Source: Verrucomicrobium sp. GAS474 (GTDB taxonomy: Bacteria; Verrucomicrobiota; Verrucomicrobiia; Methylacidiphilales; GAS474). From it: DNA of 64,000 nucleotides. The translations under genes were made by a program, and so were the position numbers. The stretch lies in the NCBI RefSeq assembly GCF_900105685.1, contig NZ_LT629781.1, positions 3,286,001 to 3,350,000 of the forward strand, given 5' to 3'. Shown here piece after piece: positions 1 through 64,000 of this stretch (the first letter of the stretch is position 1; every line of letters starts with the position of its first letter). The notes under the pieces are model-generated. The model was not told where the DNA came from and did no database searches. It saw nothing but the letters and a program-made list of their open reading frames with translations.

Positions 1-403
1 AGATGGTCTGGCGGACCTTCTCGCCGGTCTTCACGGGGACGGTGCTCTTGTCGACGACGACGCGGTAGTCGGTGATGACGCCGGCGATCTCGCGGGCGAC
101 CTTCTCGACGAAGCTGAGGTCGACGCTGCCGTCGGGCTGGGGCGGCGTGGGGACGGCGATGAAGACGACGAGGGCGTTGTCGACGCCTTCCTTGATCGAG
201 GTCGTGAACTTCAGCCGCCCGTTGGCGACGTTGCGGACGATCATCTCCTCGAGGCCGGGCTCGTAGATGGGGATCTTCCCCGCGCGCAGGGCGGCGACCT
301 TATGCTCGTTGTTGTCGACGCAGATCACCTCGTGACCGACCTCGGCAAAGCACGTTCCTGTCGTAAGACCAACATAACCCGACCCGATAATGGCTAGCTT
401 CAT
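1..403 (-). CDS. ugd: UDP-glucose 6-dehydrogenase, N-terminal part (runs off the window)
   Basis: Translating the minus strand from the ATG at 403 gives an open frame of 134 codons to the window edge. It begins MKLAIIGSGYVGLTTG, a Rossmann GxGYVG nucleotide-binding loop at the extreme N-terminus, and continues with YEPGLEEMI and VPTPPQPDGSVDL, all typical of UDP-glucose/UDP-mannuronate dehydrogenases. The enzyme oxidises UDP-glucose to UDP-glucuronate with 2 NAD+, feeding capsule, exopolysaccharide or LPS synthesis in the cytoplasm. The catalytic cysteine lies in the missing C-terminal part, so substrate specificity cannot be checked. lptD sits 75 bp upstream in the same direction. Confidence 0.9.
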   Translation of the reverse strand, partial: MKLAIIGSGYVGLTTGTCFAEVGHEVICVDNNEHKVAALRAGKIPIYEPGLEEMIVRNVANGRLKFTTSIKEGVDNALVVFIAVPTPPQPDGSVDLSFVEKVAREIAGVITDYRVVVDKSTVPVKTGEKVRQTI

Positions 404-478
404 AAAAAGACGAAAAGTAGGAGGTTGCGACGAAAAACGGCGTCTGAAAAGCGTTATTCCAGAAAGGCTGCCGCACGC

Positions 479-2752
479 TTATTCGGAAACGCGGATGCTC
501 GCGTTGGGGAAGGCCTTCAGCGTGAAGCTCAGGTAGACCGACTGCTCGCTCTCGCTGTTGCGGTTGTTCCGCTCCGAGAGGGTCAGGCCGATCTGCCAGG
601 AGGAGAGGTCGCGGTAGATGGTGTAATTCTGCTCGCTGAGGTGGCTGTCCGTGGTGTCGAAGGCGTGGAAGGTCTGGAACTGCCAATGCTCGTTCAGGCG
701 CCAGAAATTCTTCACGTAGATGTTGTTCGAGTTCTGGATCGGCAGGCCGTAGATGTCGACGGCGGTGACGTTCTGGAGGAGGCGGTCGCCGACGGTGAAC
801 TGGTAGGAGCGGTCGGGCTGCCAGGAGATGCTCTGGTCGTACATGTCGTAGCTGTTCCCCTTCGTGTCGATCGCCGCGCGGGAATCGAAGTGGAGCCAGG
901 GGAAGGGCCGGATCGTGAGGTCGCTGTAGGCGTGGCTGAGAGTGTCGGAACGGAGGATCTGCTCTTCGTCATAATGCCGGGTGAGGTTGACGTCGGTGTA
1001 GAGGTCCCAGTCGAGGAGGTCCCAGTTCTTCCCGTCGCGCTTCGTCTGGATCTTGTTCCGGACGCCCTCGCGGAGGACGACCTGGCGGTCGATGGAATCG
1101 ACCGAGTTCCAGCCGGGGAAGCCGAGGGGGTTGGCCCAGGTGTTCGCCACCCGGTCGTCGAAGCCCCGGACGAGGTCGCGCCCGGCGGTGGGGAGGATCG
1201 CCTCGGCGTTCATGTAGGGCTCGACGACATGGCGTAAGCCGTCGACGGCGAGGCCGGGGACGTTTGCGTCGTTCCAAGTCTGGGAGAGCTTGAAGGAGAG
1301 TTCCTCGCCCGCGTCGACGACGGCGCGCTGGGCCGAGTCCTGGACGTGGTCGGTATAGAGGCCGTTGTTGTCGTTGCTCCACGCCGTCCCGCGGAACCCG
1401 ACGTGGGGGGTCGAGTTCAGCCAGCCGAAGAACTGCTGGGGCAGGGAGAACTGGTGGTAGGTGTCCCAGCGGTAGGCGCTGTAGTTCTTCGGACGGACGG
1501 CGTTGTAGTAGGTCTGGTTCGAGAAATTCTGCTGGAAATTGACGACGCTCGCCTCGCCCTGATACTGGACGCGGCTGCCGAAGAGGCTCACCGGCTTCAG
1601 GTCGAGGCGGACCTCGGGGGCCCGCTCGGTGCCGTCGAAGAAGCGGTTCGGCTGGAGGCGTCCGAGGACGGAGACCTCGAAGTTCGGCGTCCACTGGGTG
1701 AACTCGACCGTGTTGTCGGGCATCCGCTCCCCGGCGAACTGGTTCCGGTAGAAGTCCTCGGTGATGTAGGGATCGCTCCAGACGTTGGCGTTGATCTTGC
1801 CGGTCAGGCCGTCGGAAACGGGGAAGATCTCCTGGAGGGCGAAGAGGTAGCGGTCCCGCCCGATGGGGGAACGGGGAATCGAGGTCGGGTTCTCCTTCGA
1901 GTCGTCGTCGTTGACGGAATAGGCGCGGAAGAAGCCGCTGCCGTCCTTGGTCGGCCGGAACTTGAAGTCGACGCCGCCCGCCTCGCCCCGGCGGGAGCGG
2001 TAATCCTCGTGGAAGGCGACCTGGAAGTCCTTGCTCACCCGCCAGTTCACGGTCGAGAGGAGCTCGACGCCGAAGCGGGAATTGGTGCCGCCGCGGAAGC
2101 TGACCGTCGTGTCGTTCGACTGGAGGTCCTGGTAGAAGAAGGGCATCCACATCACCGGCACGTCGCCGACGTAGAAAACGACGTTCTTCAGGACGACCCG
2201 GTCGTTGGGATAAATCTCGATCGTGTGGGCCTTGATGCGGAAGCCGGGATTGGTCCGGTTCTCGGTCGTCACGTAGCCGTCGGTGATCTGGTAGTGGTTG
2301 TCGTCGGGGGTGGAGACTTTCCGGCCCGCGCCGAAGACGGGGAAGGTGGCGAGGGCGAAGTCGGTCGACGTCACCGCGTGGGTCTCGAAGTTGTAGCTGA
2401 TGTGGTCGCCCCGGTAGAGGCGGGGGCCGGTATAGATGCGGACGTTCCCCTCGGCCATCGCCGTCTTCGTCTTCGAGTCGAAGACCACCTTGTCGGCGTA
2501 GAGGATATCGCCCCCGTAACGGACGATGACGTTGACGCTCGCCGTCGCCAGCCCGGCGATGAAATTCGTCTCCCCGTCGGCGGTGATTTCCATCGGGATC
2601 GCCCCCGTCGGGACGGCCGGCACACTGGGCAGGGGGGAAAGGGACGTCGATGCGTCGGGGCCGACCCCCGCTTCCTGGGCCGAAACCGGCCGCTCAGGAA
2701 GCGCGAGTCCAAGGCACAAGCCTATGACACAGAGGATCGAACGAGCCCTCAT
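479..2752 (-). CDS. lptD: LPS-assembly outer-membrane protein LptD (OstA/Imp)
   Basis: A 757-aa protein with an N-terminal signal peptide (hydrophobic run at about residues 7-20, Ala-X-Ala-like site near SAQEAG). An OstA-like periplasmic segment follows at about 55-150, with phrases such as ILYADKVVFDSKTKTAMAEG and NVRIYTGPRLYRGD. The remaining roughly 600 residues are rich in alternating aromatic and polar residues, as in the LptD beta-barrel. LptD inserts lipopolysaccharide into the outer leaflet together with LptE. Length matches the family (about 750-800 aa). No lptE is visible nearby. The order lptD then ugd may link it to surface polysaccharide genes beyond the window. Confidence 0.88.
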   Translation of the reverse strand: MRARSILCVIGLCLGLALPERPVSAQEAGVGPDASTSLSPLPSVPAVPTGAIPMEITADGETNFIAGLATASVNVIVRYGGDILYADKVVFDSKTKTAMAEGNVRIYTGPRLYRGDHISYNFETHAVTSTDFALATFPVFGAGRKVSTPDDNHYQITDGYVTTENRTNPGFRIKAHTIEIYPNDRVVLKNVVFYVGDVPVMWMPFFYQDLQSNDTTVSFRGGTNSRFGVELLSTVNWRVSKDFQVAFHEDYRSRRGEAGGVDFKFRPTKDGSGFFRAYSVNDDDSKENPTSIPRSPIGRDRYLFALQEIFPVSDGLTGKINANVWSDPYITEDFYRNQFAGERMPDNTVEFTQWTPNFEVSVLGRLQPNRFFDGTERAPEVRLDLKPVSLFGSRVQYQGEASVVNFQQNFSNQTYYNAVRPKNYSAYRWDTYHQFSLPQQFFGWLNSTPHVGFRGTAWSNDNNGLYTDHVQDSAQRAVVDAGEELSFKLSQTWNDANVPGLAVDGLRHVVEPYMNAEAILPTAGRDLVRGFDDRVANTWANPLGFPGWNSVDSIDRQVVLREGVRNKIQTKRDGKNWDLLDWDLYTDVNLTRHYDEEQILRSDTLSHAYSDLTIRPFPWLHFDSRAAIDTKGNSYDMYDQSISWQPDRSYQFTVGDRLLQNVTAVDIYGLPIQNSNNIYVKNFWRLNEHWQFQTFHAFDTTDSHLSEQNYTIYRDLSSWQIGLTLSERNNRNSESEQSVYLSFTLKAFPNASIRVSE

Positions 2753-2796
2753 TCAGAGGACATTTGATAGCAGGGGGCGTAAAAAGTGCAAAAGAA

Positions 2797-3783
2797 TTAC
2801 ACAGAGAGCTGAAATAAATTCTTCCCCCGCTCTTTTCCGATCGAAGCGAGTGCTTCCTTGTATTCGTTAAGCGAATACTTTCCAGCCACTTCGGCCTGGA
2901 AAATCCCTTCCCGGAAGCAATCGGCGACCATCGCCTCGGCCTCGGCGAGCCGGGCCGGGCTCACCCCCTTCAGCCAATGGGTCAGCCAGAAACCGCGATA
3001 GGTCATCGCGCTGAAGATCAGCGCCCCGTTGGAGACCTTCACCGGCTGGCGGCTCATCGCCCCATAGGTCACGTGGACCCCGCCTGGGGCAAGGAGCTTC
3101 GAGACCAAGGCGGCGCTCTCCCCGCCGACGGCGTTCAGGCCCAATAAAGCTTTCCCCTTCCCCATCTCCTCCCGGATCGCCCCGGCGTCGGCCCCCTCGG
3201 TGACGGCGACCACGTCGGCCCCGAGCGCCTTCAGGAGGGGGATATCGTCGGCCTTGCGGACGAGGTTCACTGTCCGCAGGCCGAGCTTATGGGCGAGGGC
3301 GATCACCTGCCGCCCCACCGCCGAGGTCGCCGCGTTCTGGACGATCCAGGCCCCCGGCTGGAGGGGGACGATCTCGTGGAGGAAGGCCCAGGCCGTCAGC
3401 GGATTGATATGGAACATCGCCGCCTGCTCCGGCTTCAACCCCTTCGGGAAGACCCGGAGGTCGGCGGCGGGGGCGACGAAGGCTTCCCGCCAATTCCCGA
3501 GTTGGCGGGGCGCGGAGACGAGGTCCCCTTCGCTCACGCCCTCGACGCCCGGACCGACCTCGACGACCTCCCCCGCCCCTTCGAGCCCCGCATGGGCGGG
3601 GAGTCCCGGCTTCAGGCCGTAGGTCCCCTCGATGTAGTTCAAGTCGGAGGGATTGATCGGGCTGGCGATCATCCGCACCTTCACCTCGCCCGGCCCGGTC
3701 TCCGGGAGGGGCTCCTCGATCAGCTGCAAGACTTCCGCAGGAGGGCCGAACTTCTCGAAAACGAGGGCGTGGGTGCTTTTCAC
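2797..3783 (-). CDS. Zinc-independent MDR oxidoreductase (quinone/trans-2-enoyl reductase type)
   Basis: A 328-aa protein of the medium-chain dehydrogenase/reductase superfamily. The GroES-like N-terminal domain contains SPINPSDLNYIEGTYG and HAGLEGAGEVVEVGPGV. A Rossmann domain follows, with the segment NAATSAVGRQVIALA. The Cys/His zinc ligands of alcohol dehydrogenases are absent, which points to the quinone-reductase/MECR branch; reduction of an enoyl thioester or quinone with NADPH is inferred, not shown. I chose the GTG at 3783 (VKSTHALVFEKFG) because the upstream ATG at 3846 adds a non-homologous 21-residue leader and overlaps rlmN. An AAGGAG lies about 16 nt upstream of the GTG, rather far. 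The gene is divergent from rlmN. Confidence 0.8.
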   Translation of the reverse strand: MKSTHALVFEKFGPPAEVLQLIEEPLPETGPGEVKVRMIASPINPSDLNYIEGTYGLKPGLPAHAGLEGAGEVVEVGPGVEGVSEGDLVSAPRQLGNWREAFVAPAADLRVFPKGLKPEQAAMFHINPLTAWAFLHEIVPLQPGAWIVQNAATSAVGRQVIALAHKLGLRTVNLVRKADDIPLLKALGADVVAVTEGADAGAIREEMGKGKALLGLNAVGGESAALVSKLLAPGGVHVTYGAMSRQPVKVSNGALIFSAMTYRGFWLTHWLKGVSPARLAEAEAMVADCFREGIFQAEVAGKYSLNEYKEALASIGKERGKNLFQLSV

Positions 3784-3844
3784 CCGGGCAGGATGCCACT
3801 CTCCTTGCCCCAAAGCAACCGATCGGATACCGTAGTCCGTTCGC

Positions 3845-4888
3845 ATGGAATACCTTCTCGACCATCTCCCCCCCGCCTGGGACCTCGGCCCCGGCCAGCC
3901 CGAGTACCGGCGGAAGCAGCTCGTCGAGTGGGTCTTCGTGAAAAAGGCCTCCTCCTTCGAGGCGATGTCGAACCTCCCCGCCCCGATGCGGGCCCACCTC
4001 GCCTCCCGCTACAGCCTGACGCCGATGACGGCGGCGAAGATCCAGGGCTCGAAGGACACGACCCGGAAATTCCTCTGGAAGCTCGAACGGGGCGACTTCA
4101 TCGAGAGCGTCCTCATTCCCGCCAACGTCGATCTCTTCGGCGAGCGTTCCGCGCGGCAGACCCTCTGTGTCTCGAGCCAGGTCGGTTGCGCCTACGGGTG
4201 CAAGTTCTGCGCCAGCGGCCTCGACGGCTGGAAGCGCCACCTCTCCCCGGCCGAGATCGTCGGCCAGATCATCGAGGCGGAGCGGGTCGCCGAGTCCCGG
4301 ATCGACAACCTCGTCTTCATGGGGATGGGGGAGCCGATGGCCAACTACGAGAACCTGATGCAGGCGATCGAGATGATCAACTCCCCCTGGGGCCTCAACA
4401 TCGGGGCGCGCCACATCACGATCTCGACGAGCGGCCTCGTCCCCCAGATCGGGATGCTCGCCGCCCAGCCCCGGCAGCTCCGCCTCGCCATCTCCCTCCA
4501 CGGGGCGAGCGATCCCGTCCGCTCCCAGATCATGCCGGTGAACCGGAAATACCCGATCGCCGCCCTCCTCGACGCCTGCGAGGACTATGCGGGGAAGAAG
4601 AGCCAGTTCATCACCTTCGAGTACATCCTGATCGAGGGGGTGAACGACGCGCCCGAGGAGGCGAAGCTCCTCGCCCGCCATGCCCGCCGCGTCCGGGCCA
4701 AGGTCAATCTCATCCCCTACAACACCGTCGAGGGCCTGCCGTGGAAGCGCCCCTCCGACGCGGTAATCGAGGCCTTCGCCGCCCATCTGAAGGGGGCCGG
4801 GTGCACCGCCACCGTCCGGCACGAGAAAGGCCACGACATCGACGCCGCCTGCGGCCAGCTGCGGCTGCGGGAAATCCAGTCGGCCTAG
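3845..4888 (+). CDS. rlmN: 23S rRNA (adenine-2503-C2)-methyltransferase RlmN
   Basis: A 347-aa radical SAM enzyme. It carries the CX3CX2C iron-sulfur motif (C115, C119, C122 in CAYGCKFCASG), the radical-SAM strand LVFMGMGEPMANYENL and the C-terminal methyl-carrying cysteine C336 in AACGQLR, as in RlmN/Cfr. It methylates C2 of A2503 in 23S rRNA and A37 of some tRNAs, affecting decoding fidelity. Full length for the family. It is the only rightward gene in the first 17 kb, is divergent from the MDR gene, and ends 16 bp before the convergent membrane-protein gene. Confidence 0.95.
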   Translation: MEYLLDHLPPAWDLGPGQPEYRRKQLVEWVFVKKASSFEAMSNLPAPMRAHLASRYSLTPMTAAKIQGSKDTTRKFLWKLERGDFIESVLIPANVDLFGERSARQTLCVSSQVGCAYGCKFCASGLDGWKRHLSPAEIVGQIIEAERVAESRIDNLVFMGMGEPMANYENLMQAIEMINSPWGLNIGARHITISTSGLVPQIGMLAAQPRQLRLAISLHGASDPVRSQIMPVNRKYPIAALLDACEDYAGKKSQFITFEYILIEGVNDAPEEAKLLARHARRVRAKVNLIPYNTVEGLPWKRPSDAVIEAFAAHLKGAGCTATVRHEKGHDIDAACGQLRLREIQSA

Positions 4889-4897
4889 GGCCGGGAA

Positions 4898-4920
4898 CTT
4901 CCTCCTACTTCAGGAGGAAG
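4898..4920. terminator. Bidirectional hairpin between rlmN and the convergent membrane-protein gene
   Basis: Perfect 9-bp inverted repeat CTTCCTCCT / AGGAGGAAG with a 5-nt loop, lying 10 nt after the rlmN stop and overlapping the last codons and stop of the convergent gene. No strong T-run follows on either strand, so its role as an intrinsic terminator is inferred from position between convergent genes. Confidence 0.5.
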
Positions 4921-6392
4921 AGCTCGGCCCCGTTGCGGACGCAGTGGGGGATCTTCACGCCGAAGAGGCGGACCGGCTCGATGCGGGGATCGTTCTTGTA
5001 GGCGTCGTAATAGGTCAGGCTGACGGCGTTGACGACCCAGACCCGCTTCTGGCCGTGGCGCTGCTCCGGCGTCAATTGCTGCCACTGCGCATAATCGAAA
5101 TCGGTGAAGACCGAATCCCGGGCGTTGGGCGGCAGCCGGTAATCGTACAGGTAGCGGAGGGCCGACATGTCGATCTGGATCAGGTCGGGCGGCTCGGCTT
5201 CCAGCTCCTGCCGGATGGCGGCGAGGTTGGCCGGATTCGGCGGCTTGCAGAAGATCCAGTTCACGATCTGCCAGCAGGCGAGGAGGTAGAGGCCGCAAAC
5301 CGCCGCCGTGAGGCCGACCGCGACCGTCCTCCGGCCGAGCTTCCAAGCCCACCCCGCCACGGCGACGGCCCCGAAGCAGCAGATGAGGTCGAAGAGGGCG
5401 AGCCCCGCCGAGGAAACGGCGATGCCCCGCACGATGAGCCCCAATGCCAATAGCACCGCCCCGAGGCGGAGCGAGAAGGCCACCTTTCCCGGGCCGTCGC
5501 CGGAGCGGGCGAATTCCCGGTAGGCCGAGACGAGGTAGCAGGCCGCCCCGGTGAAAAAGAGGGCCGGGAAGACGACCAACCGCAGGAAGATGCCGGGGGA
5601 GCGGAAAAGGTTGTGGAGGTAGATCGATCCGAGGAGGTTGACCGTGTCCTCGGCGTTCCCCTTGAAGTTCGTCCAGAACGGCTCCAGGTGGAAGCCGATC
5701 ATCGCCAGGAAAAGGAACCCGGTCACCGCGCCCGCCACGGCCAGCCGCAGCGCCAGGGCCCCCCAGCGGGCGTTCCGCAGGGCCCGGTCGGGAAGGAGGA
5801 AGCCCTCGGCGAAGCGGTAGAGGAAGAGCGGCAGCGCGAGGACGCCGAGGAACGGCAGCGTCGCGACCGAGGCGAAAATGAGGAGCGTGCCCGCCAGCTT
5901 CCTCGGCCCCCCTCCCCCGGCCTCCATCCAGGCCCCGACAGCGAACAGGGCGAAGCCGCAGAGATCGGGCCGGAAGCCCCGCGTCGGCAGGAGGATGACG
6001 AAGAGGAGGGCGGCGACGGCCTCGGTCCACGTCGGCAATTTCCAGCGGCGGATCCAATAGGCGAAGGCGAGGGTCACCGCCGCGCCGCAGGTCGACATGA
6101 AGAAGAGGAAACTCGCCGTCGTGACGCCGAACACCTTCAGCCAGCCGCCGAGGAGGTAGGCGTAATAGGGCGGGTAGCAGGAATGGCCGCCGAACCGCTC
6201 GAGGTAATAGGCCGACCACGGAATCATCGGCCCATGGCCGTTCGCGACCTCGATGGCGGGGGCCCCGTAACAGATGTCGTCGAGGAACGGGATCGGGAAA
6301 TCAAGGAAGGCGAGGACGAACCAGCCCGCGACGAGCGCCCACGTCAACCGACCGGAAGGCCAACTCCTCACGCCTTCCCACGAGAGACCCAT
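4905..6392 (-). CDS. Polytopic membrane protein, GT-C glycosyltransferase-like
   Basis: A 495-aa protein with about 10 hydrophobic segments and a short C-terminal soluble part of about 120 residues. The first extramembrane loop after TM1 holds an acidic DD pair (FPIPFLDDICYGAPA), as expected for the catalytic loop of GT-C (PMT/ArnT-like) enzymes that use polyprenyl-phosphate sugars. Later motifs resemble uncharacterised membrane glycosyltransferases found in environmental bacteria. Donor and acceptor cannot be inferred. It abuts the McsA-like gene (start 1 nt after that gene's end coordinate), so the two are probably co-transcribed. A related layout occurs in the larger GT-C-like protein at 56501-58435. 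Confidence 0.6.
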   Translation of the reverse strand: MGLSWEGVRSWPSGRLTWALVAGWFVLAFLDFPIPFLDDICYGAPAIEVANGHGPMIPWSAYYLERFGGHSCYPPYYAYLLGGWLKVFGVTTASFLFFMSTCGAAVTLAFAYWIRRWKLPTWTEAVAALLFVILLPTRGFRPDLCGFALFAVGAWMEAGGGGPRKLAGTLLIFASVATLPFLGVLALPLFLYRFAEGFLLPDRALRNARWGALALRLAVAGAVTGFLFLAMIGFHLEPFWTNFKGNAEDTVNLLGSIYLHNLFRSPGIFLRLVVFPALFFTGAACYLVSAYREFARSGDGPGKVAFSLRLGAVLLALGLIVRGIAVSSAGLALFDLICCFGAVAVAGWAWKLGRRTVAVGLTAAVCGLYLLACWQIVNWIFCKPPNPANLAAIRQELEAEPPDLIQIDMSALRYLYDYRLPPNARDSVFTDFDYAQWQQLTPEQRHGQKRVWVVNAVSLTYYDAYKNDPRIEPVRLFGVKIPHCVRNGAELFLLK

Positions 6393-6393
6393 A

Positions 6394-6885
6394 CTACTTC
6401 AGCTGGCTTTCGAGCTGGGAGATCTTGTCGCGGAGGCTGGCGGCCTCCTCGTACTTCTCCTCGGTGATCGCCTTCTGGAGATCCTTGCGGAGGTCGCGCA
6501 TCTGGTCGGCGAAGATCCGCTGCTTGGCGAAGCGGGTCGGAGCCTTGCCCTTGTGGCTCGTCCCCTTGTGCATGTCCTTCAGGATCGTCGCGAGACCCTC
6601 GTTGAAGGTCTCGTAGCAGGCGGCGCAGCCGAGGCGGCCCGTCTTCTTGAAGTCGGGCTGGGTGAAGCCGCACTGCGGGCAGATCAGTTCGTCGGGCGTC
6701 GCCGTCTTGATCTGGTCGGCCGCGCCGAGGCCGAGGAGCATGTCGGCCAGGGAAAACCCGGCGGGGTCGGAGACCCCCTTTTCCTTGGCACACTTCTCGC
6801 AGAGATCGATCTTCTGCATCTTGCCGCCGACGATCTGCGTCAGGTGGACCGTGGCCGTCTCAGTGCAAAACTGGCATTTAAGCAT
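6394..6885 (-). CDS. UvrB/UvrC-motif zinc-finger protein (McsA-like)
   Basis: A 163-aa protein with four CXXC pairs (C4/C7, C29/C32, C69/C72, C87/C90) forming two treble-clef-like zinc sites. A C-terminal UVR motif follows at about 125-160 (KAITEEKYEEAASLRDKISQ). This is the architecture of McsA, the activator of the McsB arginine kinase in the Clp stress system of Gram-positives; related proteins occur widely in other phyla with unknown partner. I start at the ATG at 6885 (MLKCQFC), since the upstream in-frame ATG adds 13 residues without zinc-finger homology. No mcsB or clpC is adjacent. Confidence 0.8.
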   Translation of the reverse strand: MLKCQFCTETATVHLTQIVGGKMQKIDLCEKCAKEKGVSDPAGFSLADMLLGLGAADQIKTATPDELICPQCGFTQPDFKKTGRLGCAACYETFNEGLATILKDMHKGTSHKGKAPTRFAKQRIFADQMRDLRKDLQKAITEEKYEEAASLRDKISQLESQLK

Positions 6886-6929
6886 GGCGATAGGGGCTCG
6901 CGCGGAGGGGTTTTGCCCCTCCACAGGCC

Positions 6930-7802
6930 TTAACTATAAATTGCCACACCCGACGTCCGGGTCAATTCCCGAAAACGACGGGTCAGGTCGCCCGAGACCG
7001 GGCCGGGCTTGCCGTTGCCGATCGAGCGGCCGTCGACATCGACGACGGGGACGACCTCGGCGGCGGTGCCGGTGAGGAAGATCTCGTCGGCGACGAAGAG
7101 GTCGTACCGGGTCAGCATGCTCTCGCGGAGGTCGCGCCCGGCCTGCTTCGCCAGGGTGATGACGCAGGAGCGGGTGAGGCCGCCGAGGGCCCCGGCCCAG
7201 ATCGGCGGGGTGGTGATCACGCCCTTCTTCACGACGAAGACGTTGTCCCCGGAACATTCGGCGACGTACCCCTCGTGGTTCAGCATGATCGCCTCCTGGG
7301 CGCCGGCCTGCTGGCACTCGATCTTCGCCATGATGTTGTTGAGGTAGTTGAGCGACTTCACCGCCGGGCTGAGGGCCGCCGGGGGGATGCGCTGGCTCGG
7401 CACCGTGACGACGCGGAGGCCTTCCTCGTAGAACTTCTCGGGGTAGAGCTGGATCGTGTCGGCGATGATGAAGATCGTCGCCTTCGGGCACTTGTCGGGG
7501 CTGAGGCCGAGGTTGCCGACGCCGCGGGTGACGACGAGGCGGATGTAGCCGTCGCGGAGGTTGTTCTGGCGGCAGGTTTCGAGGGTCGCCTCGCGGATCT
7601 CGGCGAGGGAGAGCGGGAGCTTCAGCAGGATCGCCTTGGCCGAATCGGCGAGGCGGTCGAGGTGTTCCTCCATGAGGAAGACCCGGCCGTTGTAGACCCG
7701 GATGCCCTCGAAAACGCCGTCCCCGTAGAGGAGGCCGTGGTCGAACACAGAGATTTTGGCATCGGCCTGATCGTAAAAGGCCCCGTCGATGAAGATTTTC
7801 AT
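6930..7802 (-). CDS. ilvE: Class IV PLP aminotransferase, branched-chain amino acid aminotransferase type
   Basis: A 290-aa fold-type IV PLP enzyme. The N-terminus MKIFIDGAFYDQADAKIS leads into FDHGLLYGDGVFEGIRVYNG, the classic IlvE signature. The PLP lysine lies in AVKSLNYLNNIMAK, and LTGTAAEVVPV near the C-terminus is the family's phosphate-binding region. It interconverts Leu/Ile/Val and their 2-oxo acids using glutamate. D-amino-acid transaminase or 4-amino-4-deoxychorismate lyase are less likely alternatives within the same fold. The ATG at 7802 is preferred to 7829, which adds nine unrelated residues. Confidence 0.85.
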   Translation of the reverse strand: MKIFIDGAFYDQADAKISVFDHGLLYGDGVFEGIRVYNGRVFLMEEHLDRLADSAKAILLKLPLSLAEIREATLETCRQNNLRDGYIRLVVTRGVGNLGLSPDKCPKATIFIIADTIQLYPEKFYEEGLRVVTVPSQRIPPAALSPAVKSLNYLNNIMAKIECQQAGAQEAIMLNHEGYVAECSGDNVFVVKKGVITTPPIWAGALGGLTRSCVITLAKQAGRDLRESMLTRYDLFVADEIFLTGTAAEVVPVVDVDGRSIGNGKPGPVSGDLTRRFRELTRTSGVAIYS

Positions 7803-7867
7803 AGTAGCGTGAGGAATATCCCGAAACATCGATTCCTACTCTTCCCGGGACGGAAAGCGAATCAAAA

Positions 7868-8548
7868 TTACGTTTCCCGGAGCTTCCCCCCCTCGACCAC
7901 GACCCGGCGGGCTCCCAGGGCGGCGATTTCGGGATCGTGGGTGACGACGACGAGGGCGCTGGAGGCGAATTCGGGCCGGGCGACCCGCTCGGTCAAATAA
8001 CGGAGGATTTCCCGGCCCGTCTCCCGGTCGAGGCTCCCGGTCGGCTCGTCGGCCAGGATCAGGGAGGGGCGGTTCCGCAGGGCGCGGGCGAGGGCCACGC
8101 GCTGTTGTTCTCCCCCGGAAAGCTCGTTCGGCCGGTGCTCCGCCCGCTCGGCGAGGCCGAAGCCCCGGAGGAGGGCGAGGCTCGCCTCCCGGTCCCCCTC
8201 CCCCCGGATCACGGCGGGGAGGTCGACGTTCTCGACGGCGGAGAACTCGGGCAACAGCTGGTAGGACTGGAAGACGAAGCCGACCTGCCGCCCCCGCCAT
8301 GCGGCGATGCGGGCGCGGGACCATCCCCGGGTCGCCTCGCCCCGCCAGAGGAGTTCCCCCGAATCGGGCCGCTGGAGGCCGCCCAGGATCTGGAGGAGGG
8401 TGCTCTTGCCCGAGCCCGAGGCCCCGCAGATCGTCAGGAAGTCGCCGGGAGCGATCGTCAGATCGATGCCGGAAAGGACGGGGACGGTGCCACTCCCCAT
8501 CCGGTAGGTCTTCCCGATGCCCCGCGCCTCGATCAAGGGATTACTCAT
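7868..8548 (-). CDS. lolD: ABC transporter ATPase, LolD family
   Basis: A 226-aa ATPase with Walker [10 protein letters not shown] (about 42-50), the Q-loop in [20 protein letters not shown], the ABC signature [15 protein letters not shown] and Walker [13 protein letters not shown]. The phrases are typical of the LolD/MacB family, which drives extraction of lipoproteins from the inner membrane to LolA. Its start overlaps the end of the upstream permease gene by 8 nt, so the two are translationally coupled and form one complex. No lolA or lolB is visible. Confidence 0.88.
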
Positions 8549-9800
8549 GACGCAATGCCTCCACCGGGTCGAGACGCGCCGCCGCCAGCGCCGGAATCAG
8601 CGCCGCCACCATGCAGATGACGACCGCCGCCCCGGCGATCGCCCCGACCTGGCCGAAGGAGACCTCGGCGGGGAGCGAGGAGAAGTTGTAGACCTCGGGC
8701 GGGAAGAGATCGATGCCGAGGCGGCGGCCCATGAAATCGCGGAACGGATTGCGGTAATAGAGCGCGACCGCCGCCATCGCGACGCCGAGGACCGCCCCGA
8801 GGCAGCCGACGACGAGGCCGTGGACGACGAAGATCCCGAGGATCTGCCCGTCCCGCGCCCCGATCGCCTTCAGGAGGCCGATCTCCCGGGCCTTCTGGAC
8901 GGTGATCGTGATGAGGGTGCTGCAGAGGCCGAAGGCGGCGACGATCATGATGAAGAAGAGGATGAAGGCCATCACCGTCTTCTCGGTCGCGATGGCGGTG
9001 AAGAGGGTCCGGTTCATGTCGCTCCACGTCCGCGCGTGGATCGGGGCGGGGAAATGGTCGTTGATCCGGTCCCGGACCGGACCGGCGCGGAGCGGATCGG
9101 GCACGCGGAGGGCGATGCCGTGGACGCTGCCGTCGGGGAGATTGTAGAGGTATTGGGCCGTTTCGAGCGAGGTGAGGAGGAAGTTCAGGTCGTACTCGTA
9201 GAGCCCGGTCTCGAAAATCCCGGTGATGATCAGTTCCGATGGGAGGACGACCTCCTGCGGCTTCCCTCCCTTCGCACTCGTCTTCGTCATCCCCTGGAGC
9301 TGCCGGGGGCCGTAGACGGTGACCTTGTCCCCGACGAAGGCCTGGTTCCGCCACGCCCACTCCCGCCCGACGAGGACCGAATCGCCGCGCAGCTCGAACT
9401 CCCCGGCGACGAGGTATTTCTTCAACGGCAACACCCGCTCCTCGGCGACAGGGTCGATTCCCCGGAGCATCGGCGCGTTGGTGTGGCCCTGGAAGATGGT
9501 GAAGATCGGCCCGGTGACGTAGGGGGCGGCCCCGAGGACCTCCGGCTCCTTCTCCAGTTTGGCGAGGAGGTCGGGGTATTTCTCGACGATCCCCCCCGAG
9601 GTGACGACGAGGTGGGCGTTGAAGCCGATGATCTTGTTCTGCAGCTCCCGCTCGAACCCCGCCATGACGGAGAGGACGATGATCAGGACGGCGACGGCGA
9701 GCGTCACCCCGAGGACCGAGAGGACCGTGATCGCCGACACGAACGTCCGCCGCGGGCGCAGGTAGCGGAGCGCGACGGAGAGTTCGAGGATCGGCTTCAT
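8541..9800 (-). CDS. Lipoprotein-releasing ABC permease, LolC/LolE family
   Basis: A 419-aa permease with the LolC/E layout. TM1 lies near residues 20-45, followed by a large periplasmic MacB-like domain of about 220 residues, then three C-terminal TM segments in the FtsX-like domain (VTVQKAREIGLLKAIGARDG is the cytoplasmic coupling motif). The start FELSVALRYLRPRR-like segment (LELSVALRYLRPRR) is characteristic. A single permease gene with lolD suggests a homodimeric LolF-like arrangement rather than separate LolC and LolE, though a second copy could lie elsewhere. Confidence 0.85.
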   Translation of the reverse strand: MKPILELSVALRYLRPRRTFVSAITVLSVLGVTLAVAVLIIVLSVMAGFERELQNKIIGFNAHLVVTSGGIVEKYPDLLAKLEKEPEVLGAAPYVTGPIFTIFQGHTNAPMLRGIDPVAEERVLPLKKYLVAGEFELRGDSVLVGREWAWRNQAFVGDKVTVYGPRQLQGMTKTSAKGGKPQEVVLPSELIITGIFETGLYEYDLNFLLTSLETAQYLYNLPDGSVHGIALRVPDPLRAGPVRDRINDHFPAPIHARTWSDMNRTLFTAIATEKTVMAFILFFIMIVAAFGLCSTLITITVQKAREIGLLKAIGARDGQILGIFVVHGLVVGCLGAVLGVAMAAVALYYRNPFRDFMGRRLGIDLFPPEVYNFSSLPAEVSFGQVGAIAGAAVVICMVAALIPALAAARLDPVEALRHE

Positions 9801-9833
9801 TTCATGGCGGAGCGGGAACCCCGGCCCCGGTTC

Positions 9834-11504
9834 CTAGCGGCGGCCCCGTTCGCGGTCGCTCCGCTCGCGGTCGGAACGGTGCTCCTTCGACTCCGCATGG
9901 GCGGTGGCGGCCCCGGAGGCGGCGTCCGACTTCGGGTCGATCTCCTGGTCGGTGGCGACGTTGACGAGCTTGAAGTCCTCGATGCCGAGCTTCGGGTCGA
10001 CGCGGAAGGTGAGGCGGCCCTGGAAGCGCCGCTCGAGGTCGACGAGGAGCTCCTCGTCCTCGTTCTTCAGCCGCTCCATGACGACGCCGTTCACGTGGAT
10101 GCGGAGCTCGTGGACATCGGGGTAGAGGCGGAGGATGCGGATGATCGCGCGCTGGATCTCGACGCTCATCGTCTCGGGAGACTTCACCATGCCGCGGCCC
10201 TTGCAATGGGGGCACTCGGCATAGAGGGAGCGGCTGATGCTTTCCTGGACCCGCTGGCGGGTCATCTCGAGGAGGCCGAGGCTCGAGATCGGGAGGATGT
10301 TCGTCTTCGCCTTGTCGCGGCGGACGCCGTCCTTGAGCTTGTTGACCACGGCCTGCTGGTCCTTGCGGTCCCGCATGTCGATGAAGTCGATGATGACGAG
10401 GCCGCCGATGTTGCGGAGCCGGAGCTGGCGGGCGACTTCCTCGGCCGCCTCGAGGTTCGTCTGGGTGATCGTCTTGTCCTGGTCCTTGCCGCCCTTGTTG
10501 CGGCCCGTGTTCACGTCGACGGCGACGAGCGCCTCGGTCTCGTCGATGACGAGGTAGCCGCCGCACGGCAGCCAGACCTGGCGGCGGAAGGCGCCGTCGA
10601 TCTGCTTGTCGACGTTGAAACGCTCGAAGATCGGCGTCGCCTCGTTGTAGTAGCGGATCTTCTTCTGGGAACGCTTGGAGATGCTCCCGATCAGCTCCTT
10701 CACCCGGTTCGCCTCCTCCTCGTTGTCGAGGATGATCCGGTCGATCTCGTCGGTGAGGAAGTCGCGGACCGTCCGCTCGACGAGGTCGGGCTCCTGGAGG
10801 AGGAGGGCCGGGGCGGGGACGTTCTGGAGCTTCTGCTCGACCTTCTTCCACTGCTCGAGGAGAACGGCGAGGTCGCGGACGAAGAAGCGGGGGCGCTGCC
10901 CCTCCCCGACGGTGCGAATGATGACGCCCATGCCGTCCGGCACGTCGAGGCCGGCGAGGATCTTCCGGAGGCGCTGCCGCTCCTTCTGGCTCTCGATCTT
11001 GCGGGAGATGCCGAACTGGTCGGTGAACGGCATGAGGACGAGGTAGCGCCCGGCGAGGCTGATGTTCGTCGTGATCCGGGGGCCCTTCGTCCCGATCGGG
11101 CCCTTCGTCACCTGGACGATGACGTCGGAACCGGGGGGGTAGAGGCGGGGGATGTCGTCGGCGGTGACGCGGCGCTGGTTCTTCTTCTTGTTGCCGCGCT
11201 CGATCGTCTCGACGCTCGAGTCGAGCGCCGCCGGGATCGCGTCCCAGTAGTGGAGGAAGGCGTTCTTGTCGATGCCGATGTCGACGAACATCGCCTTGAG
11301 GCCCGACTCGAGGTTCTTCACCCGGCCCTTGTAGATGTTCCCCGAGATCTGGCGGTCGCTATCGCGCTCGATCGCGAATTCCTCCAGCCGCCCGCCCTCG
11401 AGGAGGGCGACGCGCCGCTCGAGGCGCTCGCAGCTGATGATGATTTCCTTCTCGTCGCCGTGCTTCTTGAAACCGAAGAATTCCCGAATTTTGTCTAAGA
11501 CCAT
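9834..11504 (-). CDS. rng: Ribonuclease E/G family endoribonuclease
   Basis: A 556-aa protein. It has an N-terminal S1-like domain (ISGNIYKGRVKNLESGLKAMFVDIG split around residues 53-77), an RNase H-like region, and the catalytic DNase I-like subdomain with conserved acidic sites (VAVDVNTGRNKG; IIDFIDMRDR). The zinc-link CPHCKGRG supports dimerisation. It lacks the long C-terminal degradosome scaffold of RNase E, so RNase G or a short RNase E is the better label. The tail is rich in Ser, Arg, Asp and Glu (HRSDRERSDRERGRR). It is the last gene of the mreB-to-rodA run, as rng follows mre genes in many proteobacteria. Confidence 0.92.
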   Translation of the reverse strand: MVLDKIREFFGFKKHGDEKEIIISCERLERRVALLEGGRLEEFAIERDSDRQISGNIYKGRVKNLESGLKAMFVDIGIDKNAFLHYWDAIPAALDSSVETIERGNKKKNQRRVTADDIPRLYPPGSDVIVQVTKGPIGTKGPRITTNISLAGRYLVLMPFTDQFGISRKIESQKERQRLRKILAGLDVPDGMGVIIRTVGEGQRPRFFVRDLAVLLEQWKKVEQKLQNVPAPALLLQEPDLVERTVRDFLTDEIDRIILDNEEEANRVKELIGSISKRSQKKIRYYNEATPIFERFNVDKQIDGAFRRQVWLPCGGYLVIDETEALVAVDVNTGRNKGGKDQDKTITQTNLEAAEEVARQLRLRNIGGLVIIDFIDMRDRKDQQAVVNKLKDGVRRDKAKTNILPISSLGLLEMTRQRVQESISRSLYAECPHCKGRGMVKSPETMSVEIQRAIIRILRLYPDVHELRIHVNGVVMERLKNEDEELLVDLERRFQGRLTFRVDPKLGIEDFKLVNVATDQEIDPKSDAASGAATAHAESKEHRSDRERSDRERGRR

Positions 11505-11555
11505 AATTGTTTTCCTTTGTGAGGGTTGGAGAAAGGGGGTGTGAAAAAGTAAGGA

Positions 11556-12689
11556 CTACCGTGTCCGACGATGGATCCAGACGCTCTGGACCAGGCCGAT
11601 CATCGAGAAGCAGATGACGAGGAAGGTGCCGCCGTAGCTCATGAACGGCAGTGGGATGCCCGTGACGGGGACGACCCGCATGGTCATGCCAATGTTGACG
11701 AAGAAATGGGTGAACAGGAGGGTCGATACTCCTGCGGCCAAGAGGGCCCCCGCATTGTCGGCCGCCTGGGAAGAGACATAGAGGCAGAGGGTGAAGGCGG
11801 CCCCGAGGCCGATGATGACGAGGGCCCCGGTGCGGAAGCCGCCTTCCTCGCCGATGCTGGCGAAGACGAAGTCGTTGTAGGAGGTGTTTTTCGGCAGGTA
11901 GCCGAGCATCGCCTGGGTCCCCTTCAGGTAGCCCTTCCCCGTCAGGCCGCCGGAGCCGATGGCGATGAGGGACTGCTTCGTCATCCAGCCCTTGCCGAGC
12001 TTGTCGAAATCGGGGTTGTAGAACGTCTCGATGCGCTCCATCTGGTATTGCTTCAGGCCGGGAATCTTCATCCCCATCTTGTGGACGCCGAAGTAGGTGA
12101 AGCCGACGAGGCCGACGACGAGAAGGATCGGAACGAGGATGTAGCGCTTCTTCACTCCCGCGATGAAAAGGAGGATCAGCGAGATCGGCAGCAGGACGGC
12201 GCCGGAGCCGAGGTCGGGCTGCATCTTGATGAGGAGGAACGGAATGCCGACGAAACCGCAGGTGATGGCGCACATCTTGAAGCCCCGGTTCGGGATCTTG
12301 CACAGCAGCCAGACGAGCATGAGGATGTAGGCGGGCTTCGCCACCTCGGAGGGCTGGATGGTGGTGACGTGGGGGATGGGGAGCCACCGCTTCGCGCCGT
12401 ACATCGAGGTGCCGAAGAGGAGGACGGCGACGAGGAGGACGAGCGAGACGAGGTAGAAGATCCAGGCGTGCTCGATCCAGACGTGGTAGTCGACGAGGGC
12501 GACGACAAAGAAGACGGCCAGCCCGATGACGAGCCAGTAGATCTGGTTCATCCAGGCGTTGCGGAACTCGGTCCCCTCGGAGAAATAGGTGGCGCTGTAG
12601 ATGAAGGCGATGCTCGCCCCGCAGAGCGCGAGGATGAGGAAGAAGAGCGGCCAGTGAAGGCGTCCGATCTTGGAGAAAATTTCTTTCAT
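11556..12689 (-). CDS. rodA: Rod-shape SEDS peptidoglycan glycosyltransferase RodA
   Basis: A 377-aa polytopic protein of the FtsW/RodA/SpoVE family with about 10 TM segments. The conserved stretch QPDLGSGAVLLPISL holds the SEDS catalytic aspartate, and VVPVTGIPLPFMSYGGT is the classic C-terminal signature. RodA polymerises lipid II glycan strands during sidewall growth and works with the transpeptidase encoded immediately upstream (33 bp gap). Placement in an mre operon makes RodA, not FtsW, the clear choice. Confidence 0.94.
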   Translation of the reverse strand: MKEIFSKIGRLHWPLFFLILALCGASIAFIYSATYFSEGTEFRNAWMNQIYWLVIGLAVFFVVALVDYHVWIEHAWIFYLVSLVLLVAVLLFGTSMYGAKRWLPIPHVTTIQPSEVAKPAYILMLVWLLCKIPNRGFKMCAITCGFVGIPFLLIKMQPDLGSGAVLLPISLILLFIAGVKKRYILVPILLVVGLVGFTYFGVHKMGMKIPGLKQYQMERIETFYNPDFDKLGKGWMTKQSLIAIGSGGLTGKGYLKGTQAMLGYLPKNTSYNDFVFASIGEEGGFRTGALVIIGLGAAFTLCLYVSSQAADNAGALLAAGVSTLLFTHFFVNIGMTMRVVPVTGIPLPFMSYGGTFLVICFSMIGLVQSVWIHRRTR

Positions 12690-12722
12690 GGCTTGGCGGC
12701 GCGTGGGGCTTCCGGCGGATCC

Positions 12723-14801
12723 TTAACGTTTCGATCCGCGGGGACCCTTGGAGGAGGTGGGGAGGAAGCGCTCGTTCTCGGGCGGCGGGCTCTGCGGGGC
12801 GTCGGCCGCGTCCTCGGGGACCGCCGTTCCCGACACCGGCCCGTCGCTCGGCATCGCCGGGGCGGTGTAGGAGGTCATGCCGCTGAAGTTGCCCGCCGCG
12901 GGATTCAGGTAGACGAGGTCGGGCACCTGCCCGAGCTCGAGCTGGTGGAGCCCCTCGAGGATGTCGTGGACGAGGGGGCCGTTCGTGCTGCCGCCCCATT
13001 CGCCGCCCTCGACGAGGACACAGACGACGTAGCGGGGCTTCTCGTAGGGGGCGTAGCAGTAGAACCAGGTGCGGAGATCGCGCATCGTCTGCCCGTCGAC
13101 GCGGCGGAAGGCCTGCGCGGTGCCGGTCTTCCCCGCCACCTTCCAGTAGGGAAGCTGAACGAGCGTCGCCGTGCCGGAGTCGACGACCTGGCGCAGCCCC
13201 TCGCGGACCGCGTCGAGGTTCTCCTTCCCGGCGTCGATCGTCCCCCGGACCCGGGTCGGCACCGAGACGACCTCGCTCCCGTCGAATGCGTTCACCCCCT
13301 CGATGAGCCGGGGATAGTAGACCGTGCCGCCGTTGGCGACCGCCGACATGACGACGGCCATCTGGACGGGCGAGACGCCGACTTCCCCCTGCCCGATCGA
13401 GACGTTGGCCGTGCGGGCGTCGCTCCAATGGTCGAGGGGGTGGACCTGCTTCAGCCAGGCGGGGGTCGGGATCAGCCCCTTGTCCTCGGGCAGCGGCAGC
13501 TCCGTCGGCAGGCCGAGGCCGAGTTCCTCGGCGAAGTCCTTGATCGTATTGATCCCGATGCGGATGCCGAGCTGGTAGTAGAAGGTGTTGATCGAGAGAC
13601 GGAGCGATTCCTTCACGTCGACGGCGGGGCGGTCGGCCTTGTCGTCATTGTGGAAGAGGCGGTTCCCGATCCAGATTGCGCTGGGGCAGTTGATCGTCGT
13701 GTTGGGCGTCAGCTTCCCCGCCTTCATCGCGGCGAGGCTGACGACGACCTTGAACGTCGAGCCGGGGACGTAGGTGCTGAGGGCGCGGTTAAGGAGGGGG
13801 GCCGTCGGGTCGCCGATGAGGTTCTTCCACTTGTCGCTGCTGATGCGGGGGATGAAGTCGTTCGGGTCGTAGCTGGGGACCGAGGCCATCGCGAGGATGT
13901 CCCCGTTCCACGGGTCCATGACGACGGCCGAGGCCCGGCCCTGGCGGCGGAGGACCTGCTCGACGATGTACTGCATCCGGGCGTCGATGGTCAGGCGGAG
14001 GGAATTGCCGATGGTCGGCGGGATCTCGTCCTCGACCTTGTTGATGTAGCCCCGGTGGTCGACCTGGAGGACGCGCGCGCCCGGCTTCCCCTGCAGCTGC
14101 CCGTCGAAGGCCTTTTCCAGGCCGTGCCGCCCGACCTCTTCCGGGATCAGCTCGCCGTCCTCGAGGGCGGCGACGTCCTTCTCGTCCGGGACGCCGACGT
14201 AGCCGAGGATGTGGGGGGCCATCGCCCCGTAGTTGTAGGAGCGGACGGGCCGCACCGCGATCTGGATGCCGGGGACGCCGAGGCTCCGCTCGGAGAACTT
14301 CGCCAGCGTGGCGAAGTCGACGTCGCTCCGGTATTGGAACGGGATCGTCGGCGTCGTCTCGTAGTGGCGGTTGATCGCCTTCTCGTCGAGCTTGATGGCG
14401 AAGCCGAGGTTGAGGGAGATCGGCTCCAGGTAGGTGGTGACGATCTTGACGATGTCGATCCGCTGGCGGGTGCCGCCGGAGCGTTTCGGCACGGTCACCA
14501 TCGGCAGGCGGTTCTTGTGTTCCCGGCGGTAGTTGCGGACCAGCTCGTCGAGGTAGAAATCGATGTCGAAGCTCGCCCGGTTCTCGGCGAAGGCGACGCC
14601 GTTCCGGTCGACGATCGCGCCGCGCGCCGGGGAGAGGCGGACATTGACCGTCGTCTGGTCCCGCTGCTGCCCCGCGTAGGTCTTCCCCTCCGCCACCTCG
14701 ATGTTCCAGAGGCGGACCAGCAGGACGCAGGCCCCGAGGATGAAGCAGCCGCCCACCACGACGAAGCGGGTGCGGGCGTAGGCCATCGGCTCAAAGAGCA
14801 T
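12723..14801 (-). CDS. mrdA: Penicillin-binding protein 2 (elongasome transpeptidase)
   Basis: A 692-aa class B PBP with one N-terminal TM (about residues 12-32), a dimerisation/pedestal domain containing RLSPARGAIVDRNG, and a C-terminal transpeptidase domain. The three active-site motifs are in place: SxxK as S348-T-F-K351, SxN as S403-I-N405 and KTG at 558-560. It crosslinks sidewall peptidoglycan with RodA. The tail after about residue 640 is Pro/Ser/Ala-rich and poorly structured. Its start overlaps the end of mreD by 11 nt, indicating translational coupling. Confidence 0.95.
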   Translation of the reverse strand: MLFEPMAYARTRFVVVGGCFILGACVLLVRLWNIEVAEGKTYAGQQRDQTTVNVRLSPARGAIVDRNGVAFAENRASFDIDFYLDELVRNYRREHKNRLPMVTVPKRSGGTRQRIDIVKIVTTYLEPISLNLGFAIKLDEKAINRHYETTPTIPFQYRSDVDFATLAKFSERSLGVPGIQIAVRPVRSYNYGAMAPHILGYVGVPDEKDVAALEDGELIPEEVGRHGLEKAFDGQLQGKPGARVLQVDHRGYINKVEDEIPPTIGNSLRLTIDARMQYIVEQVLRRQGRASAVVMDPWNGDILAMASVPSYDPNDFIPRISSDKWKNLIGDPTAPLLNRALSTYVPGSTFKVVVSLAAMKAGKLTPNTTINCPSAIWIGNRLFHNDDKADRPAVDVKESLRLSINTFYYQLGIRIGINTIKDFAEELGLGLPTELPLPEDKGLIPTPAWLKQVHPLDHWSDARTANVSIGQGEVGVSPVQMAVVMSAVANGGTVYYPRLIEGVNAFDGSEVVSVPTRVRGTIDAGKENLDAVREGLRQVVDSGTATLVQLPYWKVAGKTGTAQAFRRVDGQTMRDLRTWFYCYAPYEKPRYVVCVLVEGGEWGGSTNGPLVHDILEGLHQLELGQVPDLVYLNPAAGNFSGMTSYTAPAMPSDGPVSGTAVPEDAADAPQSPPPENERFLPTSSKGPRGSKR

Positions 14802-15318
14802 ACTTGCTCCTCTCCCCCTCTTCGGGAGGCCGGACGCCGAGCTTCCACCAGCGGATGAAGACCAGGTCGCACAGCCAGAAAAACGGCACCGCCAGCACCA
14901 TGTTGATCACCGCCATCCACGCGAAGCGGACCCAGACGGGGAAGTGCCAGGAGGCGTCCCCCGACTGCCAGCTGAAGAAGGCGTAATCGACGAAGGAGCA
15001 GACGAAGGTGGTCACCATCGCGAGGACCGCCGCGCTGAGGTAGCTGGCGAAGGGGAAGACGCCGCGCTGCATCCAGGTGAGGACGATGAGGAGGGAGAGG
15101 ACGATCGCCTCGGTGCCGAGGCGCTGCGGGGAAAGGATGTCGATCAGCGTCCCGAAGAGGACGGCGAGGACGAAGGGGGAGCCCCCCTCCATCCGCATCG
15201 CGCCGTAGAGGACGGGGAGGACGATGAGGAAGGGACGCACTCCGATGAGGGGAAGATTCGGCTCGATCATCTTCACGACGATCGAGAGGAGCCCGATCCC
15301 AAGGAGGCAGAAAATCAT
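14791..15318 (-). CDS. mreD: Rod-shape determining membrane protein MreD
   Basis: A 175-aa hydrophobic protein with about five TM segments. Sequence conservation in MreD is low, and the call rests on size, topology and its place between mreC and mrdA. Segments such as GVRPFLIVLPVLYGAMRMEG and GTLIDILSPQRLGTEAIVLS match the usual MreD pattern. MreD is an integral part of the elongasome and binds MreC. Confidence 0.88.
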   Translation of the reverse strand: MIFCLLGIGLLSIVVKMIEPNLPLIGVRPFLIVLPVLYGAMRMEGGSPFVLAVLFGTLIDILSPQRLGTEAIVLSLLIVLTWMQRGVFPFASYLSAAVLAMVTTFVCSFVDYAFFSWQSGDASWHFPVWVRFAWMAVINMVLAVPFFWLCDLVFIRWWKLGVRPPEEGERSKYAL

Positions 15319-15333
15319 GTCCTGCGTGCGGTT

Positions 15334-16161
15334 CTATTCCGAGAGGACGACGAAGAGCTCGTCCAGGTCGGTCAGGTCCAGTGCGGGATCAAGGACCGCC
15401 TCGCGGTAGAGGCCGAATTCGGTCGAGGCGCTAAGCGGAGGCGCCTCCATGATCGTTCCGATGAAGAGCCCGGGAGGGAAAACCCCGCCCGCGCCTCCCG
15501 TGAAAATCCTCTGCCCGACGGCCAACTGGGCCCCCCGGGGTAAAAACTTCATCCGCAGGCGGGGGCTCCCCTCGGCGGGCGCGCCCATGCCGATCACGAT
15601 GCCCTGGTCCCGGGAACCCTCGACGACGCCGGAGACGCGGCAGTTCTGGTTGTTGATGAGGATGACCTCGGTGACGTTGCGGGAGACGAGCTTCGTCTTG
15701 CCGACGAGGCCGCGCGGCGTGACGACGGGAAGGTCGGAGACGAGCTTGTCGCTGTCGGTCCAGCCGCGGTTGATCTGGACGGTGTCCCACCAGTTGGCGG
15801 GATCGTGGCTGACGACGCGGGCAGCCATCAGCTTGTAGCGGGTCGCCTGCTTGAACTCGAGCATCTCGCGGAGCTTCGCGTTCTCCTCCTGGAAGTTCTT
15901 CAGCACGGCGTTCTCCGTCGTGAGCTGGATGTTCTTCTCGCGGAGCTCGGCGGCCTCCTTCTGGACCTGGTCGAGCGACTTGAAGCTGTGCCGCACCTCG
16001 CGGGCGACGTCGCGCTGGTGGTCGAAGAGGCTGATCGCGGGGGAGACGAGGTCGAGGACCACCTTCTGGATCTGCTGCTTGGAATCGGGCTCCATGAAGA
16101 GCCCGCCCATCACCAGGGCCAGGGCGAGGATCGAGACGGTGTACCAGACGAGGCGGTTCAC
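15334..16161 (-). CDS. mreC: Rod-shape determining protein MreC
   Basis: A 275-aa protein with an N-terminal TM (about 5-22), a coiled coil at about 55-100 (LDQVQKEAAELREKNIQL and on) and a C-terminal periplasmic beta-domain. The beta-domain includes RVVSHDPANWWDTVQINRG and VVTPRGLVGKTKLVSRN, the standard MreC signature. It scaffolds PBP2 and RodA in the periplasm. It lies between mreD (15-nt gap) and mreB (75-nt gap). Confidence 0.94.
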   Translation of the reverse strand: MNRLVWYTVSILALALVMGGLFMEPDSKQQIQKVVLDLVSPAISLFDHQRDVAREVRHSFKSLDQVQKEAAELREKNIQLTTENAVLKNFQEENAKLREMLEFKQATRYKLMAARVVSHDPANWWDTVQINRGWTDSDKLVSDLPVVTPRGLVGKTKLVSRNVTEVILINNQNCRVSGVVEGSRDQGIVIGMGAPAEGSPRLRMKFLPRGAQLAVGQRIFTGGAGGVFPPGLFIGTIMEAPPLSASTEFGLYREAVLDPALDLTDLDELFVVLSE

Positions 16162-16236
16162 GACGACATCGGTACGCCGGCACCCGCCGTCAGGGGACGG
16201 CGGAGCGCGGCGGGGAGTGGGATACCGAGATTAGGC

Positions 16237-17271
<1,035 letters not shown>

Positions 17272-17443
17272 AGAGTTATATCAATTTTTAAAACGGAAAA
17301 CGGGGGTAACTGAATCCATCTGGATTAGCCGCTTAAGTGTGTTTTGGCAAAGTCTTTCGGGTTTGTACAGAGGAAAATACGTTTTGACCTTCGCCCCCGG
17401 CTGTTCGACGATTCCCTCCCCTTCCCGCCTCATTCACCTCCTT
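17272..17443. other. Intergenic region between divergent mreB and aroD
   Basis: 172 bp that are clearly more AT-rich than the neighbouring genes and must hold the promoter(s) for the mre cluster and aroD. A dyad AATCCA-TC-TGGATT occupies 17313-17326 and could be an operator. On the minus strand a TTGCCA hexamer is followed 17 nt later by TAATCC, a weak sigma-70-like pair. An upstream in-frame start for aroD at 17213 would run into mreB and is rejected. Confidence 0.4.
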
Positions 17444-18154
17444 ATGCCCCTCTCCTTCCCCCCGCTTTCGACCCGCCCCCTCATCGTCGGCACCGTGACG
17501 ACCCCGAAGGGACTCGCGCTCCTCGCCTCCCTCGTCGGGAACGGGATCGGAGCCGACCTGGCCGAAGTCCGGGTCGACGCCCTCCTCAAGGCCGGGCTGA
17601 CCATCGACGCCATCGAGCCCGCCCTGCGCCGCCGGAAGCTCCCCGTCCTTCTCACCTGCCGCATCCCCGCCGAGGGCGGCGTCCGCGCCTGGAAACCGGG
17701 CGAGCGGACCGAGGCCTACGCCTTCCTCATGCACGAGGCCGAGGCGATCGACCTCGAGCTCGCCTCCCGCAACGAGCTGGAGGGCATCCTAGAGGCCGCG
17801 AAGGTGACCGGCAAGACCGTCATCCTCTCCGCCCACTCGATCCCGAAGCCCCTCACCCCGGCCCTGCTCCGCCGGTGGATCGCGGCGTTCCGCAAGGCGA
17901 AGCCGACCCTCGCGAAGATCGCGGCGCGGATCGAGAGCCAGGCCGATCTCGCGCTCCTGGCCCGCGTTCTGCTGGAGGAAAAAGGAAGGCAGCCGTGGGC
18001 CGTCATGGGCGTCGGCCCCCACGGCAACCTCTCGCGCGAGGTGCTGGGCAGCCTCGGATCGAAGCTCCTCTACGGCTACCTCGACCGCCCCGCCGCCCCC
18101 GGCCAGCCCTCGGCCAAGGCGCTGGCGGCATTCCGCAAGACGCTGCCGGCCTAG
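17444..18154 (+). CDS. aroD: Type I 3-dehydroquinate dehydratase
   Basis: A 236-aa TIM-barrel enzyme. ADLAEVRVDAL holds the conserved E41-x-R43 substrate-binding pair; the catalytic His is H131 in ILSAHSIPK and the Schiff-base lysine is K158 in TLAKIAARIES. It converts 3-dehydroquinate to 3-dehydroshikimate in the shikimate pathway. The start MPLSFPPLSTRPLIVGTV is chosen because the family begins just before the first beta strand. No clear Shine-Dalgarno precedes it. The length (about 240 aa) is normal. Confidence 0.85.
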   Translation: MPLSFPPLSTRPLIVGTVTTPKGLALLASLVGNGIGADLAEVRVDALLKAGLTIDAIEPALRRRKLPVLLTCRIPAEGGVRAWKPGERTEAYAFLMHEAEAIDLELASRNELEGILEAAKVTGKTVILSAHSIPKPLTPALLRRWIAAFRKAKPTLAKIAARIESQADLALLARVLLEEKGRQPWAVMGVGPHGNLSREVLGSLGSKLLYGYLDRPAAPGQPSAKALAAFRKTLPA

Positions 18155-18157
18155 GAC

Positions 18158-18198
18158 CCATCTCCATTCATCGGCGGCCCGCCGATGAATGGAGATGG
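18158..18198. terminator. Perfect 41-nt palindromic terminator between aroD and the CE7 esterase gene
   Basis: Two exact 20-nt arms (left 18158-18177, right 18179-18198) around a single central base, with a GC-rich core CGGCGG/CCGCCG. It begins 4 nt after the aroD stop and ends 3 nt before the stop codon of the convergent gene. It therefore serves both transcripts; no T-run follows on either strand. Confidence 0.7.
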
Positions 18199-18200
18199 CC

Positions 18201-19454
18201 CTAAGGACTCTTCAGCGTCGTCCGCTGCGCCACGGCGGGCGCGAAGGCGTGGGTCCTCCCCTGCACGAACTCCAGCTGCCGCGAAGCGGCCGCTTTCAGG
18301 TTGTTGTAGAGGACGCAGACCCCCGACGGCGGGCAGACGTAATCGCCGAGACCGGCCACGATCGTCGTGGGGCAGGTAATCCGCTTCGCCATGTTGGCCC
18401 CGTCGTAATAGCCGAGACCGGCGACGTAATCGGGCCGCCAGCCCCGGAGCCGCCCGAGAGTGATCCCTCCCAGGTCGCAGCACCAGGGAATGCCGACCCG
18501 GCAGAGCGTGACGTCCTTGTCCAATGCCGCCCCGGCCAGCGATTGGAAGCCGCCCTGGCTGCCGCCGCTGACGATGAGATCGTGCCCGTTCCACTCCGGC
18601 TGGCTCTTGAGGAATTCAAGCGCCCGCAGCACCCGGAGGATCATCCCGTTGAAGTAGGCCGTCTCCGGCTTGGCGTTCTCGTCGTTCTTGAAGGCATAGC
18701 CCTTCAGCTCGCCATTCTTCAACGCCTCATAGTAGGCGGCGTCCTTGCCGTTCTCGATGCCGTGGGCGTTGATGGTCAAGACCAACGTCTCCTTCTCCCG
18801 GTCGATCGGAGGGCTGCCGACGCCGTACCCCATGAATCCGGCGCGGGCCTTGAGCGACTTCGGCGCGGCGTCCTTCGGCTTGGTGAAATAGCCCGAGACC
18901 GGCTTTCCGCCGGCGCAATCGATCTTCACGTCATAGACGACGAAGGCGGGATCGGGTGAGGGAATCTCGGTGAGGGAGACCTTCATCGGCACCTCGGCGA
19001 GGCGGGCCTTCTGCGCGGTCCAGAAGGAGTCGAAATCGGCCGGTTCGGGAACGCCCTCGAGCTTCTCCGGCTCGACTCCCGCGCCGCCGTCGAAGCGGAC
19101 CGATCCCTTGGAATTGACGAGCGGCTTCCCCCCCTCGTCGAGCGCGGCGACCTCGATGCGGACGAAGCCCGGCTTGTCGATCGAGGTCGTGATGACCAGC
19201 GGCTCGGTCTCGGACGAAACCATCTCGCCGGTCTCGGTCTTCGCGTCATCGCCGGTGCGAGTCCATTTCAGCTTCTTCCCGGCGACGAGCTTCGCATCGG
19301 GAGCCGCACCGTCGGCGAGGCGGATGGTGAAGACCATTTTTTCGCCGGGATCGTAGAAGGCCTGTTCCTTGTCGGTCGTCCCGATCAGCGTCAGTTCCCC
19401 GGCCCACAAGGCCAGGGAGGGAAACAGGAGTAGGGCGGAGAGAAGGCAACGCAT
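18201..19454 (-). CDS. Secreted acetyl-xylan esterase / cephalosporin-C deacetylase-like (CE7) hydrolase
   Basis: A 417-aa alpha/beta hydrolase with a signal peptide (MRCLLSALLLFPSLALWAG). An N-terminal beta-rich domain of about 110 residues precedes an AXE1-type catalytic domain. The nucleophile elbow is SGGSQGGFQS (S299), the acid D371 is in VAGLGDYVCPPSG and the base H402 is in GRTHAFAP. CE7 enzymes remove acetyl groups from xylan fragments or related acetyl esters, which fits a polysaccharide-degrading lifestyle. Export to the periplasm or outside is inferred. The N-terminal domain resembles that of larger verrucomicrobial and planctomycete esterases. Confidence 0.82.
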   Translation of the reverse strand: MRCLLSALLLFPSLALWAGELTLIGTTDKEQAFYDPGEKMVFTIRLADGAAPDAKLVAGKKLKWTRTGDDAKTETGEMVSSETEPLVITTSIDKPGFVRIEVAALDEGGKPLVNSKGSVRFDGGAGVEPEKLEGVPEPADFDSFWTAQKARLAEVPMKVSLTEIPSPDPAFVVYDVKIDCAGGKPVSGYFTKPKDAAPKSLKARAGFMGYGVGSPPIDREKETLVLTINAHGIENGKDAAYYEALKNGELKGYAFKNDENAKPETAYFNGMILRVLRALEFLKSQPEWNGHDLIVSGGSQGGFQSLAGAALDKDVTLCRVGIPWCCDLGGITLGRLRGWRPDYVAGLGYYDGANMAKRITCPTTIVAGLGDYVCPPSGVCVLYNNLKAAASRQLEFVQGRTHAFAPAVAQRTTLKSP

Positions 19455-19503
19455 GGGACAGAAATCCTATGCGAGAACCGCCCTTTTTGAAAGGGCCGAA
19501 TGT

Positions 19504-20400
19504 CTAGGAAGGAATGCCGCTGCTGAGGAGCTTCTCGGTCCCCGTGACGATCTCGGGGAGGAGCTTCTCGAGCAGTTCCTCGGTCACGCCGAGGCGCTGG
19601 AGGAGTTCCTCGTCGAGTTCGACGCTGAAACCGTCCTCGCCGACGCCATAGCCCATGCTCGTCGCCAGGTGCTTCCCGGCATGAACCAGGGCGACCAGCG
19701 GCTGCTGCTCGTTGCCCGCCATCCGAGGACGGGGATAGTAGCAGGCCACCTCGATGAGGCTGACGGGATAGCCCCAGCCTTCGGTGAGGACGCCGCCGAC
19801 GTCGGTGTGGTCGTAGCCGAGGAGATCGTGTTCCGCCTGGCGCCAGGGGATGTTCTTTTCCAGCTGGTGGACGCGGATCCGCTCGAACTGATCGGCGCAG
19901 GCGTGCGCCAGGGCGAGCTTGCCGACATCGTGGAGGAGGCCCGCGGTGTAGGCCAGCTCCGGCTGGATGCCGTGACCGACCTTCTTCGCGAGCGCTTCCG
20001 AGGCGACGGCGACGCAGAGGGAATGCTTGTAAAGATCGCCCGGCTCCCAGCCGTAGGCGCCGACGGGCTGATTCGCCAGCCAGCGGCCCGCGAGGGAACC
20101 GGCGGCGATGCGGTAGAGCTGCTTGAAGCCGATCCGGACGACGGCGTCGGCCACGGTCTCGCACTGGGCGGAAGAGGCGAAGAAGGCCGAGTTGGCCATC
20201 CGCAGGACCGCCGTGGAGAGGCCGGGGTCCTTCATGATCATCGACTGGACGTCGTTCGCCTCGGCCTTCTCGGGCTTCGAGAGGAGGTCCATGAGGGGCG
20301 GCAGGAGCCAGGGGGAGCAGGGAATGCTTCGCGCCATCTCGCAAACGAGGCTGAGAGGCAGCGGCTGTCCCGGAGGCGGCGTGGGCGTGGGATCGCTCAT
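19504..20400 (-). CDS. HDOD-domain signalling protein
   Basis: A 298-aa protein whose core (about residues 20-215) is an HDOD domain: a degenerate HD hydrolase fold with GLLHDVGKLALAHACADQF and VLTEGWGYPVSLIEV. HDOD proteins lack hydrolase activity in known cases and act as scaffolds in motility and cell-cycle signalling. I start at the ATG at 20400 (MSDPTPTPPP); its first bases overlap the cheD stop (ATGA), so the two are translationally coupled. A role in chemotaxis or motility output is inferred from that coupling. Confidence 0.82.
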   Translation of the reverse strand: MSDPTPTPPPGQPLPLSLVCEMARSIPCSPWLLPPLMDLLSKPEKAEANDVQSMIMKDPGLSTAVLRMANSAFFASSAQCETVADAVVRIGFKQLYRIAAGSLAGRWLANQPVGAYGWEPGDLYKHSLCVAVASEALAKKVGHGIQPELAYTAGLLHDVGKLALAHACADQFERIRVHQLEKNIPWRQAEHDLLGYDHTDVGGVLTEGWGYPVSLIEVACYYPRPRMAGNEQQPLVALVHAGKHLATSMGYGVGEDGFSVELDEELLQRLGVTEELLEKLLPEIVTGTEKLLSSGIPS

Positions 20401-20975
20401 TTCCAAAAGAGAGGTTGGTTGGGGGTCCGAACGGAGACCTGTCCCGATTCGAGATAGAATTTGATCGTTCGATTGACGTGGCCGCCGACTTCCCAGGCAC
20501 CGACGCGGAGGCCGAGGGTCTGGCTGAGGGTCTTGAAGGTCTCGATGTTCCGGTCGCCGATGCGGAAGAACTTGTCGGCACTCATCACCTGGGAGCCGCC
20601 GAAGACCTTGCACTCCAGGTGGCTTCCCGCGCCCGCCTTCTTGAGCTGGGCGAGGAGCTCGTTCATCCCGCTGTCGAGGAACATGGCGATCTTCGTCGCG
20701 CCCTGGCTCTGGTGGAGCTTCGAGTCGGGAAGCATCGCATGGAGCATTCCGCCGATCTTCTTGGCCGGATCGTAGAGGGTGATGCCGAGACAGGAACCGA
20801 GGGCGTAGGTCGTGATGATCCAGGAGGCCCCGGAGGCCATCTTGATATCGGCCACTCCGACGATCGTTTCCCGATATTCCGTTCCCGACGCTGAGGTGGG
20901 GGCAAGCGGGGTGTTCAAACAGTCACTTTCCGAAGAGGCTATAAAGGATTCAAGCCCGGAACGGCGGGGCGACAT
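20397..20975 (-). CDS. cheD: Chemoreceptor glutamine deamidase CheD
   Basis: A 192-aa protein. The CheD catalytic cysteine is C62 in TTYALGSCLGITLYD and the histidine is H79 in IGGMLHAMLPDS. The downstream KVFGGSQVMSADKFFRIGDR is equally typical. CheD deamidates receptor glutamines and, with CheC, tunes adaptation. No cheC or receptor gene lies in the window. The first ~35 residues are Ser/Thr-rich and not conserved, so the true start might be further in. The gene follows the flagellar block but is separated from csrA by a membrane-protein gene. Confidence 0.92.
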   Translation of the reverse strand: MSPRRSGLESFIASSESDCLNTPLAPTSASGTEYRETIVGVADIKMASGASWIITTYALGSCLGITLYDPAKKIGGMLHAMLPDSKLHQSQGATKIAMFLDSGMNELLAQLKKAGAGSHLECKVFGGSQVMSADKFFRIGDRNIETFKTLSQTLGLRVGAWEVGGHVNRTIKFYLESGQVSVRTPNQPLFWK

Positions 20976-21063
20976 CGCCCTTCACCGAGCCCGCAGCGCG
21001 AACATTCGCCGCACAATACTGTCCCGGCTCGGGGGCTGTCGAGGAAGAAGGTCTTCCTAGGTG

Positions 21064-21792
21064 TTATTTCATGTTCGGACCCGCGTCGTGGACGGGGACC
21101 GGCGCCGGCTGCGGCGTCGAGGGGGAGGAGCCCGAGGGAATCGGGACGAGGGAGCTTCCGGCGACCGAATCGGGAGACTGGGGCGTGGCCGGGGTGGGGA
21201 AGACGTCGATGGGCTGGGGCGTCGCGCTCCCCGCGGCGCCGTTGCCGCCGGCCCCGCCCGCTCCCGCGCCGCCGCCGGCGCTGTTGAGGATCGACTGCTC
21301 GCGTACCATGACGAGGAGGGCAGACTGGTCGTCCATCAGGTTCTTCAGGCCGTCGTACTCGGTCTGCAGCTGGCCGATGCTCCGCTCCTTCGCGGCGATC
21401 TCGTTCTTGAATTTGTCCTCGAGCGTCGCGACGGCCGCGGCGTGCTCGCCGTCCTTCTTGCGGACGGCGTCGAGATCGCGCTTGAAGTCGTCCTGCAGCG
21501 TCGACATCGATTCCCGCTCGGCGGCCAGGGAACGCTCGATCGTGACGAAGCGGCCCTGCTGCATGGCGATCTCTTCGGAAAGCTTGAGGAGCTGGAGGTA
21601 GCGGCTGTTGAGGTTCGCGCTCAGCTTGCTGACGTTGTCTTCGCCGTCCTTCTTGACGCCGTCGATCTTCTCCTGGACCGCGAGGAATTTCTTATCGAGG
21701 AGGAATTTCTGGACGCCGACGAAGCAGGCCAGGGCGATGATCGCCAAGACCAGCAAAATTTCGGGGGTCGCCTTCCCTGACTGTGAGTTCAT
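21064..21792 (-). CDS. Membrane-anchored coiled-coil protein of unknown function
   Basis: A 242-aa protein with one N-terminal TM segment (about residues 11-30). A long charged helical region predicted as coiled coil follows (about 35-165, with phrases such as KFKNEIAAKERSIGQLQTEY), then a Gly/Ala patch and a Pro/Ser-rich tail (about 185-242). No enzymatic motif is visible. It lies between csrA and cheD in the same orientation but has its own AT-rich upstream spacer (21793-21940), so it may be a separate transcript. Placement suggests a motility or envelope scaffold, which is a guess. Confidence 0.65.
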   Translation of the reverse strand: MNSQSGKATPEILLVLAIIALACFVGVQKFLLDKKFLAVQEKIDGVKKDGEDNVSKLSANLNSRYLQLLKLSEEIAMQQGRFVTIERSLAAERESMSTLQDDFKRDLDAVRKKDGEHAAAVATLEDKFKNEIAAKERSIGQLQTEYDGLKNLMDDQSALLVMVREQSILNSAGGGAGAGGAGGNGAAGSATPQPIDVFPTPATPQSPDSVAGSSLVPIPSGSSPSTPQPAPVPVHDAGPNMK

Positions 21793-21940
21793 AACCCTGT
21801 GATCCTTCAGATTAAATCTACCACACTAAATCAATTGCAGAGAGGGGCGTCCAGTTTTTAATTAAAAAAACATAAAATCGCGTCCTTCTCATTGATTAAA
21901 AAGAAGCAAGACCCATTCCAAATCGGCTTTCCGGGTAAAA
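21793..21940. other. AT-rich spacer between csrA and the coiled-coil gene
   Basis: 148 bp with long A/T runs (for example TTTTTAATTAAAAAAA near 21855), in strong contrast to flanking GC-rich genes. It probably holds the end of the flgF-csrA transcript and a promoter for the gene ending at 21064. I found no good -24/-12 or sigma-28 element and no GC-rich hairpin here. Confidence 0.35.
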
Positions 21941-22198
21941 TTACTTCCCCTCCCCGTCCTTGCGGGCGCGGGCCTCGGCGGCCTGCCGCAGGAGGTCGGC
22001 GGGAAGGACGTTCGGCTTCAGGACGGCGTCCTGGTTCGACTGGATGATCTTCGGGTCGATTTCGGTGCGGAGGATGCGGACTTCGCGGGGGGCCTTGATG
22101 CCGATGCGGACGCGCTGGCCCTCGACGGCGACGATGACAACCTCGATCTCGTCTCCCAGCTTGATCGATTCTCCGGGCTTTCTGGAAAGTACTAACAT
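21941..22198 (-). CDS. csrA: Carbon storage / translational regulator CsrA
   Basis: An 85-aa protein. The first ~50 residues are textbook CsrA (MLVLSRKPGESIKLGD, then VRIGIKAPREVRILRTEI), a domain-swapped RNA-binding dimer that recognises GGA loops. A C-terminal extension of about 30 residues makes it longer than the 61-aa E. coli protein. It is 15 nt downstream of fliW, the classic pairing in which FliW sequesters CsrA until flagellin is exported. The target is therefore probably the flagellin mRNA, encoded outside this window. Confidence 0.95.
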   Translation of the reverse strand: MLVLSRKPGESIKLGDEIEVVIVAVEGQRVRIGIKAPREVRILRTEIDPKIIQSNQDAVLKPNVLPADLLRQAAEARARKDGEGK

Positions 22199-22213
22199 GG
22201 TGGGTTTTCCTTT

Positions 22214-22630
22214 CTAGAATTCGAAGGTTTCCTGCTCGGAGTAGCGGGCATCGTGGAGGACGATCTGGCTGCCCAGCTTCTTCTCCTTGTGGAGGACGAG
22301 AGGCGCGCGGAGGTTCGCGTGGATGCGGAACGGCTTCCCGCTTTCGAGGCGGATGATGAAAAGGATGACGCAGTCGAGCGGCCCGGGGGAACCGATGGGC
22401 TCGAGCTCGATGTCGTCGACGTCCATGACGTAATCGGGCTTCAGGTAGAAGGCCTCGATCACCACGAAGGCGACGTTGACGTCCTCGACGCTCCGCATGA
22501 CGGTGAAGGGGCGGTGGCCCTCCTCCTGCGAGAAGACGAAGCGGTGGAGCGTGGGGAAACCGGGGATCCCCTGCGGAAACGTGAAGGTTTTATCGAGGAT
22601 TTCCCTCTCGATGGGGTCAAGTTCGGCCAT
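22214..22630 (-). CDS. fliW: Flagellar assembly factor FliW
   Basis: A 138-aa protein with the FliW pattern FPQGIPGFPTLHRFVFSQ near the N-terminus and NLRAPLVLHKEKKLGSQIVL near the C-terminus. FliW binds either flagellin or CsrA, coupling flagellin translation to hook completion. It lies directly between flgL and csrA, separated by 9 and 15 nt, as in Bacillus and many deep-branching flagellates. Confidence 0.94.
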   Translation of the reverse strand: MAELDPIEREILDKTFTFPQGIPGFPTLHRFVFSQEEGHRPFTVMRSVEDVNVAFVVIEAFYLKPDYVMDVDDIELEPIGSPGPLDCVILFIIRLESGKPFRIHANLRAPLVLHKEKKLGSQIVLHDARYSEQETFEF

Positions 22631-22639
22631 GGATAAGAA

Positions 22640-23596
22640 TTAGGTGATGTAATCGAGCAGGCTCATGTTGAGGATCTTCGCGCCCGATTGCAATGCCGCC
22701 TGATAGGCCGTCTGCACCGTCGTCAGGTCGGTGGCCAGGTTCGCCGTGTTGGCGTCGCTGAGGGTACTGGCCTGCTTCCTCAGGTTCGTCATCTGGTTGG
22801 TCAGCGCGGTCGCGTTCGTCGAGAGCTGGGTCAGCTTCGCCGAGGCGATGCCGACGCTCTCCGAGGAGAGGGAGACCGCGGCGTTGACCTGCTGCATGGC
22901 CGAGGCGTAGCCGCCCTCCGCCGCGAAGGGATCGGCCGTCGAGGTCGCGTTCTGCATCTCCGTCGCCAGGGAGGCGATGAGGGTGTAGGTGTCGGTGCTC
23001 GTCTGGCCCGCCTTGTAGAGGAAGCCGTTGAAGCCCGCGGTGCTGCTCCCCGCGGTGAGGCCGATGTTCACGCTGAGGTTCGCGTTGATCTCGTAGGAGG
23101 TGACGTTGGAGCTGTAATTGGCCGAGCTGTTGAAGACGTAGCTGGGCGGCGCGCTCGGGTTCGAGACGAGGGGGGGGACGTTCCCGGTGCTGCCGTAGAG
23201 GTAGACGCCGTTCGTCGACCGGTTCGCGATCGAGGCGATCTGGTCGGCGATCGTCCCCATTTCTTGGCCGATGATGTGGTAGGTGGAGGCGTCGGAGACG
23301 CCGTTGGCCGAGGTGATCAGCTCGCTGGCGCGGCTCATCAGCGTCTGGAGGTCGGCCATCCCCTGGTAGCTGTTCTGGGCCGCCAGCGTCGCGGAGTCGG
23401 TGTTCGCCGAATACTGCTGGGTCTGCAGCTCGTTCGTCCGGTAGTTGTTGAGGTCGCCGAACCCGGCGACGTTGTCCGACGGGTCGAGGATGTTCATCCC
23501 GGTCGAGATCTGCTGGCTCAGCTTGTTTTCCCGGCTCAGGAGGGTGCTCGTGGTGTCCTTGAGCTGGTTCGGGAAGGTCTGGGAGGTGACGCGCAT
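22640..23596 (-). CDS. flgL: Hook-filament junction protein FlgL
   Basis: A 318-aa flagellin-superfamily protein. The N-terminal helix MRVTSQTFPNQLKDTTSTL contains the NQL-type motif, then LSQQISTGMNILDPSDNVAGFG. A variable Ser/Ala/Asn-rich middle precedes a C-terminal helix ending LDYIT. Being next to flgK and followed by fliW supports FlgL (HAP3) rather than flagellin. Because no flagellin gene is in the window, filament function cannot be excluded on sequence alone. Confidence 0.85.
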   Translation of the reverse strand: MRVTSQTFPNQLKDTTSTLLSRENKLSQQISTGMNILDPSDNVAGFGDLNNYRTNELQTQQYSANTDSATLAAQNSYQGMADLQTLMSRASELITSANGVSDASTYHIIGQEMGTIADQIASIANRSTNGVYLYGSTGNVPPLVSNPSAPPSYVFNSSANYSSNVTSYEINANLSVNIGLTAGSSTAGFNGFLYKAGQTSTDTYTLIASLATEMQNATSTADPFAAEGGYASAMQQVNAAVSLSSESVGIASAKLTQLSTNATALTNQMTNLRKQASTLSDANTANLATDLTTVQTAYQAALQSGAKILNMSLLDYIT

Positions 23597-23627
23597 GGGA
23601 ATTTCTCCTTGGGATTAACTCTGGGGC

Positions 23628-25199
23628 TTAACCGAGGTTGTTGATGATCGTCTGGTACATCTGGTCCAGCGTGTTGATGAACTTCGAGGAGGCCTCGAAG
23701 GCGCGCTGGAAGGTGAGGAGGTCGACGGTTTCGTCGTTCACCGAGATGCCGGAAACCGAGTTCCGCTGGTTCGTGACCTGGGTGCTCATGAGATTCTGCG
23801 AAGTGAGGTTCGTCGCCGCCGCGCTCCGGGCCGCCGCCGTCGTCGTGACGACCGACTTGTAGAAGGAGAGCGTGCTGGGATCGTCGGCCAGCGCCGCGAT
23901 CTTCGTCGCGTTGCTGCCGTCGAGCTGGCCGGCGGTCGTCGTCGCCGCCGGGATGAGGTCGTTGTTGTAGTTCGCGTTGTTCAGGTCGTAGACCTGGTTC
24001 ACGGCGAGGTCGAAGGCGCCGGTGCTGGCGGTCGAGGAGGAGGAGCTGGTGGTGAAGAAGGGAGTGGTCACGGCGGCACCGTTCTGGTCGTAGCCCGAGG
24101 CCACCGCGGAGTTGATCCCGGTGACGACGTTGTTGATGAAAGTGTTGTAGCGGTCGAGGAGCGAGGAGCCGCCGCTGAAGGCGCTCGCGGTGGTCTGCTC
24201 CTTGCCGATCACGTTGTTGTCGATGTTGAGGAGGCCGCCGAGGCTGCCGCCCGTCGGCGAGGCCGTCGTCGTCCCGTTCGACGCCGAGGTGGCGGTCAGG
24301 GTGAGGTCGTTGCCGATCGCGTAGCCGGTCGCGCCCGTCGTCGGGTCGGAACCGGTGACGGAGAGGGCGTAGCTGGTCCCCGCGCCGCCGCCGTAGATCC
24401 CGGTGACGAGGGAGACGCCGGGGGTGTCGGTCAACGCGATGTCGATCATGTTGCTGTGCTGCGCGTTCGTCGTGACCGTGACGTTCGCGAGCTTGGAAAG
24501 CTGCTCCACCGCCAGCTGCCGGGCGTCGCGGAGGTCGTCGGCCTGGTTCAGGGGGACGCCCTGGGCCGTCGCCGTGTTGAGCTCGGCCTTCGAGATCTGG
24601 ACGTTGTAGTTCGCGATCTCGGTGGTCAGGGAGTTGACCGTCGCGACCTCGGTGTTGGCCTCGGTGAAGCCGCCTTCCTTCACGCTGGCGATCTGGTTGT
24701 AGATCGTCTTCGCCGTCGTGACGAAGGAGTTCGCCGCGCTGGAGACCGCATCCCGGTAGTTGTCCGAGGTCGGGTTCGCGCCGAGGGCGCTCCACGCGGT
24801 GTAGAGGTTCGTCGCCGCCGAGGTGAGGCCGGTCTGGCTCGTCGCCTGGGTCGGATCGAGCTGGGTGCTGCTGAGTTGCTCCGCGAGGGCGTCCTGCGCC
24901 TCGGCGGTGAAGGAATCCATCTCGGTCGCGTAGCCGAGGTTGGAGTTCTCGTTCTGGACCTGGGTGTCGAGGTACTTGTTGCGGAGCGAGGTGAGGCCGA
25001 GGCTGACGACGCCGATGCTCATGTCGCCGCCGCCGATGTTCAGCGTGATGTCCTCCGTGGAGACGACGCGCTGGCGGGACGCCCCCTCCGTGGAGGCGTT
25101 CGCGACGTTGCGACCGGCCGTTTGGATCTGCAGCTGGGCGACCTGCAACGCGCCGTTGCCCAGGTAGATTCCGCCCGCAAGACCAAGACTGTGTGCCAT
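23628..25199 (-). CDS. flgK: Hook-filament junction protein FlgK
   Basis: A 523-aa protein with the FlgB/C/E/F/G/K N-terminal rod-type motif (LQVAQLQIQTAGRNVANAST) and a C-terminal NETVDLLTFQRAFEASSKFI, the standard FlgK ending. The long central domain is rich in Ser, Thr, Ala and Asn. FlgK is the first hook-filament adaptor (HAP1). It is followed by flgL and preceded by its export chaperone gene, flgN. Confidence 0.93.
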   Translation of the reverse strand: MAHSLGLAGGIYLGNGALQVAQLQIQTAGRNVANASTEGASRQRVVSTEDITLNIGGGDMSIGVVSLGLTSLRNKYLDTQVQNENSNLGYATEMDSFTAEAQDALAEQLSSTQLDPTQATSQTGLTSAATNLYTAWSALGANPTSDNYRDAVSSAANSFVTTAKTIYNQIASVKEGGFTEANTEVATVNSLTTEIANYNVQISKAELNTATAQGVPLNQADDLRDARQLAVEQLSKLANVTVTTNAQHSNMIDIALTDTPGVSLVTGIYGGGAGTSYALSVTGSDPTTGATGYAIGNDLTLTATSASNGTTTASPTGGSLGGLLNIDNNVIGKEQTTASAFSGGSSLLDRYNTFINNVVTGINSAVASGYDQNGAAVTTPFFTTSSSSSTASTGAFDLAVNQVYDLNNANYNNDLIPAATTTAGQLDGSNATKIAALADDPSTLSFYKSVVTTTAAARSAAATNLTSQNLMSTQVTNQRNSVSGISVNDETVDLLTFQRAFEASSKFINTLDQMYQTIINNLG

Positions 25200-25237
25200 A
25201 ATGCGTTCCTCGCTCCTATTCCTGTTTCAGAAAAAAC

Positions 25238-25699
25238 CTAGACCTTCACGTCCATCAGCAGGCCGCTGCCCGCGAAGGCGCTGGAGATCGATCCCATGTG
25301 GTTGTAGGTGGTCTGCTTCCGCTTCGCGCCGAGGAACTCGCACATCACCTGCTGGAGGAAGCGGAGGCTGTTCTCCAGGAGCATGTGGTTCTGCTGGGCG
25401 AGGTCCTGCATCCGGCGGAACTTCTTCACGCACTCCTGCCGGAGGCGGTCCTGCCCCTCGGAGAGCGGGCGGGCCTGGATGAAGGTCTTGAGGTTGAGCT
25501 GGTGCCGTTCCAGGTTCGTCGTGAGGTGGGTGATCTTCTCGCAGATCGTGGGAAGCCGCGTCACGTCCCGGTTCAGGATGCATTCCTGCTCGTCCCGCTG
25601 GCACTGGATCAATTCGTCGAGCATCTCTTCGAGCTGCTGGAGGACGATCTGGCCGGCTTCGTTTTCGACAGGGAGGGTTTCGGAGGTCGCGGTGGTCAT
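25238..25699 (-). CDS. flgN: FlgN-like export chaperone
   Basis: A 153-aa, mostly helical, charged protein with the FlgN-type N-terminal pattern (LEEMLDELIQCQRDEQECIL) and internal heptads. FlgN binds FlgK and FlgL and delivers them to the export gate. Sequence identity in this family is low, so position just upstream of flgK carries much of the weight. Confidence 0.75.
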   Translation of the reverse strand: MTTATSETLPVENEAGQIVLQQLEEMLDELIQCQRDEQECILNRDVTRLPTICEKITHLTTNLERHQLNLKTFIQARPLSEGQDRLRQECVKKFRRMQDLAQQNHMLLENSLRFLQQVMCEFLGAKRKQTTYNHMGSISSAFAGSGLLMDVKV

Positions 25700-25711
25700 A
25701 AATTGGGGATG

Positions 25712-26134
25712 TTATTTGGAAAGAGGGGTCAGGGGCTCGTCGGCAGGGTTCACGGCGGTGGCGCGGAGGGCGATCAGCGATCCGGCGGGGAGCGCGATGC
25801 CCTGCTTCTGCGCCTCGGAACGGGCGTGCTTCTGCAACATCTGCTGGTACATCTGCTGGGCGATGCCCGTGGGGCCGGTGTTCTGCTGGGCCATCTGGGT
25901 GGCGATGGCCTGCTTGAAGATCCCGCCGAAGACCTCGCCGGAGAACTCGTCGGTCTTGCCGCCCGAGGTGCCGGGGAGGCCCTTCACCATTTCGTCGAGC
26001 ATGTAGCCGTTGAACGTCGCCTCCATCTGGACGGCGGTGTCCTTCAGCTTCTTCGTGTCGGCCTCCTTCAACGCGGGGGCGGTGACGGGCTGGCCGGCCT
26101 GGGAGGCGATCGAGTTGATGGAGGAGATCGTCAT
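25712..26134 (-). CDS. flgJ: Rod-binding / rod-cap protein, FlgJ N-terminal domain only
   Basis: A 140-aa protein matching the N-terminal rod-binding domain of FlgJ (AVQMEATFNGYMLDEMVKG; IFKQAIATQMAQQNTGPTGI). The muramidase domain of enterobacterial FlgJ is absent, so a separate peptidoglycan hydrolase must open the wall. It follows flgI with a 9-nt gap. Confidence 0.86.
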   Translation of the reverse strand: MTISSINSIASQAGQPVTAPALKEADTKKLKDTAVQMEATFNGYMLDEMVKGLPGTSGGKTDEFSGEVFGGIFKQAIATQMAQQNTGPTGIAQQMYQQMLQKHARSEAQKQGIALPAGSLIALRATAVNPADEPLTPLSK

Positions 26135-26143
26135 GGTTTTGGC

Positions 26144-27373
26144 TTAGTGGACGACGAGGTCGGCCTGGAGGGCGCCGGCTTCCTTGATTTCCTGGAAGAT
26201 CGCCATCACGTCGCGGGGCGTGACGCCGAGGGCGTTGAGCGCCGCGGCGACGTCCTGGGCGGTGGCGAGGTCGTTGAAGACGATGATCTTCTTTTTCTCT
26301 TCCTGGACGTTGAGGCTGACGTTGGGGGTGGCGATCGCCGCCCCGGGCGCGCCGGTGACGGGGCCGCCGGGGCCCGCCGGGGCCGCCGCCGCGCCGCCGC
26401 CGGTGATCGTCCCGTTCCCGTTGTTGACGATCGCGGTGTTGCCCGTGCCGGGAGGCGGCTGGGAGACATCGTAGCTCTGGGCGACCTGGACGGTGAGGTT
26501 GCCGTGGGCGATGGCGACGGAGTCGATCTTGATCGCCGAGGTGAAGACGATGGTGCCGGTCCGCTCGTTCATGATGATCCGGGCGGGGACGTCGGGCCGG
26601 AAGACGACGTTCTCGACGCGGGCGATGAATTCGAGCTGCTTGTCCTCGGCCTGCGCTTCCTTGGGGACGAAGACCCGGACGGTGCTCGAGCTGAGGGCCT
26701 CGGCGATCGGCCCGATCTGCTCGTTGACCGCGTTGGCGAGGCGGACGGCGGAGGTGAAGTCGGGGGCGCGGAGGGAGATCTCCAGGGCGCCGCTGGCGAA
26801 GTAGCTGGTGGGGATTTCACGTTCCATGATCGCCCCGTCGGGGATCATGCCGACGGTGGGATGGTTCTTCGTGAACTCGGCCCCCGCGCCGCCGCCCGGC
26901 GCCGCGCCCGCCCCGGCGCTGAGGGTGAAGCCGCCGATGGAGAGCGGCCCCTGGGCCTGGGCGTAGACCTGCTTGTCCGGGCCGATCAGGTAGGTGAGCT
27001 GGAGGGTGCCGCCCTGGAGCGACTTCGCATCGCTGAGGGAGGAGACGACGACGTCGAACTTCTTGCCGTTCCGGAGCCCCGCGCCGATCCGGGCGGTGAC
27101 CATGACGGCGGCCGAGTTCTTCGCCTTGATGTTCTGGGCGGTGATCGTGAGGCCGAAGTTCTTCAGGAAGTTGGAGACGACCTGCTGGGTGCTGATCGGG
27201 TCGGAATCGCCCTGCCCCGCGAGGCCGGAGACGATGCCGTAGCCGTAGAGGAAGTTGTCCCGGTTCCCCTGCACGTCGGCGACGTCCTTCACCCGGGACT
27301 GCGCCGAGGCGGTGCCGAGGGAGAGCGCGCCGAGGAGGACGAGGGCGGCCAGGGTTTTGAGAGAGAGGTTCAT
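26144..27373 (-). CDS. flgI: Flagellar P-ring protein FlgI
   Basis: A 409-aa periplasmic protein with a Sec signal peptide (MNLSLKTLAALVLLGALSLG, cleavage near ASAQ). Mature motifs are canonical: VKDVADVQGNRDNFLYGYG, GLAGQGDSD and, at the C-terminus, TARDVAAALNALGVTPRD-like phrasing (ALNALGVTPRDVMAIFQEIK). It builds the P-ring around the rod in the peptidoglycan layer. The ATG at 27373 is chosen because it starts the signal peptide; the upstream in-frame start adds 14 unrelated residues. A Pro/Gly/Ala-rich insert is seen around residues 325-355. Confidence 0.94.
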   Translation of the reverse strand: MNLSLKTLAALVLLGALSLGTASAQSRVKDVADVQGNRDNFLYGYGIVSGLAGQGDSDPISTQQVVSNFLKNFGLTITAQNIKAKNSAAVMVTARIGAGLRNGKKFDVVVSSLSDAKSLQGGTLQLTYLIGPDKQVYAQAQGPLSIGGFTLSAGAGAAPGGGAGAEFTKNHPTVGMIPDGAIMEREIPTSYFASGALEISLRAPDFTSAVRLANAVNEQIGPIAEALSSSTVRVFVPKEAQAEDKQLEFIARVENVVFRPDVPARIIMNERTGTIVFTSAIKIDSVAIAHGNLTVQVAQSYDVSQPPPGTGNTAIVNNGNGTITGGGAAAAPAGPGGPVTGAPGAAIATPNVSLNVQEEKKKIIVFNDLATAQDVAAALNALGVTPRDVMAIFQEIKEAGALQADLVVH

Positions 27374-27380
27374 GGGCGGA

Positions 27381-27527
27381 TTAGTGATTGCCTTCGACGA
27401 GGAACGGCTTCGCACTCCCCTGCCCCGCGACGGCGGCGGCGGTGGCCGACGCCTTCGGCGAGGTCGAGGCCAGGCTGAGGAGGACTCCGAAGAGCACCAG
27501 GGCGGCGAGGAGGGTCAGTTTGTTCAC
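27381..27527 (-). CDS. Small signal-peptide-like ORF between flgH and flgI
   Basis: A 48-aa frame from a GTG at 27527 to a TAA at 27381, filling the only sizeable gap between flgH and flgI. It opens with two basic/polar residues and a hydrophobic run (VNKLTLLAALVLFGVLLSLA) like a signal peptide or single TM. A small Ala/Ser-rich remainder ends KPFLVEGNH. It stops 7 nt before the flgI start, a spacing typical of co-translated genes. No convincing ribosome-binding site precedes the GTG. I do not recognise it; a small secreted accessory to ring assembly is possible. Confidence 0.4.
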   Translation of the reverse strand: MNKLTLLAALVLFGVLLSLASTSPKASATAAAVAGQGSAKPFLVEGNH

Positions 27528-27586
27528 GTGGGGTAAAGCGGTTGGCGGTTAAGAGTGTCGGAGGGGACTGGACTTGGGGCCTCAGG

Positions 27587-28240
27587 CTAGAAAGGGTTGA
27601 TGAACTCGTAGATGGTGGTGATCCAGCCCTTGCGGGTGGCGCGGGTGACGTCGCCGACGCCGTCGCTTTTGATCTGGAGATCGGCCACCTGGGTCGAGCT
27701 GACCGCGTTGGTCGCGTCGAGGTCCTGCTGGCGGACGATGCCGGAGAGGGTGAGGGTCGTCCGTTCCTTGTCGTTCTGCTGGACGCGGAGCGCCTCGACG
27801 CGGAAGGTGCCGTTCGGATAGACCTCGGTGATCCGGGCCTGGACCGTCGTCGTCATGACCTCGTTGCTGGTCTGGGAGCCGCTCCCCGCGAAGGTCTGCG
27901 CCCCGGCCCACTGGTTGCCGTAGTTCCCGGCGACGTTGTTCGGGATGAGGAAGGAGGTGACGCTGTCGTTGACGCTGGCGGTCTTGCCGGTGGCGAGGGT
28001 CTTCGCCCGGGTCGACACCTGGCTGAGGTTGACGACGATCGTCACCGTGTCCCCGATGCTGCAGGCCGAGGGATCGGAATAAAGCGACTTCGAGCGGCCG
28101 CCGACCGAGTTCGGATCGGCGGGGAAGATCGAGCCCGGGGCGCTGTAAGGCGAGATCCGGCCCGGCCCGAGGACCTCGGCGAAGCCGCGATCGACGAAGA
28201 GCAACACTGCGGCAAAGAGCAAAGCCGACATCCGATTCAT
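27587..28240 (-). CDS. flgH: Flagellar L-ring protein FlgH
   Basis: A 217-aa protein with a signal peptide (MNRMSALLFAAVLLFVDRGFA). Mature motifs are SLYSDPSACSIGDTVTIVVN and VYPNGTFRVEALRVQQNDKE, then the C-terminal GIVRQQDLDATNAVSST, all canonical FlgH. FlgH is usually a lipoprotein. Here no Cys follows the signal at a lipobox position, so the L-ring may lack lipid anchoring. Its ATG overlaps the flgA stop (ATGA at 28237-28240), indicating coupling. Confidence 0.92.
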   Translation of the reverse strand: MNRMSALLFAAVLLFVDRGFAEVLGPGRISPYSAPGSIFPADPNSVGGRSKSLYSDPSACSIGDTVTIVVNLSQVSTRAKTLATGKTASVNDSVTSFLIPNNVAGNYGNQWAGAQTFAGSGSQTSNEVMTTTVQARITEVYPNGTFRVEALRVQQNDKERTTLTLSGIVRQQDLDATNAVSSTQVADLQIKSDGVGDVTRATRKGWITTIYEFINPF

Positions 28241-29322
28241 TGAACGATCTCCAATTCCTGTTCCCCGACGACCTTGGCGTAGATCGTCTTCTGGGAGTTC
28301 ATGTTCCTCACCGGGATCACCTCGCCCCGGGCCCCGTCCTGAAGGCAAAGGCCCCTCATGCTGATCTTCACGTGATTCTGGTTGTAGGTCACCGTGACGT
28401 TCTTCCCCTTCTGCACGATCTTCTTCGGCGCGAGGGCGTTCGGCACCAGGACGGTCCCGACGGGGATCAGCCGGGCGGCGACCAGCTCGCCCGGGTCGGG
28501 GAGCTTGTCGACGAAGTTCGTGCCGAGCTTGATGCCGTCGACGGCGGTCTCGCGGAAATCGATCGGGTTGTATTCCTCGCCGGGGGAGATGGGGCGGAGG
28601 GCGATCCACGCCGTCCGCTGCCAGCTCCAGCGGAAGCTGACCGTCGAGGTTCCGACGAGTTCCCCCGTGCCGGAGTAGTAGCGGACCGTCGCGGTGCCCC
28701 AGGTGTGGTTCAGCGCGCCGTCGCCCAGCTGGACCTGCGCGCCGATCCGCCCGGCGGGGATCATGCCGCCCTGGATGCGGGCGACTTCCTCGATCTTCAC
28801 GTCGCCCGCGCCCTGCGTGGCCCGCTGGATCTCGGGGAGGAGGACGGCGGGGAGCTCGGCGGCGGAGACGGTGCGTCCGGGGCGCTTCACCATGCAGCTG
28901 TCGACGCCGATAAGGCTGTAGGAGCGGAATTCGGGATGGCCGAGGAGGACCCCCTCGACGGCGTTGCGGGAGACGATCCGGCTCGTGTTGAAGGCGGGGG
29001 CGACGGCGATCGGGATCGCGGCCAGGTCGGCGGGCAGCGGCTTGTCCGAGGCGACGAGATCGCCCAGCACCACCGTGCCGCCGACGATGTCGGTCTCCTG
29101 CCGGAACTGGAGGATCACCCGGTCGGAAGGCGCGCTGATCGTCACGCCCTGGGCCGGCGCGGGAGCGGGAGCCGCGTCGGCGGCGGTGGCCGGAGCCTGG
29201 GCGGCGGAGAAAACCTGGCCCGACGCCTGGAAGGAGGCGAGCTGCTGCGCGCCGAGGTGGCCGAGGCTTCCGGCGAGGGAAGCCAGCACCAGCGCGGAAG
29301 CGGAGAGGCGGAAGGTTTTCAT
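28237..29322 (-). CDS. flgA: P-ring assembly chaperone FlgA (long form)
   Basis: A 361-aa exported protein (signal peptide to about residue 25, MKTFRLSASALVLASLAGSL). The C-terminal SAF domain has the FlgA pattern GTVLVPNALAPKKIVQKG followed by KNVTVTYNQNHVKISMRG. Typical FlgA is about 220 aa; the extra N-terminal ~130 residues contain Ala/Pro-rich sequence and a further beta-rich segment. FlgA helps FlgI polymerise into the P-ring in the periplasm. Confidence 0.87.
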   Translation of the reverse strand: MKTFRLSASALVLASLAGSLGHLGAQQLASFQASGQVFSAAQAPATAADAAPAPAPAQGVTISAPSDRVILQFRQETDIVGGTVVLGDLVASDKPLPADLAAIPIAVAPAFNTSRIVSRNAVEGVLLGHPEFRSYSLIGVDSCMVKRPGRTVSAAELPAVLLPEIQRATQGAGDVKIEEVARIQGGMIPAGRIGAQVQLGDGALNHTWGTATVRYYSGTGELVGTSTVSFRWSWQRTAWIALRPISPGEEYNPIDFRETAVDGIKLGTNFVDKLPDPGELVAARLIPVGTVLVPNALAPKKIVQKGKNVTVTYNQNHVKISMRGLCLQDGARGEVIPVRNMNSQKTIYAKVVGEQELEIVQ

Positions 29323-29341
29323 CGGTCAGGTGGGGAAAGGT

Positions 29342-30133
29342 TTAGCGGCGGAGGTTGTCGGCCTGCTCCATCATGTTGTCGGCGGCCTGAATCGCCTTGG
29401 AGTTGACCTCGTAGGCGCGCTGGGCCTGGATCATCTTCACCATCTCGTTGACGACGGAGACGTTCGAGTTTTCCACGTAGCCCTGCTGGAGGGAGCCGAG
29501 GCCGGTCGAGCCGGGCTTGCCTTCGGTCGCGGTGCCGGAGGCGGGGGTCTCGGTGAAGAGGTTGTTGCCCTCGGCCTTGAGGCCGTTCGGATTGATGAAG
29601 TCGGAGAGGGTGATCTGACCGGCGCTGGCCGTCTGGCCGGTCGAGTCGGTCAGCGTCACGGTGCCGTCCGGCCCGATGGAGACCGACTTCGTCCCCGTCG
29701 GGATCGTCGGGGCGCCGACGAGCTTCGCGCCGTCGGGGGTCACGATTTCGCCGTTCGCGTTCAGGGCGAAGTTGCCCGCGCGGGTGTAGCCGTTGGTCCC
29801 GGAGCCGTCGGTCATGAGAACCTTGAAGAAGCCGCGGCCGCTGATCGCGACGCTATACTGGGGATCCCCGGCGACGAATTCGCCCTGGGTGAAGTCGCGG
29901 GCCGTGGCGGTGACCTTCGTGCCGTAGCCGACCGCGAGGCTGCCCGGGGTCTTGTCGCCGGTGCCGAGCTCGGTGCCGGGCTGCTTCTGCGTATCGTAGA
30001 GGAGATCCTCGAACTGGGGCGTCGAGCCCTTGAAGCCGGGCGTGTTGACGTTGGCCAGGTTGTTCGCGATGACGTCGATGTTCGTCTGCTGGGCGAGCAT
30101 CCCGCTGGCGGCGGAGTAGAGGGAACGGATCAT
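29342..30133 (-). CDS. flgG: Distal rod protein FlgG
   Basis: A 263-aa protein, the standard FlgG length. It starts MIRSLYSAASGMLAQQTNID with VIANNLANVNTPGFKGS, and ends with VNEMVKMIQAQRAYEVNSKA, both hallmark rod/hook motifs. FlgG forms the distal rod within the P- and L-rings. It lies 42 nt downstream of flgF. Confidence 0.94.
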   Translation of the reverse strand: MIRSLYSAASGMLAQQTNIDVIANNLANVNTPGFKGSTPQFEDLLYDTQKQPGTELGTGDKTPGSLAVGYGTKVTATARDFTQGEFVAGDPQYSVAISGRGFFKVLMTDGSGTNGYTRAGNFALNANGEIVTPDGAKLVGAPTIPTGTKSVSIGPDGTVTLTDSTGQTASAGQITLSDFINPNGLKAEGNNLFTETPASGTATEGKPGSTGLGSLQQGYVENSNVSVVNEMVKMIQAQRAYEVNSKAIQAADNMMEQADNLRR

Positions 30134-30175
30134 GGTCTTGGGTCTCTCGGGTTAGGAATGGGAAAAGGGGCCGTC

Positions 30176-30970
30176 TTAGGTGTTGTTCATCGCGTGGACG
30201 ATGTCGCCGGTGAGGGTGTCCTCGGCGGTGGTGAGCTTCTGGCTGGCCTCGTAGGCGCGGACGACGTTGACGAGGCTGACCATCTCGCTGACCGAGTTGG
30301 CGTTGGAGCTTTCGAGCGCGCCCTGCATCACGGCGCTGTCCTTGCCCAGGCCGGACTTGAAGGCGGTGGGGGGGGCCTCGCTGCTGGCGACGAAGCGGCC
30401 GTTGGGAGCGCCGAGGGAGAGGACGGTCCGGGGATCGTCGAAGTGGGCGAAGGTGAGGCTGCCGATCTTGACGCTCTTCGCGCCGTCGTCGGCCCGGATG
30501 ACGCCGTTCGGGTCGACCTTGACCTTGACCGAGTCCTTCGCGGCGATCGTGATCGGGGCATCCCCTTCGCCGAGGACGGTGGCGCCGTCGAGGGTCACCA
30601 TCTTCCCCTCGTTCGTGAGGTGGAACTGGCCGTCCCGGGTGTAGGAAGTGGAGCCGTCCTGTTCGCGGACCTTGAAGAAGCCGTCGCCGACAATGCCGAA
30701 ATCGTAATCGGCGCCGGTCCGGGCGACCTCGGCGGGGGTGAAATCGGTGACGGTGCGGGCCTGGAGCGGGGCGGCCTTCATGCCGAGGCGGCGGATGGTG
30801 CCGGGGATGTTGCCCCCCTTCTGGAGGTCGGAATCCTTCGGGATCTCGAAGGCGACCATCGTCCGCTTGTTGCCGGGCATGCTCATGCGGGCCAGGTTGG
30901 AGGAAATCGTCTCCTGCTGGATCGCCTGCGACTTCATCCCGCTGACTGCTTCGTAAAGGCCGATTTCCAT
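30176..30970 (-). CDS. flgF: Proximal rod protein FlgF
   Basis: A 264-aa rod protein with MEIGLYEAVSGMKSQAIQQE at the N-terminus and SVSEMVSLVNVVRAYEASQK at the C-terminus. Lower similarity to the rod consensus than FlgG (no canonical NNxANxNTxGF; SSNLARMSMPGNK instead) and position upstream of flgG support FlgF. It is the first gene of the flgF-csrA block. The ATG at 30970 begins exactly at the family's conserved N-terminal helix, which fixes the start and makes the very short distance to the promoter at 30985-31000 meaningful. Confidence 0.88.
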   Translation of the reverse strand: MEIGLYEAVSGMKSQAIQQETISSNLARMSMPGNKRTMVAFEIPKDSDLQKGGNIPGTIRRLGMKAAPLQARTVTDFTPAEVARTGADYDFGIVGDGFFKVREQDGSTSYTRDGQFHLTNEGKMVTLDGATVLGEGDAPITIAAKDSVKVKVDPNGVIRADDGAKSVKIGSLTFAHFDDPRTVLSLGAPNGRFVASSEAPPTAFKSGLGKDSAVMQGALESSNANSVSEMVSLVNVVRAYEASQKLTTAEDTLTGDIVHAMNNT

Positions 30971-30984
30971 CTTGCCTCATACTT

Positions 30985-31000
30985 CGCACGCCTTGTGCCA
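30985..31000 (-). promoter_or_regulatory. Candidate sigma-54 (-24/-12) promoter for the flgF-csrA block
   Basis: Minus-strand TGGCACAAGGCGTGCG. The GG and GC doublets are separated by exactly 10 nt, as sigma-54 requires, and TGGCAC matches the -24 consensus fully. From the GC to the ATG there are 15 nt, so the predicted start site is near 30974, giving a leader of about 4 nt. Confidence 0.65.
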
Positions 31001-31072
31001 AGTCCCCTGCCCGGGATCGAGAACGGCTATTTTATCCCCTCCCCGAAGGGCTCATAAGAGAGGAAGGCTCGG

Positions 31073-31084
31073 TTTTCTCCGATT
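31073..31084 (-). promoter_or_regulatory. Possible activator-binding motif upstream of flgF
   Basis: Minus-strand AATCGGAGAAAA, about 75-85 bp upstream of the -24 element. It resembles the two direct repeats upstream of flgB (53165-53211). It is also one arm of an inverted repeat (CTCCGA/TCGGAG, 31078-31095). Enhancer function is inferred from similarity and distance only. Confidence 0.3.
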
Positions 31085-31108
31085 CTTTTCGGAGGACCGG
31101 CAGGAAAG

Positions 31109-31132
31109 TCCCTTTTGGAAAGGGATTTTTTT
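31109..31132. terminator. Hairpin terminator downstream of the mot module
   Basis: Stem TCCCTTT / AAAGGGA with a 3-nt loop (31109-31125), followed on the plus strand by seven Ts and on the minus strand by CTTTCC. It starts 21 nt downstream of the stop of the leftward 128-aa gene and upstream of the flgF promoter, so it probably separates the fliA-mot module from the flgF block. The strong T-run favours rightward termination, so efficiency for the leftward transcript is uncertain. Confidence 0.5.
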
Positions 31133-31145
31133 GCCGCTTTTTTGC

Positions 31146-31532
31146 CTAGGAGGGCAAATTGGGCGCGGAAGATTTTTCCTCCGCCTTGGCCTTGTCGGCC
31201 GACTCGCAGCGGATGAGATACTGCTCCCCGCAGGAGCAGGAAAAGTGGACTTCAAAGACGCCGGGAGCGGTCTCCAGGACCTCGACCTTCGGCGGCGCTT
31301 TCTGCTTCACGATGGCAACGACGGCGGTCGCCGGCTTCGGGGCGGGGGCACCCGGCTTCAGCCCGGGCTTGGCACCCGGCAGCGGAGGCTTACCCGGAAC
31401 TCCGGGGGCTCCGGCCTTCACGACGCCGACGGGGGAAGCGCCCGCGGCGGGAGCCCCGGCAGGCGCGGCTGAGGGAGCGGAAGGCTTCCGGATCTGGATC
31501 CGGGTCTTGTCGTCGGGATTGAGAAAGCTCAT
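31146..31532 (-). CDS. Pro/Ala-rich protein with a small Cys motif, coupled to motB
   Basis: A 128-aa protein. The middle (about residues 18-80) is Pro/Ala/Gly/Lys-rich and probably disordered. The C-terminal part has a compact beta-like segment with CSCG and a further Cys (C99, C101, C109), suggesting metal binding or a redox site. Its start overlaps the motB stop (ATGA, 31529-31532), so it is translated with the stator genes. No known family is recognised. A cytoplasmic stator accessory is conceivable but unproven. Confidence 0.65.
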   Translation of the reverse strand: MSFLNPDDKTRIQIRKPSAPSAAPAGAPAAGASPVGVVKAGAPGVPGKPPLPGAKPGLKPGAPAPKPATAVVAIVKQKAPPKVEVLETAPGVFEVHFSCSCGEQYLIRCESADKAKAEEKSSAPNLPS

Positions 31533-32287
31533 GGAGATTGGGATTCCTTCATTTTCTGACGGAAACTGTCGGGATCTTCACCCGCCCCCGGACGCAAGAC
31601 AATCGCAATCCGCCGGTTGTCCTCGGAACCGGGGTTGGCCGGGTCGATCGGATCGGAGGAGCCCTTCCCCGCGATGCGGAAGAACTGGGAGGCCTTCACC
31701 CCGCTGTCGCCGAGGGCCTGCTCCGAGGAGACGGCCCGCTGGGTCGAGGTCTCCCACCCCTTGATATTGTCGGCGTTCCCCTCGCTACGCTCGGCGTGGC
31801 CCTCGACCTCCACCTGGACGGGGAGCCGCTCGATCTGCCAACCGATCGTCTGGAGGACGAACTGGCCGAAGGCGGTGAGGTTGGGGGAGTTCGGCTCGAA
31901 GAACGGCTTCTTCGCCTTGTCGATCATCGTGATGCGGACGCCGTCGGCGGTGTAGTCGAAGCGGATCTGGTCGTCGCCCACCTCGCTGCTGTTGCTCAGC
32001 TGCTTCCGGATCTCCTCGACGGCCTGCTGGAGCGGATTGATCGAGACCATCTCCTTGCTGGCGTGGTCCTGTGGGACCTGCTTGTACTCGTGCGTCACTT
32101 CCTTCGCGAGGATCGCCTTCTGGCCCGCGTGGATGTTCGTCTTCTTGCCTTGGAAATAGTCCTCGATGGCGCGCTTCGTCTCCTCGTCGGCGCCCATGAT
32201 CCAGAGGCACAGGAAGAGCGCGAACATCGACGTCATGAAGTCCGCGTAGGCGACCTTCCAACTTCCGCCTCCGTGTCCGCCGCCCAT
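31529..32287 (-). CDS. motB: Flagellar stator protein MotB
   Basis: A 252-aa protein. The single N-terminal TM begins WKVAYADFMTSMFALFLCLW, with the ion-binding Asp at D16. The C-terminal OmpA-like peptidoglycan-binding domain (about 115-245) contains VQVEVEGHAERSEGNADNIK and GSSDPIDPANPGSEDNRRIA. It forms the stator with MotA, encoded 34 nt upstream. Coupling ion (H+ versus Na+) cannot be decided reliably from sequence by eye. Confidence 0.93.
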   Translation of the reverse strand: MGGGHGGGSWKVAYADFMTSMFALFLCLWIMGADEETKRAIEDYFQGKKTNIHAGQKAILAKEVTHEYKQVPQDHASKEMVSINPLQQAVEEIRKQLSNSSEVGDDQIRFDYTADGVRITMIDKAKKPFFEPNSPNLTAFGQFVLQTIGWQIERLPVQVEVEGHAERSEGNADNIKGWETSTQRAVSSEQALGDSGVKASQFFRIAGKGSSDPIDPANPGSEDNRRIAIVLRPGAGEDPDSFRQKMKESQSP

Positions 32288-32321
32288 AGTCGTGACTTCT
32301 GGTCCTGGCTAGCCACCGGGG

Positions 32322-33185
32322 CTAGGCGGGCCGCTTGAGGGATTTGAGTTCGGTCTCGAACGCGTCGCTCACGGGCTGACGGTCGGGGGGAATCGCCTTG
32401 CGGCCCGATTCGGCGGCCATGATCGGCGGGGAACCGTTGGCGTAGCTGACGATCATGTTGCACATGACCTGGTAATAGGCGATCTCGTCCTCGTTGATGA
32501 ACTCGATCTTCACGATGAGCGGCTGCATCAGGCCGTAGCTGAGCAGGAGGCCGAGGAAGGTGCCGACGAGCGCCGAGGCGACCTTCTCGCCGATGACCGC
32601 CTTTTCACCCGAGAGGAAGCCCATGGTGACGACGATGCCGAGAACGGCGGCGACGATGCCGACGCCGGGGAGCGCGTCCGAGACCTTGTTGAGAATGATG
32701 AGCGGCCCCTGCTGGTGGTGGTGGATCTTCTGCACTTCCTCGGTGAGGGAGACGCGGAGCTGTTCCGGCTTCATGCGGCCTTCGATGAGGGGCCGAAGGG
32801 CGTCCTGGAGGAAGGCGATGGCGTGGTGGTCGGCGAGGAAGGCGGGATACTTCGAGAAGATCGGGCTCGAGGCCGGATTGACGACGTGTTCCTCGATGCC
32901 GACGACGCCCTGCTCGCGCGCGATCATGAAGAGCTCGTACAACCCCTTGCAGAGATCGAGATACCGTTCCTGCGGATAGGGTACGGCCCCCGTCGCCTGC
33001 TTCATCTTCGCGAGCGTCGCCTTGAGGACCGAACCGGGGCTGCCGCCGACGAGGTAGCCGACGCCGACGCCGATGATGATGAACCATTCGCCCGGGTGGA
33101 GCAGGGACTCCATGTGGCCCCCGTTGTACAGGAAGCCGCCGAAAACCGAGCCGAACACGATACCCCAACCAGCAAGCAACAACAT
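32322..33185 (-). CDS. motA: Flagellar stator protein MotA
   Basis: A 287-aa protein with four TM segments: two near the N-terminus (about 3-20 and 33-50) and two near 195-245. The conserved segment NKVSDALPGVGIVAAVLGIV carries the TM3 proline, and KVASALVGTFLGLLLSYG lies at TM4. The cytoplasmic loop contains the torque-generating charged region. It lies between fliA and motB in one transcript. Confidence 0.94.
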   Translation of the reverse strand: MLLLAGWGIVFGSVFGGFLYNGGHMESLLHPGEWFIIIGVGVGYLVGGSPGSVLKATLAKMKQATGAVPYPQERYLDLCKGLYELFMIAREQGVVGIEEHVVNPASSPIFSKYPAFLADHHAIAFLQDALRPLIEGRMKPEQLRVSLTEEVQKIHHHQQGPLIILNKVSDALPGVGIVAAVLGIVVTMGFLSGEKAVIGEKVASALVGTFLGLLLSYGLMQPLIVKIEFINEDEIAYYQVMCNMIVSYANGSPPIMAAESGRKAIPPDRQPVSDAFETELKSLKRPA

Positions 33186-33207
33186 AGGTGTCCTTTTCTC
33201 TGTGGGG

Positions 33208-33993
33208 TTACCGCTTCCGCTCCTTCAGGAAGGTCGAACGGAGCCGGGTGATCGCCAGCGTATGCACCTGGGAGACACGGGATTCCGTGATATTCAGGAT
33301 CTCGGCGATGTCTTTGAGGCGAAGGTTTTCCATGTAATACAGCGTCAGGACATGGAGCTGCTGCACGGGCAGTTTTTCCATTGTCATGCGTAAAATGGCT
33401 TTATCCTCCTCATTTAGCAAGCTCGCAAATGGGGTCAAAGAAGTGGGATCGGCGACAACGTCCTCGTGGGAGAGAGAGTCGCCCTCCTCGCTGTTGAAGA
33501 CCGGTTCCTGGAGGGAAAAATAGGAGACGGGACGGATCCGGTCGAGCATCTCGAGGAGGTCCTTGACGCTCATCCCCATTTCCTTCGCCAGCTCGTCCTC
33601 CGTCGGCTCCCGGCCGAGGCGCTGGGCGGCGGCGTCCTGGGCGGCCTCGAGGGTCCGGGCATCCTTGTGGACCGAGCGGGGGACCCAGTCGAGGCGGCGG
33701 AGCTCGTCGAGGATCTGGCCCCGGATGCGGAAGGTGCAATAGGTCTTCAGCGTCGTCCCGCGGGAGGGATCGTAGCGGTCGACGGCGTCGAGGAGGCCCA
33801 TGACGCCCGCGCTGATGAGGTCGTCCTGCGCGATGTGGGGCGGCAGGTAGAGCCCCATCCGGGCGACGACGAAGTTCACCATCGGCAGGAGGGACCGGAT
33901 CAGCGTGTCGCGCTCCTCCTCGGTCCGCTTCACGGGCGGCGGGGGCGGCGGCACGACCGCCCGGCGGGGAAGAGGAGAGGGTTGCGGGTCCAT
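33208..33993 (-). CDS. fliA: Flagellar sigma factor FliA (sigma-28)
   Basis: A 261-aa sigma-70-family factor. Region 2 contains YLPPHIAQDDLISAGVMGLL and YCTFRIRGQILDELRRLDWV. Region 3 (LGREPTEDELAKEMGMSVKD) follows, then region 4 (LRLKDIAEILNITESRVSQV) with its helix-turn-helix, in the FliA/WhiG pattern. It directs late flagellar genes such as flagellin and chemotaxis genes. No anti-sigma flgM is visible in the window, so control of FliA may differ from the enteric scheme or flgM lies elsewhere. Confidence 0.94.
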   Translation of the reverse strand: MDPQPSPLPRRAVVPPPPPPVKRTEEERDTLIRSLLPMVNFVVARMGLYLPPHIAQDDLISAGVMGLLDAVDRYDPSRGTTLKTYCTFRIRGQILDELRRLDWVPRSVHKDARTLEAAQDAAAQRLGREPTEDELAKEMGMSVKDLLEMLDRIRPVSYFSLQEPVFNSEEGDSLSHEDVVADPTSLTPFASLLNEEDKAILRMTMEKLPVQQLHVLTLYYMENLRLKDIAEILNITESRVSQVHTLAITRLRSTFLKERKR

Positions 33994-34018
33994 GGAAATT
34001 CGGGAAAAAATCGAGGGA

Positions 34019-34330
34019 CTAGGCTTTCTTCTGCTCGTCCTTCTTGTCTTCCTTCATCAATTCCTCGGCCTTCCGCTTGGCCTCTTCCCGCTCGTTGGCG
34101 GCCTGCTCGAGCTTTCCTTCCATCCAGGCGCGGATGAATTTCACGATGACGAACTTGACCCCCGCGGCGGCGAAGCAGCCGAAGAGCGCGGCGAAAAGGA
34201 GCGAATAGGGAAGCGATTCCCGGTTGGTGTAGCACAGGAGGAGCCCGACCAGCATGCCCAGCAAACCGGCGACGACGACGACCTTGTTGATCATCGGCGG
34301 GAGTTTGGTCTCGGTCAGAATTTTGAACAT
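34019..34330 (-). CDS. Small two-TM membrane protein between flhA and fliA
   Basis: A 103-aa protein with two hydrophobic segments (about 15-34 and 41-65) and a highly charged helical C-terminal tail (about 70-103, Lys/Glu-rich, e.g. REEAKRKAEELMKEDKKDEQ). It precedes fliA by 25 nt, in the position where Bacillus-type clusters carry flhF and flhG. It has no similarity that I recognise to those GTPases/ATPases. A membrane scaffold or regulator of export or fliA expression is possible; this is inference from position only. Confidence 0.6.
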   Translation of the reverse strand: MFKILTETKLPPMINKVVVVAGLLGMLVGLLLCYTNRESLPYSLLFAALFGCFAAAGVKFVIVKFIRAWMEGKLEQAANEREEAKRKAEELMKEDKKDEQKKA

Positions 34331-34387
34331 GTCGGTATCTCCCCTTTCCTTTGCTTATCTCAGTCGGTTGCGGCTGGCAATTCCCCG

Positions 34388-34405
34388 TTTTACAAACATG
34401 TAAAA
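34388..34405. promoter_or_regulatory. AT-rich dyad between flhA and the two-TM gene
   Basis: Exact inverted repeat TTTTACA-AACA-TGTAAAA, 14 nt from the flhA stop. It may be an operator or mark the promoter of the 103-aa/fliA/mot module, whose 88-bp leader region this is. No clear -24/-12 pair accompanies it. Confidence 0.35.
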
Positions 34406-34418
34406 AGTGCCATCGCTT

Positions 34419-36503
34419 TTAGATCGGCGCCGTCGCCGCATAGTTCGGGATGGCGTAGGCCGGCTGGACGTCGTACTTCGACGGAATCTCGTTGTAGGCC
34501 GCGATCTGGAGGAGCGGGAAGCTCTCGGCGAAGAACCGCTTCAGCCCCAGGCGGACGAGGGGGGAGCAGAGGAGGACCGGGTTGCGGCCCTGGCGGGAGA
34601 GTTCCTTGCTGCCGCGCTGGAGATGCTCGTGGAGGTGGCGGGCCATGCCGGGATCGAGGACGAGGGAGATGTCCTGCTGCGACTGGCGGACCCCCTTGGC
34701 GACGTATTGCTCGAGCTCCGGGACCATCGTGATGCAGAGGAGCTTGTTCTCCTGGATCTCGAGGTGGCGGCAGATCTCGAGGCTCAGGACCTTGCGGCAG
34801 GCCTCGACGATCTCGTCGGGGTTCTTCGTGTAGCCGACCTGGTCGCAGAGCTTTTCGAGGATGACGGGGAGTTCCCGGATCGAGATCCCCTCGCGGAGCA
34901 GCCCCTGGAGGACGCGGTGGATCAGGCCGACGTTGATCTGGAGGAGCTTGATTTCGGCGAGGAGGGCGACGTGGGTCTCCTTGATCGTGTCGAGGAGGTT
35001 CTGGGTGTCCTGCCGGGTGAAGATGTCGGCGGCGTGGCGGCGGAGGGTCTCGCTGACGTGGGTGATGAGGACCGAGAGCGGATCGACGACGGCGTAGCCG
35101 AGGCGCTCCGCCTCGCGCCGCTCCGCCTCGACGATCCAGGTGGCGGGGAGGCCGAAGGCCGGTTCCTTCGTCGCGCGGCCCCGGAGCGGCTTCTGCGAGG
35201 TCCCGACGCCCATGGCGAGGAACTGGCCGAGGTAGAGGTCGCCCGAGGCGACGTCGTGGCCGCGGAGGAGGAACGAATACTGGTGGGAGGGAAGGCTCGG
35301 GTTGTCGCGCACCGCGATGGAGGGGACGATGATACCGAGGTCCTGGGAGAGGCTCCGCCGCAGGACGCTGAGGCGGTCGAGCATCCCCTTCACGTTGCCG
35401 TTGACGAGGGGGAGGAGGTCGAGGCCGATCTCGAGGGCAAGGGGGTCGAGCTTCAGGATCGTCTCGGGGCGCTGTTCTCGGTCCCGGGCTTCCTTGTCTT
35501 TCTGCTCCTTCGACTTCAGCTCCTGCTGGAGCTTCTCCGCCTCGACCTTGTTCTTCGGCAGGAAGTAGGAGATGCCGAAGAGGACCACCCCGATGCCCAG
35601 CATCGAGACGGTGGGGAAGCCGGGGACGAGGGCGAGGACGCAGAGGGCGACCCCCGTCGTGATCATGACCTTGCCGCTGGCGAAGAGCTGCTTGGAGAAG
35701 TCCTCCCCGAGGGCCGAGCCCGAGCTGGAACGGGTGACGAGGATACCGGCGGCGACCGAGGTGATCAGGGCCGGGATCTGGGTGACGAGGCCGTCGCCGA
35801 TACTGAGGAGGGAGAACTTGTGAATCGATTCCTCGACGCTGTAGCCCTTCTGCAGCACGCCGATGGCGAAGCCGCCGATCAGGTTGACGAGGGTGATGAT
35901 GATCCCGGCGATGGCGTCGCCGCTGACGAACTTGCTGGCGCCGTCCATCGCGCCGTAGAAGCTCGCCTCCCGCTGGATGCCCTGGCGGCGGTCCCGGGCC
36001 TCCTTCTCGGAGATGATCCCGGCGTTGAGGTCGGCATCGATCGCCATCTGCTTGCCCGGCATCGCGTCCAGGGTGAACCGGGCCGAGACCTCGGCGACGC
36101 GGCCCGCGCCCTTCGTGATGACCATGAAGTTGATGATCGTCAGGATGATGAAGACGACGATCCCGACGACGGCGTTCCCCGAGACGCCGAACTCGCCGAA
36201 GGCCGTGATCAGATGGCCCGCGTCGGCATTGACCAGGATCGAGCGGGTCGTCGCCACGTTCAGGCCGAGACGGAAGAGGGTCGTGAAGAGGAGGACGGTG
36301 GGGAAGACGAAGAACTCGGTCGGGTCCTTCAGGTTCGCCACCGTGAGGATGATGAGGATCGAGAGCGTCATGCTCATCACCAGGAAGAGGTCGATGAACG
36401 CGGGCGAGATCGGCAGCACCAGGATCAGGACGATCCCGAGGAGCGCGACGCTGAAGATGCCGCTTCCGCCCCGGATGAATCGGCTGATGAGGGTGGCGTT
36501 CAT
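34419..36503 (-). CDS. flhA: Flagellar export gate protein FlhA
   Basis: A 694-aa protein, normal length. The first ~330 residues hold about eight TM segments, with the FHIPEP-region signature (NATTRSILVNADAGHLITAF-like, VATTRSILVNADAGHLITAF) and the conserved MPGKQMAIDADLNAGIISEK cytoplasmic loop. The C-terminal cytosolic domain (about 360-694) docks export chaperones. It is the last gene of the fliL-to-flhA run. Confidence 0.96.
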   Translation of the reverse strand: MNATLISRFIRGGSGIFSVALLGIVLILVLPISPAFIDLFLVMSMTLSILIILTVANLKDPTEFFVFPTVLLFTTLFRLGLNVATTRSILVNADAGHLITAFGEFGVSGNAVVGIVVFIILTIINFMVITKGAGRVAEVSARFTLDAMPGKQMAIDADLNAGIISEKEARDRRQGIQREASFYGAMDGASKFVSGDAIAGIIITLVNLIGGFAIGVLQKGYSVEESIHKFSLLSIGDGLVTQIPALITSVAAGILVTRSSSGSALGEDFSKQLFASGKVMITTGVALCVLALVPGFPTVSMLGIGVVLFGISYFLPKNKVEAEKLQQELKSKEQKDKEARDREQRPETILKLDPLALEIGLDLLPLVNGNVKGMLDRLSVLRRSLSQDLGIIVPSIAVRDNPSLPSHQYSFLLRGHDVASGDLYLGQFLAMGVGTSQKPLRGRATKEPAFGLPATWIVEAERREAERLGYAVVDPLSVLITHVSETLRRHAADIFTRQDTQNLLDTIKETHVALLAEIKLLQINVGLIHRVLQGLLREGISIRELPVILEKLCDQVGYTKNPDEIVEACRKVLSLEICRHLEIQENKLLCITMVPELEQYVAKGVRQSQQDISLVLDPGMARHLHEHLQRGSKELSRQGRNPVLLCSPLVRLGLKRFFAESFPLLQIAAYNEIPSKYDVQPAYAIPNYAATAPI

Positions 36504-36518
36504 GACAACAATGGCAAA

Positions 36519-37613
36519 TTACTTGAGCCCGTCCCGCTGCTCGTTTTCGGCGAGCATGGCCCGGTACCCGCGACGGTAGAGATCGGCGAGGATTTGTGCA
36601 ACTGCCTGGAAGTAGAGGGGCGGAATCACCTCACCGACCTCGGCGTGCTTGTAGAGGCCCCGCGCCAGGGAGACGTTCTCCATCGTCGGGATGCCGAGCC
36701 GGGCCGCCTCGGCCTTGATCGCCTGGGCGTTCCGCCGGACGCCCTTGGCGAGGACGACCGGGGCGTCGTTCTCCCCGCGGACGTAGCGGAGGGCGACGGC
36801 GTAATGGGTCGGGTTCGTCACGACGATCGTCGCGTTGGTCATGTCCTCCAGCTGGCGGCGGAGGGAGCGGATCTTCCGCATCATCCCGCGCTGGCGGCTC
36901 TTCACCTCGTTGGAACCTTCGGACTGGCGGACTTCGTCCTTCAGTTCCTGGAGGGACATCTTGTTGTCCTTCTCGTATTGCCAGCGCTGGTAGAGGTAAT
37001 CGACCGTCGCCAGGATCAGGAGGGCGACGAGGATCCGCCAGCCGACGGCCCAGGCCGCCTGCTGGAAGAAGGCCCCGAGCTGGGAGACGTTGACCGGCCC
37101 GAGGAAGACGGGGGAGTTCCACAGTTCCCGCACCGCCGCGTAGGCGAAGGCGACGATGATGATGAGCTTCAGGATCGCCAGCCCGGAGGCGACGAGGCGG
37201 CGGAGGGAAAAGATCGTCTTCACCCCGTTCACCGGATTGAGACGGCTCATCCCCTGCTCGATCTGGAACGGGACGATGATCGGGCCGGTCTGGACGAGGT
37301 TCGCCAGGATCGCCGCCAGGACGACGGCGGCGCAGAAGAGCATGAGGGCCATGACGGGCGTCCCCGTCAGCATGGGGCGGATGATCCCGGAGACCGTCTC
37401 CTGCCCGGCGGGCTTCCCCGCCTCCTGGAAGCACTGCTCCATGAACTGGGCGAAGCCGATCCCCATCCGGCTCCCGAAGTACATCAGCCCGAAGAGGGTC
37501 ACCCCGATCACGACGGTGGTGACGATGTCGGGGCTGCGGACGACCGACCCCTTGCCGCGGAGTTCCTTCCGCTTCTTCGCTGACGCTGGTAGGGGTTTGT
37601 TCTCGTCCGCCAT
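36519..37613 (-). CDS. flhB: Flagellar export switch protein FlhB
   Basis: A 364-aa protein with four TM segments in the first ~215 residues, then a cytoplasmic domain carrying the autocleavage site N267-P-T-H in IVVTNPTHYAVALRY. Autocleavage there switches export specificity from rod/hook to filament substrates. Preceded by fliR and followed by flhA with a 15-nt gap. Confidence 0.96.
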   Translation of the reverse strand: MADENKPLPASAKKRKELRGKGSVVRSPDIVTTVVIGVTLFGLMYFGSRMGIGFAQFMEQCFQEAGKPAGQETVSGIIRPMLTGTPVMALMLFCAAVVLAAILANLVQTGPIIVPFQIEQGMSRLNPVNGVKTIFSLRRLVASGLAILKLIIIVAFAYAAVRELWNSPVFLGPVNVSQLGAFFQQAAWAVGWRILVALLILATVDYLYQRWQYEKDNKMSLQELKDEVRQSEGSNEVKSRQRGMMRKIRSLRRQLEDMTNATIVVTNPTHYAVALRYVRGENDAPVVLAKGVRRNAQAIKAEAARLGIPTMENVSLARGLYKHAEVGEVIPPLYFQAVAQILADLYRRGYRAMLAENEQRDGLK

Positions 37614-37630
37614 GGTGGGTTACCTCGTGG

Positions 37631-38398
37631 TTAGGGGAGGGCGAATTTGAAGTACCGGGACGACATTGGGAGGATCTGCTCCATCTCGATCCGCATGAGG
37701 AGGAACAGGAGGGGAAGGAAGACGACGACCCCGGCGAGGCCGATGACGATCCGCAGGACGAAGCTTTCCGAGAACAGGCTCAACCCCTGGACGGTGCGGG
37801 CGAGGAAGCCGACCGAGATCGTGACGAAGAACATCAGCGCCATGATCGGCGCGGCGATGGTCAGCCCCCCGACGAAGAGGGCCCCGGAGAGCTTCACCAG
37901 CAGCCCGATGTCGAAGAGGGCCCCGCCGATCGCCCCGACGGGGACGAGGACGAAGCTTTCCTTCAGCGCGAAGAGGACGACCCGGAAGTAATCGAAGAGC
38001 CAGAAGTAGAGGACCGAGAGGAGGAGGAAGAGGCGGCTGAAGATGCCGCCGCTGAGGGGGACGAAGGGATTGACCTGCTGCGCGTAGAGGTAGCCGAGCT
38101 CGCTGTCGATCAGGACGCCGCCGAACTGGACCGCCGAGAAGATCAGCCGGAGCATCAGCCCGTAGCCGGCCCCGATGACGAACTCCCCCATGAGGGCGAT
38201 CCCGAGGTCGGGCAGGGAGCCGAGGGGCGCCTCGATCGGCCCGATGAGGGGAAGGAGGAGGTAGCTGAGCCAGAGGATCAGCGCGGCGCGGGTCAGCTGG
38301 GGGGTGTTGATCTCGGTGAAGCCGGGGCTCAGCAGCATCCATCCCGAAAGGCGCGAGGCGACGAGCCACAGGGCGATGGGATCGATGAAGAGATGCAT
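37631..38398 (-). CDS. fliR: Flagellar export gate protein FliR
   Basis: A 255-aa polytopic protein with about six TM segments, including LVIGAGYGLMLRLIFSAVQF-like sequence (EFVIGAGYGLMLRLIFSAVQ) that is typical of FliR. It forms the FliPQR export channel. Located between fliQ and flhB. Confidence 0.93.
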   Translation of the reverse strand: MHLFIDPIALWLVASRLSGWMLLSPGFTEINTPQLTRAALILWLSYLLLPLIGPIEAPLGSLPDLGIALMGEFVIGAGYGLMLRLIFSAVQFGGVLIDSELGYLYAQQVNPFVPLSGGIFSRLFLLLSVLYFWLFDYFRVVLFALKESFVLVPVGAIGGALFDIGLLVKLSGALFVGGLTIAAPIMALMFFVTISVGFLARTVQGLSLFSESFVLRIVIGLAGVVVFLPLLFLLMRIEMEQILPMSSRYFKFALP

Positions 38399-38417
38399 GA
38401 TTCCCCTTCCCTTCCCC

Positions 38418-38696
38418 CTACTTGGCGATCTCGGCCGCGCGCTGGAAGAAGGTGCTGGTGAGCTGGGTGAGGTGGGCCAGCATGTAGGGGGCGAAGAACC
38501 ACGTCCCCGCGATGGCCCAGAGGAGCTTCGGGACGAAGGAGAGCGTCGCCTCCTGGATGGTGGTGATGGTCTGGAGGATGCTGACGATGAGGCCGATGAT
38601 CAGCGCACCGAGGATCAGCGGGGCCGAGACATAGATCCCCTCCCAGAGGCAGAGCCGGATGACCTCGAGGGCCTGGTCGACATTGAATGAACCCAT
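38418..38696 (-). CDS. fliQ: Flagellar export gate protein FliQ
   Basis: A 92-aa protein with two TM hairpins and the family pattern LIVSILQTITTIQEATLSFV followed by PKLLWAIAGTW. Full length for FliQ (about 90 aa). It lies 10 nt downstream of fliP and 19 nt upstream of fliR. Confidence 0.95.
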   Translation of the reverse strand: MGSFNVDQALEVIRLCLWEGIYVSAPLILGALIIGLIVSILQTITTIQEATLSFVPKLLWAIAGTWFFAPYMLAHLTQLTSTFFQRAAEIAK

Positions 38697-38706
38697 ACGC
38701 TTGATC

Positions 38707-39555
38707 CTAGGTCGGAACCTTGAAGCTATCGACGATCGATTTCACCAGCAGCGTCCAGCCGTCGACGAGGACGAAGACCATCAGCTTCACCGGCAGGGAG
38801 ACGGTGGGCGGCGGCAGCATCATCATGCCGAGGGCCATCAGGATCGAGGCGACGACCATGTCGATGACGAGGAAGGGAAGGAGGATCATGAGCCCCATCT
38901 CGAAGCCCCGCTTCAGCTCGGAGAGCATGAAGGCCGGGATGATGATCTGGATCGGGAGGGCGTCGGGCGTCGTCAGCTCGACCGGCGTCGGCGACATGCT
39001 GATGAAGAGGCGGAGATCCTGTTCCCCGGCGTACTTCAGCATGAAGGTCTTCAGCGGGGCCTCGGCGCGGTCGACGCCCTGCTCGAAGGTGATCTTGTTG
39101 TCCCGCATCGGCGTGATCGCGTCGTCGACGACCTTCTTCCACGTCGGCTGCATGATGAAGAAGGTGAGGAACATCGCCAGCGCCAGCAGCACCTGGTTCG
39201 GCGGCGTCTGGAGGGTCAGCGCGTTGCGGAGGAAGGAGAGGACGATGATGATGCGGACGAAGCACGTCGTCATGATGACGAGGCCGGGCGCGATACTCAG
39301 CACCGTGAACATCACGAGGATCTGGAGCGGCATGCTCAGGTTGGCGCTGCCGGGGCCGTTGTTGATCGTGACGTTGAGGATGTCGTTCCCCCCGGGGGCG
39401 GCGGCGGCGTGGCCCGCGCCGGGGCCGAGGAAGAGCCAGCCCGCGAGGAGGACGACGAGGCCGCAGAGGCTGCCGCAGGCGGCCCGCCTCAGGAGGCGGC
39501 TCCGGCGGAGGCGGGCGACCGGGGCGGGGATGGAAGGGGACGGGGAGGAACTCAT
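38707..39555 (-). CDS. fliP: Flagellar export gate protein FliP
   Basis: A 282-aa protein. An N-terminal signal sequence (Arg-rich, then GSLCGLVVLLAGWLFLGP) precedes the family core: FTVLSIAPGLVIMTTCFVRI, TPPNQVLLALAMFLTFFIMQ and the C-terminal FVLVDGWTLLVKSIVDSF. I use the ATG at 39555, which overlaps the fliO stop (ATGA); an upstream in-frame start at 39948 would run through fliO in another frame. FliP pentamers form most of the export channel. Confidence 0.95.
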   Translation of the reverse strand: MSSSPSPSIPAPVARLRRSRLLRRAACGSLCGLVVLLAGWLFLGPGAGHAAAAPGGNDILNVTINNGPGSANLSMPLQILVMFTVLSIAPGLVIMTTCFVRIIIVLSFLRNALTLQTPPNQVLLALAMFLTFFIMQPTWKKVVDDAITPMRDNKITFEQGVDRAEAPLKTFMLKYAGEQDLRLFISMSPTPVELTTPDALPIQIIIPAFMLSELKRGFEMGLMILLPFLVIDMVVASILMALGMMMLPPPTVSLPVKLMVFVLVDGWTLLVKSIVDSFKVPT

Positions 39556-39959
39556 GACGCGGGCGGAAGAGGGGTGGCGGAGGAGGAGGGCTGCAGGGGC
39601 TGCCAGGAGGCGGTATCGGGACCGTGGGCCAGGAGGAAACGCTGCCCGTCGACCTCGACGAGGGCGACCGAGGTCCGCGAGGTGAGCCAACGCTGTTCCT
39701 TCACCTCGATCTTCCGCCCGCCCCCGACCGTCGAACCGAGCGAGCCGAGGGAGCGGAGGTTGAACCGGCTCCGGTTCAGGTAGAACCAGATCCCGAGCAG
39801 GACGGCGAAGAGGACGATCAGCGCCGCCAGACGCCACCACGCCAGCGGGGGGGTGACGGCGGCGGAGCCGACCGAGGCGAACGCGGAGGAGGAGGGAAGC
39901 GAGGCCGAGGCCGACGTCGCTTGCTCCGCCGCCGCGCCTAGGAACCAAGCCACGCTCAT
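39552..39959 (-). CDS. fliO: FliO-like export gate assembly protein
   Basis: A 135-aa protein with one TM segment (about 41-60, LAALIVLFAVLLGIWFYL) and a short cytoplasmic domain (KIEVKEQRWLTSRTSVALVE, then VDGQRFLLAHG) of the FliO/FliZ type. The ATG at 39959 is preferred over 40037, which adds 26 Ser/Arg-rich residues overlapping fliN. It aids FliP complex assembly. The stop overlaps fliP's start. Confidence 0.83.
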   Translation of the reverse strand: MSVAWFLGAAAEQATSASASLPSSSAFASVGSAAVTPPLAWWRLAALIVLFAVLLGIWFYLNRSRFNLRSLGSLGSTVGGGRKIEVKEQRWLTSRTSVALVEVDGQRFLLAHGPDTASWQPLQPSSSATPLPPAS

Positions 39960-39981
39960 TTGGGATTGGGGCGTCCGTCCT

Positions 39982-40236
39982 TCAGCGACCGACGGCCTGT
40001 TTGAAGACCTCGGTGATCTTGATGCCGAGCGATTCATCGACGACGACGACTTCCCCGCGCCCGATCAGCTTCCCGTTGACGTAGAGGTCGACGTTCTCGT
40101 CGACCTTCTTGTCGAGCTGCAGCACGGTGCCGCTGGAGAGCGCCATGACATCCCGCACCTTCATCTGCGCGCGCCCGAGCTCGACGCTCAGGCCCACCAT
40201 GATGTCCATCACCAGATCAATGTTCTTTTCGGCCAT
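39982..40236 (-). CDS. fliN: Flagellar motor switch protein FliN
   Basis: An 84-aa SpoA-domain protein. The core VELGRAQMKVRDVMALSSGT, then LYVNGKLIGRGEVVVVDES, matches FliN; the non-conserved N-terminal extension of other FliN proteins is missing. It assembles as the lower C-ring with FliM, encoded 24 nt upstream. Confidence 0.95.
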   Translation of the reverse strand: MAEKNIDLVMDIMVGLSVELGRAQMKVRDVMALSSGTVLQLDKKVDENVDLYVNGKLIGRGEVVVVDESLGIKITEVFKQAVGR

Positions 40237-40260
40237 AGTGTGTGTGAGGGTGCTCGGGAA

Positions 40261-41325
40261 TTATTCGATTTTGCTGTTTAAAGTGACCGAGGCCTTCGTC
40301 CCGAGGGGGGCGGTGACGCCGGGGATCGCGTCGACGTCGGCGTAGAACTTCGGCAGGAGGCCGAGATCGACCTCGGCGCGCCGGGTCTTATTCGGGTCGA
40401 GCATGAGGACGTCGCCGACGGCGAGCTCGCTGATGTCGGCCAGGGAAACGGTGAAGCCGCGCCAGTGGGCGGAGACGGGGATCGAGATGTTGTAGGTCGG
40501 GGAGTTCATGTCCTCCGGGAGCTTCTGCTTCGTCTCCTCCTCGTAGGAGCGGTCGTCGGTGATCTCCCGCATCAGCTGCTCCACGAGGCTCTCGATCATC
40601 GTGTAGGAGAAGATGAAGCGCATGCTGGCGACGCAGTCGCCGAAGCGGGCCTCGATCTCCAGGTAGAGCATCGTGGCATCCTCGTCGGCGAGGTTCAGGA
40701 AACGGACGGTGTTCTCGTTCCCGACCTTCTCCCATTCGAGCTTCTGGAAGCGGAGCCAGCTCTCGGTGTACTCCTTGATGATGACCTTGATGAAGTTCTC
40801 GAGGACGGTCTGCTCCATGTCGGTGAACTCGCGCTCCACCTTCACGGAGTGGCCGGGGCCGCCGAGCATCCGGTCGATGACGGTGAGGCCGAGGCGGGGG
40901 GAGATGTCGAGGACGCCGATGCCCGTGAGGGGCTTCATGCGGAAGAGCGTGAGGTAGCTCGGCATCGTCATGCTCTCGACGAGCTGGCGATAGGTCGTCG
41001 TCTCCAGCCGGGACATCTGGAGCAGGAACTCCATGCGGAGGAAGACGGAAAGGGTCGCGCCGAGGTTGCGGATGAATTCCTCGTGCTTGATGCGGAGGCG
41101 GCGCATCTGCGCCGGGGTCAGGAAGACGGGACTCCGGAAGTCGAAGGGCTGGACCTGGTGCCCCTCGCCGCTGCTGGTGTAGGACTCGCCGCCGCCGCCG
41201 CCGCTCGAACTGGAGGAGGTGGTGACTACCTTGGCCGAGGGGTCGACGCCGGTCTGGATCGAGGCGAGAATCGCCTCGACTTCGGACTGGCTTAGGACAT
41301 CTGCGGCGGAGGTTTCGGCGGCCAT
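40261..41325 (-). CDS. fliM: Flagellar motor switch protein FliM
   Basis: A 354-aa protein with the N-terminal CheY-binding peptide LSQSEVEAILASIQ. The CheC-like middle domain contains FMKPLTGIGVLDISPRLG-like sequence (RMKPLTGIGVLDISPRLGL), and the C-terminal SpoA domain follows. The intact CheY-binding peptide shows that the motor is meant to receive chemotaxis signals, although cheY is outside the window. A Ser/Gly-rich linker lies at about 35-55. Confidence 0.95.
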   Translation of the reverse strand: MAAETSAADVLSQSEVEAILASIQTGVDPSAKVVTTSSSSSGGGGGESYTSSGEGHQVQPFDFRSPVFLTPAQMRRLRIKHEEFIRNLGATLSVFLRMEFLLQMSRLETTTYRQLVESMTMPSYLTLFRMKPLTGIGVLDISPRLGLTVIDRMLGGPGHSVKVEREFTDMEQTVLENFIKVIIKEYTESWLRFQKLEWEKVGNENTVRFLNLADEDATMLYLEIEARFGDCVASMRFIFSYTMIESLVEQLMREITDDRSYEEETKQKLPEDMNSPTYNISIPVSAHWRGFTVSLADISELAVGDVLMLDPNKTRRAEVDLGLLPKFYADVDAIPGVTAPLGTKASVTLNSKIE

Positions 41326-41329
41326 CGAG

Positions 41330-41911
41330 TTACTGGATGATGAATTCCGGGAAGTAGATGTTCTGCACCTCGCCCTTGCTCTTCAGCAGAGGGTTGATGG
41401 TGGCGAGGAGCTCGGAACGGAGGCGTCCGCGGACGCCCGAATCGGAGAGCTCGGCGAGGCTTTTCTGGGCCAGCGTGTTGGAGACGATGTCCTTCAACTG
41501 GTCGCGCATCCCCTGGAGCTCGGTCTGGACGTTCATCGGGGCCTGGAAGTAGACGGAGACCTTGATGAAGCGGCTGCCGCCGGTCCCGGTGACGTTGACG
41601 AGGATGTCGGAAAGGGTGAAGCCGGCGCCGGGAGCGCCGGTCGCGCCTTCCTTGCCTTCGCCCGCCTTGGCCTCGCCCTTGGCCCCCTCGGCGGGCGCGG
41701 CGGCTTCGGCTCCGTGGGAGTCGCCCCCCTCGGAGGCGTCGGCGGCGGGCATTTTCTTCGCCAATTCATCGGCCAGACGCCCGGGAAGAATGAAGTAAAC
41801 CATGGCAAATCCGGCCGCCAACATGATGACGGCGACGGCGATGGCCACAACCATGCCGGAGGAAGAGCTGTTTCCAGAGGCACCAGAGTCGGCGGGAGGG
41901 GTATCGGACAT
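41330..41911 (-). CDS. fliL: Flagellar basal-body-associated protein FliL
   Basis: A 193-aa protein with an N-terminal TM (about 20-42, VVAIAVAVIMLAAGFAMVYF), an Ala/Glu/Gly-rich linker and a periplasmic FliL domain (ILVNVTGTGGSRFIKVSVYF; LRSELLATINPLLKSKGEVQ). It surrounds the stator and supports torque. It is the first gene of the fliL-flhA block, 4 nt from fliM. Confidence 0.92.
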   Translation of the reverse strand: MSDTPPADSGASGNSSSSGMVVAIAVAVIMLAAGFAMVYFILPGRLADELAKKMPAADASEGGDSHGAEAAAPAEGAKGEAKAGEGKEGATGAPGAGFTLSDILVNVTGTGGSRFIKVSVYFQAPMNVQTELQGMRDQLKDIVSNTLAQKSLAELSDSGVRGRLRSELLATINPLLKSKGEVQNIYFPEFIIQ

Positions 41912-42064
41912 AGCTGGCTGAAAGAGTGGATAGACCCTGAAGGAGGGTCAAGTTTATTGATTCATGTGATCTATTTAGCTTCCCACATTCGCACAAACGC
42001 CCGGTCCCCAAAAAAGGGACCGGGCGCCGCCAAACCGGAGGAGGAATTCGACCGCGAATCCCGC
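41912..42064. promoter_or_regulatory. Spacer between flgE and fliL
   Basis: 153 bp. Besides the terminator at 41998-42026 it holds a small dyad GACCCT-GAAGG-AGGGTC (41933-41949) close to the fliL start. I see a TTGACC hexamer there on the minus strand but no convincing -10, sigma-54 or sigma-28 element. Confidence 0.35.
41998..42026 (-). terminator. Intrinsic terminator after flgE
   Basis: 11-bp GC-rich perfect stem CGCCCGGTCCC / GGGACCGGGCG with a 7-nt loop. On the minus strand it is followed by TTTGTG. It begins about 38 nt beyond the flgE stop and ends the flgB-flgE transcript, or attenuates it before fliL. Confidence 0.8.
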
Positions 42065-42985
42065 TTACTGGACCATGTTCACCGCCGTCTGCAGCATCTG
42101 GCTGCTGGTGGTGATGACCTTGGCGTTGGCGTCGTAACCGCGCTGGATGACGATCATGTTGGAGAACTGCGTCGCGACGTCGGCGTTGGAAAGCTCCAAC
42201 GCGCCGGCCTGGGTCGCACCGACGGGGCCGGTGTCGGCCGCGTAGTAGCTCGCCGAGCCGGAGGCGGCCGTCGTGGTGTAGTAGCCCTGGCCCTGGTCGC
42301 TGAGGCCGTTCTGGTTCTGGACGCTGGCCAGCGTCACATAGCCGATGATCGCGGAAGTCCCCGCGCTGTCGGTGACGGTGATCGCGCCGTTCGTGCCGAT
42401 GCTGAAACCGGAGCCGCTGATCTGGAGCGTCGTGCCGGTCGTGCTGTCGTACATCGAGGTCGGGATCTGGATGTTGCTGAGGCTCGCCTGGGCGACGGCG
42501 CCCGTCGGGGCCGTCGGCGCGGTGTAGGTGCTGCCGAGGGTGGTGTTGAACCCGAGCGAGGTCCCCGTCCCGGTGTAACCCTGGACGTAGTACCCGTCGG
42601 AGGTGCGGAGGTAGCCGTTGACGTCGGTCACGAAGTTGCCGGCGCGCGTGTAGACCGTCGCGCCCGCGGAGGCGGTGCTGGCGGTGTTCACCGTGAACAT
42701 GCCGCTGCCGGAGATGCCGACGTCGGACGGGACGTCGGTCCGCTGGAAGGCGCCCTGGCTGAAGTCGGTCACGGTGCCTTCGATGCGGCTGCCGAGGCCG
42801 ATGTCGAGGCCGATGGGGGTCGAGGTGTTGGCGAGGCGGGCGTTCTGGCTGAAGGCCTGGCCGAACTCGGCCGTGCTGGCCTTGAAGCCGGTAGTGTTGA
42901 CGTTGGCGATGTTGTTGCCGATGACGTCCATCGCGGTCTGGTGATTGACGAGACCGCTGACTGCGGAGAAGAGGCTGCGAACCAT
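42065..42985 (-). CDS. flgE: Hook protein FlgE (short form)
   Basis: A 306-aa protein with N-terminal MVRSLFSAVSGLVNHQTAMD, VIGNNIANVNTTGFKASTAE and C-terminal VATQFSNMIVIQRGYDANAK, the hook/rod signature. Place after flgD identifies it as FlgE. At 306 aa it lacks the large outer domains of the enteric 400-aa protein, so the hook surface should be slim. The central part is Thr/Ser/Gly-rich. Confidence 0.88.
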   Translation of the reverse strand: MVRSLFSAVSGLVNHQTAMDVIGNNIANVNTTGFKASTAEFGQAFSQNARLANTSTPIGLDIGLGSRIEGTVTDFSQGAFQRTDVPSDVGISGSGMFTVNTASTASAGATVYTRAGNFVTDVNGYLRTSDGYYVQGYTGTGTSLGFNTTLGSTYTAPTAPTGAVAQASLSNIQIPTSMYDSTTGTTLQISGSGFSIGTNGAITVTDSAGTSAIIGYVTLASVQNQNGLSDQGQGYYTTTAASGSASYYAADTGPVGATQAGALELSNADVATQFSNMIVIQRGYDANAKVITTSSQMLQTAVNMVQ

Positions 42986-43043
42986 ATAATTATATCCTCG
43001 GTTGGGGTTGGCTGGGTTGCTTGCGTTATGCGGTGCTTTGAAA

Positions 43044-43487
43044 TTACTGGGCCGTCGTGCCGGTCGACGTCGAGGACGCCGTGTTGGCCACGCTCAGGAC
43101 GGTGCTCAGGTCGTAGGAGTTGTTGTTGATCGTGATCGAGGCCGTGCCGTCGGACGAGTAGGTGACGTTGTCGACCGTTCCCGTCACGGTGTCGGAGGAG
43201 AGGGTCGAGGGGGTCACGGTCACCGTCTTGCCGAGCAGGGAGTTCGCCGTGCTGTAGTTCGACAGCTTCGTCGTGTCGGTGCTCATGCCGTTGATCGCCT
43301 GGTAATTCGAGATAGCCATCATGTTCTGGACCATCGCGTTCGAGTCGGTCGTGTCGTCGGGGGACTGGTTCTGGAGCTGGGCGACGATGATCTTGTAGAA
43401 GTCGGCCGTGCTCATCGAGGCGTTCGACGAGGTCGAGGCCGTCGTCGAGCCCGAGGCCGTGGCGGAGGAGACTGTGGAGATGCTCAT
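43044..43487 (-). CDS. flgD: Hook scaffolding protein FlgD
   Basis: A 147-aa protein with the FlgD N-terminal motif ADFYKIIVAQLQNQSPDDTT followed by NAMVQNMMAISNYQAINGM. The C-terminal beta domain runs LLGKTVTVTPSTLSSDTVTG and then NNSYDLSTVLSV. FlgD caps the growing hook. It is shorter than enteric FlgD (about 230 aa), lacking the FlgD Ig-like and Tudor insertions, as in Gram-positive relatives. Confidence 0.9.
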   Translation of the reverse strand: MSISTVSSATASGSTTASTSSNASMSTADFYKIIVAQLQNQSPDDTTDSNAMVQNMMAISNYQAINGMSTDTTKLSNYSTANSLLGKTVTVTPSTLSSDTVTGTVDNVTYSSDGTASITINNNSYDLSTVLSVANTASSTSTGTTAQ

Positions 43488-43535
43488 GGTGTTTGGATTC
43501 CGGTTACCGGTGTGCTGGTTTTCCTTGGGGTTGGA

Positions 43536-43952
43536 TTAGGCGTAGGCCGGTTTGTTGACTGCCGCGAGTTGCCCCAGGGAATAATCCTGGCCGGCAACCG
43601 AGAAGACCGGGAATCCGTTCTCGATCCGAAGTTTGTTCAGGGCCCCGCTGACGAGCCGGCCCGAGGCGTCCTGGACGGTCACGTCGGCGCCGACGAGCTG
43701 CTGGGAGAGCGCCGTCTGCTGGTCGGGGTTGAGGGAGGAAATCGTCTTGCGCAGGTCGGCGGGGCTCATCCCGACGAGGCCCGAGGGGCTGACCGTGGTG
43801 GCGCGGCCGAGGGTGGAGGCGAAGTTCGCCGAGGCGCCGCCCGCGGTCTTCGTCGGGGCCGGGGCCAGGAGGCTGGTCGGATTCAGGCTCATGACGCCGT
43901 GGACGGCTTTGGCGGCGACGGCGGAGGCGGGAGCGATGAGGGCGGGTGACAT
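43536..43952 (-). CDS. FlgD-like small protein between fliK and flgD
   Basis: A 138-aa protein. The N-terminal ~60 residues are Ala/Ser/Pro-rich. The C-terminal ~45 residues (LVGADVTVQDASGRLVSGAL, then GFPVFSVAGQDYSLGQLAAV) follow the same pattern as the beta segment of FlgD next door: a Gly-x-x-Val-Thr-Val start, a turn, a Val/Leu strand and a Tyr-x-Leu-x-x-Leu-x-x-Val end. The QFxxLLxxQLQNQxP motif of true FlgD is absent. It is probably a hook-cap partner or a duplicated FlgD domain. The ATG at 43952 is chosen over upstream starts overlapping fliK. Confidence 0.6.
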   Translation of the reverse strand: MSPALIAPASAVAAKAVHGVMSLNPTSLLAPAPTKTAGGASANFASTLGRATTVSPSGLVGMSPADLRKTISSLNPDQQTALSQQLVGADVTVQDASGRLVSGALNKLRIENGFPVFSVAGQDYSLGQLAAVNKPAYA

Positions 43953-43975
43953 AAGGGTGGATGGGGTGGGTTGGA

Positions 43976-45808
43976 TTAGCGGGAAGTGAGGGAGCTGAGG
44001 GCTCCGTTCGATCCGAAAAGGGAGTCGGCCAGGGCGAGGTCCTCGGCACTGCGGGTGCTGGGGCGGTTCTGTCCGTTGGGGTTCTGTTGATTCTGCTGGG
44101 GATTGTCCTGCCGGGCGTCGCGGTTCTGCTGGTTGTCGAGCTGCGGGGGGAGCCAGACGACGTTCGCCCCGTTGCCGTTCGTGCTGCCGCGCAGGGAATC
44201 GACCTGCTGCTGGAGCCACTGGAGGGAGGTCGGATCGCTCGCGCTGAGCTGCGCCCGCACCTGGCCGCTGTTGTTGTTCTGGGAGAAAATGACCGTCACC
44301 GTCTCGCCGGGAGGCGTCTGGAGGTCGACCGAGATCCGCTGCGGCGTCGCCAGCGCGGGCTGGGCGGCGGCCTGCTTCACCAGGTCAAGGAAACGGTTCG
44401 CCGAGGCGGCGTCGACGCCGTCGGAGCCCGACTGCGGGGCCGTGGCGGCGTGCGACTGGGTTTGGGAGGAAACCGCGCCGGTCGCCCCATCCTGGGCCAC
44501 GGTTCCCCTCACGCGAGCGCGGAGCTGGGCCTCGGAGAGGGAGCTCTCGTCGCGCTCCCCCGACCCCGGGGTGGAGGCCGAAGACGAGATCGTCCCGCCG
44601 CTCCCGGTGCGATAGGCCTTGAGGGCGTTGCCGAAGCTGATTTCGGTCGTCGTCCCGAGGCGGGCAGAATTTTCCGTGAAGAGACCCATTGCCGGTACTC
44701 CAGAAAAAACCGTGCCAACCTCCGTTCCATCGGCGCTCGAATCGGCAGAAAGATCCTTCGAGGCCTCTTTCCCCTTACTTTTCGCCGAAGAATCGGTGAT
44801 TTCACCCGTTTTCCGGGGATCGACACTCGCGGCGAGGACGCCGAGGTCGGCCAACGAAGGTGAATTTGTTCCGCCCACCACCGTCGCAGCGGCATTATTT
44901 TCCACCACCGAACCGGCCGCGGTCACCGCAGGAGCGGTGAGAGCCGCCGCCACCTCGGCGGGAGAAGGCGCGGCGGACGAAGCCGAGGCCGTATTCGTGC
45001 CATTGGCGATATTGGAAGAAACGGAAGTCCCGAAGGCGCGGGCCGAAGAGGCAGCAGCATCGGCACTCCCCTTCCCTTGATCCTTGCCCGCCGTCTTCGC
45101 GTTGGAAGCCGTGGCGGCCTGGGCCTTGCCCGACTTCGGATCGACGGAAGCGGTCTTGGTTCCGGCGGCGGCGGTGAGAGCGGAAGCCGCATCGGGCGTC
45201 ACGCCGGCGGCGGAAAGGGAGGCGGTCGTCGCCGTGGCGGCCGGGGCGGGAGCGGAGGCCGCGGCCGGAGTCGCTCCGTCGGGCAGGGTCCCCTGCCCGG
45301 GGATCGACGGAAGCGAGGCGAGCGCATCGGCGGCGGTCGAAGGGAGCGTCGCGGTCCCCGCAGCTGTCGCCGTTGCAGCAGCCGCAGTCCCCTCGGCCGG
45401 CGTCGTCGAATCCGCGCCGGGCTGGGGCAGCGGCTGGGGCGCCGCCGGGATCGGAGCCTGGGTGAAGGCCGCGATGGCCTGCATCACCGCCGAGAGCGTC
45501 GCGTCGGAAACCGTCAGCGAGGAGGCCAGGGCGTCGGCCGCATCGGTCGTCCCGGCGTCGGCGGAGGCGGAGGCATCATCGGAAGTCGCCGAGGAGGATG
45601 CCGTCGCAGAGGGATCGGCCAAGGGAGCCAGGGCCGTCGCGGCGGAAGCCCTCGCGGGATCGATCGCCGCCTCGTCGAACCAGGAGGCGAAGCTGCCGCC
45701 CTGGCCGGAGGTCGGGGCGAGCGGATCGGAGACCGTCGAAGAGGAGGACGCGGACGCGGCTCCAGCGGAGGCCGGGGCGGAAGCGCCCGGCGAAAGGGTG
45801 ATAGGCAT
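43976..45808 (-). CDS. fliK: Hook-length control protein FliK
   Basis: A 610-aa protein. About the first 470 residues are strongly Ala/Ser/Thr-rich low-complexity sequence, as expected for the extended molecular-ruler part. The C-terminal Flg_hook domain includes RISVDLQTPPGETVTVIFSQ and QVRAQLSASDPTSLQWLQQQ, then a Gln/Asn-rich segment. FliK measures the hook and triggers the FlhB switch. The start at 45808 follows the motE-like stop by 16 nt. Confidence 0.85.
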   Translation of the reverse strand: MPITLSPGASAPASAGAASASSSSTVSDPLAPTSGQGGSFASWFDEAAIDPARASAATALAPLADPSATASSSATSDDASASADAGTTDAADALASSLTVSDATLSAVMQAIAAFTQAPIPAAPQPLPQPGADSTTPAEGTAAAATATAAGTATLPSTAADALASLPSIPGQGTLPDGATPAAASAPAPAATATTASLSAAGVTPDAASALTAAAGTKTASVDPKSGKAQAATASNAKTAGKDQGKGSADAAASSARAFGTSVSSNIANGTNTASASSAAPSPAEVAAALTAPAVTAAGSVVENNAAATVVGGTNSPSLADLGVLAASVDPRKTGEITDSSAKSKGKEASKDLSADSSADGTEVGTVFSGVPAMGLFTENSARLGTTTEISFGNALKAYRTGSGGTISSSASTPGSGERDESSLSEAQLRARVRGTVAQDGATGAVSSQTQSHAATAPQSGSDGVDAASANRFLDLVKQAAAQPALATPQRISVDLQTPPGETVTVIFSQNNNSGQVRAQLSASDPTSLQWLQQQVDSLRGSTNGNGANVVWLPPQLDNQQNRDARQDNPQQNQQNPNGQNRPSTRSAEDLALADSLFGSNGALSSLTSR

Positions 45809-45824
45809 GAGGTACTCCGGATGG

Positions 45825-46457
45825 TTAGGGGGCGTTGGAACCCGATCCATCGGAAGTACTGTCCTTCGTCGTCCTGACGAGGTCGTTGGTGATCTGCGCG
45901 ACGATCGCCTTGTCTCCGGGATATTTGCTCACCCAGAGGCTCAGCAGCTTGGCCTGGACTTTCCTGTCCATGGCCGAAGTCGACAAAATTTTTGTGACCT
46001 GCTCCGAGGGGAGCGCCCGCATGAGGTCGATGGCGCTGTCGGGCTTCATCGTCTTGTAGAGGCCGGCCAGCTCCTCGAGGCGCGGGGCCTCGCTCTCCCG
46101 GATCTTGATGAGGCGGGATTCCATGTCCTTCTGGACCTGGGCGAGGCGGTCCTTTTCCTTGTCGAGGGCCTCCCGCTCCGCGCGGATGATCTCCTCGCGG
46201 CGGGCCAGCTCGGCGTCGAGGGAGAGCGATTTTTCGTTCTTCTCGTTGAGGTCGCGCCTCCAGGAGTCGAGCTCCGAGGCGACCTTCGAGACATCCTCGA
46301 AGGTCTTCGGCACGGTCGGCGTCGAGTCGGCGAAGCTGACGTGCTTCGCATGGGGCCACGCGGGAAGCTTCACCTTGGAGAGGCTGATGAAGACCCCCCC
46401 GAGGATGCCGAAGATCATGCCCAAACCGGCGGCGATGGAGATAATGACAGGTGCCAT
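45825..46457 (-). CDS. MotE/YlxF-like membrane protein (MgtE N-domain fold)
   Basis: A 210-aa protein with an N-terminal TM (about 3-24, VIISIAAGLGMIFGILGGVF). A long coiled coil follows (about 60-140), then a helical segment resembling the MgtE intracellular N domain (YKTMKPDSAIDLMRALPSEQ, then VTKILSTSAMDRKVQAKLLS). Sinorhizobium MotE and Bacillus YlxF share this architecture and this position between fliJ and fliK. A role in stator (MotC) stability or export is known for MotE; by analogy only here. Confidence 0.78.
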   Translation of the reverse strand: MAPVIISIAAGLGMIFGILGGVFISLSKVKLPAWPHAKHVSFADSTPTVPKTFEDVSKVASELDSWRRDLNEKNEKSLSLDAELARREEIIRAEREALDKEKDRLAQVQKDMESRLIKIRESEAPRLEELAGLYKTMKPDSAIDLMRALPSEQVTKILSTSAMDRKVQAKLLSLWVSKYPGDKAIVAQITNDLVRTTKDSTSDGSGSNAP

Positions 46458-46469
46458 GATGAAATTTCC

Positions 46470-46952
46470 TTACTCGATTCCGGCCGTTTCCCGGGCTTCG
46501 GCGGCCTCGGCCATCGCGCGCTGGGTGAATTGGTTCTGGGCCGCCTCGTCGTTCTCCCGGCGCTCGATCCGCTCGAGCTCGGCGAGGTCGTCGGCGCGGC
46601 GGCGCTCGAGGACCCGGGCGATCATGTCGGCATGGGCCTTCGCCTTCAGCGTCGCCTCGACCTGCTCGCGGCGGGCGAACTGGGCGAGGCCGAGGTGGCG
46701 GAGGTCGAGGTTGTGCTGGATCCCCGCCTCGCGGATGCAGACGTCGCGGCGGGCATACTCGTAGACCTTCATCTCCGTCGTGCCGTGGGAGAAATTGTCC
46801 TGCAGCGCCGCAAGAGAGCCCTCGCAGACGGCCTGCTGGGCCAGCTCCTCGCGCTGGCGCTCCATGAGCTTCACCTCTTCCTGCTCCAGGGCATATTCCC
46901 GGAGGCGATGGAGGATCTCCAGCGGGCGGTGTTGGGGGTTTTTGGAGCTCAT
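46470..46952 (-). CDS. fliJ: Flagellar export protein FliJ
   Basis: A 160-aa, nearly all-helical coiled-coil protein with FliJ-like features (LHRLREYALEQEEVKLMERQ at the N-terminus). FliJ is a poorly conserved antiparallel coiled coil that sits in the FliI hexamer. Identification rests on size, coiled-coil content and its place 9 nt after fliI. Confidence 0.82.
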   Translation of the reverse strand: MSSKNPQHRPLEILHRLREYALEQEEVKLMERQREELAQQAVCEGSLAALQDNFSHGTTEMKVYEYARRDVCIREAGIQHNLDLRHLGLAQFARREQVEATLKAKAHADMIARVLERRRADDLAELERIERRENDEAAQNQFTQRAMAEAAEARETAGIE

Positions 46953-46961
46953 GGCTTAACC

Positions 46962-48305
46962 TTATGCGGCCCGCTGGCCGAGGATCTGGCCGAGGAGGCT
47001 GAACGATTCCTCGACCGTGCAGGAATCCTCGACCCGCTGGCGGAGGAACTGGACGAGGCGGGGATAGACCGCGAGGGCGTGGTCGAGGTTCGTGTTGCTG
47101 CCGGGCGTGTAGGCCCCGATCTCGACGAGTTCCCGATACTGCCGCTGGATCGAGAGGATCTGGCGGGCGCGGCTGACGAGGTCGCGCTGGTCCTCGGTGA
47201 TGAGGTTGCTCTGGAGACGGCTCAGGCTGTCGAGAACGTCGAGGGCGGGATAATGGTTCTCCGAGGCGAGGCGGCGGGTGAGGAGGAGGTGTCCGTCGAG
47301 GATCGAGCGGGCGCAATCGCTGACCGGATCGTTCCAGTCGTCGCCCTCGGTGAGGATCGTGTAGAAACCGGTGATGATCCCGTTGTCGAGGCAGCCCGCC
47401 TGCTCGAGGACGACGGGCATGAGGCCGAAGACCGAGGGGGGATAGCCGCGCGTCGCCGGGGGCTCCCCGACGGCGAGGCCGACTTCCCGCTGCGCCATGG
47501 CGAGGCGGGTCAGCGAGTCCATCATGAGGAGGACGTGCTTCCCCTGGGCGCGGAACCAGGCGGCGATGGTGTTCGCCGTGAAGGCGGCCTTGATCCGGGC
47601 CAGCGCGGGCTGGTCCGAGGTGGCGACGATGACGACGCTCCGCTTCAGGGCCTCGGGGCCGAGGTCGCGCTCGACGAATTCGAGGACTTCCCGGCCCCGC
47701 TCGCCGATGAGGGCGATGACGTTGATGTCGGCGTCGGCGTAGCGGCAGATCATCCCGAGGAGGGTGCTCTTGCCGACGCCCGAGCCGGCGAAGATGCCGA
47801 GGCGCTGCCCCGCGCCGGTCGTGGCGAAGGAATCGATGGCGCGGACGCCGGTGCGGAAGACGTTCTTGATCCGGGGACGCCGGGAGGGGGGCGGCACGTC
47901 CTTCACCAGCGGGGCGTAGACGGTGTTCGTCGGGAGCGGGCCGAGGTCGTCGATGGGACGTCCGAGGGGATCGATGATCCGGCCCAGGACGCCGTAGCCG
48001 ACGGGGATCTGGGGCGGCGCGCCGGTCGACTGGACGCTGTCGCCGACGCCGATCCCTTCGAGGCCCTCCCAGGGCATGAGGAGGAGCTTCCCGTCGCGGA
48101 ACCCGACGACCTCGGCCAGGCGGCGCTTGCGGGTCCCCTCGCAGTAGATCCAGCAGGCCTCGCCGAGGGAGGCGGGCGGTCCCTGCGACTCGACCGTCAG
48201 GCCGACGACCTTCGTCACCCGGCCCGCCACCCCGATGGGGCGCACCTGCCCCAACGCACGCGAGGTGCGGGCGACGGCGCCGGAGAAGGAGGTGGGCTTG
48301 GGCAT
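46962..48305 (-). CDS. fliI: Flagellum-specific export ATPase FliI
   Basis: A 447-aa F1-beta-like ATPase with Walker A GSGVGKST (174-181), LIGERGREVLEFVERDLG and a Walker B around VLLMMDSLTRLAMAQREVGL. The N-terminal beta domain and C-terminal helical part are present. It unfolds and delivers export substrates with FliH and FliJ. The ATG at 48305 starts MPKPTSFSG; upstream in-frame codons belong to the overlapping shadow of fliH. Confidence 0.96.
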   Translation of the reverse strand: MPKPTSFSGAVARTSRALGQVRPIGVAGRVTKVVGLTVESQGPPASLGEACWIYCEGTRKRRLAEVVGFRDGKLLLMPWEGLEGIGVGDSVQSTGAPPQIPVGYGVLGRIIDPLGRPIDDLGPLPTNTVYAPLVKDVPPPSRRPRIKNVFRTGVRAIDSFATTGAGQRLGIFAGSGVGKSTLLGMICRYADADINVIALIGERGREVLEFVERDLGPEALKRSVVIVATSDQPALARIKAAFTANTIAAWFRAQGKHVLLMMDSLTRLAMAQREVGLAVGEPPATRGYPPSVFGLMPVVLEQAGCLDNGIITGFYTILTEGDDWNDPVSDCARSILDGHLLLTRRLASENHYPALDVLDSLSRLQSNLITEDQRDLVSRARQILSIQRQYRELVEIGAYTPGSNTNLDHALAVYPRLVQFLRQRVEDSCTVEESFSLLGQILGQRAA

Positions 48306-48325
48306 GCGGTTGGCTTTAGAATGGG

Positions 48326-48946
48326 TTAGCTGTCGAGTCCCGTGCGGATCTGGGAGAGCTTCGAGTGGCGGCGGCCGTCGACCACGCCGAGGTCGGTGTG
48401 GATCATGTACTCGCCCCGGGCGAGGTCGGCGTTCCCCTTCCACTGGATCCGACCGCTGTGGATCGAGAGGTCGAGTTTCTCGACCCGCGCCTGGAGCGTG
48501 GCGAGGGCGTCGGGGGCGATCTCGATCGTGATCGACTGGGCCTGGTGGACCTCGCCGAGGAGGGCGGCGACTTCGCGCCCCATTTCCTCCTGGGTGAAAT
48601 CGTGCTCGCGGAAGACCCGTCCCAGCGCCGCCATGAGGAGGTCGGGGAGATGGCCCTCGGCGGTGCGGATCAATTCCTGGAGGACGTTGTCCATCTGGGC
48701 GAGGACGGCCTGGAGGGCGCGGGCGTCGGCCTGCCGCGCCGCCTCGGTTTCCCGGAGCGCCATGAGGCGTCCGGCGCGGACGCCGGCCTCGTAGGAGCCG
48801 TCGTAGAGGGTCTCGTAGATCGGCGACTCGTCGGCCGCCCTCCCCTCCCCTTCCACCGGCTCGACGGCGATCACCGGGATCGGCCGCAGGCGGCGAACCT
48901 TGATGCAATCGACCGAAAACGGGACGGTGACCTGGAAGGTGTTCAT
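48326..48946 (-). CDS. fliH: FliH-like export regulator
   Basis: A 206-aa protein with Arg/Glu/Ala-rich helices in the middle and a C-terminal vacuolar-ATPase-E-like domain (FTQEEMGREVAALLGEVHQA, then LSIHSGRIQWKGNADLARGE, ending in the FliH-type acidic-to-Gly turn). FliH dimers bind FliI and tether it to FliN. It lies between fliG and fliI. Confidence 0.82.
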   Translation of the reverse strand: MNTFQVTVPFSVDCIKVRRLRPIPVIAVEPVEGEGRAADESPIYETLYDGSYEAGVRAGRLMALRETEAARQADARALQAVLAQMDNVLQELIRTAEGHLPDLLMAALGRVFREHDFTQEEMGREVAALLGEVHQAQSITIEIAPDALATLQARVEKLDLSIHSGRIQWKGNADLARGEYMIHTDLGVVDGRRHSKLSQIRTGLDS

Positions 48947-48974
48947 GGAAGGGCGTTACGTTGATTGACGCGCG

Positions 48975-50060
48975 TCAGACGAGTTCGTTGCGGCCGCCGC
49001 CGCCCTTGCTGACGGTGATTTCGCCGTTCGACTCGAGTTCGCGGACGACCTCGATGATCTTTTCCTGCGCTTCCTCGACGTCGGTGAGGCGGACGGGAGG
49101 CATGTATTGGATTTCTTCCTGGAGACCCTCGGCGGCGCGCTTCGAGAGGCTGTTGAGGACCGCCGACTTGAGGCGCTCGGAGGCCGTCTTGAGGGCCACG
49201 GCGAGCTGGTGGTAATCGACCTCGCGGAGGATGCGGGCCATGGTCTGCTTGTCCATGTCGCCGATGTCCTCGAAGACGAAGAGGAGTTTCTGGATGTTCT
49301 TCGCCAGGTCGGGGTTCCGCTCCTCGAGGCCGGTGAGGACCTGCTTCGAGATCGAGTCCTCCAGCGCGTTGATGACCTCCGCGAGGATGCGGGCGCCGCC
49401 GGAGCTGGTGACGGAAAGGGTGTTCTTCAGCGCGACGCGGCGCTTGATGTGGTTGAGGATCTGCTCGACGACCTCGGAGGAGGTCGGCTCCATCGTGGCG
49501 ATCCGCTCGACGATGTCGGTGCGGAGGTCGGCGCTGATGAGGGAGAGGACCTCGGCGCAGCGGGCGGGATCGAGGTAGGAAAGGACGAGGGCCCAGGTCT
49601 GGATCTGCTCCTTGCGGAGGAGGTTGATCAGCTGGCGGGGCTGGATGTCGCGGAGGACGGTGATGTCGACGTTGCGGGCCTTGTTCGGCGCGATGCGGTT
49701 GATCAGCTCGTTGGCCTTGAAGCTGCCGATGGAACGCTCCAGCACGTCCTTGGCGAACTGGGGGCCGCCCGCCGCCGAGGCGACGGCGTCGACCGCGACG
49801 CCGGTGAATTCCTTGAGGAGCGCCTTCTGCGTCTCGACGGGGACGAAGTCGATCCGGGCCATTTCGGTCGTGACTTCCTCGACGTCGCGCTCGTCGAAAT
49901 CGTTGAGGATCTGCGCGGCGATGTCCTTGCCGAGGACGACGAGGAGGGCGGCGAGGCGCTGCTTCTTCGACCACCCGCGCAGGGGATCGACGACTTCGTT
50001 TGCGCCCGGCTTGCCGGGAACGGCGAGGGCTTTTGTCGGGGTTTCAGCGGCGGCGGCCAT
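48975..50060 (-). CDS. fliG: Flagellar motor switch protein FliG
   Basis: A 361-aa protein with the three ARM-like domains of FliG. The C-terminal torque segment FVFEDIGDMDKQTMARILRE, then VDYHQLAVALKTASERLKSA, holds the charged residues that meet MotA. An N-terminal Ala/Lys-rich extension of about 25 residues precedes the FliF-binding domain. Located between fliF and fliH. Confidence 0.95.
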   Translation of the reverse strand: MAAAAETPTKALAVPGKPGANEVVDPLRGWSKKQRLAALLVVLGKDIAAQILNDFDERDVEEVTTEMARIDFVPVETQKALLKEFTGVAVDAVASAAGGPQFAKDVLERSIGSFKANELINRIAPNKARNVDITVLRDIQPRQLINLLRKEQIQTWALVLSYLDPARCAEVLSLISADLRTDIVERIATMEPTSSEVVEQILNHIKRRVALKNTLSVTSSGGARILAEVINALEDSISKQVLTGLEERNPDLAKNIQKLLFVFEDIGDMDKQTMARILREVDYHQLAVALKTASERLKSAVLNSLSKRAAEGLQEEIQYMPPVRLTDVEEAQEKIIEVVRELESNGEITVSKGGGGRNELV

Positions 50061-50092
50061 AATATTTTTCCTTTTTTGGAAACTCTATCGCA

Positions 50093-51694
50093 TCAGTTGC
50101 GCATCATCCAGACCTTGATTGCCTGGGAAGTATTGCCCGGATTGTCCCGGATCAGCTTGCCCAGCTCGTCGGCGGAGAGGGCGGAGGGGGCCACCCGCTG
50201 CTCGTCGGCCTCGGCGAGGGCGTCGTCGGCCATCTTCTTGTAGCGGTTCAGGATGCTGGAGAACTCCCCGGAGGTGTCGTTCTCGAAGCCGTTGGAGGTC
50301 TTCAGCATGCCGCGGAGGTAGAGGAGGACGAGGACCGCCAGGAGGATGAGGATGCCCTGGCTGACGTAGCTGAGCCACTCTTCCTTCAGGCCGAGGACGG
50401 TCTTGGCCGGCTCCATCGGGACTTCCTCGAACATCTGGGTGAACTCGGTCTCGTTGACCGAGACCATGTCCTTGCGGTCGCCCGTGTTCGTGTAGCCGAT
50501 GGCCTGCTGCACCATCTCGGTCAGCTTCTGGATTTCCTGGGGCGTCCGGGGCGTCACCGTCTGGGCCGCGCCGGTGCCGGTCTTGCGGACGTTGACGAAG
50601 ACGGCGGCGGTGAGCCGGACGGGAACCCCCATCGCCTTCGAGGTGCTCTGGACGACGCGGTTCATGTTGTAATGGTTCGCCTGGCTCTCCTTCGTGGCGT
50701 CGCTCTCGTTGGAGGTCTTGCCGGTGTCCTGGTTCTGCTCGGTGTTGGTCTTGGAGCCGACCGTGGCGTCGGTGCCGGAGGTCTTGCTGTGGGTCGACTC
50801 GTTGGAGATCGTCTCCTGGCTGATGACCTGGCTCTTCGGGTCGAACTGCTCCGAGGTCTGCTGGACGGCGTCGAAATTGAGGTCGGCCGAGATCTGGACC
50901 GAGGACTGGTTCATGCCGAGGGTCTGGTCGAGCATCACCTGGACCTTCTGGCGGAGGTAATCCTCGTAGGCCTTCTTCGCGGCCAGCTGCGTGTTGCTGA
51001 GCGCGCCGAGGCTGTTGCCCTCGTCGTTCTCGACGAGGGACTTCCCGGTCGAGTCGACGATGCTGACGTGGTTCGGCTGGAGGCCCTCGACGCTGTTCGC
51101 GACGAGGAACTGGATCGCCTTGATCTGGTTCGGCCCGAGGCTGCGGCCCGATTTGAGGAGGAGGAAGACGGAGGCCTTCGCCTCCTTCTGGTCCTTCTGG
51201 AAGAGGCGCTGCTCCGGGGTGACGATCATGACGCGGGCCTGCTCGACGTCGTCCATGTGGCGGATCGTCCGGGCGAGTTCGCCCTGGATGGCGCGGTTGT
51301 AGTTCGCCTTCTGCATGAAGTCGGGCATGCCGAAGCTCGGCTTGTCGAAGAGCTCGAAGCCGGAACCGCCCGCCGTGTCGTCGGCGCGGGGGATGCCCGA
51401 CTCGGCCAGGCCGAGGCGGAGGCCGTCGACCTCCGTGGAGGGGACGCGGACCGTGCGGCCCTGGTCGGCCAGCTCGTAGGGGACTTTCTTCTGCTTCAGG
51501 AAGTCGACGACCTTCGCCGCCTCGGTGATCTGCATGCCCCCGAAGAGGACGTCCATCTTCGGCTTGTTGGCCGAGTAGACGATGACGGTGGTCAACGCGA
51601 TGATCATGACCGCGGCGGCGATGAGGATCGGCATCCGGCGGTTGGCCGGGATCCCGGTCCAGACCTGCTGCACATTCTTGAAAAGTTCGTTCAT
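50093..51694 (-). CDS. fliF: MS-ring protein FliF
   Basis: A 533-aa protein with two TM segments (about 20-43, ILIAAAVMIIALTTVIVYSA; and about 440-465, ILILLAVLVLLYLRGM). The RBM domains lie between them, containing VDFLKQKKVPYELADQG and RAIQGELARTIRHMDDVEQA, characteristic of the YscJ/FliF family. The short cytoplasmic tail binds FliG. It forms the MS ring that nucleates the basal body. Confidence 0.96.
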   Translation of the reverse strand: MNELFKNVQQVWTGIPANRRMPILIAAAVMIIALTTVIVYSANKPKMDVLFGGMQITEAAKVVDFLKQKKVPYELADQGRTVRVPSTEVDGLRLGLAESGIPRADDTAGGSGFELFDKPSFGMPDFMQKANYNRAIQGELARTIRHMDDVEQARVMIVTPEQRLFQKDQKEAKASVFLLLKSGRSLGPNQIKAIQFLVANSVEGLQPNHVSIVDSTGKSLVENDEGNSLGALSNTQLAAKKAYEDYLRQKVQVMLDQTLGMNQSSVQISADLNFDAVQQTSEQFDPKSQVISQETISNESTHSKTSGTDATVGSKTNTEQNQDTGKTSNESDATKESQANHYNMNRVVQSTSKAMGVPVRLTAAVFVNVRKTGTGAAQTVTPRTPQEIQKLTEMVQQAIGYTNTGDRKDMVSVNETEFTQMFEEVPMEPAKTVLGLKEEWLSYVSQGILILLAVLVLLYLRGMLKTSNGFENDTSGEFSSILNRYKKMADDALAEADEQRVAPSALSADELGKLIRDNPGNTSQAIKVWMMRN

Positions 51695-51752
51695 TGAGGG
51701 GTTTCCTTACTCTTGACTCTGGGGCGTTGTCTCCTGGGCATCCTTGCGCTGC

Positions 51753-52190
51753 TCAAATCTGCATCCGCATCACTTCCTGGTAGGAATCGACGGCTTTGTT
51801 TCTCATCTCGGCCAAAAGCTTGAAGGCGACGCTCGACTCCTGCGAGGCGACCATCGCCTCGTCGAGGGTCGTCTTGCCGCCCATGAGGACGTCGCGGACC
51901 TTCTCGCCCGCCGAGGCCTGGTAATCGTTCACCGAGTTGATCATCTTCACGATCGTCCCGCCGCCGTCGGCGCTGGAGAGGCCGCTGGTCGACGTGCTGG
52001 GGGCGAAGGCGGAAACCGCGTCGGTCCCCTGCGCCGGGGTGGCCCCGCCGACCGGCTTCGGCAGCTCGAAGGAGAACGACATCCCGTTCCCCTGCTGGAT
52101 CATGTGATTCCCGACGACGTTCGGGGCGGCGGCACCGGTGCCGGAGGCGGCGGAGGTCACCGAGGAGAGGGCGGAAATGAAGTCGATCAT
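51753..52190 (-). CDS. fliE: MS-ring-rod junction protein FliE
   Basis: A 145-aa protein whose C-terminal ~75 residues carry the FliE pattern (VNDYQASAGEKVRDVLMGGK, then TTLDEAMVASQESSVAFKLL and VDSYQEVMRMQI). The Gly/Ser-rich N-terminus is longer than usual (FliE is typically about 105 aa). It connects the MS ring to the proximal rod and gates early export. It lies after flgC and before fliF. Confidence 0.92.
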   Translation of the reverse strand: MIDFISALSSVTSAASGTGAAAPNVVGNHMIQQGNGMSFSFELPKPVGGATPAQGTDAVSAFAPSTSTSGLSSADGGGTIVKMINSVNDYQASAGEKVRDVLMGGKTTLDEAMVASQESSVAFKLLAEMRNKAVDSYQEVMRMQI

Positions 52191-52203
52191 GGCCGGTTAT
52201 CTT

Positions 52204-52626
52204 TTACGCTTCGGCGATCTGCATCGCCTGGGTCACCATCTGGCGGGCGTTCTTGATCACCTCGAGGTTCGCCTCGTAGGCGCGGCTGGAGGTCATCATG
52301 TCGACCATCTCGTCGACGATGTTGACGTTCGGCATCTTCACGAAGCCCTTGGCGTCGGCGTGCGGATGGCCGGGCATGTAGATGTTCTGGAAAGGGGTCG
52401 GGTCGTCGACGATCTTGCCGATCTTGACGCCGGTCGCCTTGTTCCCCGCCGCCTGGGCCTGGTCGAGGACCGGGGCGAAGATGACTTCCTTGCGCCGGTA
52501 GGGCAGCCCGTCGGGGCCGCGCGTCGTCTGCGCGTTGGTGATGTTGGAGGCAACGATTTCGAGCCGCGTCCGCTCGGCCTGGAGGCCGGAGGAGCTGATG
52601 TCGATGGCGGGGATCAGATTGGCCAT
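52204..52626 (-). CDS. flgC: Proximal rod protein FlgC
   Basis: A 140-aa protein, normal size, with IDISSSGLQAERTRLEIVAS, NITNAQTTRGPDGLPYRRKE and the C-terminal MPNVNIVDEMVDMMTSSRAY. The pattern IxSSGLxAxRxRxxxxxxNIxNxxTTR is diagnostic. It polymerises with FlgB, FlgF and FliE in the proximal rod. 23 nt after flgB. Confidence 0.95.
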   Translation of the reverse strand: MANLIPAIDISSSGLQAERTRLEIVASNITNAQTTRGPDGLPYRRKEVIFAPVLDQAQAAGNKATGVKIGKIVDDPTPFQNIYMPGHPHADAKGFVKMPNVNIVDEMVDMMTSSRAYEANLEVIKNARQMVTQAMQIAEA

Positions 52627-52649
52627 GGTCGTTTCTCGTTAGCGTCGGG

Positions 52650-53048
52650 TTAGCTGGTCTTGCCGGTGATCGCGTCCTTGAGGGCCGAGTACTTCAGGGC
52701 CAGGAGCTTCGCGGAGAAGGAGTAATTCGCGCTGTTCTTCATCATCTCGGTCACTTCCTGATCGAGGTTCACCGTGTTCCCGTCGTAGCGGGCCGGGTTC
52801 TGGAGATCGGCGGTGTCGAAGGCGGCCTTCGGCGTCGCGGAGAGCGGGGAACCCTGGTCGAGGTTCTTCAGGGCGCTGTTCAGGTCGTTCTGGAAGGAAG
52901 TGGTGAGATCGACCCGCTTGTACCCGGGGGTATTGCTATTGACGATATTGCTCGCGAGCGCCACCTGACGCGCCGAGCTGGCCTGAAGGGTCAGCTTCAG
53001 GCTGGAAAGGGTGGGATCGTTGAAGATCTGTCCGACGCCGTCACTCAT
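52650..53048 (-). CDS. flgB: Proximal rod protein FlgB
   Basis: A 132-aa protein with SARQVALASNIVNSNTPGYK near the N-terminus and EVTEMMKNSANYSFSAKLLA near the C-terminus, canonical for FlgB. It is the first gene of the longest flagellar run. No alternative downstream start fits, because the frame's next codons are already the conserved family N-terminus. The ATG therefore lies only 15 nt from the putative sigma-54 -12 element and has no Shine-Dalgarno sequence. Confidence 0.94.
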   Translation of the reverse strand: MSDGVGQIFNDPTLSSLKLTLQASSARQVALASNIVNSNTPGYKRVDLTTSFQNDLNSALKNLDQGSPLSATPKAAFDTADLQNPARYDGNTVNLDQEVTEMMKNSANYSFSAKLLALKYSALKDAITGKTS

Positions 53049-53062
53049 GTTGCAGATTAGTT

Positions 53063-53078
53063 AGCAAACCTCATGCCA
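53063..53078 (-). promoter_or_regulatory. Candidate sigma-54 (-24/-12) promoter for the flgB block
   Basis: Minus-strand TGGCATGAGGTTTGCT. The GG and GC doublets are separated by exactly 10 nt and TTTGCT matches the -12 consensus; the -24 side is TGGCAT instead of TGGCAC. The predicted start is near 53052, giving a 4-nt leader before the ATG at 53048. Confidence 0.7.
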
Positions 53079-53096
53079 TGGGGTATGGCATTTTTT
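53073..53096. promoter_or_regulatory. Hairpin overlapping the flgB -24 element
   Basis: Exact inverted repeat ATGCCAT-GGGGT-ATGGCAT (53073-53091), followed on the plus strand by TTTTT. Its right-hand arm on the minus strand is the -24 box itself. It could be a regulator site, or a terminator for rightward antisense RNA leaving flgB. Both readings are inference. Confidence 0.45.
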
Positions 53097-53247
53097 CACA
53101 AATAACTCTGAATAAGATATTTGCATAAGATAAAACTTTTATTTTAGACGCTATTTTGCGCGAAAATCGGCGAAATGTGGATATTTTTTCCCGTCCAGGA
53201 ATCGGCAAAATATTCCCAACCTCCTCTTAGGACCGTCGAAGGGAAAA
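53092..53247. promoter_or_regulatory. AT-rich region upstream of flgB with paired AATCGGC repeats
   Basis: 156 bp of unusually AT-rich sequence. Two direct repeats, AATCGGCGAAAT (53165-53176) and AATCGGCAAAAT (53200-53211), are spaced 35 bp and lie about 90-135 bp upstream of the flgB -24 box, where sigma-54 activators usually bind. I see no gene here. Confidence 0.4.
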
Positions 53248-53508
53248 TCAGTCCTCCCACAGAATCGAGACCGGGACCCGGGTCGCGAGGACATTGGCGT
53301 GGGTGATCACCCGGGCGTAATCGCTATCGAAGCGGTAGCCGCGGCAGGTCGGGCAGAGGGAGACGTTCTTCGAGAGGATCGATTCGCACCCCTCGCAGAC
53401 CTTGTAATTGCCCGGAGCGCCGACAATGCGGGCGGCCCGCTGCATCCGGTCATGGAGCAACGGGGCGGGAGCGGCAGCCACGGACGATAAGATCGGCTTC
53501 GCACTCAT
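53248..53508 (-). CDS. Small zinc-ribbon protein
   Basis: An 86-aa protein with two CXXC knuckles (C38/C41 and C52/C55) in KVCEGCESILSKNVSLCPTC and a following YRFDSD. The N-terminal ~30 residues are Ala/Pro-rich. The pattern resembles small uncharacterised zinc-ribbon proteins of Verrucomicrobia, an impression from memory. The C-terminal part (ARVITHANVLATRVPVSILW) is probably a short beta segment. Function unknown. It is leftward like flgB but separated by 199 bp containing the sigma-54 promoter. Confidence 0.7.
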   Translation of the reverse strand: MSAKPILSSVAAAPAPLLHDRMQRAARIVGAPGNYKVCEGCESILSKNVSLCPTCRGYRFDSDYARVITHANVLATRVPVSILWED

Positions 53509-53624
53509 GCTTGGGTGCGAAGGAGATAGGCTCTTTTATGAACTGAGACAAGATTTTTATATTAAAATACGTAAAAACAAGCCTGTTGCACATTAACCTA
53601 AAGCGCGCTTTCTTATAGGGAGCA
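53509..53624. other. AT-rich divergent intergenic region between the zinc-ribbon and pterin dehydratase genes
   Basis: 116 bp, AT-rich, with TATA-like runs (ATTTTTATATTAAAATA near 53553-53569) that could give promoters in both directions. AGGGAG 3 nt before the ATG at 53625 serves as the ribosome-binding site of the pterin dehydratase gene. Confidence 0.4.
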
Positions 53625-53924
53625 ATGAAAGATGCGCTTCCGTGGGCTGAGGATGGGGCTGGTCTCCACAAGACCTTTGTTTTCGACGATTTCAAGGCCG
53701 CGATCGGGTTCACCGTCGAGGTGGCCCGCCTGGCCGAGGATGCCGACCATCATCCCGATATCGATCTCCGCTGGAACAAGGTCACCCTGACCCTCGTCAC
53801 CCACAGCGCGGGCAACAAGATCACCGAGAAAGACCGTTCCCTGGCGGACCGGATCGACAAGATCCCGGCGGAGACGGTGGCCCTGCGGACGCAGGGGGTC
53901 TTTACGCTCGATTGGACGGCGTAA
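53625..53924 (+). CDS. phhB: Pterin-4a-carbinolamine dehydratase
   Basis: A 99-aa protein with the active-site motif [16 protein letters not shown] (H42-H43-P44 and W50), exactly the PCD/DCoH signature [EDKH]-x3-H-[HN]-P-x5-[YWF]. It dehydrates 4a-hydroxytetrahydropterin made by aromatic amino acid hydroxylases. In bacteria without phenylalanine hydroxylase it may serve in molybdopterin metabolism. No hydroxylase gene is nearby. Preceded by a good AGGGAG ribosome-binding site. Confidence 0.92.
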
Positions 53925-53933
53925 GCCGTCTTT
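53915..53933. terminator. Short hairpin between convergent phhB and helicase genes
   Basis: 6-bp stem GACGGC-GTAA-GCCGTC spanning the phhB stop codon and followed by TTTA. The helicase gene ends 7 nt after phhB. Weak, so termination is likely but inefficient. Confidence 0.4.
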
Positions 53934-55137
53934 ACCGCTTGCGGCGAACGCCGATCTTCTTCCTCGGCTTCGCGGTGGCGGGCGTGGTGGAGAAGAGGGC
54001 GGTGTAGCGGTAAGGGAACTCCTCGAGCTTCTGCCGCTCGACCTTCTGGCCGATGAAACGCTCGATCGACTCGACTTCCTTGATCTCTTCGGCCGTGATC
54101 AGCGTGAAGGCGTCGCCCGTCGTGTCGGCGCGGCCCGTCCGGCCGATGCGGTGGACGTAGTCTTCCGCATGGAGGGGGACGTCGAAGTTGATGACGTGGC
54201 TGACTCCCTGGATGTCGATGCCGCGCGCGGCGAGGTCGGTGGCGACGAGAACCTCGAAGGTCCCGTTCTTGAACCCGGCGAGGGCCTCGGTTCGCTCACC
54301 CTGGGAGCGATCCGAATGGAGGACGGCGACCGAGTGGCCCGATTCCTCGAGGCGGGCCGCGATGACGTCGGCCCCGGCCTTCGTCCGGGAGAAGATGATG
54401 ACGCTGTGGTAGCTCGTCTTTTCGAGGAGCGCCTGGAGCAGCTCGTGCTTCTGCATCACCGAGACGGGATAGAAGTAGTGGCTGACGGTCTCGGCGGGGG
54501 AGCGGCGGCCGCCGATCTCGATCACTTCGGGCTCCTTCAGGACGAAGGAAGCGAGGCGCTCGATCTCCGGGGGCATCGTGGCGGTGAAGAGGAGCGACTG
54601 GCGGCCCTCCTCCGAGGTCGGCGTCGCGCCGACGATCCGGCGGACGTCGGGGATGAAGCCCATGTCGAGCATCCGGTCGACCTCGTCGAGGACGAGGTGC
54701 CGGACGCCGCCGAGCTTCAGGGTCCCCTTTTCCAGATGGTCGAGGAGGCGGCCGGGGGTCGCGACGACGATGTCGACGCCCGAGGCGAGGGCCTCTTCCT
54801 GGCTGCCGTAGCCGACGCCGCCGAAGAGTGCCGTGACCTTGAGATTCGTGTAGCGGATGAAGTCGCGGAACGCCTCGTCGACCTGGGCGGCGAGTTCCCG
54901 CGTCGGCTCGAGGACGAGGACCCGGGGTCCGCCCTTCTGGTGGTCGCCGAGGCGGCTCAAAATGGGGAGGCCGAAGGCGGCGGTCTTGCCCGTGCCGGTC
55001 TGGGCGGCCGCGATCAAATCCTTGCCGGACAGGACGGCCGGGATGGCACGGAGCTGGATCGGCGTCGGGTCGACATAACCCAGGCACTGAACTCCGTGAA
55101 CGATGGCCTCGGAAAGGCCGAATTCCTGAAACGACAT
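53932..55137 (-). CDS. DEAD-box ATP-dependent RNA helicase with variant DEVD and TAT motifs
   Basis: A 401-aa helicase. Q motif in [13 protein letters not shown]; motif I AQTGTGKT (45-52); motif Ia PTRELAAQV; motif II D151-E-V-D154 instead of DEAD; motif III T185-A-T instead of SAT; motif [12 protein letters not shown]. The C-terminus is short and basic ([12 protein letters not shown]). This RhlE-like group acts in ribosome assembly and RNA turnover. Both variants keep the acidic and hydroxyl residues needed for ATP hydrolysis coupling, so activity is expected. Confidence 0.92.
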
Positions 55138-55215
55138 CGCGGCAATCTACCGGAAGCGGAAAACCGCGCAAGGTTTCCTTTAAAACAAGGGGGACTCGAT
55201 GCTATAAAACTTCGG

Positions 55216-56481
55216 ATGACTGTCGTTTCCGCCCTCCTTTTCCTCCTTCTCGGTGCCCTCCTCGGCTTCCTGGCCGCCTTCTGGCTCCGCCGCGACGCCG
55301 GGACCGAGACCGCCGTCCTGAAGGAGCGCCTGGAGCAGGAGCGGAAGCAGAACGCCGAGAAGCTCGCCGCCGTCGAGGCCGCCCACCGGGACGGCCAGAT
55401 CGCCCTCTCCAACGCCTTCAAGACCCTCTCCGGCGAGGCCCTGGAGGCCAACAACCGCCGCTTCCTCGAAATGGCGAAGACCAGCCTCGCCACCTTCCAG
55501 GAAGGGGCGAAGGTTGACCTCGACAAGCGCCAGACCTCGATCGTCGAGCTGATGAAACCGGTGCGGGAAAGCCTCGAGCGGTTCGAGGGGAAGATCGGCG
55601 AGATCGAGAAAAGCCGCGTCGGGGCCTACGAGGGCCTCCGCCAACACCTCGAGACGATGGGCCAGACCCAGGAAAAGCTCCGCCTCGAGGCCTCCAACCT
55701 CGTCCGCGCCCTCCGCGCCCCCGCCACCCGGGGCCGGTGGGGGGAAATCCAGCTCCGCCGCGTCGTCGAGATGGCCGGGATGGTCGAGTATTGCGACTTC
55801 ACCGAACAGGAGAGCGCCACCACCGATACCGGCCGCCTCCGCCCCGACCTCATCGTCCGCCTCCCCTCGAAGAAGAGCATCGTCGTCGACGCCAAGGCTC
55901 CCCTCTCCTCCTACCTCGAAGCCGCCGAGGCCCAGGACGACGAGACCCGCCTCCTGAAGCTCCGCGACCACGCCCGCCAGATCCGCGACCACATCGCCGC
56001 GCTGAGCCGGAAGAGCTACTGGGAACAGTTCACCCCCTCGCCCGAGTTCGTCGTCCTCTTCCTGCCGGGGGAAAACTTCTTCGGCGCGGCGCTGGAGCAC
56101 GATCCCGGCCTCATCGAGGCGGGGGTCGAGAAGCGGGTCATCCTCGCCACGCCGACGACGCTGATCGCCCTCCTCCAGGCCGTCGCCTACGGCTGGCGGC
56201 AGGAGAGCCTCGCCGCGAACGCCCAGGAAATCAGCGCCCTCGGCACCGAACTCCACAAGCGCCTCGCCACCATGACCGACCACTGGAACGACATGGGAAA
56301 GCACCTCGGCCAATCGGTCGACGCCTACAACAAGGCGACCTCCTCCCTCACCAGCCGCGTCCTCGTCACCGCCCGGAAGTTCAAGGAACTCGACGCCGCC
56401 CACGCCGCCGCCGAACTCCCCGACGCCCTCCCCGTGGCGAAGATCATCGAGGCTGGGAAGCTCGGCGAGCTGGGGCTCTGA
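55216..56481 (+). CDS. rmuC: DNA recombination protein RmuC homologue
   Basis: A 421-aa protein with an N-terminal TM (about 3-24), a coiled coil (about 30-150) and the RmuC core: [78 protein letters not shown]. The core has a PD-(D/E)XK-nuclease-like fold. RmuC restrains inversions at short repeats in E. coli. The gene is divergent from the helicase gene and I start it at the ATG at 55216, where the family's membrane anchor begins. Confidence 0.92.
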
Positions 56482-56500
56482 TCGGGAGCCGACCCCAGGG

Positions 56501-58435
56501 TCAACGCCCTTCCTTGAGAACGAAGAGACGCATGCCGTCGGCCTCGGTCCGCAAGGCGTAGTGCTCGTTCACATAGCGGCCCACTTCGGGGAAACGGTCG
56601 ATCCCCTCGGTCGCCCGGTCGTGGAAGAGGTAACTGCCCGGCCCCACCGCCTCGACGAACAGCCGGGGACGATTCCTCGCGAGGTCGTGAAGAAACCGGG
56701 CCTGATAGAACGCCTGCCGCGGCCCTCCGCCGATCGCCATGTCGGTCGAGGGCTCCCGCGTCCCGAGGGGGAGGCCTGCGAAGACCGCCAACTCCGGGGA
56801 CCATCCCCAGATCGCGATCCGGTCGCCGGGCCGGGCCTCGGCCTGGACCGCCCGGGCCATCGGCGAATCGACCGGGCAACGAGTCACGAGAAGCGTCCGC
56901 CCATAGCCCTTCGTGTACTTGGCCAGGAAGAGGAGCGGAACCGCCGCGCAGAGAAGGAATGGGGCGAGACGCGGGAACCGTTCCGCCTGCCCCCAGAGCA
57001 ACGCCATGAGAAGGAAGATCCCCAACGCCGAGAAATGGTGGAAATGGGGAATCTCCACCAAGACCACAACGAAGAGGGCGATGCCCACCCACCCCCACCG
57101 CTTCCCCACCTGCGCCCGCGCCAGGGCGAAGAGAACGAGGAGCACAGCCACACAGACCGCCGCCGCAGGCCACGCCATCACGCGGGACCCGCCGGTTCCC
57201 CTCGGCGCATAATAAAAGACCACGATCCCGCCCCAGACGATCAAGCCGGCCAGAAGCGCCCCCGGAATCGACCACCCCCGCCGACCAGCAAAGAGCGCCT
57301 GCCGCGCCCCGATCGTCATCAGGACCGCCAAGGCCGGAAGGAGATAAAGGATGTAATGGAACGTCCCCTTCCCCGAAGTCGTCACCGCAACGACGGCCAC
57401 GAGGAAGAAGCCGAGCGCCCAGGAAAGGATCCACCGCCCCTGCCGCCGCCTCCACGCGGGGAAAACCAGGCAGAGCAGGAGAAAGGAAAGCATCATCGAA
57501 AGGACGTGAACCGCCGTCTTCGGATTGAAGAGGAACTCGAGGGCAACGTCGCCACGCTGGAGCAGGCCCACCCCCTTGCTGTACTCGACGGCCCAGACGA
57601 TGTAGGCGTTCCAAAAATCGCCGACAGCCCCCTGGCTTTGGAGAAAGGCGAAAAACAGCGCCAGCGGCACCCCCGCCCCGCCGACCAGGAAGCCAGCCGC
57701 CTTCCATCCCCCCGGCTTCCGCACCGCGAGGCCCAACCCCGTTAACCCAAGGAAGAGCGCCTCGGGCGCTCCCTGCAGCTTCACGAAGGGCTGCAGCGCG
57801 AGCACCCCCCCCAGCGCCGCCAGATCGAACCGCAGCCAGCCGACCGCCGTCCCCTTCCAGATCCGGGCCAACAGCCAGAGGGCGGCCCCGAAGAGCGGGA
57901 GCGAGAGATGCTCGCTGCTGTAGTGGATCCATTCGATATGGATCGCCAGGGCGAAGAAGAGGAAGAACGGAAAGACCGAGAGCCGGGCCAGCGGCTCCCC
58001 GAAGAGACGCCGGACGGCGAGCCAGAAAAAGAGGAGGAAGAGCCCCTCGTCGAAGATCGCCGTGATCCGCTCGGTGATAAAGCTGAGGGGAAGGCCGAAG
58101 GGGGCGGTCCACAACAGCTGGAGCGCGATCAGGGGGCCGCCCGAATAGCTGTCGACATCGCGCCAGGGGACGATCCCGTGGAGGTCGCGGTAGGTGATCG
58201 CCTCGGCGAGGAAGACATCCTCGTCGGTGTTGAACGGGAGGGGAAAGAGGATCGTCGGGACGCGGAGGGCGTAGACGGCGAGGAAGAGGCCGAGGGCGAA
58301 GAGCCAGGGCCGGTCCCAGGCGGGACGCCGCGCCTTCGGCAGGAACGAGGACCAGGCCAGCATCGCCATCCCCGCGACGAGCGCCAGGCCCGTCCCCTGG
58401 GAAAGCAGCGGGAAAAGAGCGGGACTGGAAAACAT
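56501..58435 (-). CDS. Large polytopic GT-C/PMT-like glycosyltransferase
   Basis: A 644-aa protein with about 13 TM segments and a C-terminal soluble domain (about 520-644). The first extracytoplasmic loop has the DE-type acidic motif FNTDEDVFLAEAITY (about residues 65-85), typical of the GT-C fold catalytic Asp. An ArnT/PMT-like role, transferring a sugar from a polyprenyl-phosphate donor, is likely. Donor and acceptor are unknown. It diverges from a GT2 enzyme that could make its polyprenyl-phosphate sugar donor. The ATG at 58435 is preferred to the upstream frame that overlaps GT2. Confidence 0.68.
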   Translation of the reverse strand: MFSSPALFPLLSQGTGLALVAGMAMLAWSSFLPKARRPAWDRPWLFALGLFLAVYALRVPTILFPLPFNTDEDVFLAEAITYRDLHGIVPWRDVDSYSGGPLIALQLLWTAPFGLPLSFITERITAIFDEGLFLLFFWLAVRRLFGEPLARLSVFPFFLFFALAIHIEWIHYSSEHLSLPLFGAALWLLARIWKGTAVGWLRFDLAALGGVLALQPFVKLQGAPEALFLGLTGLGLAVRKPGGWKAAGFLVGGAGVPLALFFAFLQSQGAVGDFWNAYIVWAVEYSKGVGLLQRGDVALEFLFNPKTAVHVLSMMLSFLLLCLVFPAWRRRQGRWILSWALGFFLVAVVAVTTSGKGTFHYILYLLPALAVLMTIGARQALFAGRRGWSIPGALLAGLIVWGGIVVFYYAPRGTGGSRVMAWPAAAVCVAVLLVLFALARAQVGKRWGWVGIALFVVVLVEIPHFHHFSALGIFLLMALLWGQAERFPRLAPFLLCAAVPLLFLAKYTKGYGRTLLVTRCPVDSPMARAVQAEARPGDRIAIWGWSPELAVFAGLPLGTREPSTDMAIGGGPRQAFYQARFLHDLARNRPRLFVEAVGPGSYLFHDRATEGIDRFPEVGRYVNEHYALRTEADGMRLFVLKEGR

Positions 58436-58512
58436 AGTCTGGGCTGCGAGGCCAAGGTTCTGGCTTTTATTTCCATTGAAAAGAAAAAAAAGTCTGTTTG
58501 AGTTTGGGGCGC
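58436..58512. promoter_or_regulatory. Divergent promoter region of the GT-C and GT2 genes
   Basis: 77 bp with an A-rich stretch (AAAAGAAAAAAAAG) between two divergent glycosyltransferase genes. It should contain both promoters; no convincing hexamer pair or operator is visible. Confidence 0.35.
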
Positions 58513-59250
58513 ATGAAGCCCACCCCGATCGTCCCTCTGACTGAACCGGTCTCCATCCTGATGCCGGTGTGCAACGAGGCCGACGTGATCCGCGGCGTCG
58601 TCGAGGAATGGATCGAGGACGTCGTGCGGCACCTCCCCGCGGGCTCCGAATTCGTCTTCGAGGACGGGAACAGCACCGACGGCACCCGCGAGATCCTCCG
58701 CGAGCTCGCGGCGAAGCATCCCTTCCTCCGGGTCGTCGAGCAGCCGATGCGGGACGGCTTCGCGGCGGCGACCCGCCGCCTCTACAACGAGGCACGCTGC
58801 CCCTGGATCTTCTTCACCGATTCCGACGGCCAGTACGTCGCCGCCGATTTCTGGAAGGTGGCCCGCTACGCCGGCCAATACGACCTCATCCACGGCGCGA
58901 AGATCGGGCGGAAGGATCCCTGGCTCCGCCGCTACGCCTCGGCGATCTTCAACAAGCTGACCTGGTTCTTCTTCGGCGTCCCCTACCTCGACGTCAACTC
59001 GGCCTTCCGGCTGATGCGGACCGCCATGGTCCTCGACATCCTCCCCCGGACGACCTGCATGCCGACCCTCCTCAACACGGAGCTCCTCCTCCGCGCCGAG
59101 CTGGAGAACTACACGATCAAGCAGGTCTACGTCCTCCACCGCGTCCGCCGCTTCGGCGTCAGCCGGGGTCTGCCTCCGGGGCGTTTCGCGTCCGAGTCGT
59201 GGCGGGCGTTTATTGGCCTTCTTAATATTAAGAAGAGCTATCGGGCGTAG
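58513..59250 (+). CDS. GT2-family glycosyltransferase (polyprenyl-phosphate glycosyltransferase-like)
   Basis: A 245-aa soluble GT-A enzyme. It starts with PVSILMPVCNEADVIRGVVE and has the metal-binding DxD as D103-S-D105 in FFTDSDGQYVAADF, then RRFGVSRGLPPGRF near the C-terminus. It lacks the C-terminal TM domains of ArnC/DPM3-type proteins. Related enzymes transfer GlcNAc, mannose or glucose to polyprenyl phosphate. Divergence from the GT-C gene suggests donor synthesis for it (inference). Confidence 0.82.
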   Translation: MKPTPIVPLTEPVSILMPVCNEADVIRGVVEEWIEDVVRHLPAGSEFVFEDGNSTDGTREILRELAAKHPFLRVVEQPMRDGFAAATRRLYNEARCPWIFFTDSDGQYVAADFWKVARYAGQYDLIHGAKIGRKDPWLRRYASAIFNKLTWFFFGVPYLDVNSAFRLMRTAMVLDILPRTTCMPTLLNTELLLRAELENYTIKQVYVLHRVRRFGVSRGLPPGRFASESWRAFIGLLNIKKSYRA

Positions 59251-59263
59251 GGGGCGCGCCACG

Positions 59264-59391
59264 CTGTGACCCTGAAAGGGTCACAGAAATTAGCCGGGGG
59301 TCGAGCGTAGCGACACCCCCGGGACCGGATCGAATATAAGGCGCGCTCCGCAGAGGATCTTTCTTTCCCCGTGATTCCAGCCGGAGCGCGC
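59264..59391. repeat. Cluster of three inverted repeats between the GT2 and DUF2059 genes
   Basis: Within the 173-bp spacer between convergent genes are three dyads. (1) CTGTGACCCT-GAA-AGGGTCACAG (59264-59286), a perfect 10-bp stem. (2) CCGGGGGT ... ACCCCCGG (59294-59322), separated by GC-rich sequence with a nested GTCG-type pairing. (3) GCGCGCTCCG ... CGGAGCGCGC (59341-59391), arms 31 nt apart. The first is probably the GT2 terminator. The second and third resemble dispersed intergenic palindromes (REP-like), a suspicion that needs the whole genome to test. Confidence 0.5.
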
Positions 59392-59423
59392 TTCGGAGAA
59401 GGAAAGATGGCCCTCGGGGAGGC

Positions 59424-59933
59424 CTAGGGAGCCTGCGAGTCCCGCTTCTGCGCCATTTCCTGGGCCACGGCCTTGCCGACGTTCTCTCCCCACTTCATTC
59501 CCAGCTGCATGCTTTCCTGCATCAGCTTCGGCTGGACGGCCAGCATGTGCTGCCCGGCGGGGCTTTGGTAGAAGGCGTTGAGCGCCTTCAGGTCGTCGAC
59601 GGAGTAATATTTCGCGTAGAGCGCCATCGTCTGGTTGATGAGGCTCTTCGTGTCGAGCTTCTCCCGCAGGTGGTCCCAGAATTCGGTCGGGACGGTCGTG
59701 TTCGTCGCCCGGGCTTGGCCGATGATCTGGTCGAGGATCTGGTCCATCATCCGCGAGACGCCCGAGACCTCCATCAGCTTCCGGATCTCCTCGGCCTTCG
59801 CCGGATCGACCTCGGCGGCCGAAGGGGCCGACGGAGCCGAAGGCAACGACGGCGTCGCCTGGGCCAGGGCCCGGACGGGAGAGCCCGAAACGAGCACGGA
59901 AAGCGACAACGCCAGCAGGAGGATCTGTTTCAT
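59424..59933 (-). CDS. Exported DUF2059-family protein
   Basis: A 169-aa protein with a signal peptide (MKQILLLALSLSVLVSGSPV, cleavage near RALAQ). The DUF2059 pattern is clear: LMEVSGVSRMMDQILDQIIG, then YAKYYSVDDLKALNAFYQSP and the conserved SPAGQHMLAVQPKLMQES. Function of the family is unknown; the proteins are periplasmic and helical. I begin at the ATG at 59933, the start of the signal peptide; a longer frame to 60056 overlaps the lysS promoter. Confidence 0.85.
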   Translation of the reverse strand: MKQILLLALSLSVLVSGSPVRALAQATPSLPSAPSAPSAAEVDPAKAEEIRKLMEVSGVSRMMDQILDQIIGQARATNTTVPTEFWDHLREKLDTKSLINQTMALYAKYYSVDDLKALNAFYQSPAGQHMLAVQPKLMQESMQLGMKWGENVGKAVAQEMAQKRDSQAP

Positions 59934-60064
59934 CGTGAGAGGGGGATGGACGACTCTCGCAGAGCCGCCACCCGAGCCGCAAGGCCGAAAGAATTCGTTC
60001 AACCCAAAGGGATCAAGAACCTGTTTGCCTCCCGCAAAAGAGGCGTCTACCGTCATTCCTTCCC

Positions 60065-61534
60065 ATGGACGAACTCAGCGAATTGCTTCAACTCCGCCGC
60101 GCCAAGCTCGACGCGTGGCGCGCCGAGGGGACCGACCCCTTCGGCACCTCCTTCCCCGACACCCTCTCCGTCGCCTCGGTCATCGCCGACTTCGCCGAGG
60201 AAAAGAGCGTCCGCGTCGCGGGCCGCCTCGTCGCCCTCCGCGACATGGGCAAGAGCATCTTCGGCCACTTCCTCGACCAGACGGGCAAGCTCCAGTTCTA
60301 CGCGAACAAGCAGTCCCTCTGCGGCGACGCCGCCGACGCCGCCCTCCTCGAATCGTTCCGCCGCCTCGACCTCGGCGACATCGTCGGCTTCGAGGGAACC
60401 CTCTTCACCACCCGGACCGGCGAGAAGACGGTGAAGGTGACGAAGTTCGTCCTCCTCTCGAAGTCGCTCCGTCCCCTCCCCTCGGCCTGGCACGGCCTCT
60501 CCGACGACGAGACCCGCTACCGCCAACGCTACCTCGACCTCATCGTGAACGAGGAGGTCCGCCGCACCTTCGTCCTGCGGAGCAGGATCGTCAGCGAGAT
60601 CCGCCGCTACCTGGAGGAGCGCGGCTTCCTCGAAGTCGAGACCCCGATGATGCAGGCCATCGCGGGCGGCGCGGCGGCCCAGCCCTTCGTCACCCACCAC
60701 AAGGCCCTCAACCTCCAGCTCTACCTCCGCATCGCGACGGAGCTCTACCTGAAGCGCCTCCTCGTGGGCGGCTTCGAGCGGGTCTTCGAGATCAACCGCA
60801 ATTTCCGCAACGAGGGCCTCTCCCGGAAGCACAACCCCGAGTTCACCGCGATCGAGATCTACCAGGCCTATGCCGACTACGAGGCGATGGCCTCCTTCGT
60901 CGAGGGCCTCGTCATCCACCTCGCGCAGACCGTGATCGGGAGCCTCCGGATCGCCACCGGCCCGACCCCCGAGGACGGCAGCCCGCGCAAGACGATCGAC
61001 CTGACCGGGCCGTGGCCGCGCAAGCGTTACCGCGACGCCGTGAAGGAAGCCGCCGGGGCCGACTGGTTCGACCTCACCCCCGAAGGCCGCCGGAAGCGGG
61101 CCGCCGAGATCGGCGTCGAGATCGGCCCCGACCTCCTCGACCACGAGGTGACGAACCACGTCTTCGAGAAGAAGGTCGAGGCCGTCACGGTGAACCCGGT
61201 CTTCATCACCCATCTCCCGAAGGAACTCGTCCCCCTGGCGAAGCAGAACGCCGAGGATCCGAGCGTCGTCGACGTCTTCGAACTCCTCATCAACGGACAG
61301 GAAATCTCCCCCGGCTACAGCGAGCTCAACGACCCCATCGTCCAGCGCTCGCGACTGGAGGAGCAGGTCGGCGAGGAAGTCCACAACCTCGACGAGGACT
61401 TCCTCCTCGCCCTGGAGCACGGCATGCCCCCGGCGGGCGGCATCGGCATCGGCGTCGACCGCCTCGTCATGCTCCTCACCGGGGCCGAGTCGATCCGCGA
61501 CGTGATCCTCTTCCCGCTCCTGCGGCCCAAATAA
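60065..61534 (+). CDS. lysS: Lysyl-tRNA synthetase, class II
   Basis: A 489-aa enzyme. The N-terminal OB-fold anticodon-binding domain (about 55-150, RVAGRLVALRDMGKSIFGHF) precedes the class II catalytic domain. Motif 2 is FEINRNFRNEGLSRKHNPEF, and motif 3 contains GGIGIGVDRLVMLLTGAESI. Normal bacterial length. It is the first of a rightward trio with an MFS gene (2-nt gap) and a DUF374 acyltransferase gene. Confidence 0.96.
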   Translation: MDELSELLQLRRAKLDAWRAEGTDPFGTSFPDTLSVASVIADFAEEKSVRVAGRLVALRDMGKSIFGHFLDQTGKLQFYANKQSLCGDAADAALLESFRRLDLGDIVGFEGTLFTTRTGEKTVKVTKFVLLSKSLRPLPSAWHGLSDDETRYRQRYLDLIVNEEVRRTFVLRSRIVSEIRRYLEERGFLEVETPMMQAIAGGAAAQPFVTHHKALNLQLYLRIATELYLKRLLVGGFERVFEINRNFRNEGLSRKHNPEFTAIEIYQAYADYEAMASFVEGLVIHLAQTVIGSLRIATGPTPEDGSPRKTIDLTGPWPRKRYRDAVKEAAGADWFDLTPEGRRKRAAEIGVEIGPDLLDHEVTNHVFEKKVEAVTVNPVFITHLPKELVPLAKQNAEDPSVVDVFELLINGQEISPGYSELNDPIVQRSRLEEQVGEEVHNLDEDFLLALEHGMPPAGGIGIGVDRLVMLLTGAESIRDVILFPLLRPK

Positions 61535-61536
61535 CG

Positions 61537-62922
61537 GTGAGCACGGAGGGACAGGCAGCGGCGGTCGTGCCCCCGGGATCGGGCATGCCGAAGGGGATCT
61601 GGAACGCCCACGTGTTCCAGTTCTTCAACACCTTCTCCTTCTCCATCGTCATCGGGGCCCACATGATCCTGTACTTCAAGTACCTGGGGGCCTCCGCCAC
61701 CGTCATCGGCATTGTCACCGCCCTGCCGAACATCCTGAACATCCTCCAGATCCCCGCCGCCAGCTTCGTCGAGCGGGTCGGCTACCGGAACTTCGTCCTC
61801 CGGGGCTGGACGGCGCGGACCTTCATCATCCTCGGCATCGTCTGCGTCCCGGCCATCGCCTTCCGCCTCGGCGGGACGACCGGGATGATGCTGATGATCT
61901 TCCTCCTCTTCGCCTACAACTTCTCCCGGGGCATCTCCGCCTGCGGCTTCCTGCCGTGGATGACCCACCTCGTCCCCGAAAACGTCCGGGGGACCTTCGT
62001 CTCCCGGGACCAGGCCTTCGGGGCCGTCGCCTCCTTCATCACCGTCATCGGCGGCGCCCTCCTCTTCCGCGCCGTCACCGGAGCCACGGCCTACACCATC
62101 TCCTTCTCCCTCGCCTTCCTCACCGCCGCCGTCAGCCTCACCTTCCTCCGCCGCATCCCCGACATCCCCGTGCCGCCCGAATCCCGCAGCACGGAAAAGA
62201 TCCCCTGGCGCTCGATGATCCTCTACCGGCCCTTCCTGAAGCTCCTCGTCTACAACGTCGTGGTGAACCTCGGCCTCGCCGGGGCGGGCGTCCTCTGGGT
62301 GCCGACCCTCCGGGACGTCTACCATTGGCCCACCACGGACATCTTCCTCCTCACCTCGGTCGCCGCCTTCTTCGCCATCTCCGTCATCTGGGGCTTCGGC
62401 CGGATCGTCGACCGCGTCGGCAGCCGCCCCCTTCTCGCCTTCTCGGGCCTCTGCCTCTTCGTCCACTTCATGCTGTGGGCCGCCGTCTCGACCCGGCTCC
62501 TCTACCCCCATTTCGCCGTCGTCGTCGTCCTGGAACTCTTCGCCGCCCTCGGCAGTTCGGTCTTCGGCATGGCGAACACCCGCCTCGCCATGGCCACCGT
62601 CCCCGCCATGGGCCGGAGCCACTTCTTCGCCCTCTTCAGCGTCACCATGAGCATCGCCCTCGGCGTCGGCCCGATCTTCTGGGGCATCCTCGCCGACAGC
62701 CTCGCCCCGCTCCACATCGCCCTCGGCGCGACCGGGGAGATCAACCACTACACCGTCTGCTACGTCGGCGTCGCCCTCATCTGCCTTTCCTCCCTCCTCT
62801 TCCTGAAGAAACTCGACGAACCCCGGGCGATGACCACCGAGGCCTTCTTCCACGAACTCTTCGTCGCCACGCCCTGGCGGGCCATCTCCCGCCTCATCTA
62901 CCGGAGACCTCCGACCCTCTAA
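61537..62922 (+). CDS. MFS transporter
   Basis: A 461-aa protein with about 12 TM segments, in the pattern of the major facilitator superfamily (e.g. IVTALPNILNILQIPAASFV in the first half; cytoplasmic loop FVSRDQAFGAVASFI). It starts with a GTG 2 nt after lysS, or at the ATG at 61585, which opens just before TM1. Substrate unknown. The central loop is short. Close linkage to lysS is probably operonic rather than functional. Confidence 0.8.
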   Translation: MSTEGQAAAVVPPGSGMPKGIWNAHVFQFFNTFSFSIVIGAHMILYFKYLGASATVIGIVTALPNILNILQIPAASFVERVGYRNFVLRGWTARTFIILGIVCVPAIAFRLGGTTGMMLMIFLLFAYNFSRGISACGFLPWMTHLVPENVRGTFVSRDQAFGAVASFITVIGGALLFRAVTGATAYTISFSLAFLTAAVSLTFLRRIPDIPVPPESRSTEKIPWRSMILYRPFLKLLVYNVVVNLGLAGAGVLWVPTLRDVYHWPTTDIFLLTSVAAFFAISVIWGFGRIVDRVGSRPLLAFSGLCLFVHFMLWAAVSTRLLYPHFAVVVVLELFAALGSSVFGMANTRLAMATVPAMGRSHFFALFSVTMSIALGVGPIFWGILADSLAPLHIALGATGEINHYTVCYVGVALICLSSLLFLKKLDEPRAMTTEAFFHELFVATPWRAISRLIYRRPPTL

Positions 62923-62939
62923 CCTTGGCCCGACCCTCC

Positions 62940-63578
62940 GTGAAACGCCTCCTCACCGCCCTCCTCCAGGCCGCCATCGTCCGCCTCGCCGCCTTCCTCA
63001 TCCGGCTCCTCTCCGCCAGCCTCCGCTTCGAGGTCGTCGATCAGGGCGGCGTGATCGCCCATCCGCCGCAGGGGCCCCTCATCTACGCCTTCTGGCACAA
63101 CCGCCTCCTCCTCATCCCGCCGATCTACCGCCACTTCTTTCCGAAGCGCCCCGCCGTCGTCCTCGCCAGCCGGAGCAAGGACGGGGAGCTGATCAGCCGG
63201 ATCGTCGGCCGCTTCAACGTCGGCACCGCGCGCGGCTCCACCTCGAAGAAAGGCGGCCTCGGCATCCGCGCCTTCCTCCGCTACATCGCCGAGGGCCACG
63301 ACGCCGCCATCACTCCGGACGGCCCCCGCGGCCCCCGCTACCGCGTGAAGCCCGGCGTCGTCACCGCCGCCCAGCTCTCCGGCGCGGCCATCGTTCCCAT
63401 CACCTACACCCTCGGCTGGAAGAAGGAGATCCGGAGCTGGGACCGCTTCCAGATTCCCCTCCCCTTCTCCACCTGCCGCATCGTCTGGGGAACGCCCCTC
63501 CACGTCCCGCCCGAGCTCACTCCCGAGGAGATCGAAGCCTGGTGCCTGAAGGTGGGGGAGGCCTTGGGCGGGGATTGA
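62940..63578 (+). CDS. DUF374 lysophospholipid acyltransferase-family protein
   Basis: A 212-aa protein with an N-terminal hydrophobic stretch (about 8-30). The motifs FWHNRLLLIPPIY, VLASRSKDGELISRIVGRF and ITPDGPRGPRYRVKPGVV match DUF374/LPLAT enzymes, where the first H and later G-P-R-G residues are conserved. Such proteins act in lipid A or phospholipid acylation (LpxL-like). The start is GTG at 62940 (VKRLLTALLQ); TTG at 62925 is the alternative. A tRNA gene and a plsC-like gene follow. Confidence 0.85.
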   Translation: MKRLLTALLQAAIVRLAAFLIRLLSASLRFEVVDQGGVIAHPPQGPLIYAFWHNRLLLIPPIYRHFFPKRPAVVLASRSKDGELISRIVGRFNVGTARGSTSKKGGLGIRAFLRYIAEGHDAAITPDGPRGPRYRVKPGVVTAAQLSGAAIVPITYTLGWKKEIRSWDRFQIPLPFSTCRIVWGTPLHVPPELTPEEIEAWCLKVGEALGGD

Positions 63579-63673
63579 ACGGTGATTTGTTGAGCTTTTT
63601 TCGACCTTCGCTGCAAATTGATTTGCCAGCCGGAAAAAACTCTTCTACACCTACCTTTCCCATCGCCGGGAAT

Positions 63674-63748
63674 GCGCGGTTAGCTCAGTGGTAGAGCACT
63701 ACATTGACACTGTAGGGGTCGGCAGTTCAAACCTGCCACCGCGCACCA
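63674..63748 (+). tRNA. tRNA-Val (anticodon GAC)
   Basis: A 75-nt cloverleaf with 7-bp acceptor stem GCGCGGT / ACCGCGC, then discriminator A and an encoded CCA. D-arm GCTCAGTGGTAGAGC, anticodon stem-loop CTACA-TTGACAC-TGTAG with anticodon GAC (Val), T-arm GGCAG-TTCAAAC-CTGCC. It reads GUC and GUU, so a second tRNA-Val is needed for GUA/GUG. Confidence 0.95.
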
Positions 63749-63773
63749 CCTTCCTCCCCCCGATCGGGCCCCG

Positions 63774-64000
63774 ATGCCCGATCTCTTCTACCGGCTCTGC
63801 CAGTTCTCCGTCCGGCTCCTCGCGCTCCTCTTCGTCTCCCTCCGCGTCTCGGGCCGGGAGCATCTCCCCCGCCGGGGCGCCTTCATCCTCGCCTCGAACC
63901 ACGTCAGCCACTTCGATCCGCCCGTCCTCACCGCGGCCACCCCCCGCCCGATCGATTACCTCACCTCGGCCGAGTTCTTCCAGCATCCCTTCGTCTCCCG
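63774..64000 (+). CDS. 1-acyl-sn-glycerol-3-phosphate acyltransferase, PlsC family (N-terminal part)
   Basis: An open frame from the ATG at 63774 to the window edge (75 codons). After an N-terminal hydrophobic segment it carries the HX4D catalytic motif in SNHVSHFDPPVLTAA, the hallmark of PlsC-type acyltransferases that acylate lysophosphatidic acid. The remainder lies outside. With the DUF374 gene just upstream, this corner of the chromosome is devoted to lipid acylation. Confidence 0.85.
   Translation, partial: MPDLFYRLCQFSVRLLALLFVSLRVSGREHLPRRGAFILASNHVSHFDPPVLTAATPRPIDYLTSAEFFQHPFVS

Follow-up and report, generated by a model that had tools for sequence, protein, structure and literature searches.

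How can the first gene of a flagellar operon be translated if its putative sigma-54 promoter stands so close to the start codon that almost no leader is left on the message? This question is raised by two loci in a stretch of 64,000 nt from Verrucomicrobium sp. GAS474 (contig NZ_LT629781.1, positions 3,286,001 to 3,350,000), which is called the window here and belongs to a genome of 3.76 Mb in one contig. The features concerned, numbered by position in the window, are as follows.

30176..30970, minus strand: flgF-type rod gene, 264 aa, heading flgF-flgG-flgA-flgH (Pfam, NCBIfam, ortholog alignment)
30971..30985, minus strand: flgF GC-to-ATG interval, 15 nt (sequence)
30985..31000, minus strand: sigma-54 -24/-12 element of flgF, TGGCACAAGGCGTGCG (read directly; kept in both congeners)
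52650..53048, minus strand: flgB, 132 aa, heading flgB-flgC-fliE-fliF-fliG-... (TIGR01396, Pfam, ortholog alignment)
53049..53063, minus strand: flgB GC-to-ATG interval, 15 nt, TAACTAATCTGCAAC (sequence)
53063..53078, minus strand: sigma-54 -24/-12 element of flgB, TGGCATGAGGTTTGCT (read directly; top-scoring site of the window; kept in relatives)

The gap between GG and GC is exactly 10 nt in both elements, and the distance from the GC to the start codon, hereafter N, is 15 nt for flgF (ATG at 30970) as well as for flgB (ATG at 53048). Both genes start with ATG, preceded by GCAAG or GCAAC. An earlier, sequence-only reading of the window had claimed these coordinates, spacings and bases, and all of them held exactly when the sequence was read. 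The flgB element is a full match to TGGCAC-N5-TTGCW (TGGCAT...TTGCT), and that of flgF is a partial one (TGGCAC...GTGCG), its -12 half being weak. A consensus scan of the window gave three sites with a score of 20 or more, versus 1.1 expected from a dinucleotide model. The flgB element has the highest score, 22, while that of flgF, calculated by hand with the same weights, reaches 19.5, just under the cut, because its -12 half reads GTGCG and not TTGCT. Therefore the window alone is no proof, and comparison with relatives is needed. Elsewhere in the window (21890-21920, minus strand) lies a sigma-54-like sequence, TGGAATGGGTCTTGC, conserved in the congener G002. The ATG 13 nt downstream of it opens an ORF of 24 codons only; the sequence also precedes, by about 110 nt, an ORF of 242 aa without Pfam match (21064-21792), whose leadered sigma-54 promoter it might possibly be.

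Are the genes and their start codons correctly assigned? FlgB matches TIGR01396 above its cut-off, and Pfam agrees. FlgF matches TIGR03506 (FlgEFG subfamily) above and TIGR02490 (flgF) below the cut-off, and the gene order is flgF-flgG-flgA-flgH. The sequence-only reading had also held that neither start can be moved downstream. This is supported: the alignments of FlgB and FlgF with their orthologs in two congeners begin at residue 1, so that starts further downstream are unlikely. Upstream of the annotated starts, inspection of the sequence found no in-frame start codon for either gene. From flgB upstream to the next called ORF there is a gap of 199 nt, and 175 nt separate flgF from the upstream ORF on its strand, which follows fliA-motA-motB. 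A 128-aa ORF between motB and flgF (31146-31532, minus strand) matched no Pfam or NCBIfam family.

Two relatives of the same genus, G002 and G001, were compared, in which FlgB is 78% and 58% and FlgF 70% and 51% identical to the proteins of the window. The element is kept upstream of all four genes at N=14-16: before flgF it reads TGGCACAAAGCGTGC in G002 (N=16) and TGGCATGAACTGTGC in G001 (N=15), and before flgB it stands at N=16 and N=14, respectively. It is to be noted that flgF of G002 has AGGGAG, which resembles a Shine-Dalgarno (SD) sequence, 5 nt before its ATG; only a longer message could use it.

Is the arrangement kept beyond the genus? FlgB was found in 43 of the 387 Verrucomicrobiota genomes searched. 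At 27 of 29 further flgB loci, whose start codons were chosen by the conserved N-terminus, the best sigma-54 match within 300 nt upstream has N=12-17. The exceptions are G164, with N=28, and G153, where no clear sigma-54 site was seen in the 300 nt upstream of flgB. If the window genome and the two congeners are added to the 27 short-spaced loci, N in these 30 genomes is 12 (13 genomes), 13 (4), 14 (4), 15 (5), 16 (3) or 17 (1), with a mode of 12. The start codon is ATG in 29 of the 30 and GTG in one, and five of the elements have GT in place of GC at -12. Most genomes of the set have no SD-like sequence at a usable distance before flgB, and still the short spacing is kept. A pyrimidine precedes the ATG in all 13 genes with N=12, which gives weak support only since 74% of ATG genes share it. 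In part of the flgB set (L279-L305) an AT-rich tract, ATTTTTAA, is found at a near-constant distance, about 45-55 nt upstream of the -24 element, and in some genomes it lies inside an imperfect inverted repeat. This tract could be an activator site, although no activator can be assigned to it. The window genome and G002 share AGCGTCTAAAATAAAAGTTTT, still further upstream of flgB than the tract.

The elements of flgF and flgB thus exceed chance, as the sequence-only reading had supposed, on the strength of conservation in relatives rather than of the window itself. That reading would have counted as refuted if related species had not kept the element and its distance to ATG. This did not happen: both congeners keep them for both genes, as do 27 of the 29 flgB loci. 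The matching distance of 15 nt, from which it had argued, holds in the window, but relatives do not keep this exact value: N is 14-16 in the congeners and 12-17 across the phylum. The conserved feature, as inferred from the distance at which sigma-54 starts RNA, would be a start codon at about +1 to +6.

Other flagellar genes share the arrangement. When 20 flagellar regions of the phylum, each covering about 20 kb downstream of flgB, were scanned, 39 correctly spaced sites had their nearest ORF-opening ATG at N=11-19, versus 3, 5, 1 and 2 sites in wrong-spacing controls of 8, 9, 11 and 12 nt; only the GG-N10-GC spacing is enriched before genes in these regions. Sites stand before fliK at N=13-16 (16 in most), before flhB at N=15-19 (but 29 in two), and before fliO and flgF at N=12. 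These gene names rest on one Pfam-checked representative each (three for fliK), the others being named by likeness of the N-terminus and by position. The same scan of flgF loci in other phyla (486 kb) gave one site at N=11-19 and 24 at N=20-59. Thus the short spacing is a property of Verrucomicrobiota and not of flagellar sigma-54 promoters generally; the sequence-only reading had called such promoters unusual, which holds against these flgF loci, while among the flagellar sigma-54 operons read within the phylum they are the rule. In G162 and G037, flgB and flgF have N=12 and flgD has a site at N=84-85; SD cores precede 14 of 26 and 13 of 27 genes, respectively. In G044 and G074, relatives of the order that lack flgB, short sites occur together with leadered ones. 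Raw genome-wide counts of the pattern in 144 Verrucomicrobiota genomes look enriched in several of them. They were not used as evidence, because in G041 and G068 the matches do not visibly gather at N=12 and resemble matches within coding sequence, and the excess in G123 is due to one repeated element: TGGCATGGAGTTTGCCAGCCATG occurs there at more than 50 places, evidently as a single element dispersed in many copies.

Does the genome possess the necessary machinery, and are other genes served by it? RpoN is present (PF04552, E 4.6e-58), and there are six strong matches to PF00158, the family of enhancer-binding activators. The three that were checked carry receiver domains of NtrC type; which of them serves the flagellum is not identified. 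The pattern TGGCAYN6TGC-N{4,34}-ATG has 32 matches in this genome versus 6 for the reversed-pattern control. Exactly N=12 is found in ten of them, and N=11-16 in 18, a range for which the control predicts about one. At N=12 the ATG in most cases begins a real ORF, and the families of these ORFs are unrelated: two are DUF892 proteins, four are a methyl-accepting chemotaxis, a DUF4142, an NMT1-like and a DUF748 protein, and two have no family. Orthologs of three of these genes keep N=12-16 in congeners. The scope is therefore broader than first claimed, since in the genus the arrangement extends to non-flagellar genes. A second class stands at N=22-33, where some of the starts are preceded by AGGAG, and the genus seems to carry near-leaderless sigma-54 genes beside leadered ones, as far as can be inferred without transcript data. 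As a separate observation, a 241-aa family without Pfam match has the element at exactly N=12 in each of the three species (L043:781-1503 in the window genome, L076 in G002, L083 in G001). With a pattern variant, TGGDAY, no clear peak emerged: 6 of its 20 matches in this genome stood at N=11-16, and one pair was conserved at N=12. The site shared by L062 and L096 was not counted as a promoter, because the coding sequence in which it is embedded, cysS-like by eye, is conserved in both species.

What would such spacing do to the message? Sigma-54 starts RNA about 12 nt after the GC of the -12 element. In Campylobacter jejuni the sigma-54 box lies 8-13 nt before mapped transcription starts (PMC3847290). 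From this distance it follows that N=12 would put the RNA start at the AUG or one base before it, and that N=15-16 would leave leaders of 3-5 nt. The predicted start is about 30974-30973 for flgF and about 53052-53051 for flgB; both messages would have leaders of about 3-4 nt, AAC and AAG or one nucleotide longer, in which there is no usable SD site. A GAGG does occur 4 nt before the flgF ATG, but it is upstream of the predicted RNA 5' end. Since no SD site fits in such a leader, translation of the first gene is expected to take the leaderless route, in which recognition of a 5'-terminal AUG depends on IF2 (see the summary in PMC10783764).

The proposed mechanism can be put as follows. RNA polymerase with RpoN, opened by an NtrC-type activator, would start RNA about 12 nt past the -12 GC, at the AUG or up to about 5 nt before it. 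The mRNA of the first gene would be leaderless or nearly so and would have no SD, and the later genes would be read as internal cistrons. This would be a conserved design of the flagellar sigma-54 operons of Verrucomicrobiota (flgB, fliK, flhB, fliO, flgF), and in the genus of the window it would also serve unrelated genes. Established by sequence are the -24/-12 elements, their distance from the start codon and its conservation, the presence of RpoN and activators, and the lack of room for an SD past the predicted start. That these are genuine promoters of the flgB and flgF operons, giving a near-leaderless first-gene mRNA throughout the phylum, is likely, with the 5' ends, the dependence on RpoN and an activator, and leaderless translation all being inferred. 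The claim that the mRNAs begin about 4 nt before ATG is supported to the same extent: it is inferred from the distance at which sigma-54 is known to start RNA, without a mapped 5' end, and a search found no mapped 5' ends or transcription start data for any member of the phylum. Against this explanation one may hold the weak -12 half of flgF and possible read-through from fliA-motA-motB into flgF, and likewise G164, G153, the GT at -12 in 5 of 30 flgB elements and the AGGGAG of G002.

The lineage makes little use of SD sequences and is permissive for starts without them. SD cores precede 66 of 379 sampled genes of the window genome, versus 19.6 expected, which is close to the 15% published for Methylacidiphilae; 10% is reported for Spartobacteria (PMC10783764). 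Permissiveness is not the whole story, because the SD-richer G162 and G037 keep flgB and flgF at N=12. The base before the ATG is C in 51% of ATG genes (own-genome sample plus window). TAnnnT boxes just upstream of ATG are mildly enriched (49 versus 30.7 expected), and leaderless sigma-70 genes might exist in this genome, although they are not shown.

Could the short leader be merely neutral? According to the rival that survives best, nothing keeps leaders long where SD use is low, and promoters drift towards start codons. The scarcity of SD cores in the window genome and the published figures speak for it. Against it, the distances are narrow across the phylum, and in G162 and G037 about half of the flagellar genes have SD, yet these genomes keep the short flgB and flgF spacings beside the long one of flgD. 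We consider neutral drift possible but less likely than not; it concerns why and not what: it accepts near-leaderless messages, and selection versus neutral shortening is undecided. An unlikely rival accepts the promoters as real but derives most of the FlgB and FlgF protein from longer messages, made from other promoters or by read-through, so that the short leader would have little physiological weight. The location of flgF 175 nt behind the ORF after fliA-motA-motB, and the AGGGAG upstream of the predicted start in G002, favour it; the 199-nt gap upstream of flgB does not, and most flgB genes lack a usable SD-like sequence while their short spacing is conserved nonetheless. These rivals and the preferred explanation are not mutually exclusive. 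Chance sequence near start codons, of which about 1.1 sites scoring 20 or more are expected in a window of such composition, is all but excluded by position and spacing conserved in 30 genomes and by wrongly spaced controls with almost no sites.

How does the preferred reading, near-leaderless sigma-54 messages, compare with known systems? With flagellar sigma-54 promoters of other phyla it shares the -24/-12 consensus, the 10-nt spacing, the gene class, and RpoN with NtrC-type activators; sites at their flgF loci, however, are mostly 20-59 nt or more before ATG, with room for a leader, whereas those of Verrucomicrobiota are at 12-17 nt. With the sigma-70-type leaderless mRNAs of C. jejuni, S. 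meliloti and Leptospira it shares a predicted RNA start at or a few nt from AUG and the absence of SD. In C. jejuni they stand behind TAnAaT sigma-70 boxes, and their conservation from one species to another is poor (PMC3847290), whereas in Verrucomicrobiota the promoter is of sigma-54 type and the arrangement is conserved across the phylum. In the sigma-54 regulon of Chlamydia trachomatis, a PVC relative, a few predicted promoters lie near the start codon (2, 16, 16 and 18 nt), but most of the listed distances are 28-248 nt, with no flagellar operon in the list and without clustering at one short distance (PMC7482065). The open-licence literature searched yielded no account of leaderless sigma-54 genes as a class in Verrucomicrobiota, which is weak evidence of novelty. 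What is new would be the combination of two known things, sigma-54 promoters and near-leaderless messages, the latter being inferred.

A bolder reading, which we favour only by a small margin, is that the phylum has a sigma-54 class with the start codon at +1 to +6, that its activator-gated flagellar operons are entered by leaderless translation, and that the genus has a regulon of leaderless beside leadered sigma-54 genes. If this is true, translational control, such as the balance of initiation factors or 70S initiation, could act on flagellar assembly. The preferred explanation itself, if true, would tie a form of bacterial transcription that is among the most tightly switched to a different mode of translation initiation, and it gives concrete and cheap predictions for many Verrucomicrobiota, together with a rule by which promoter and start-codon annotation may be fixed there.
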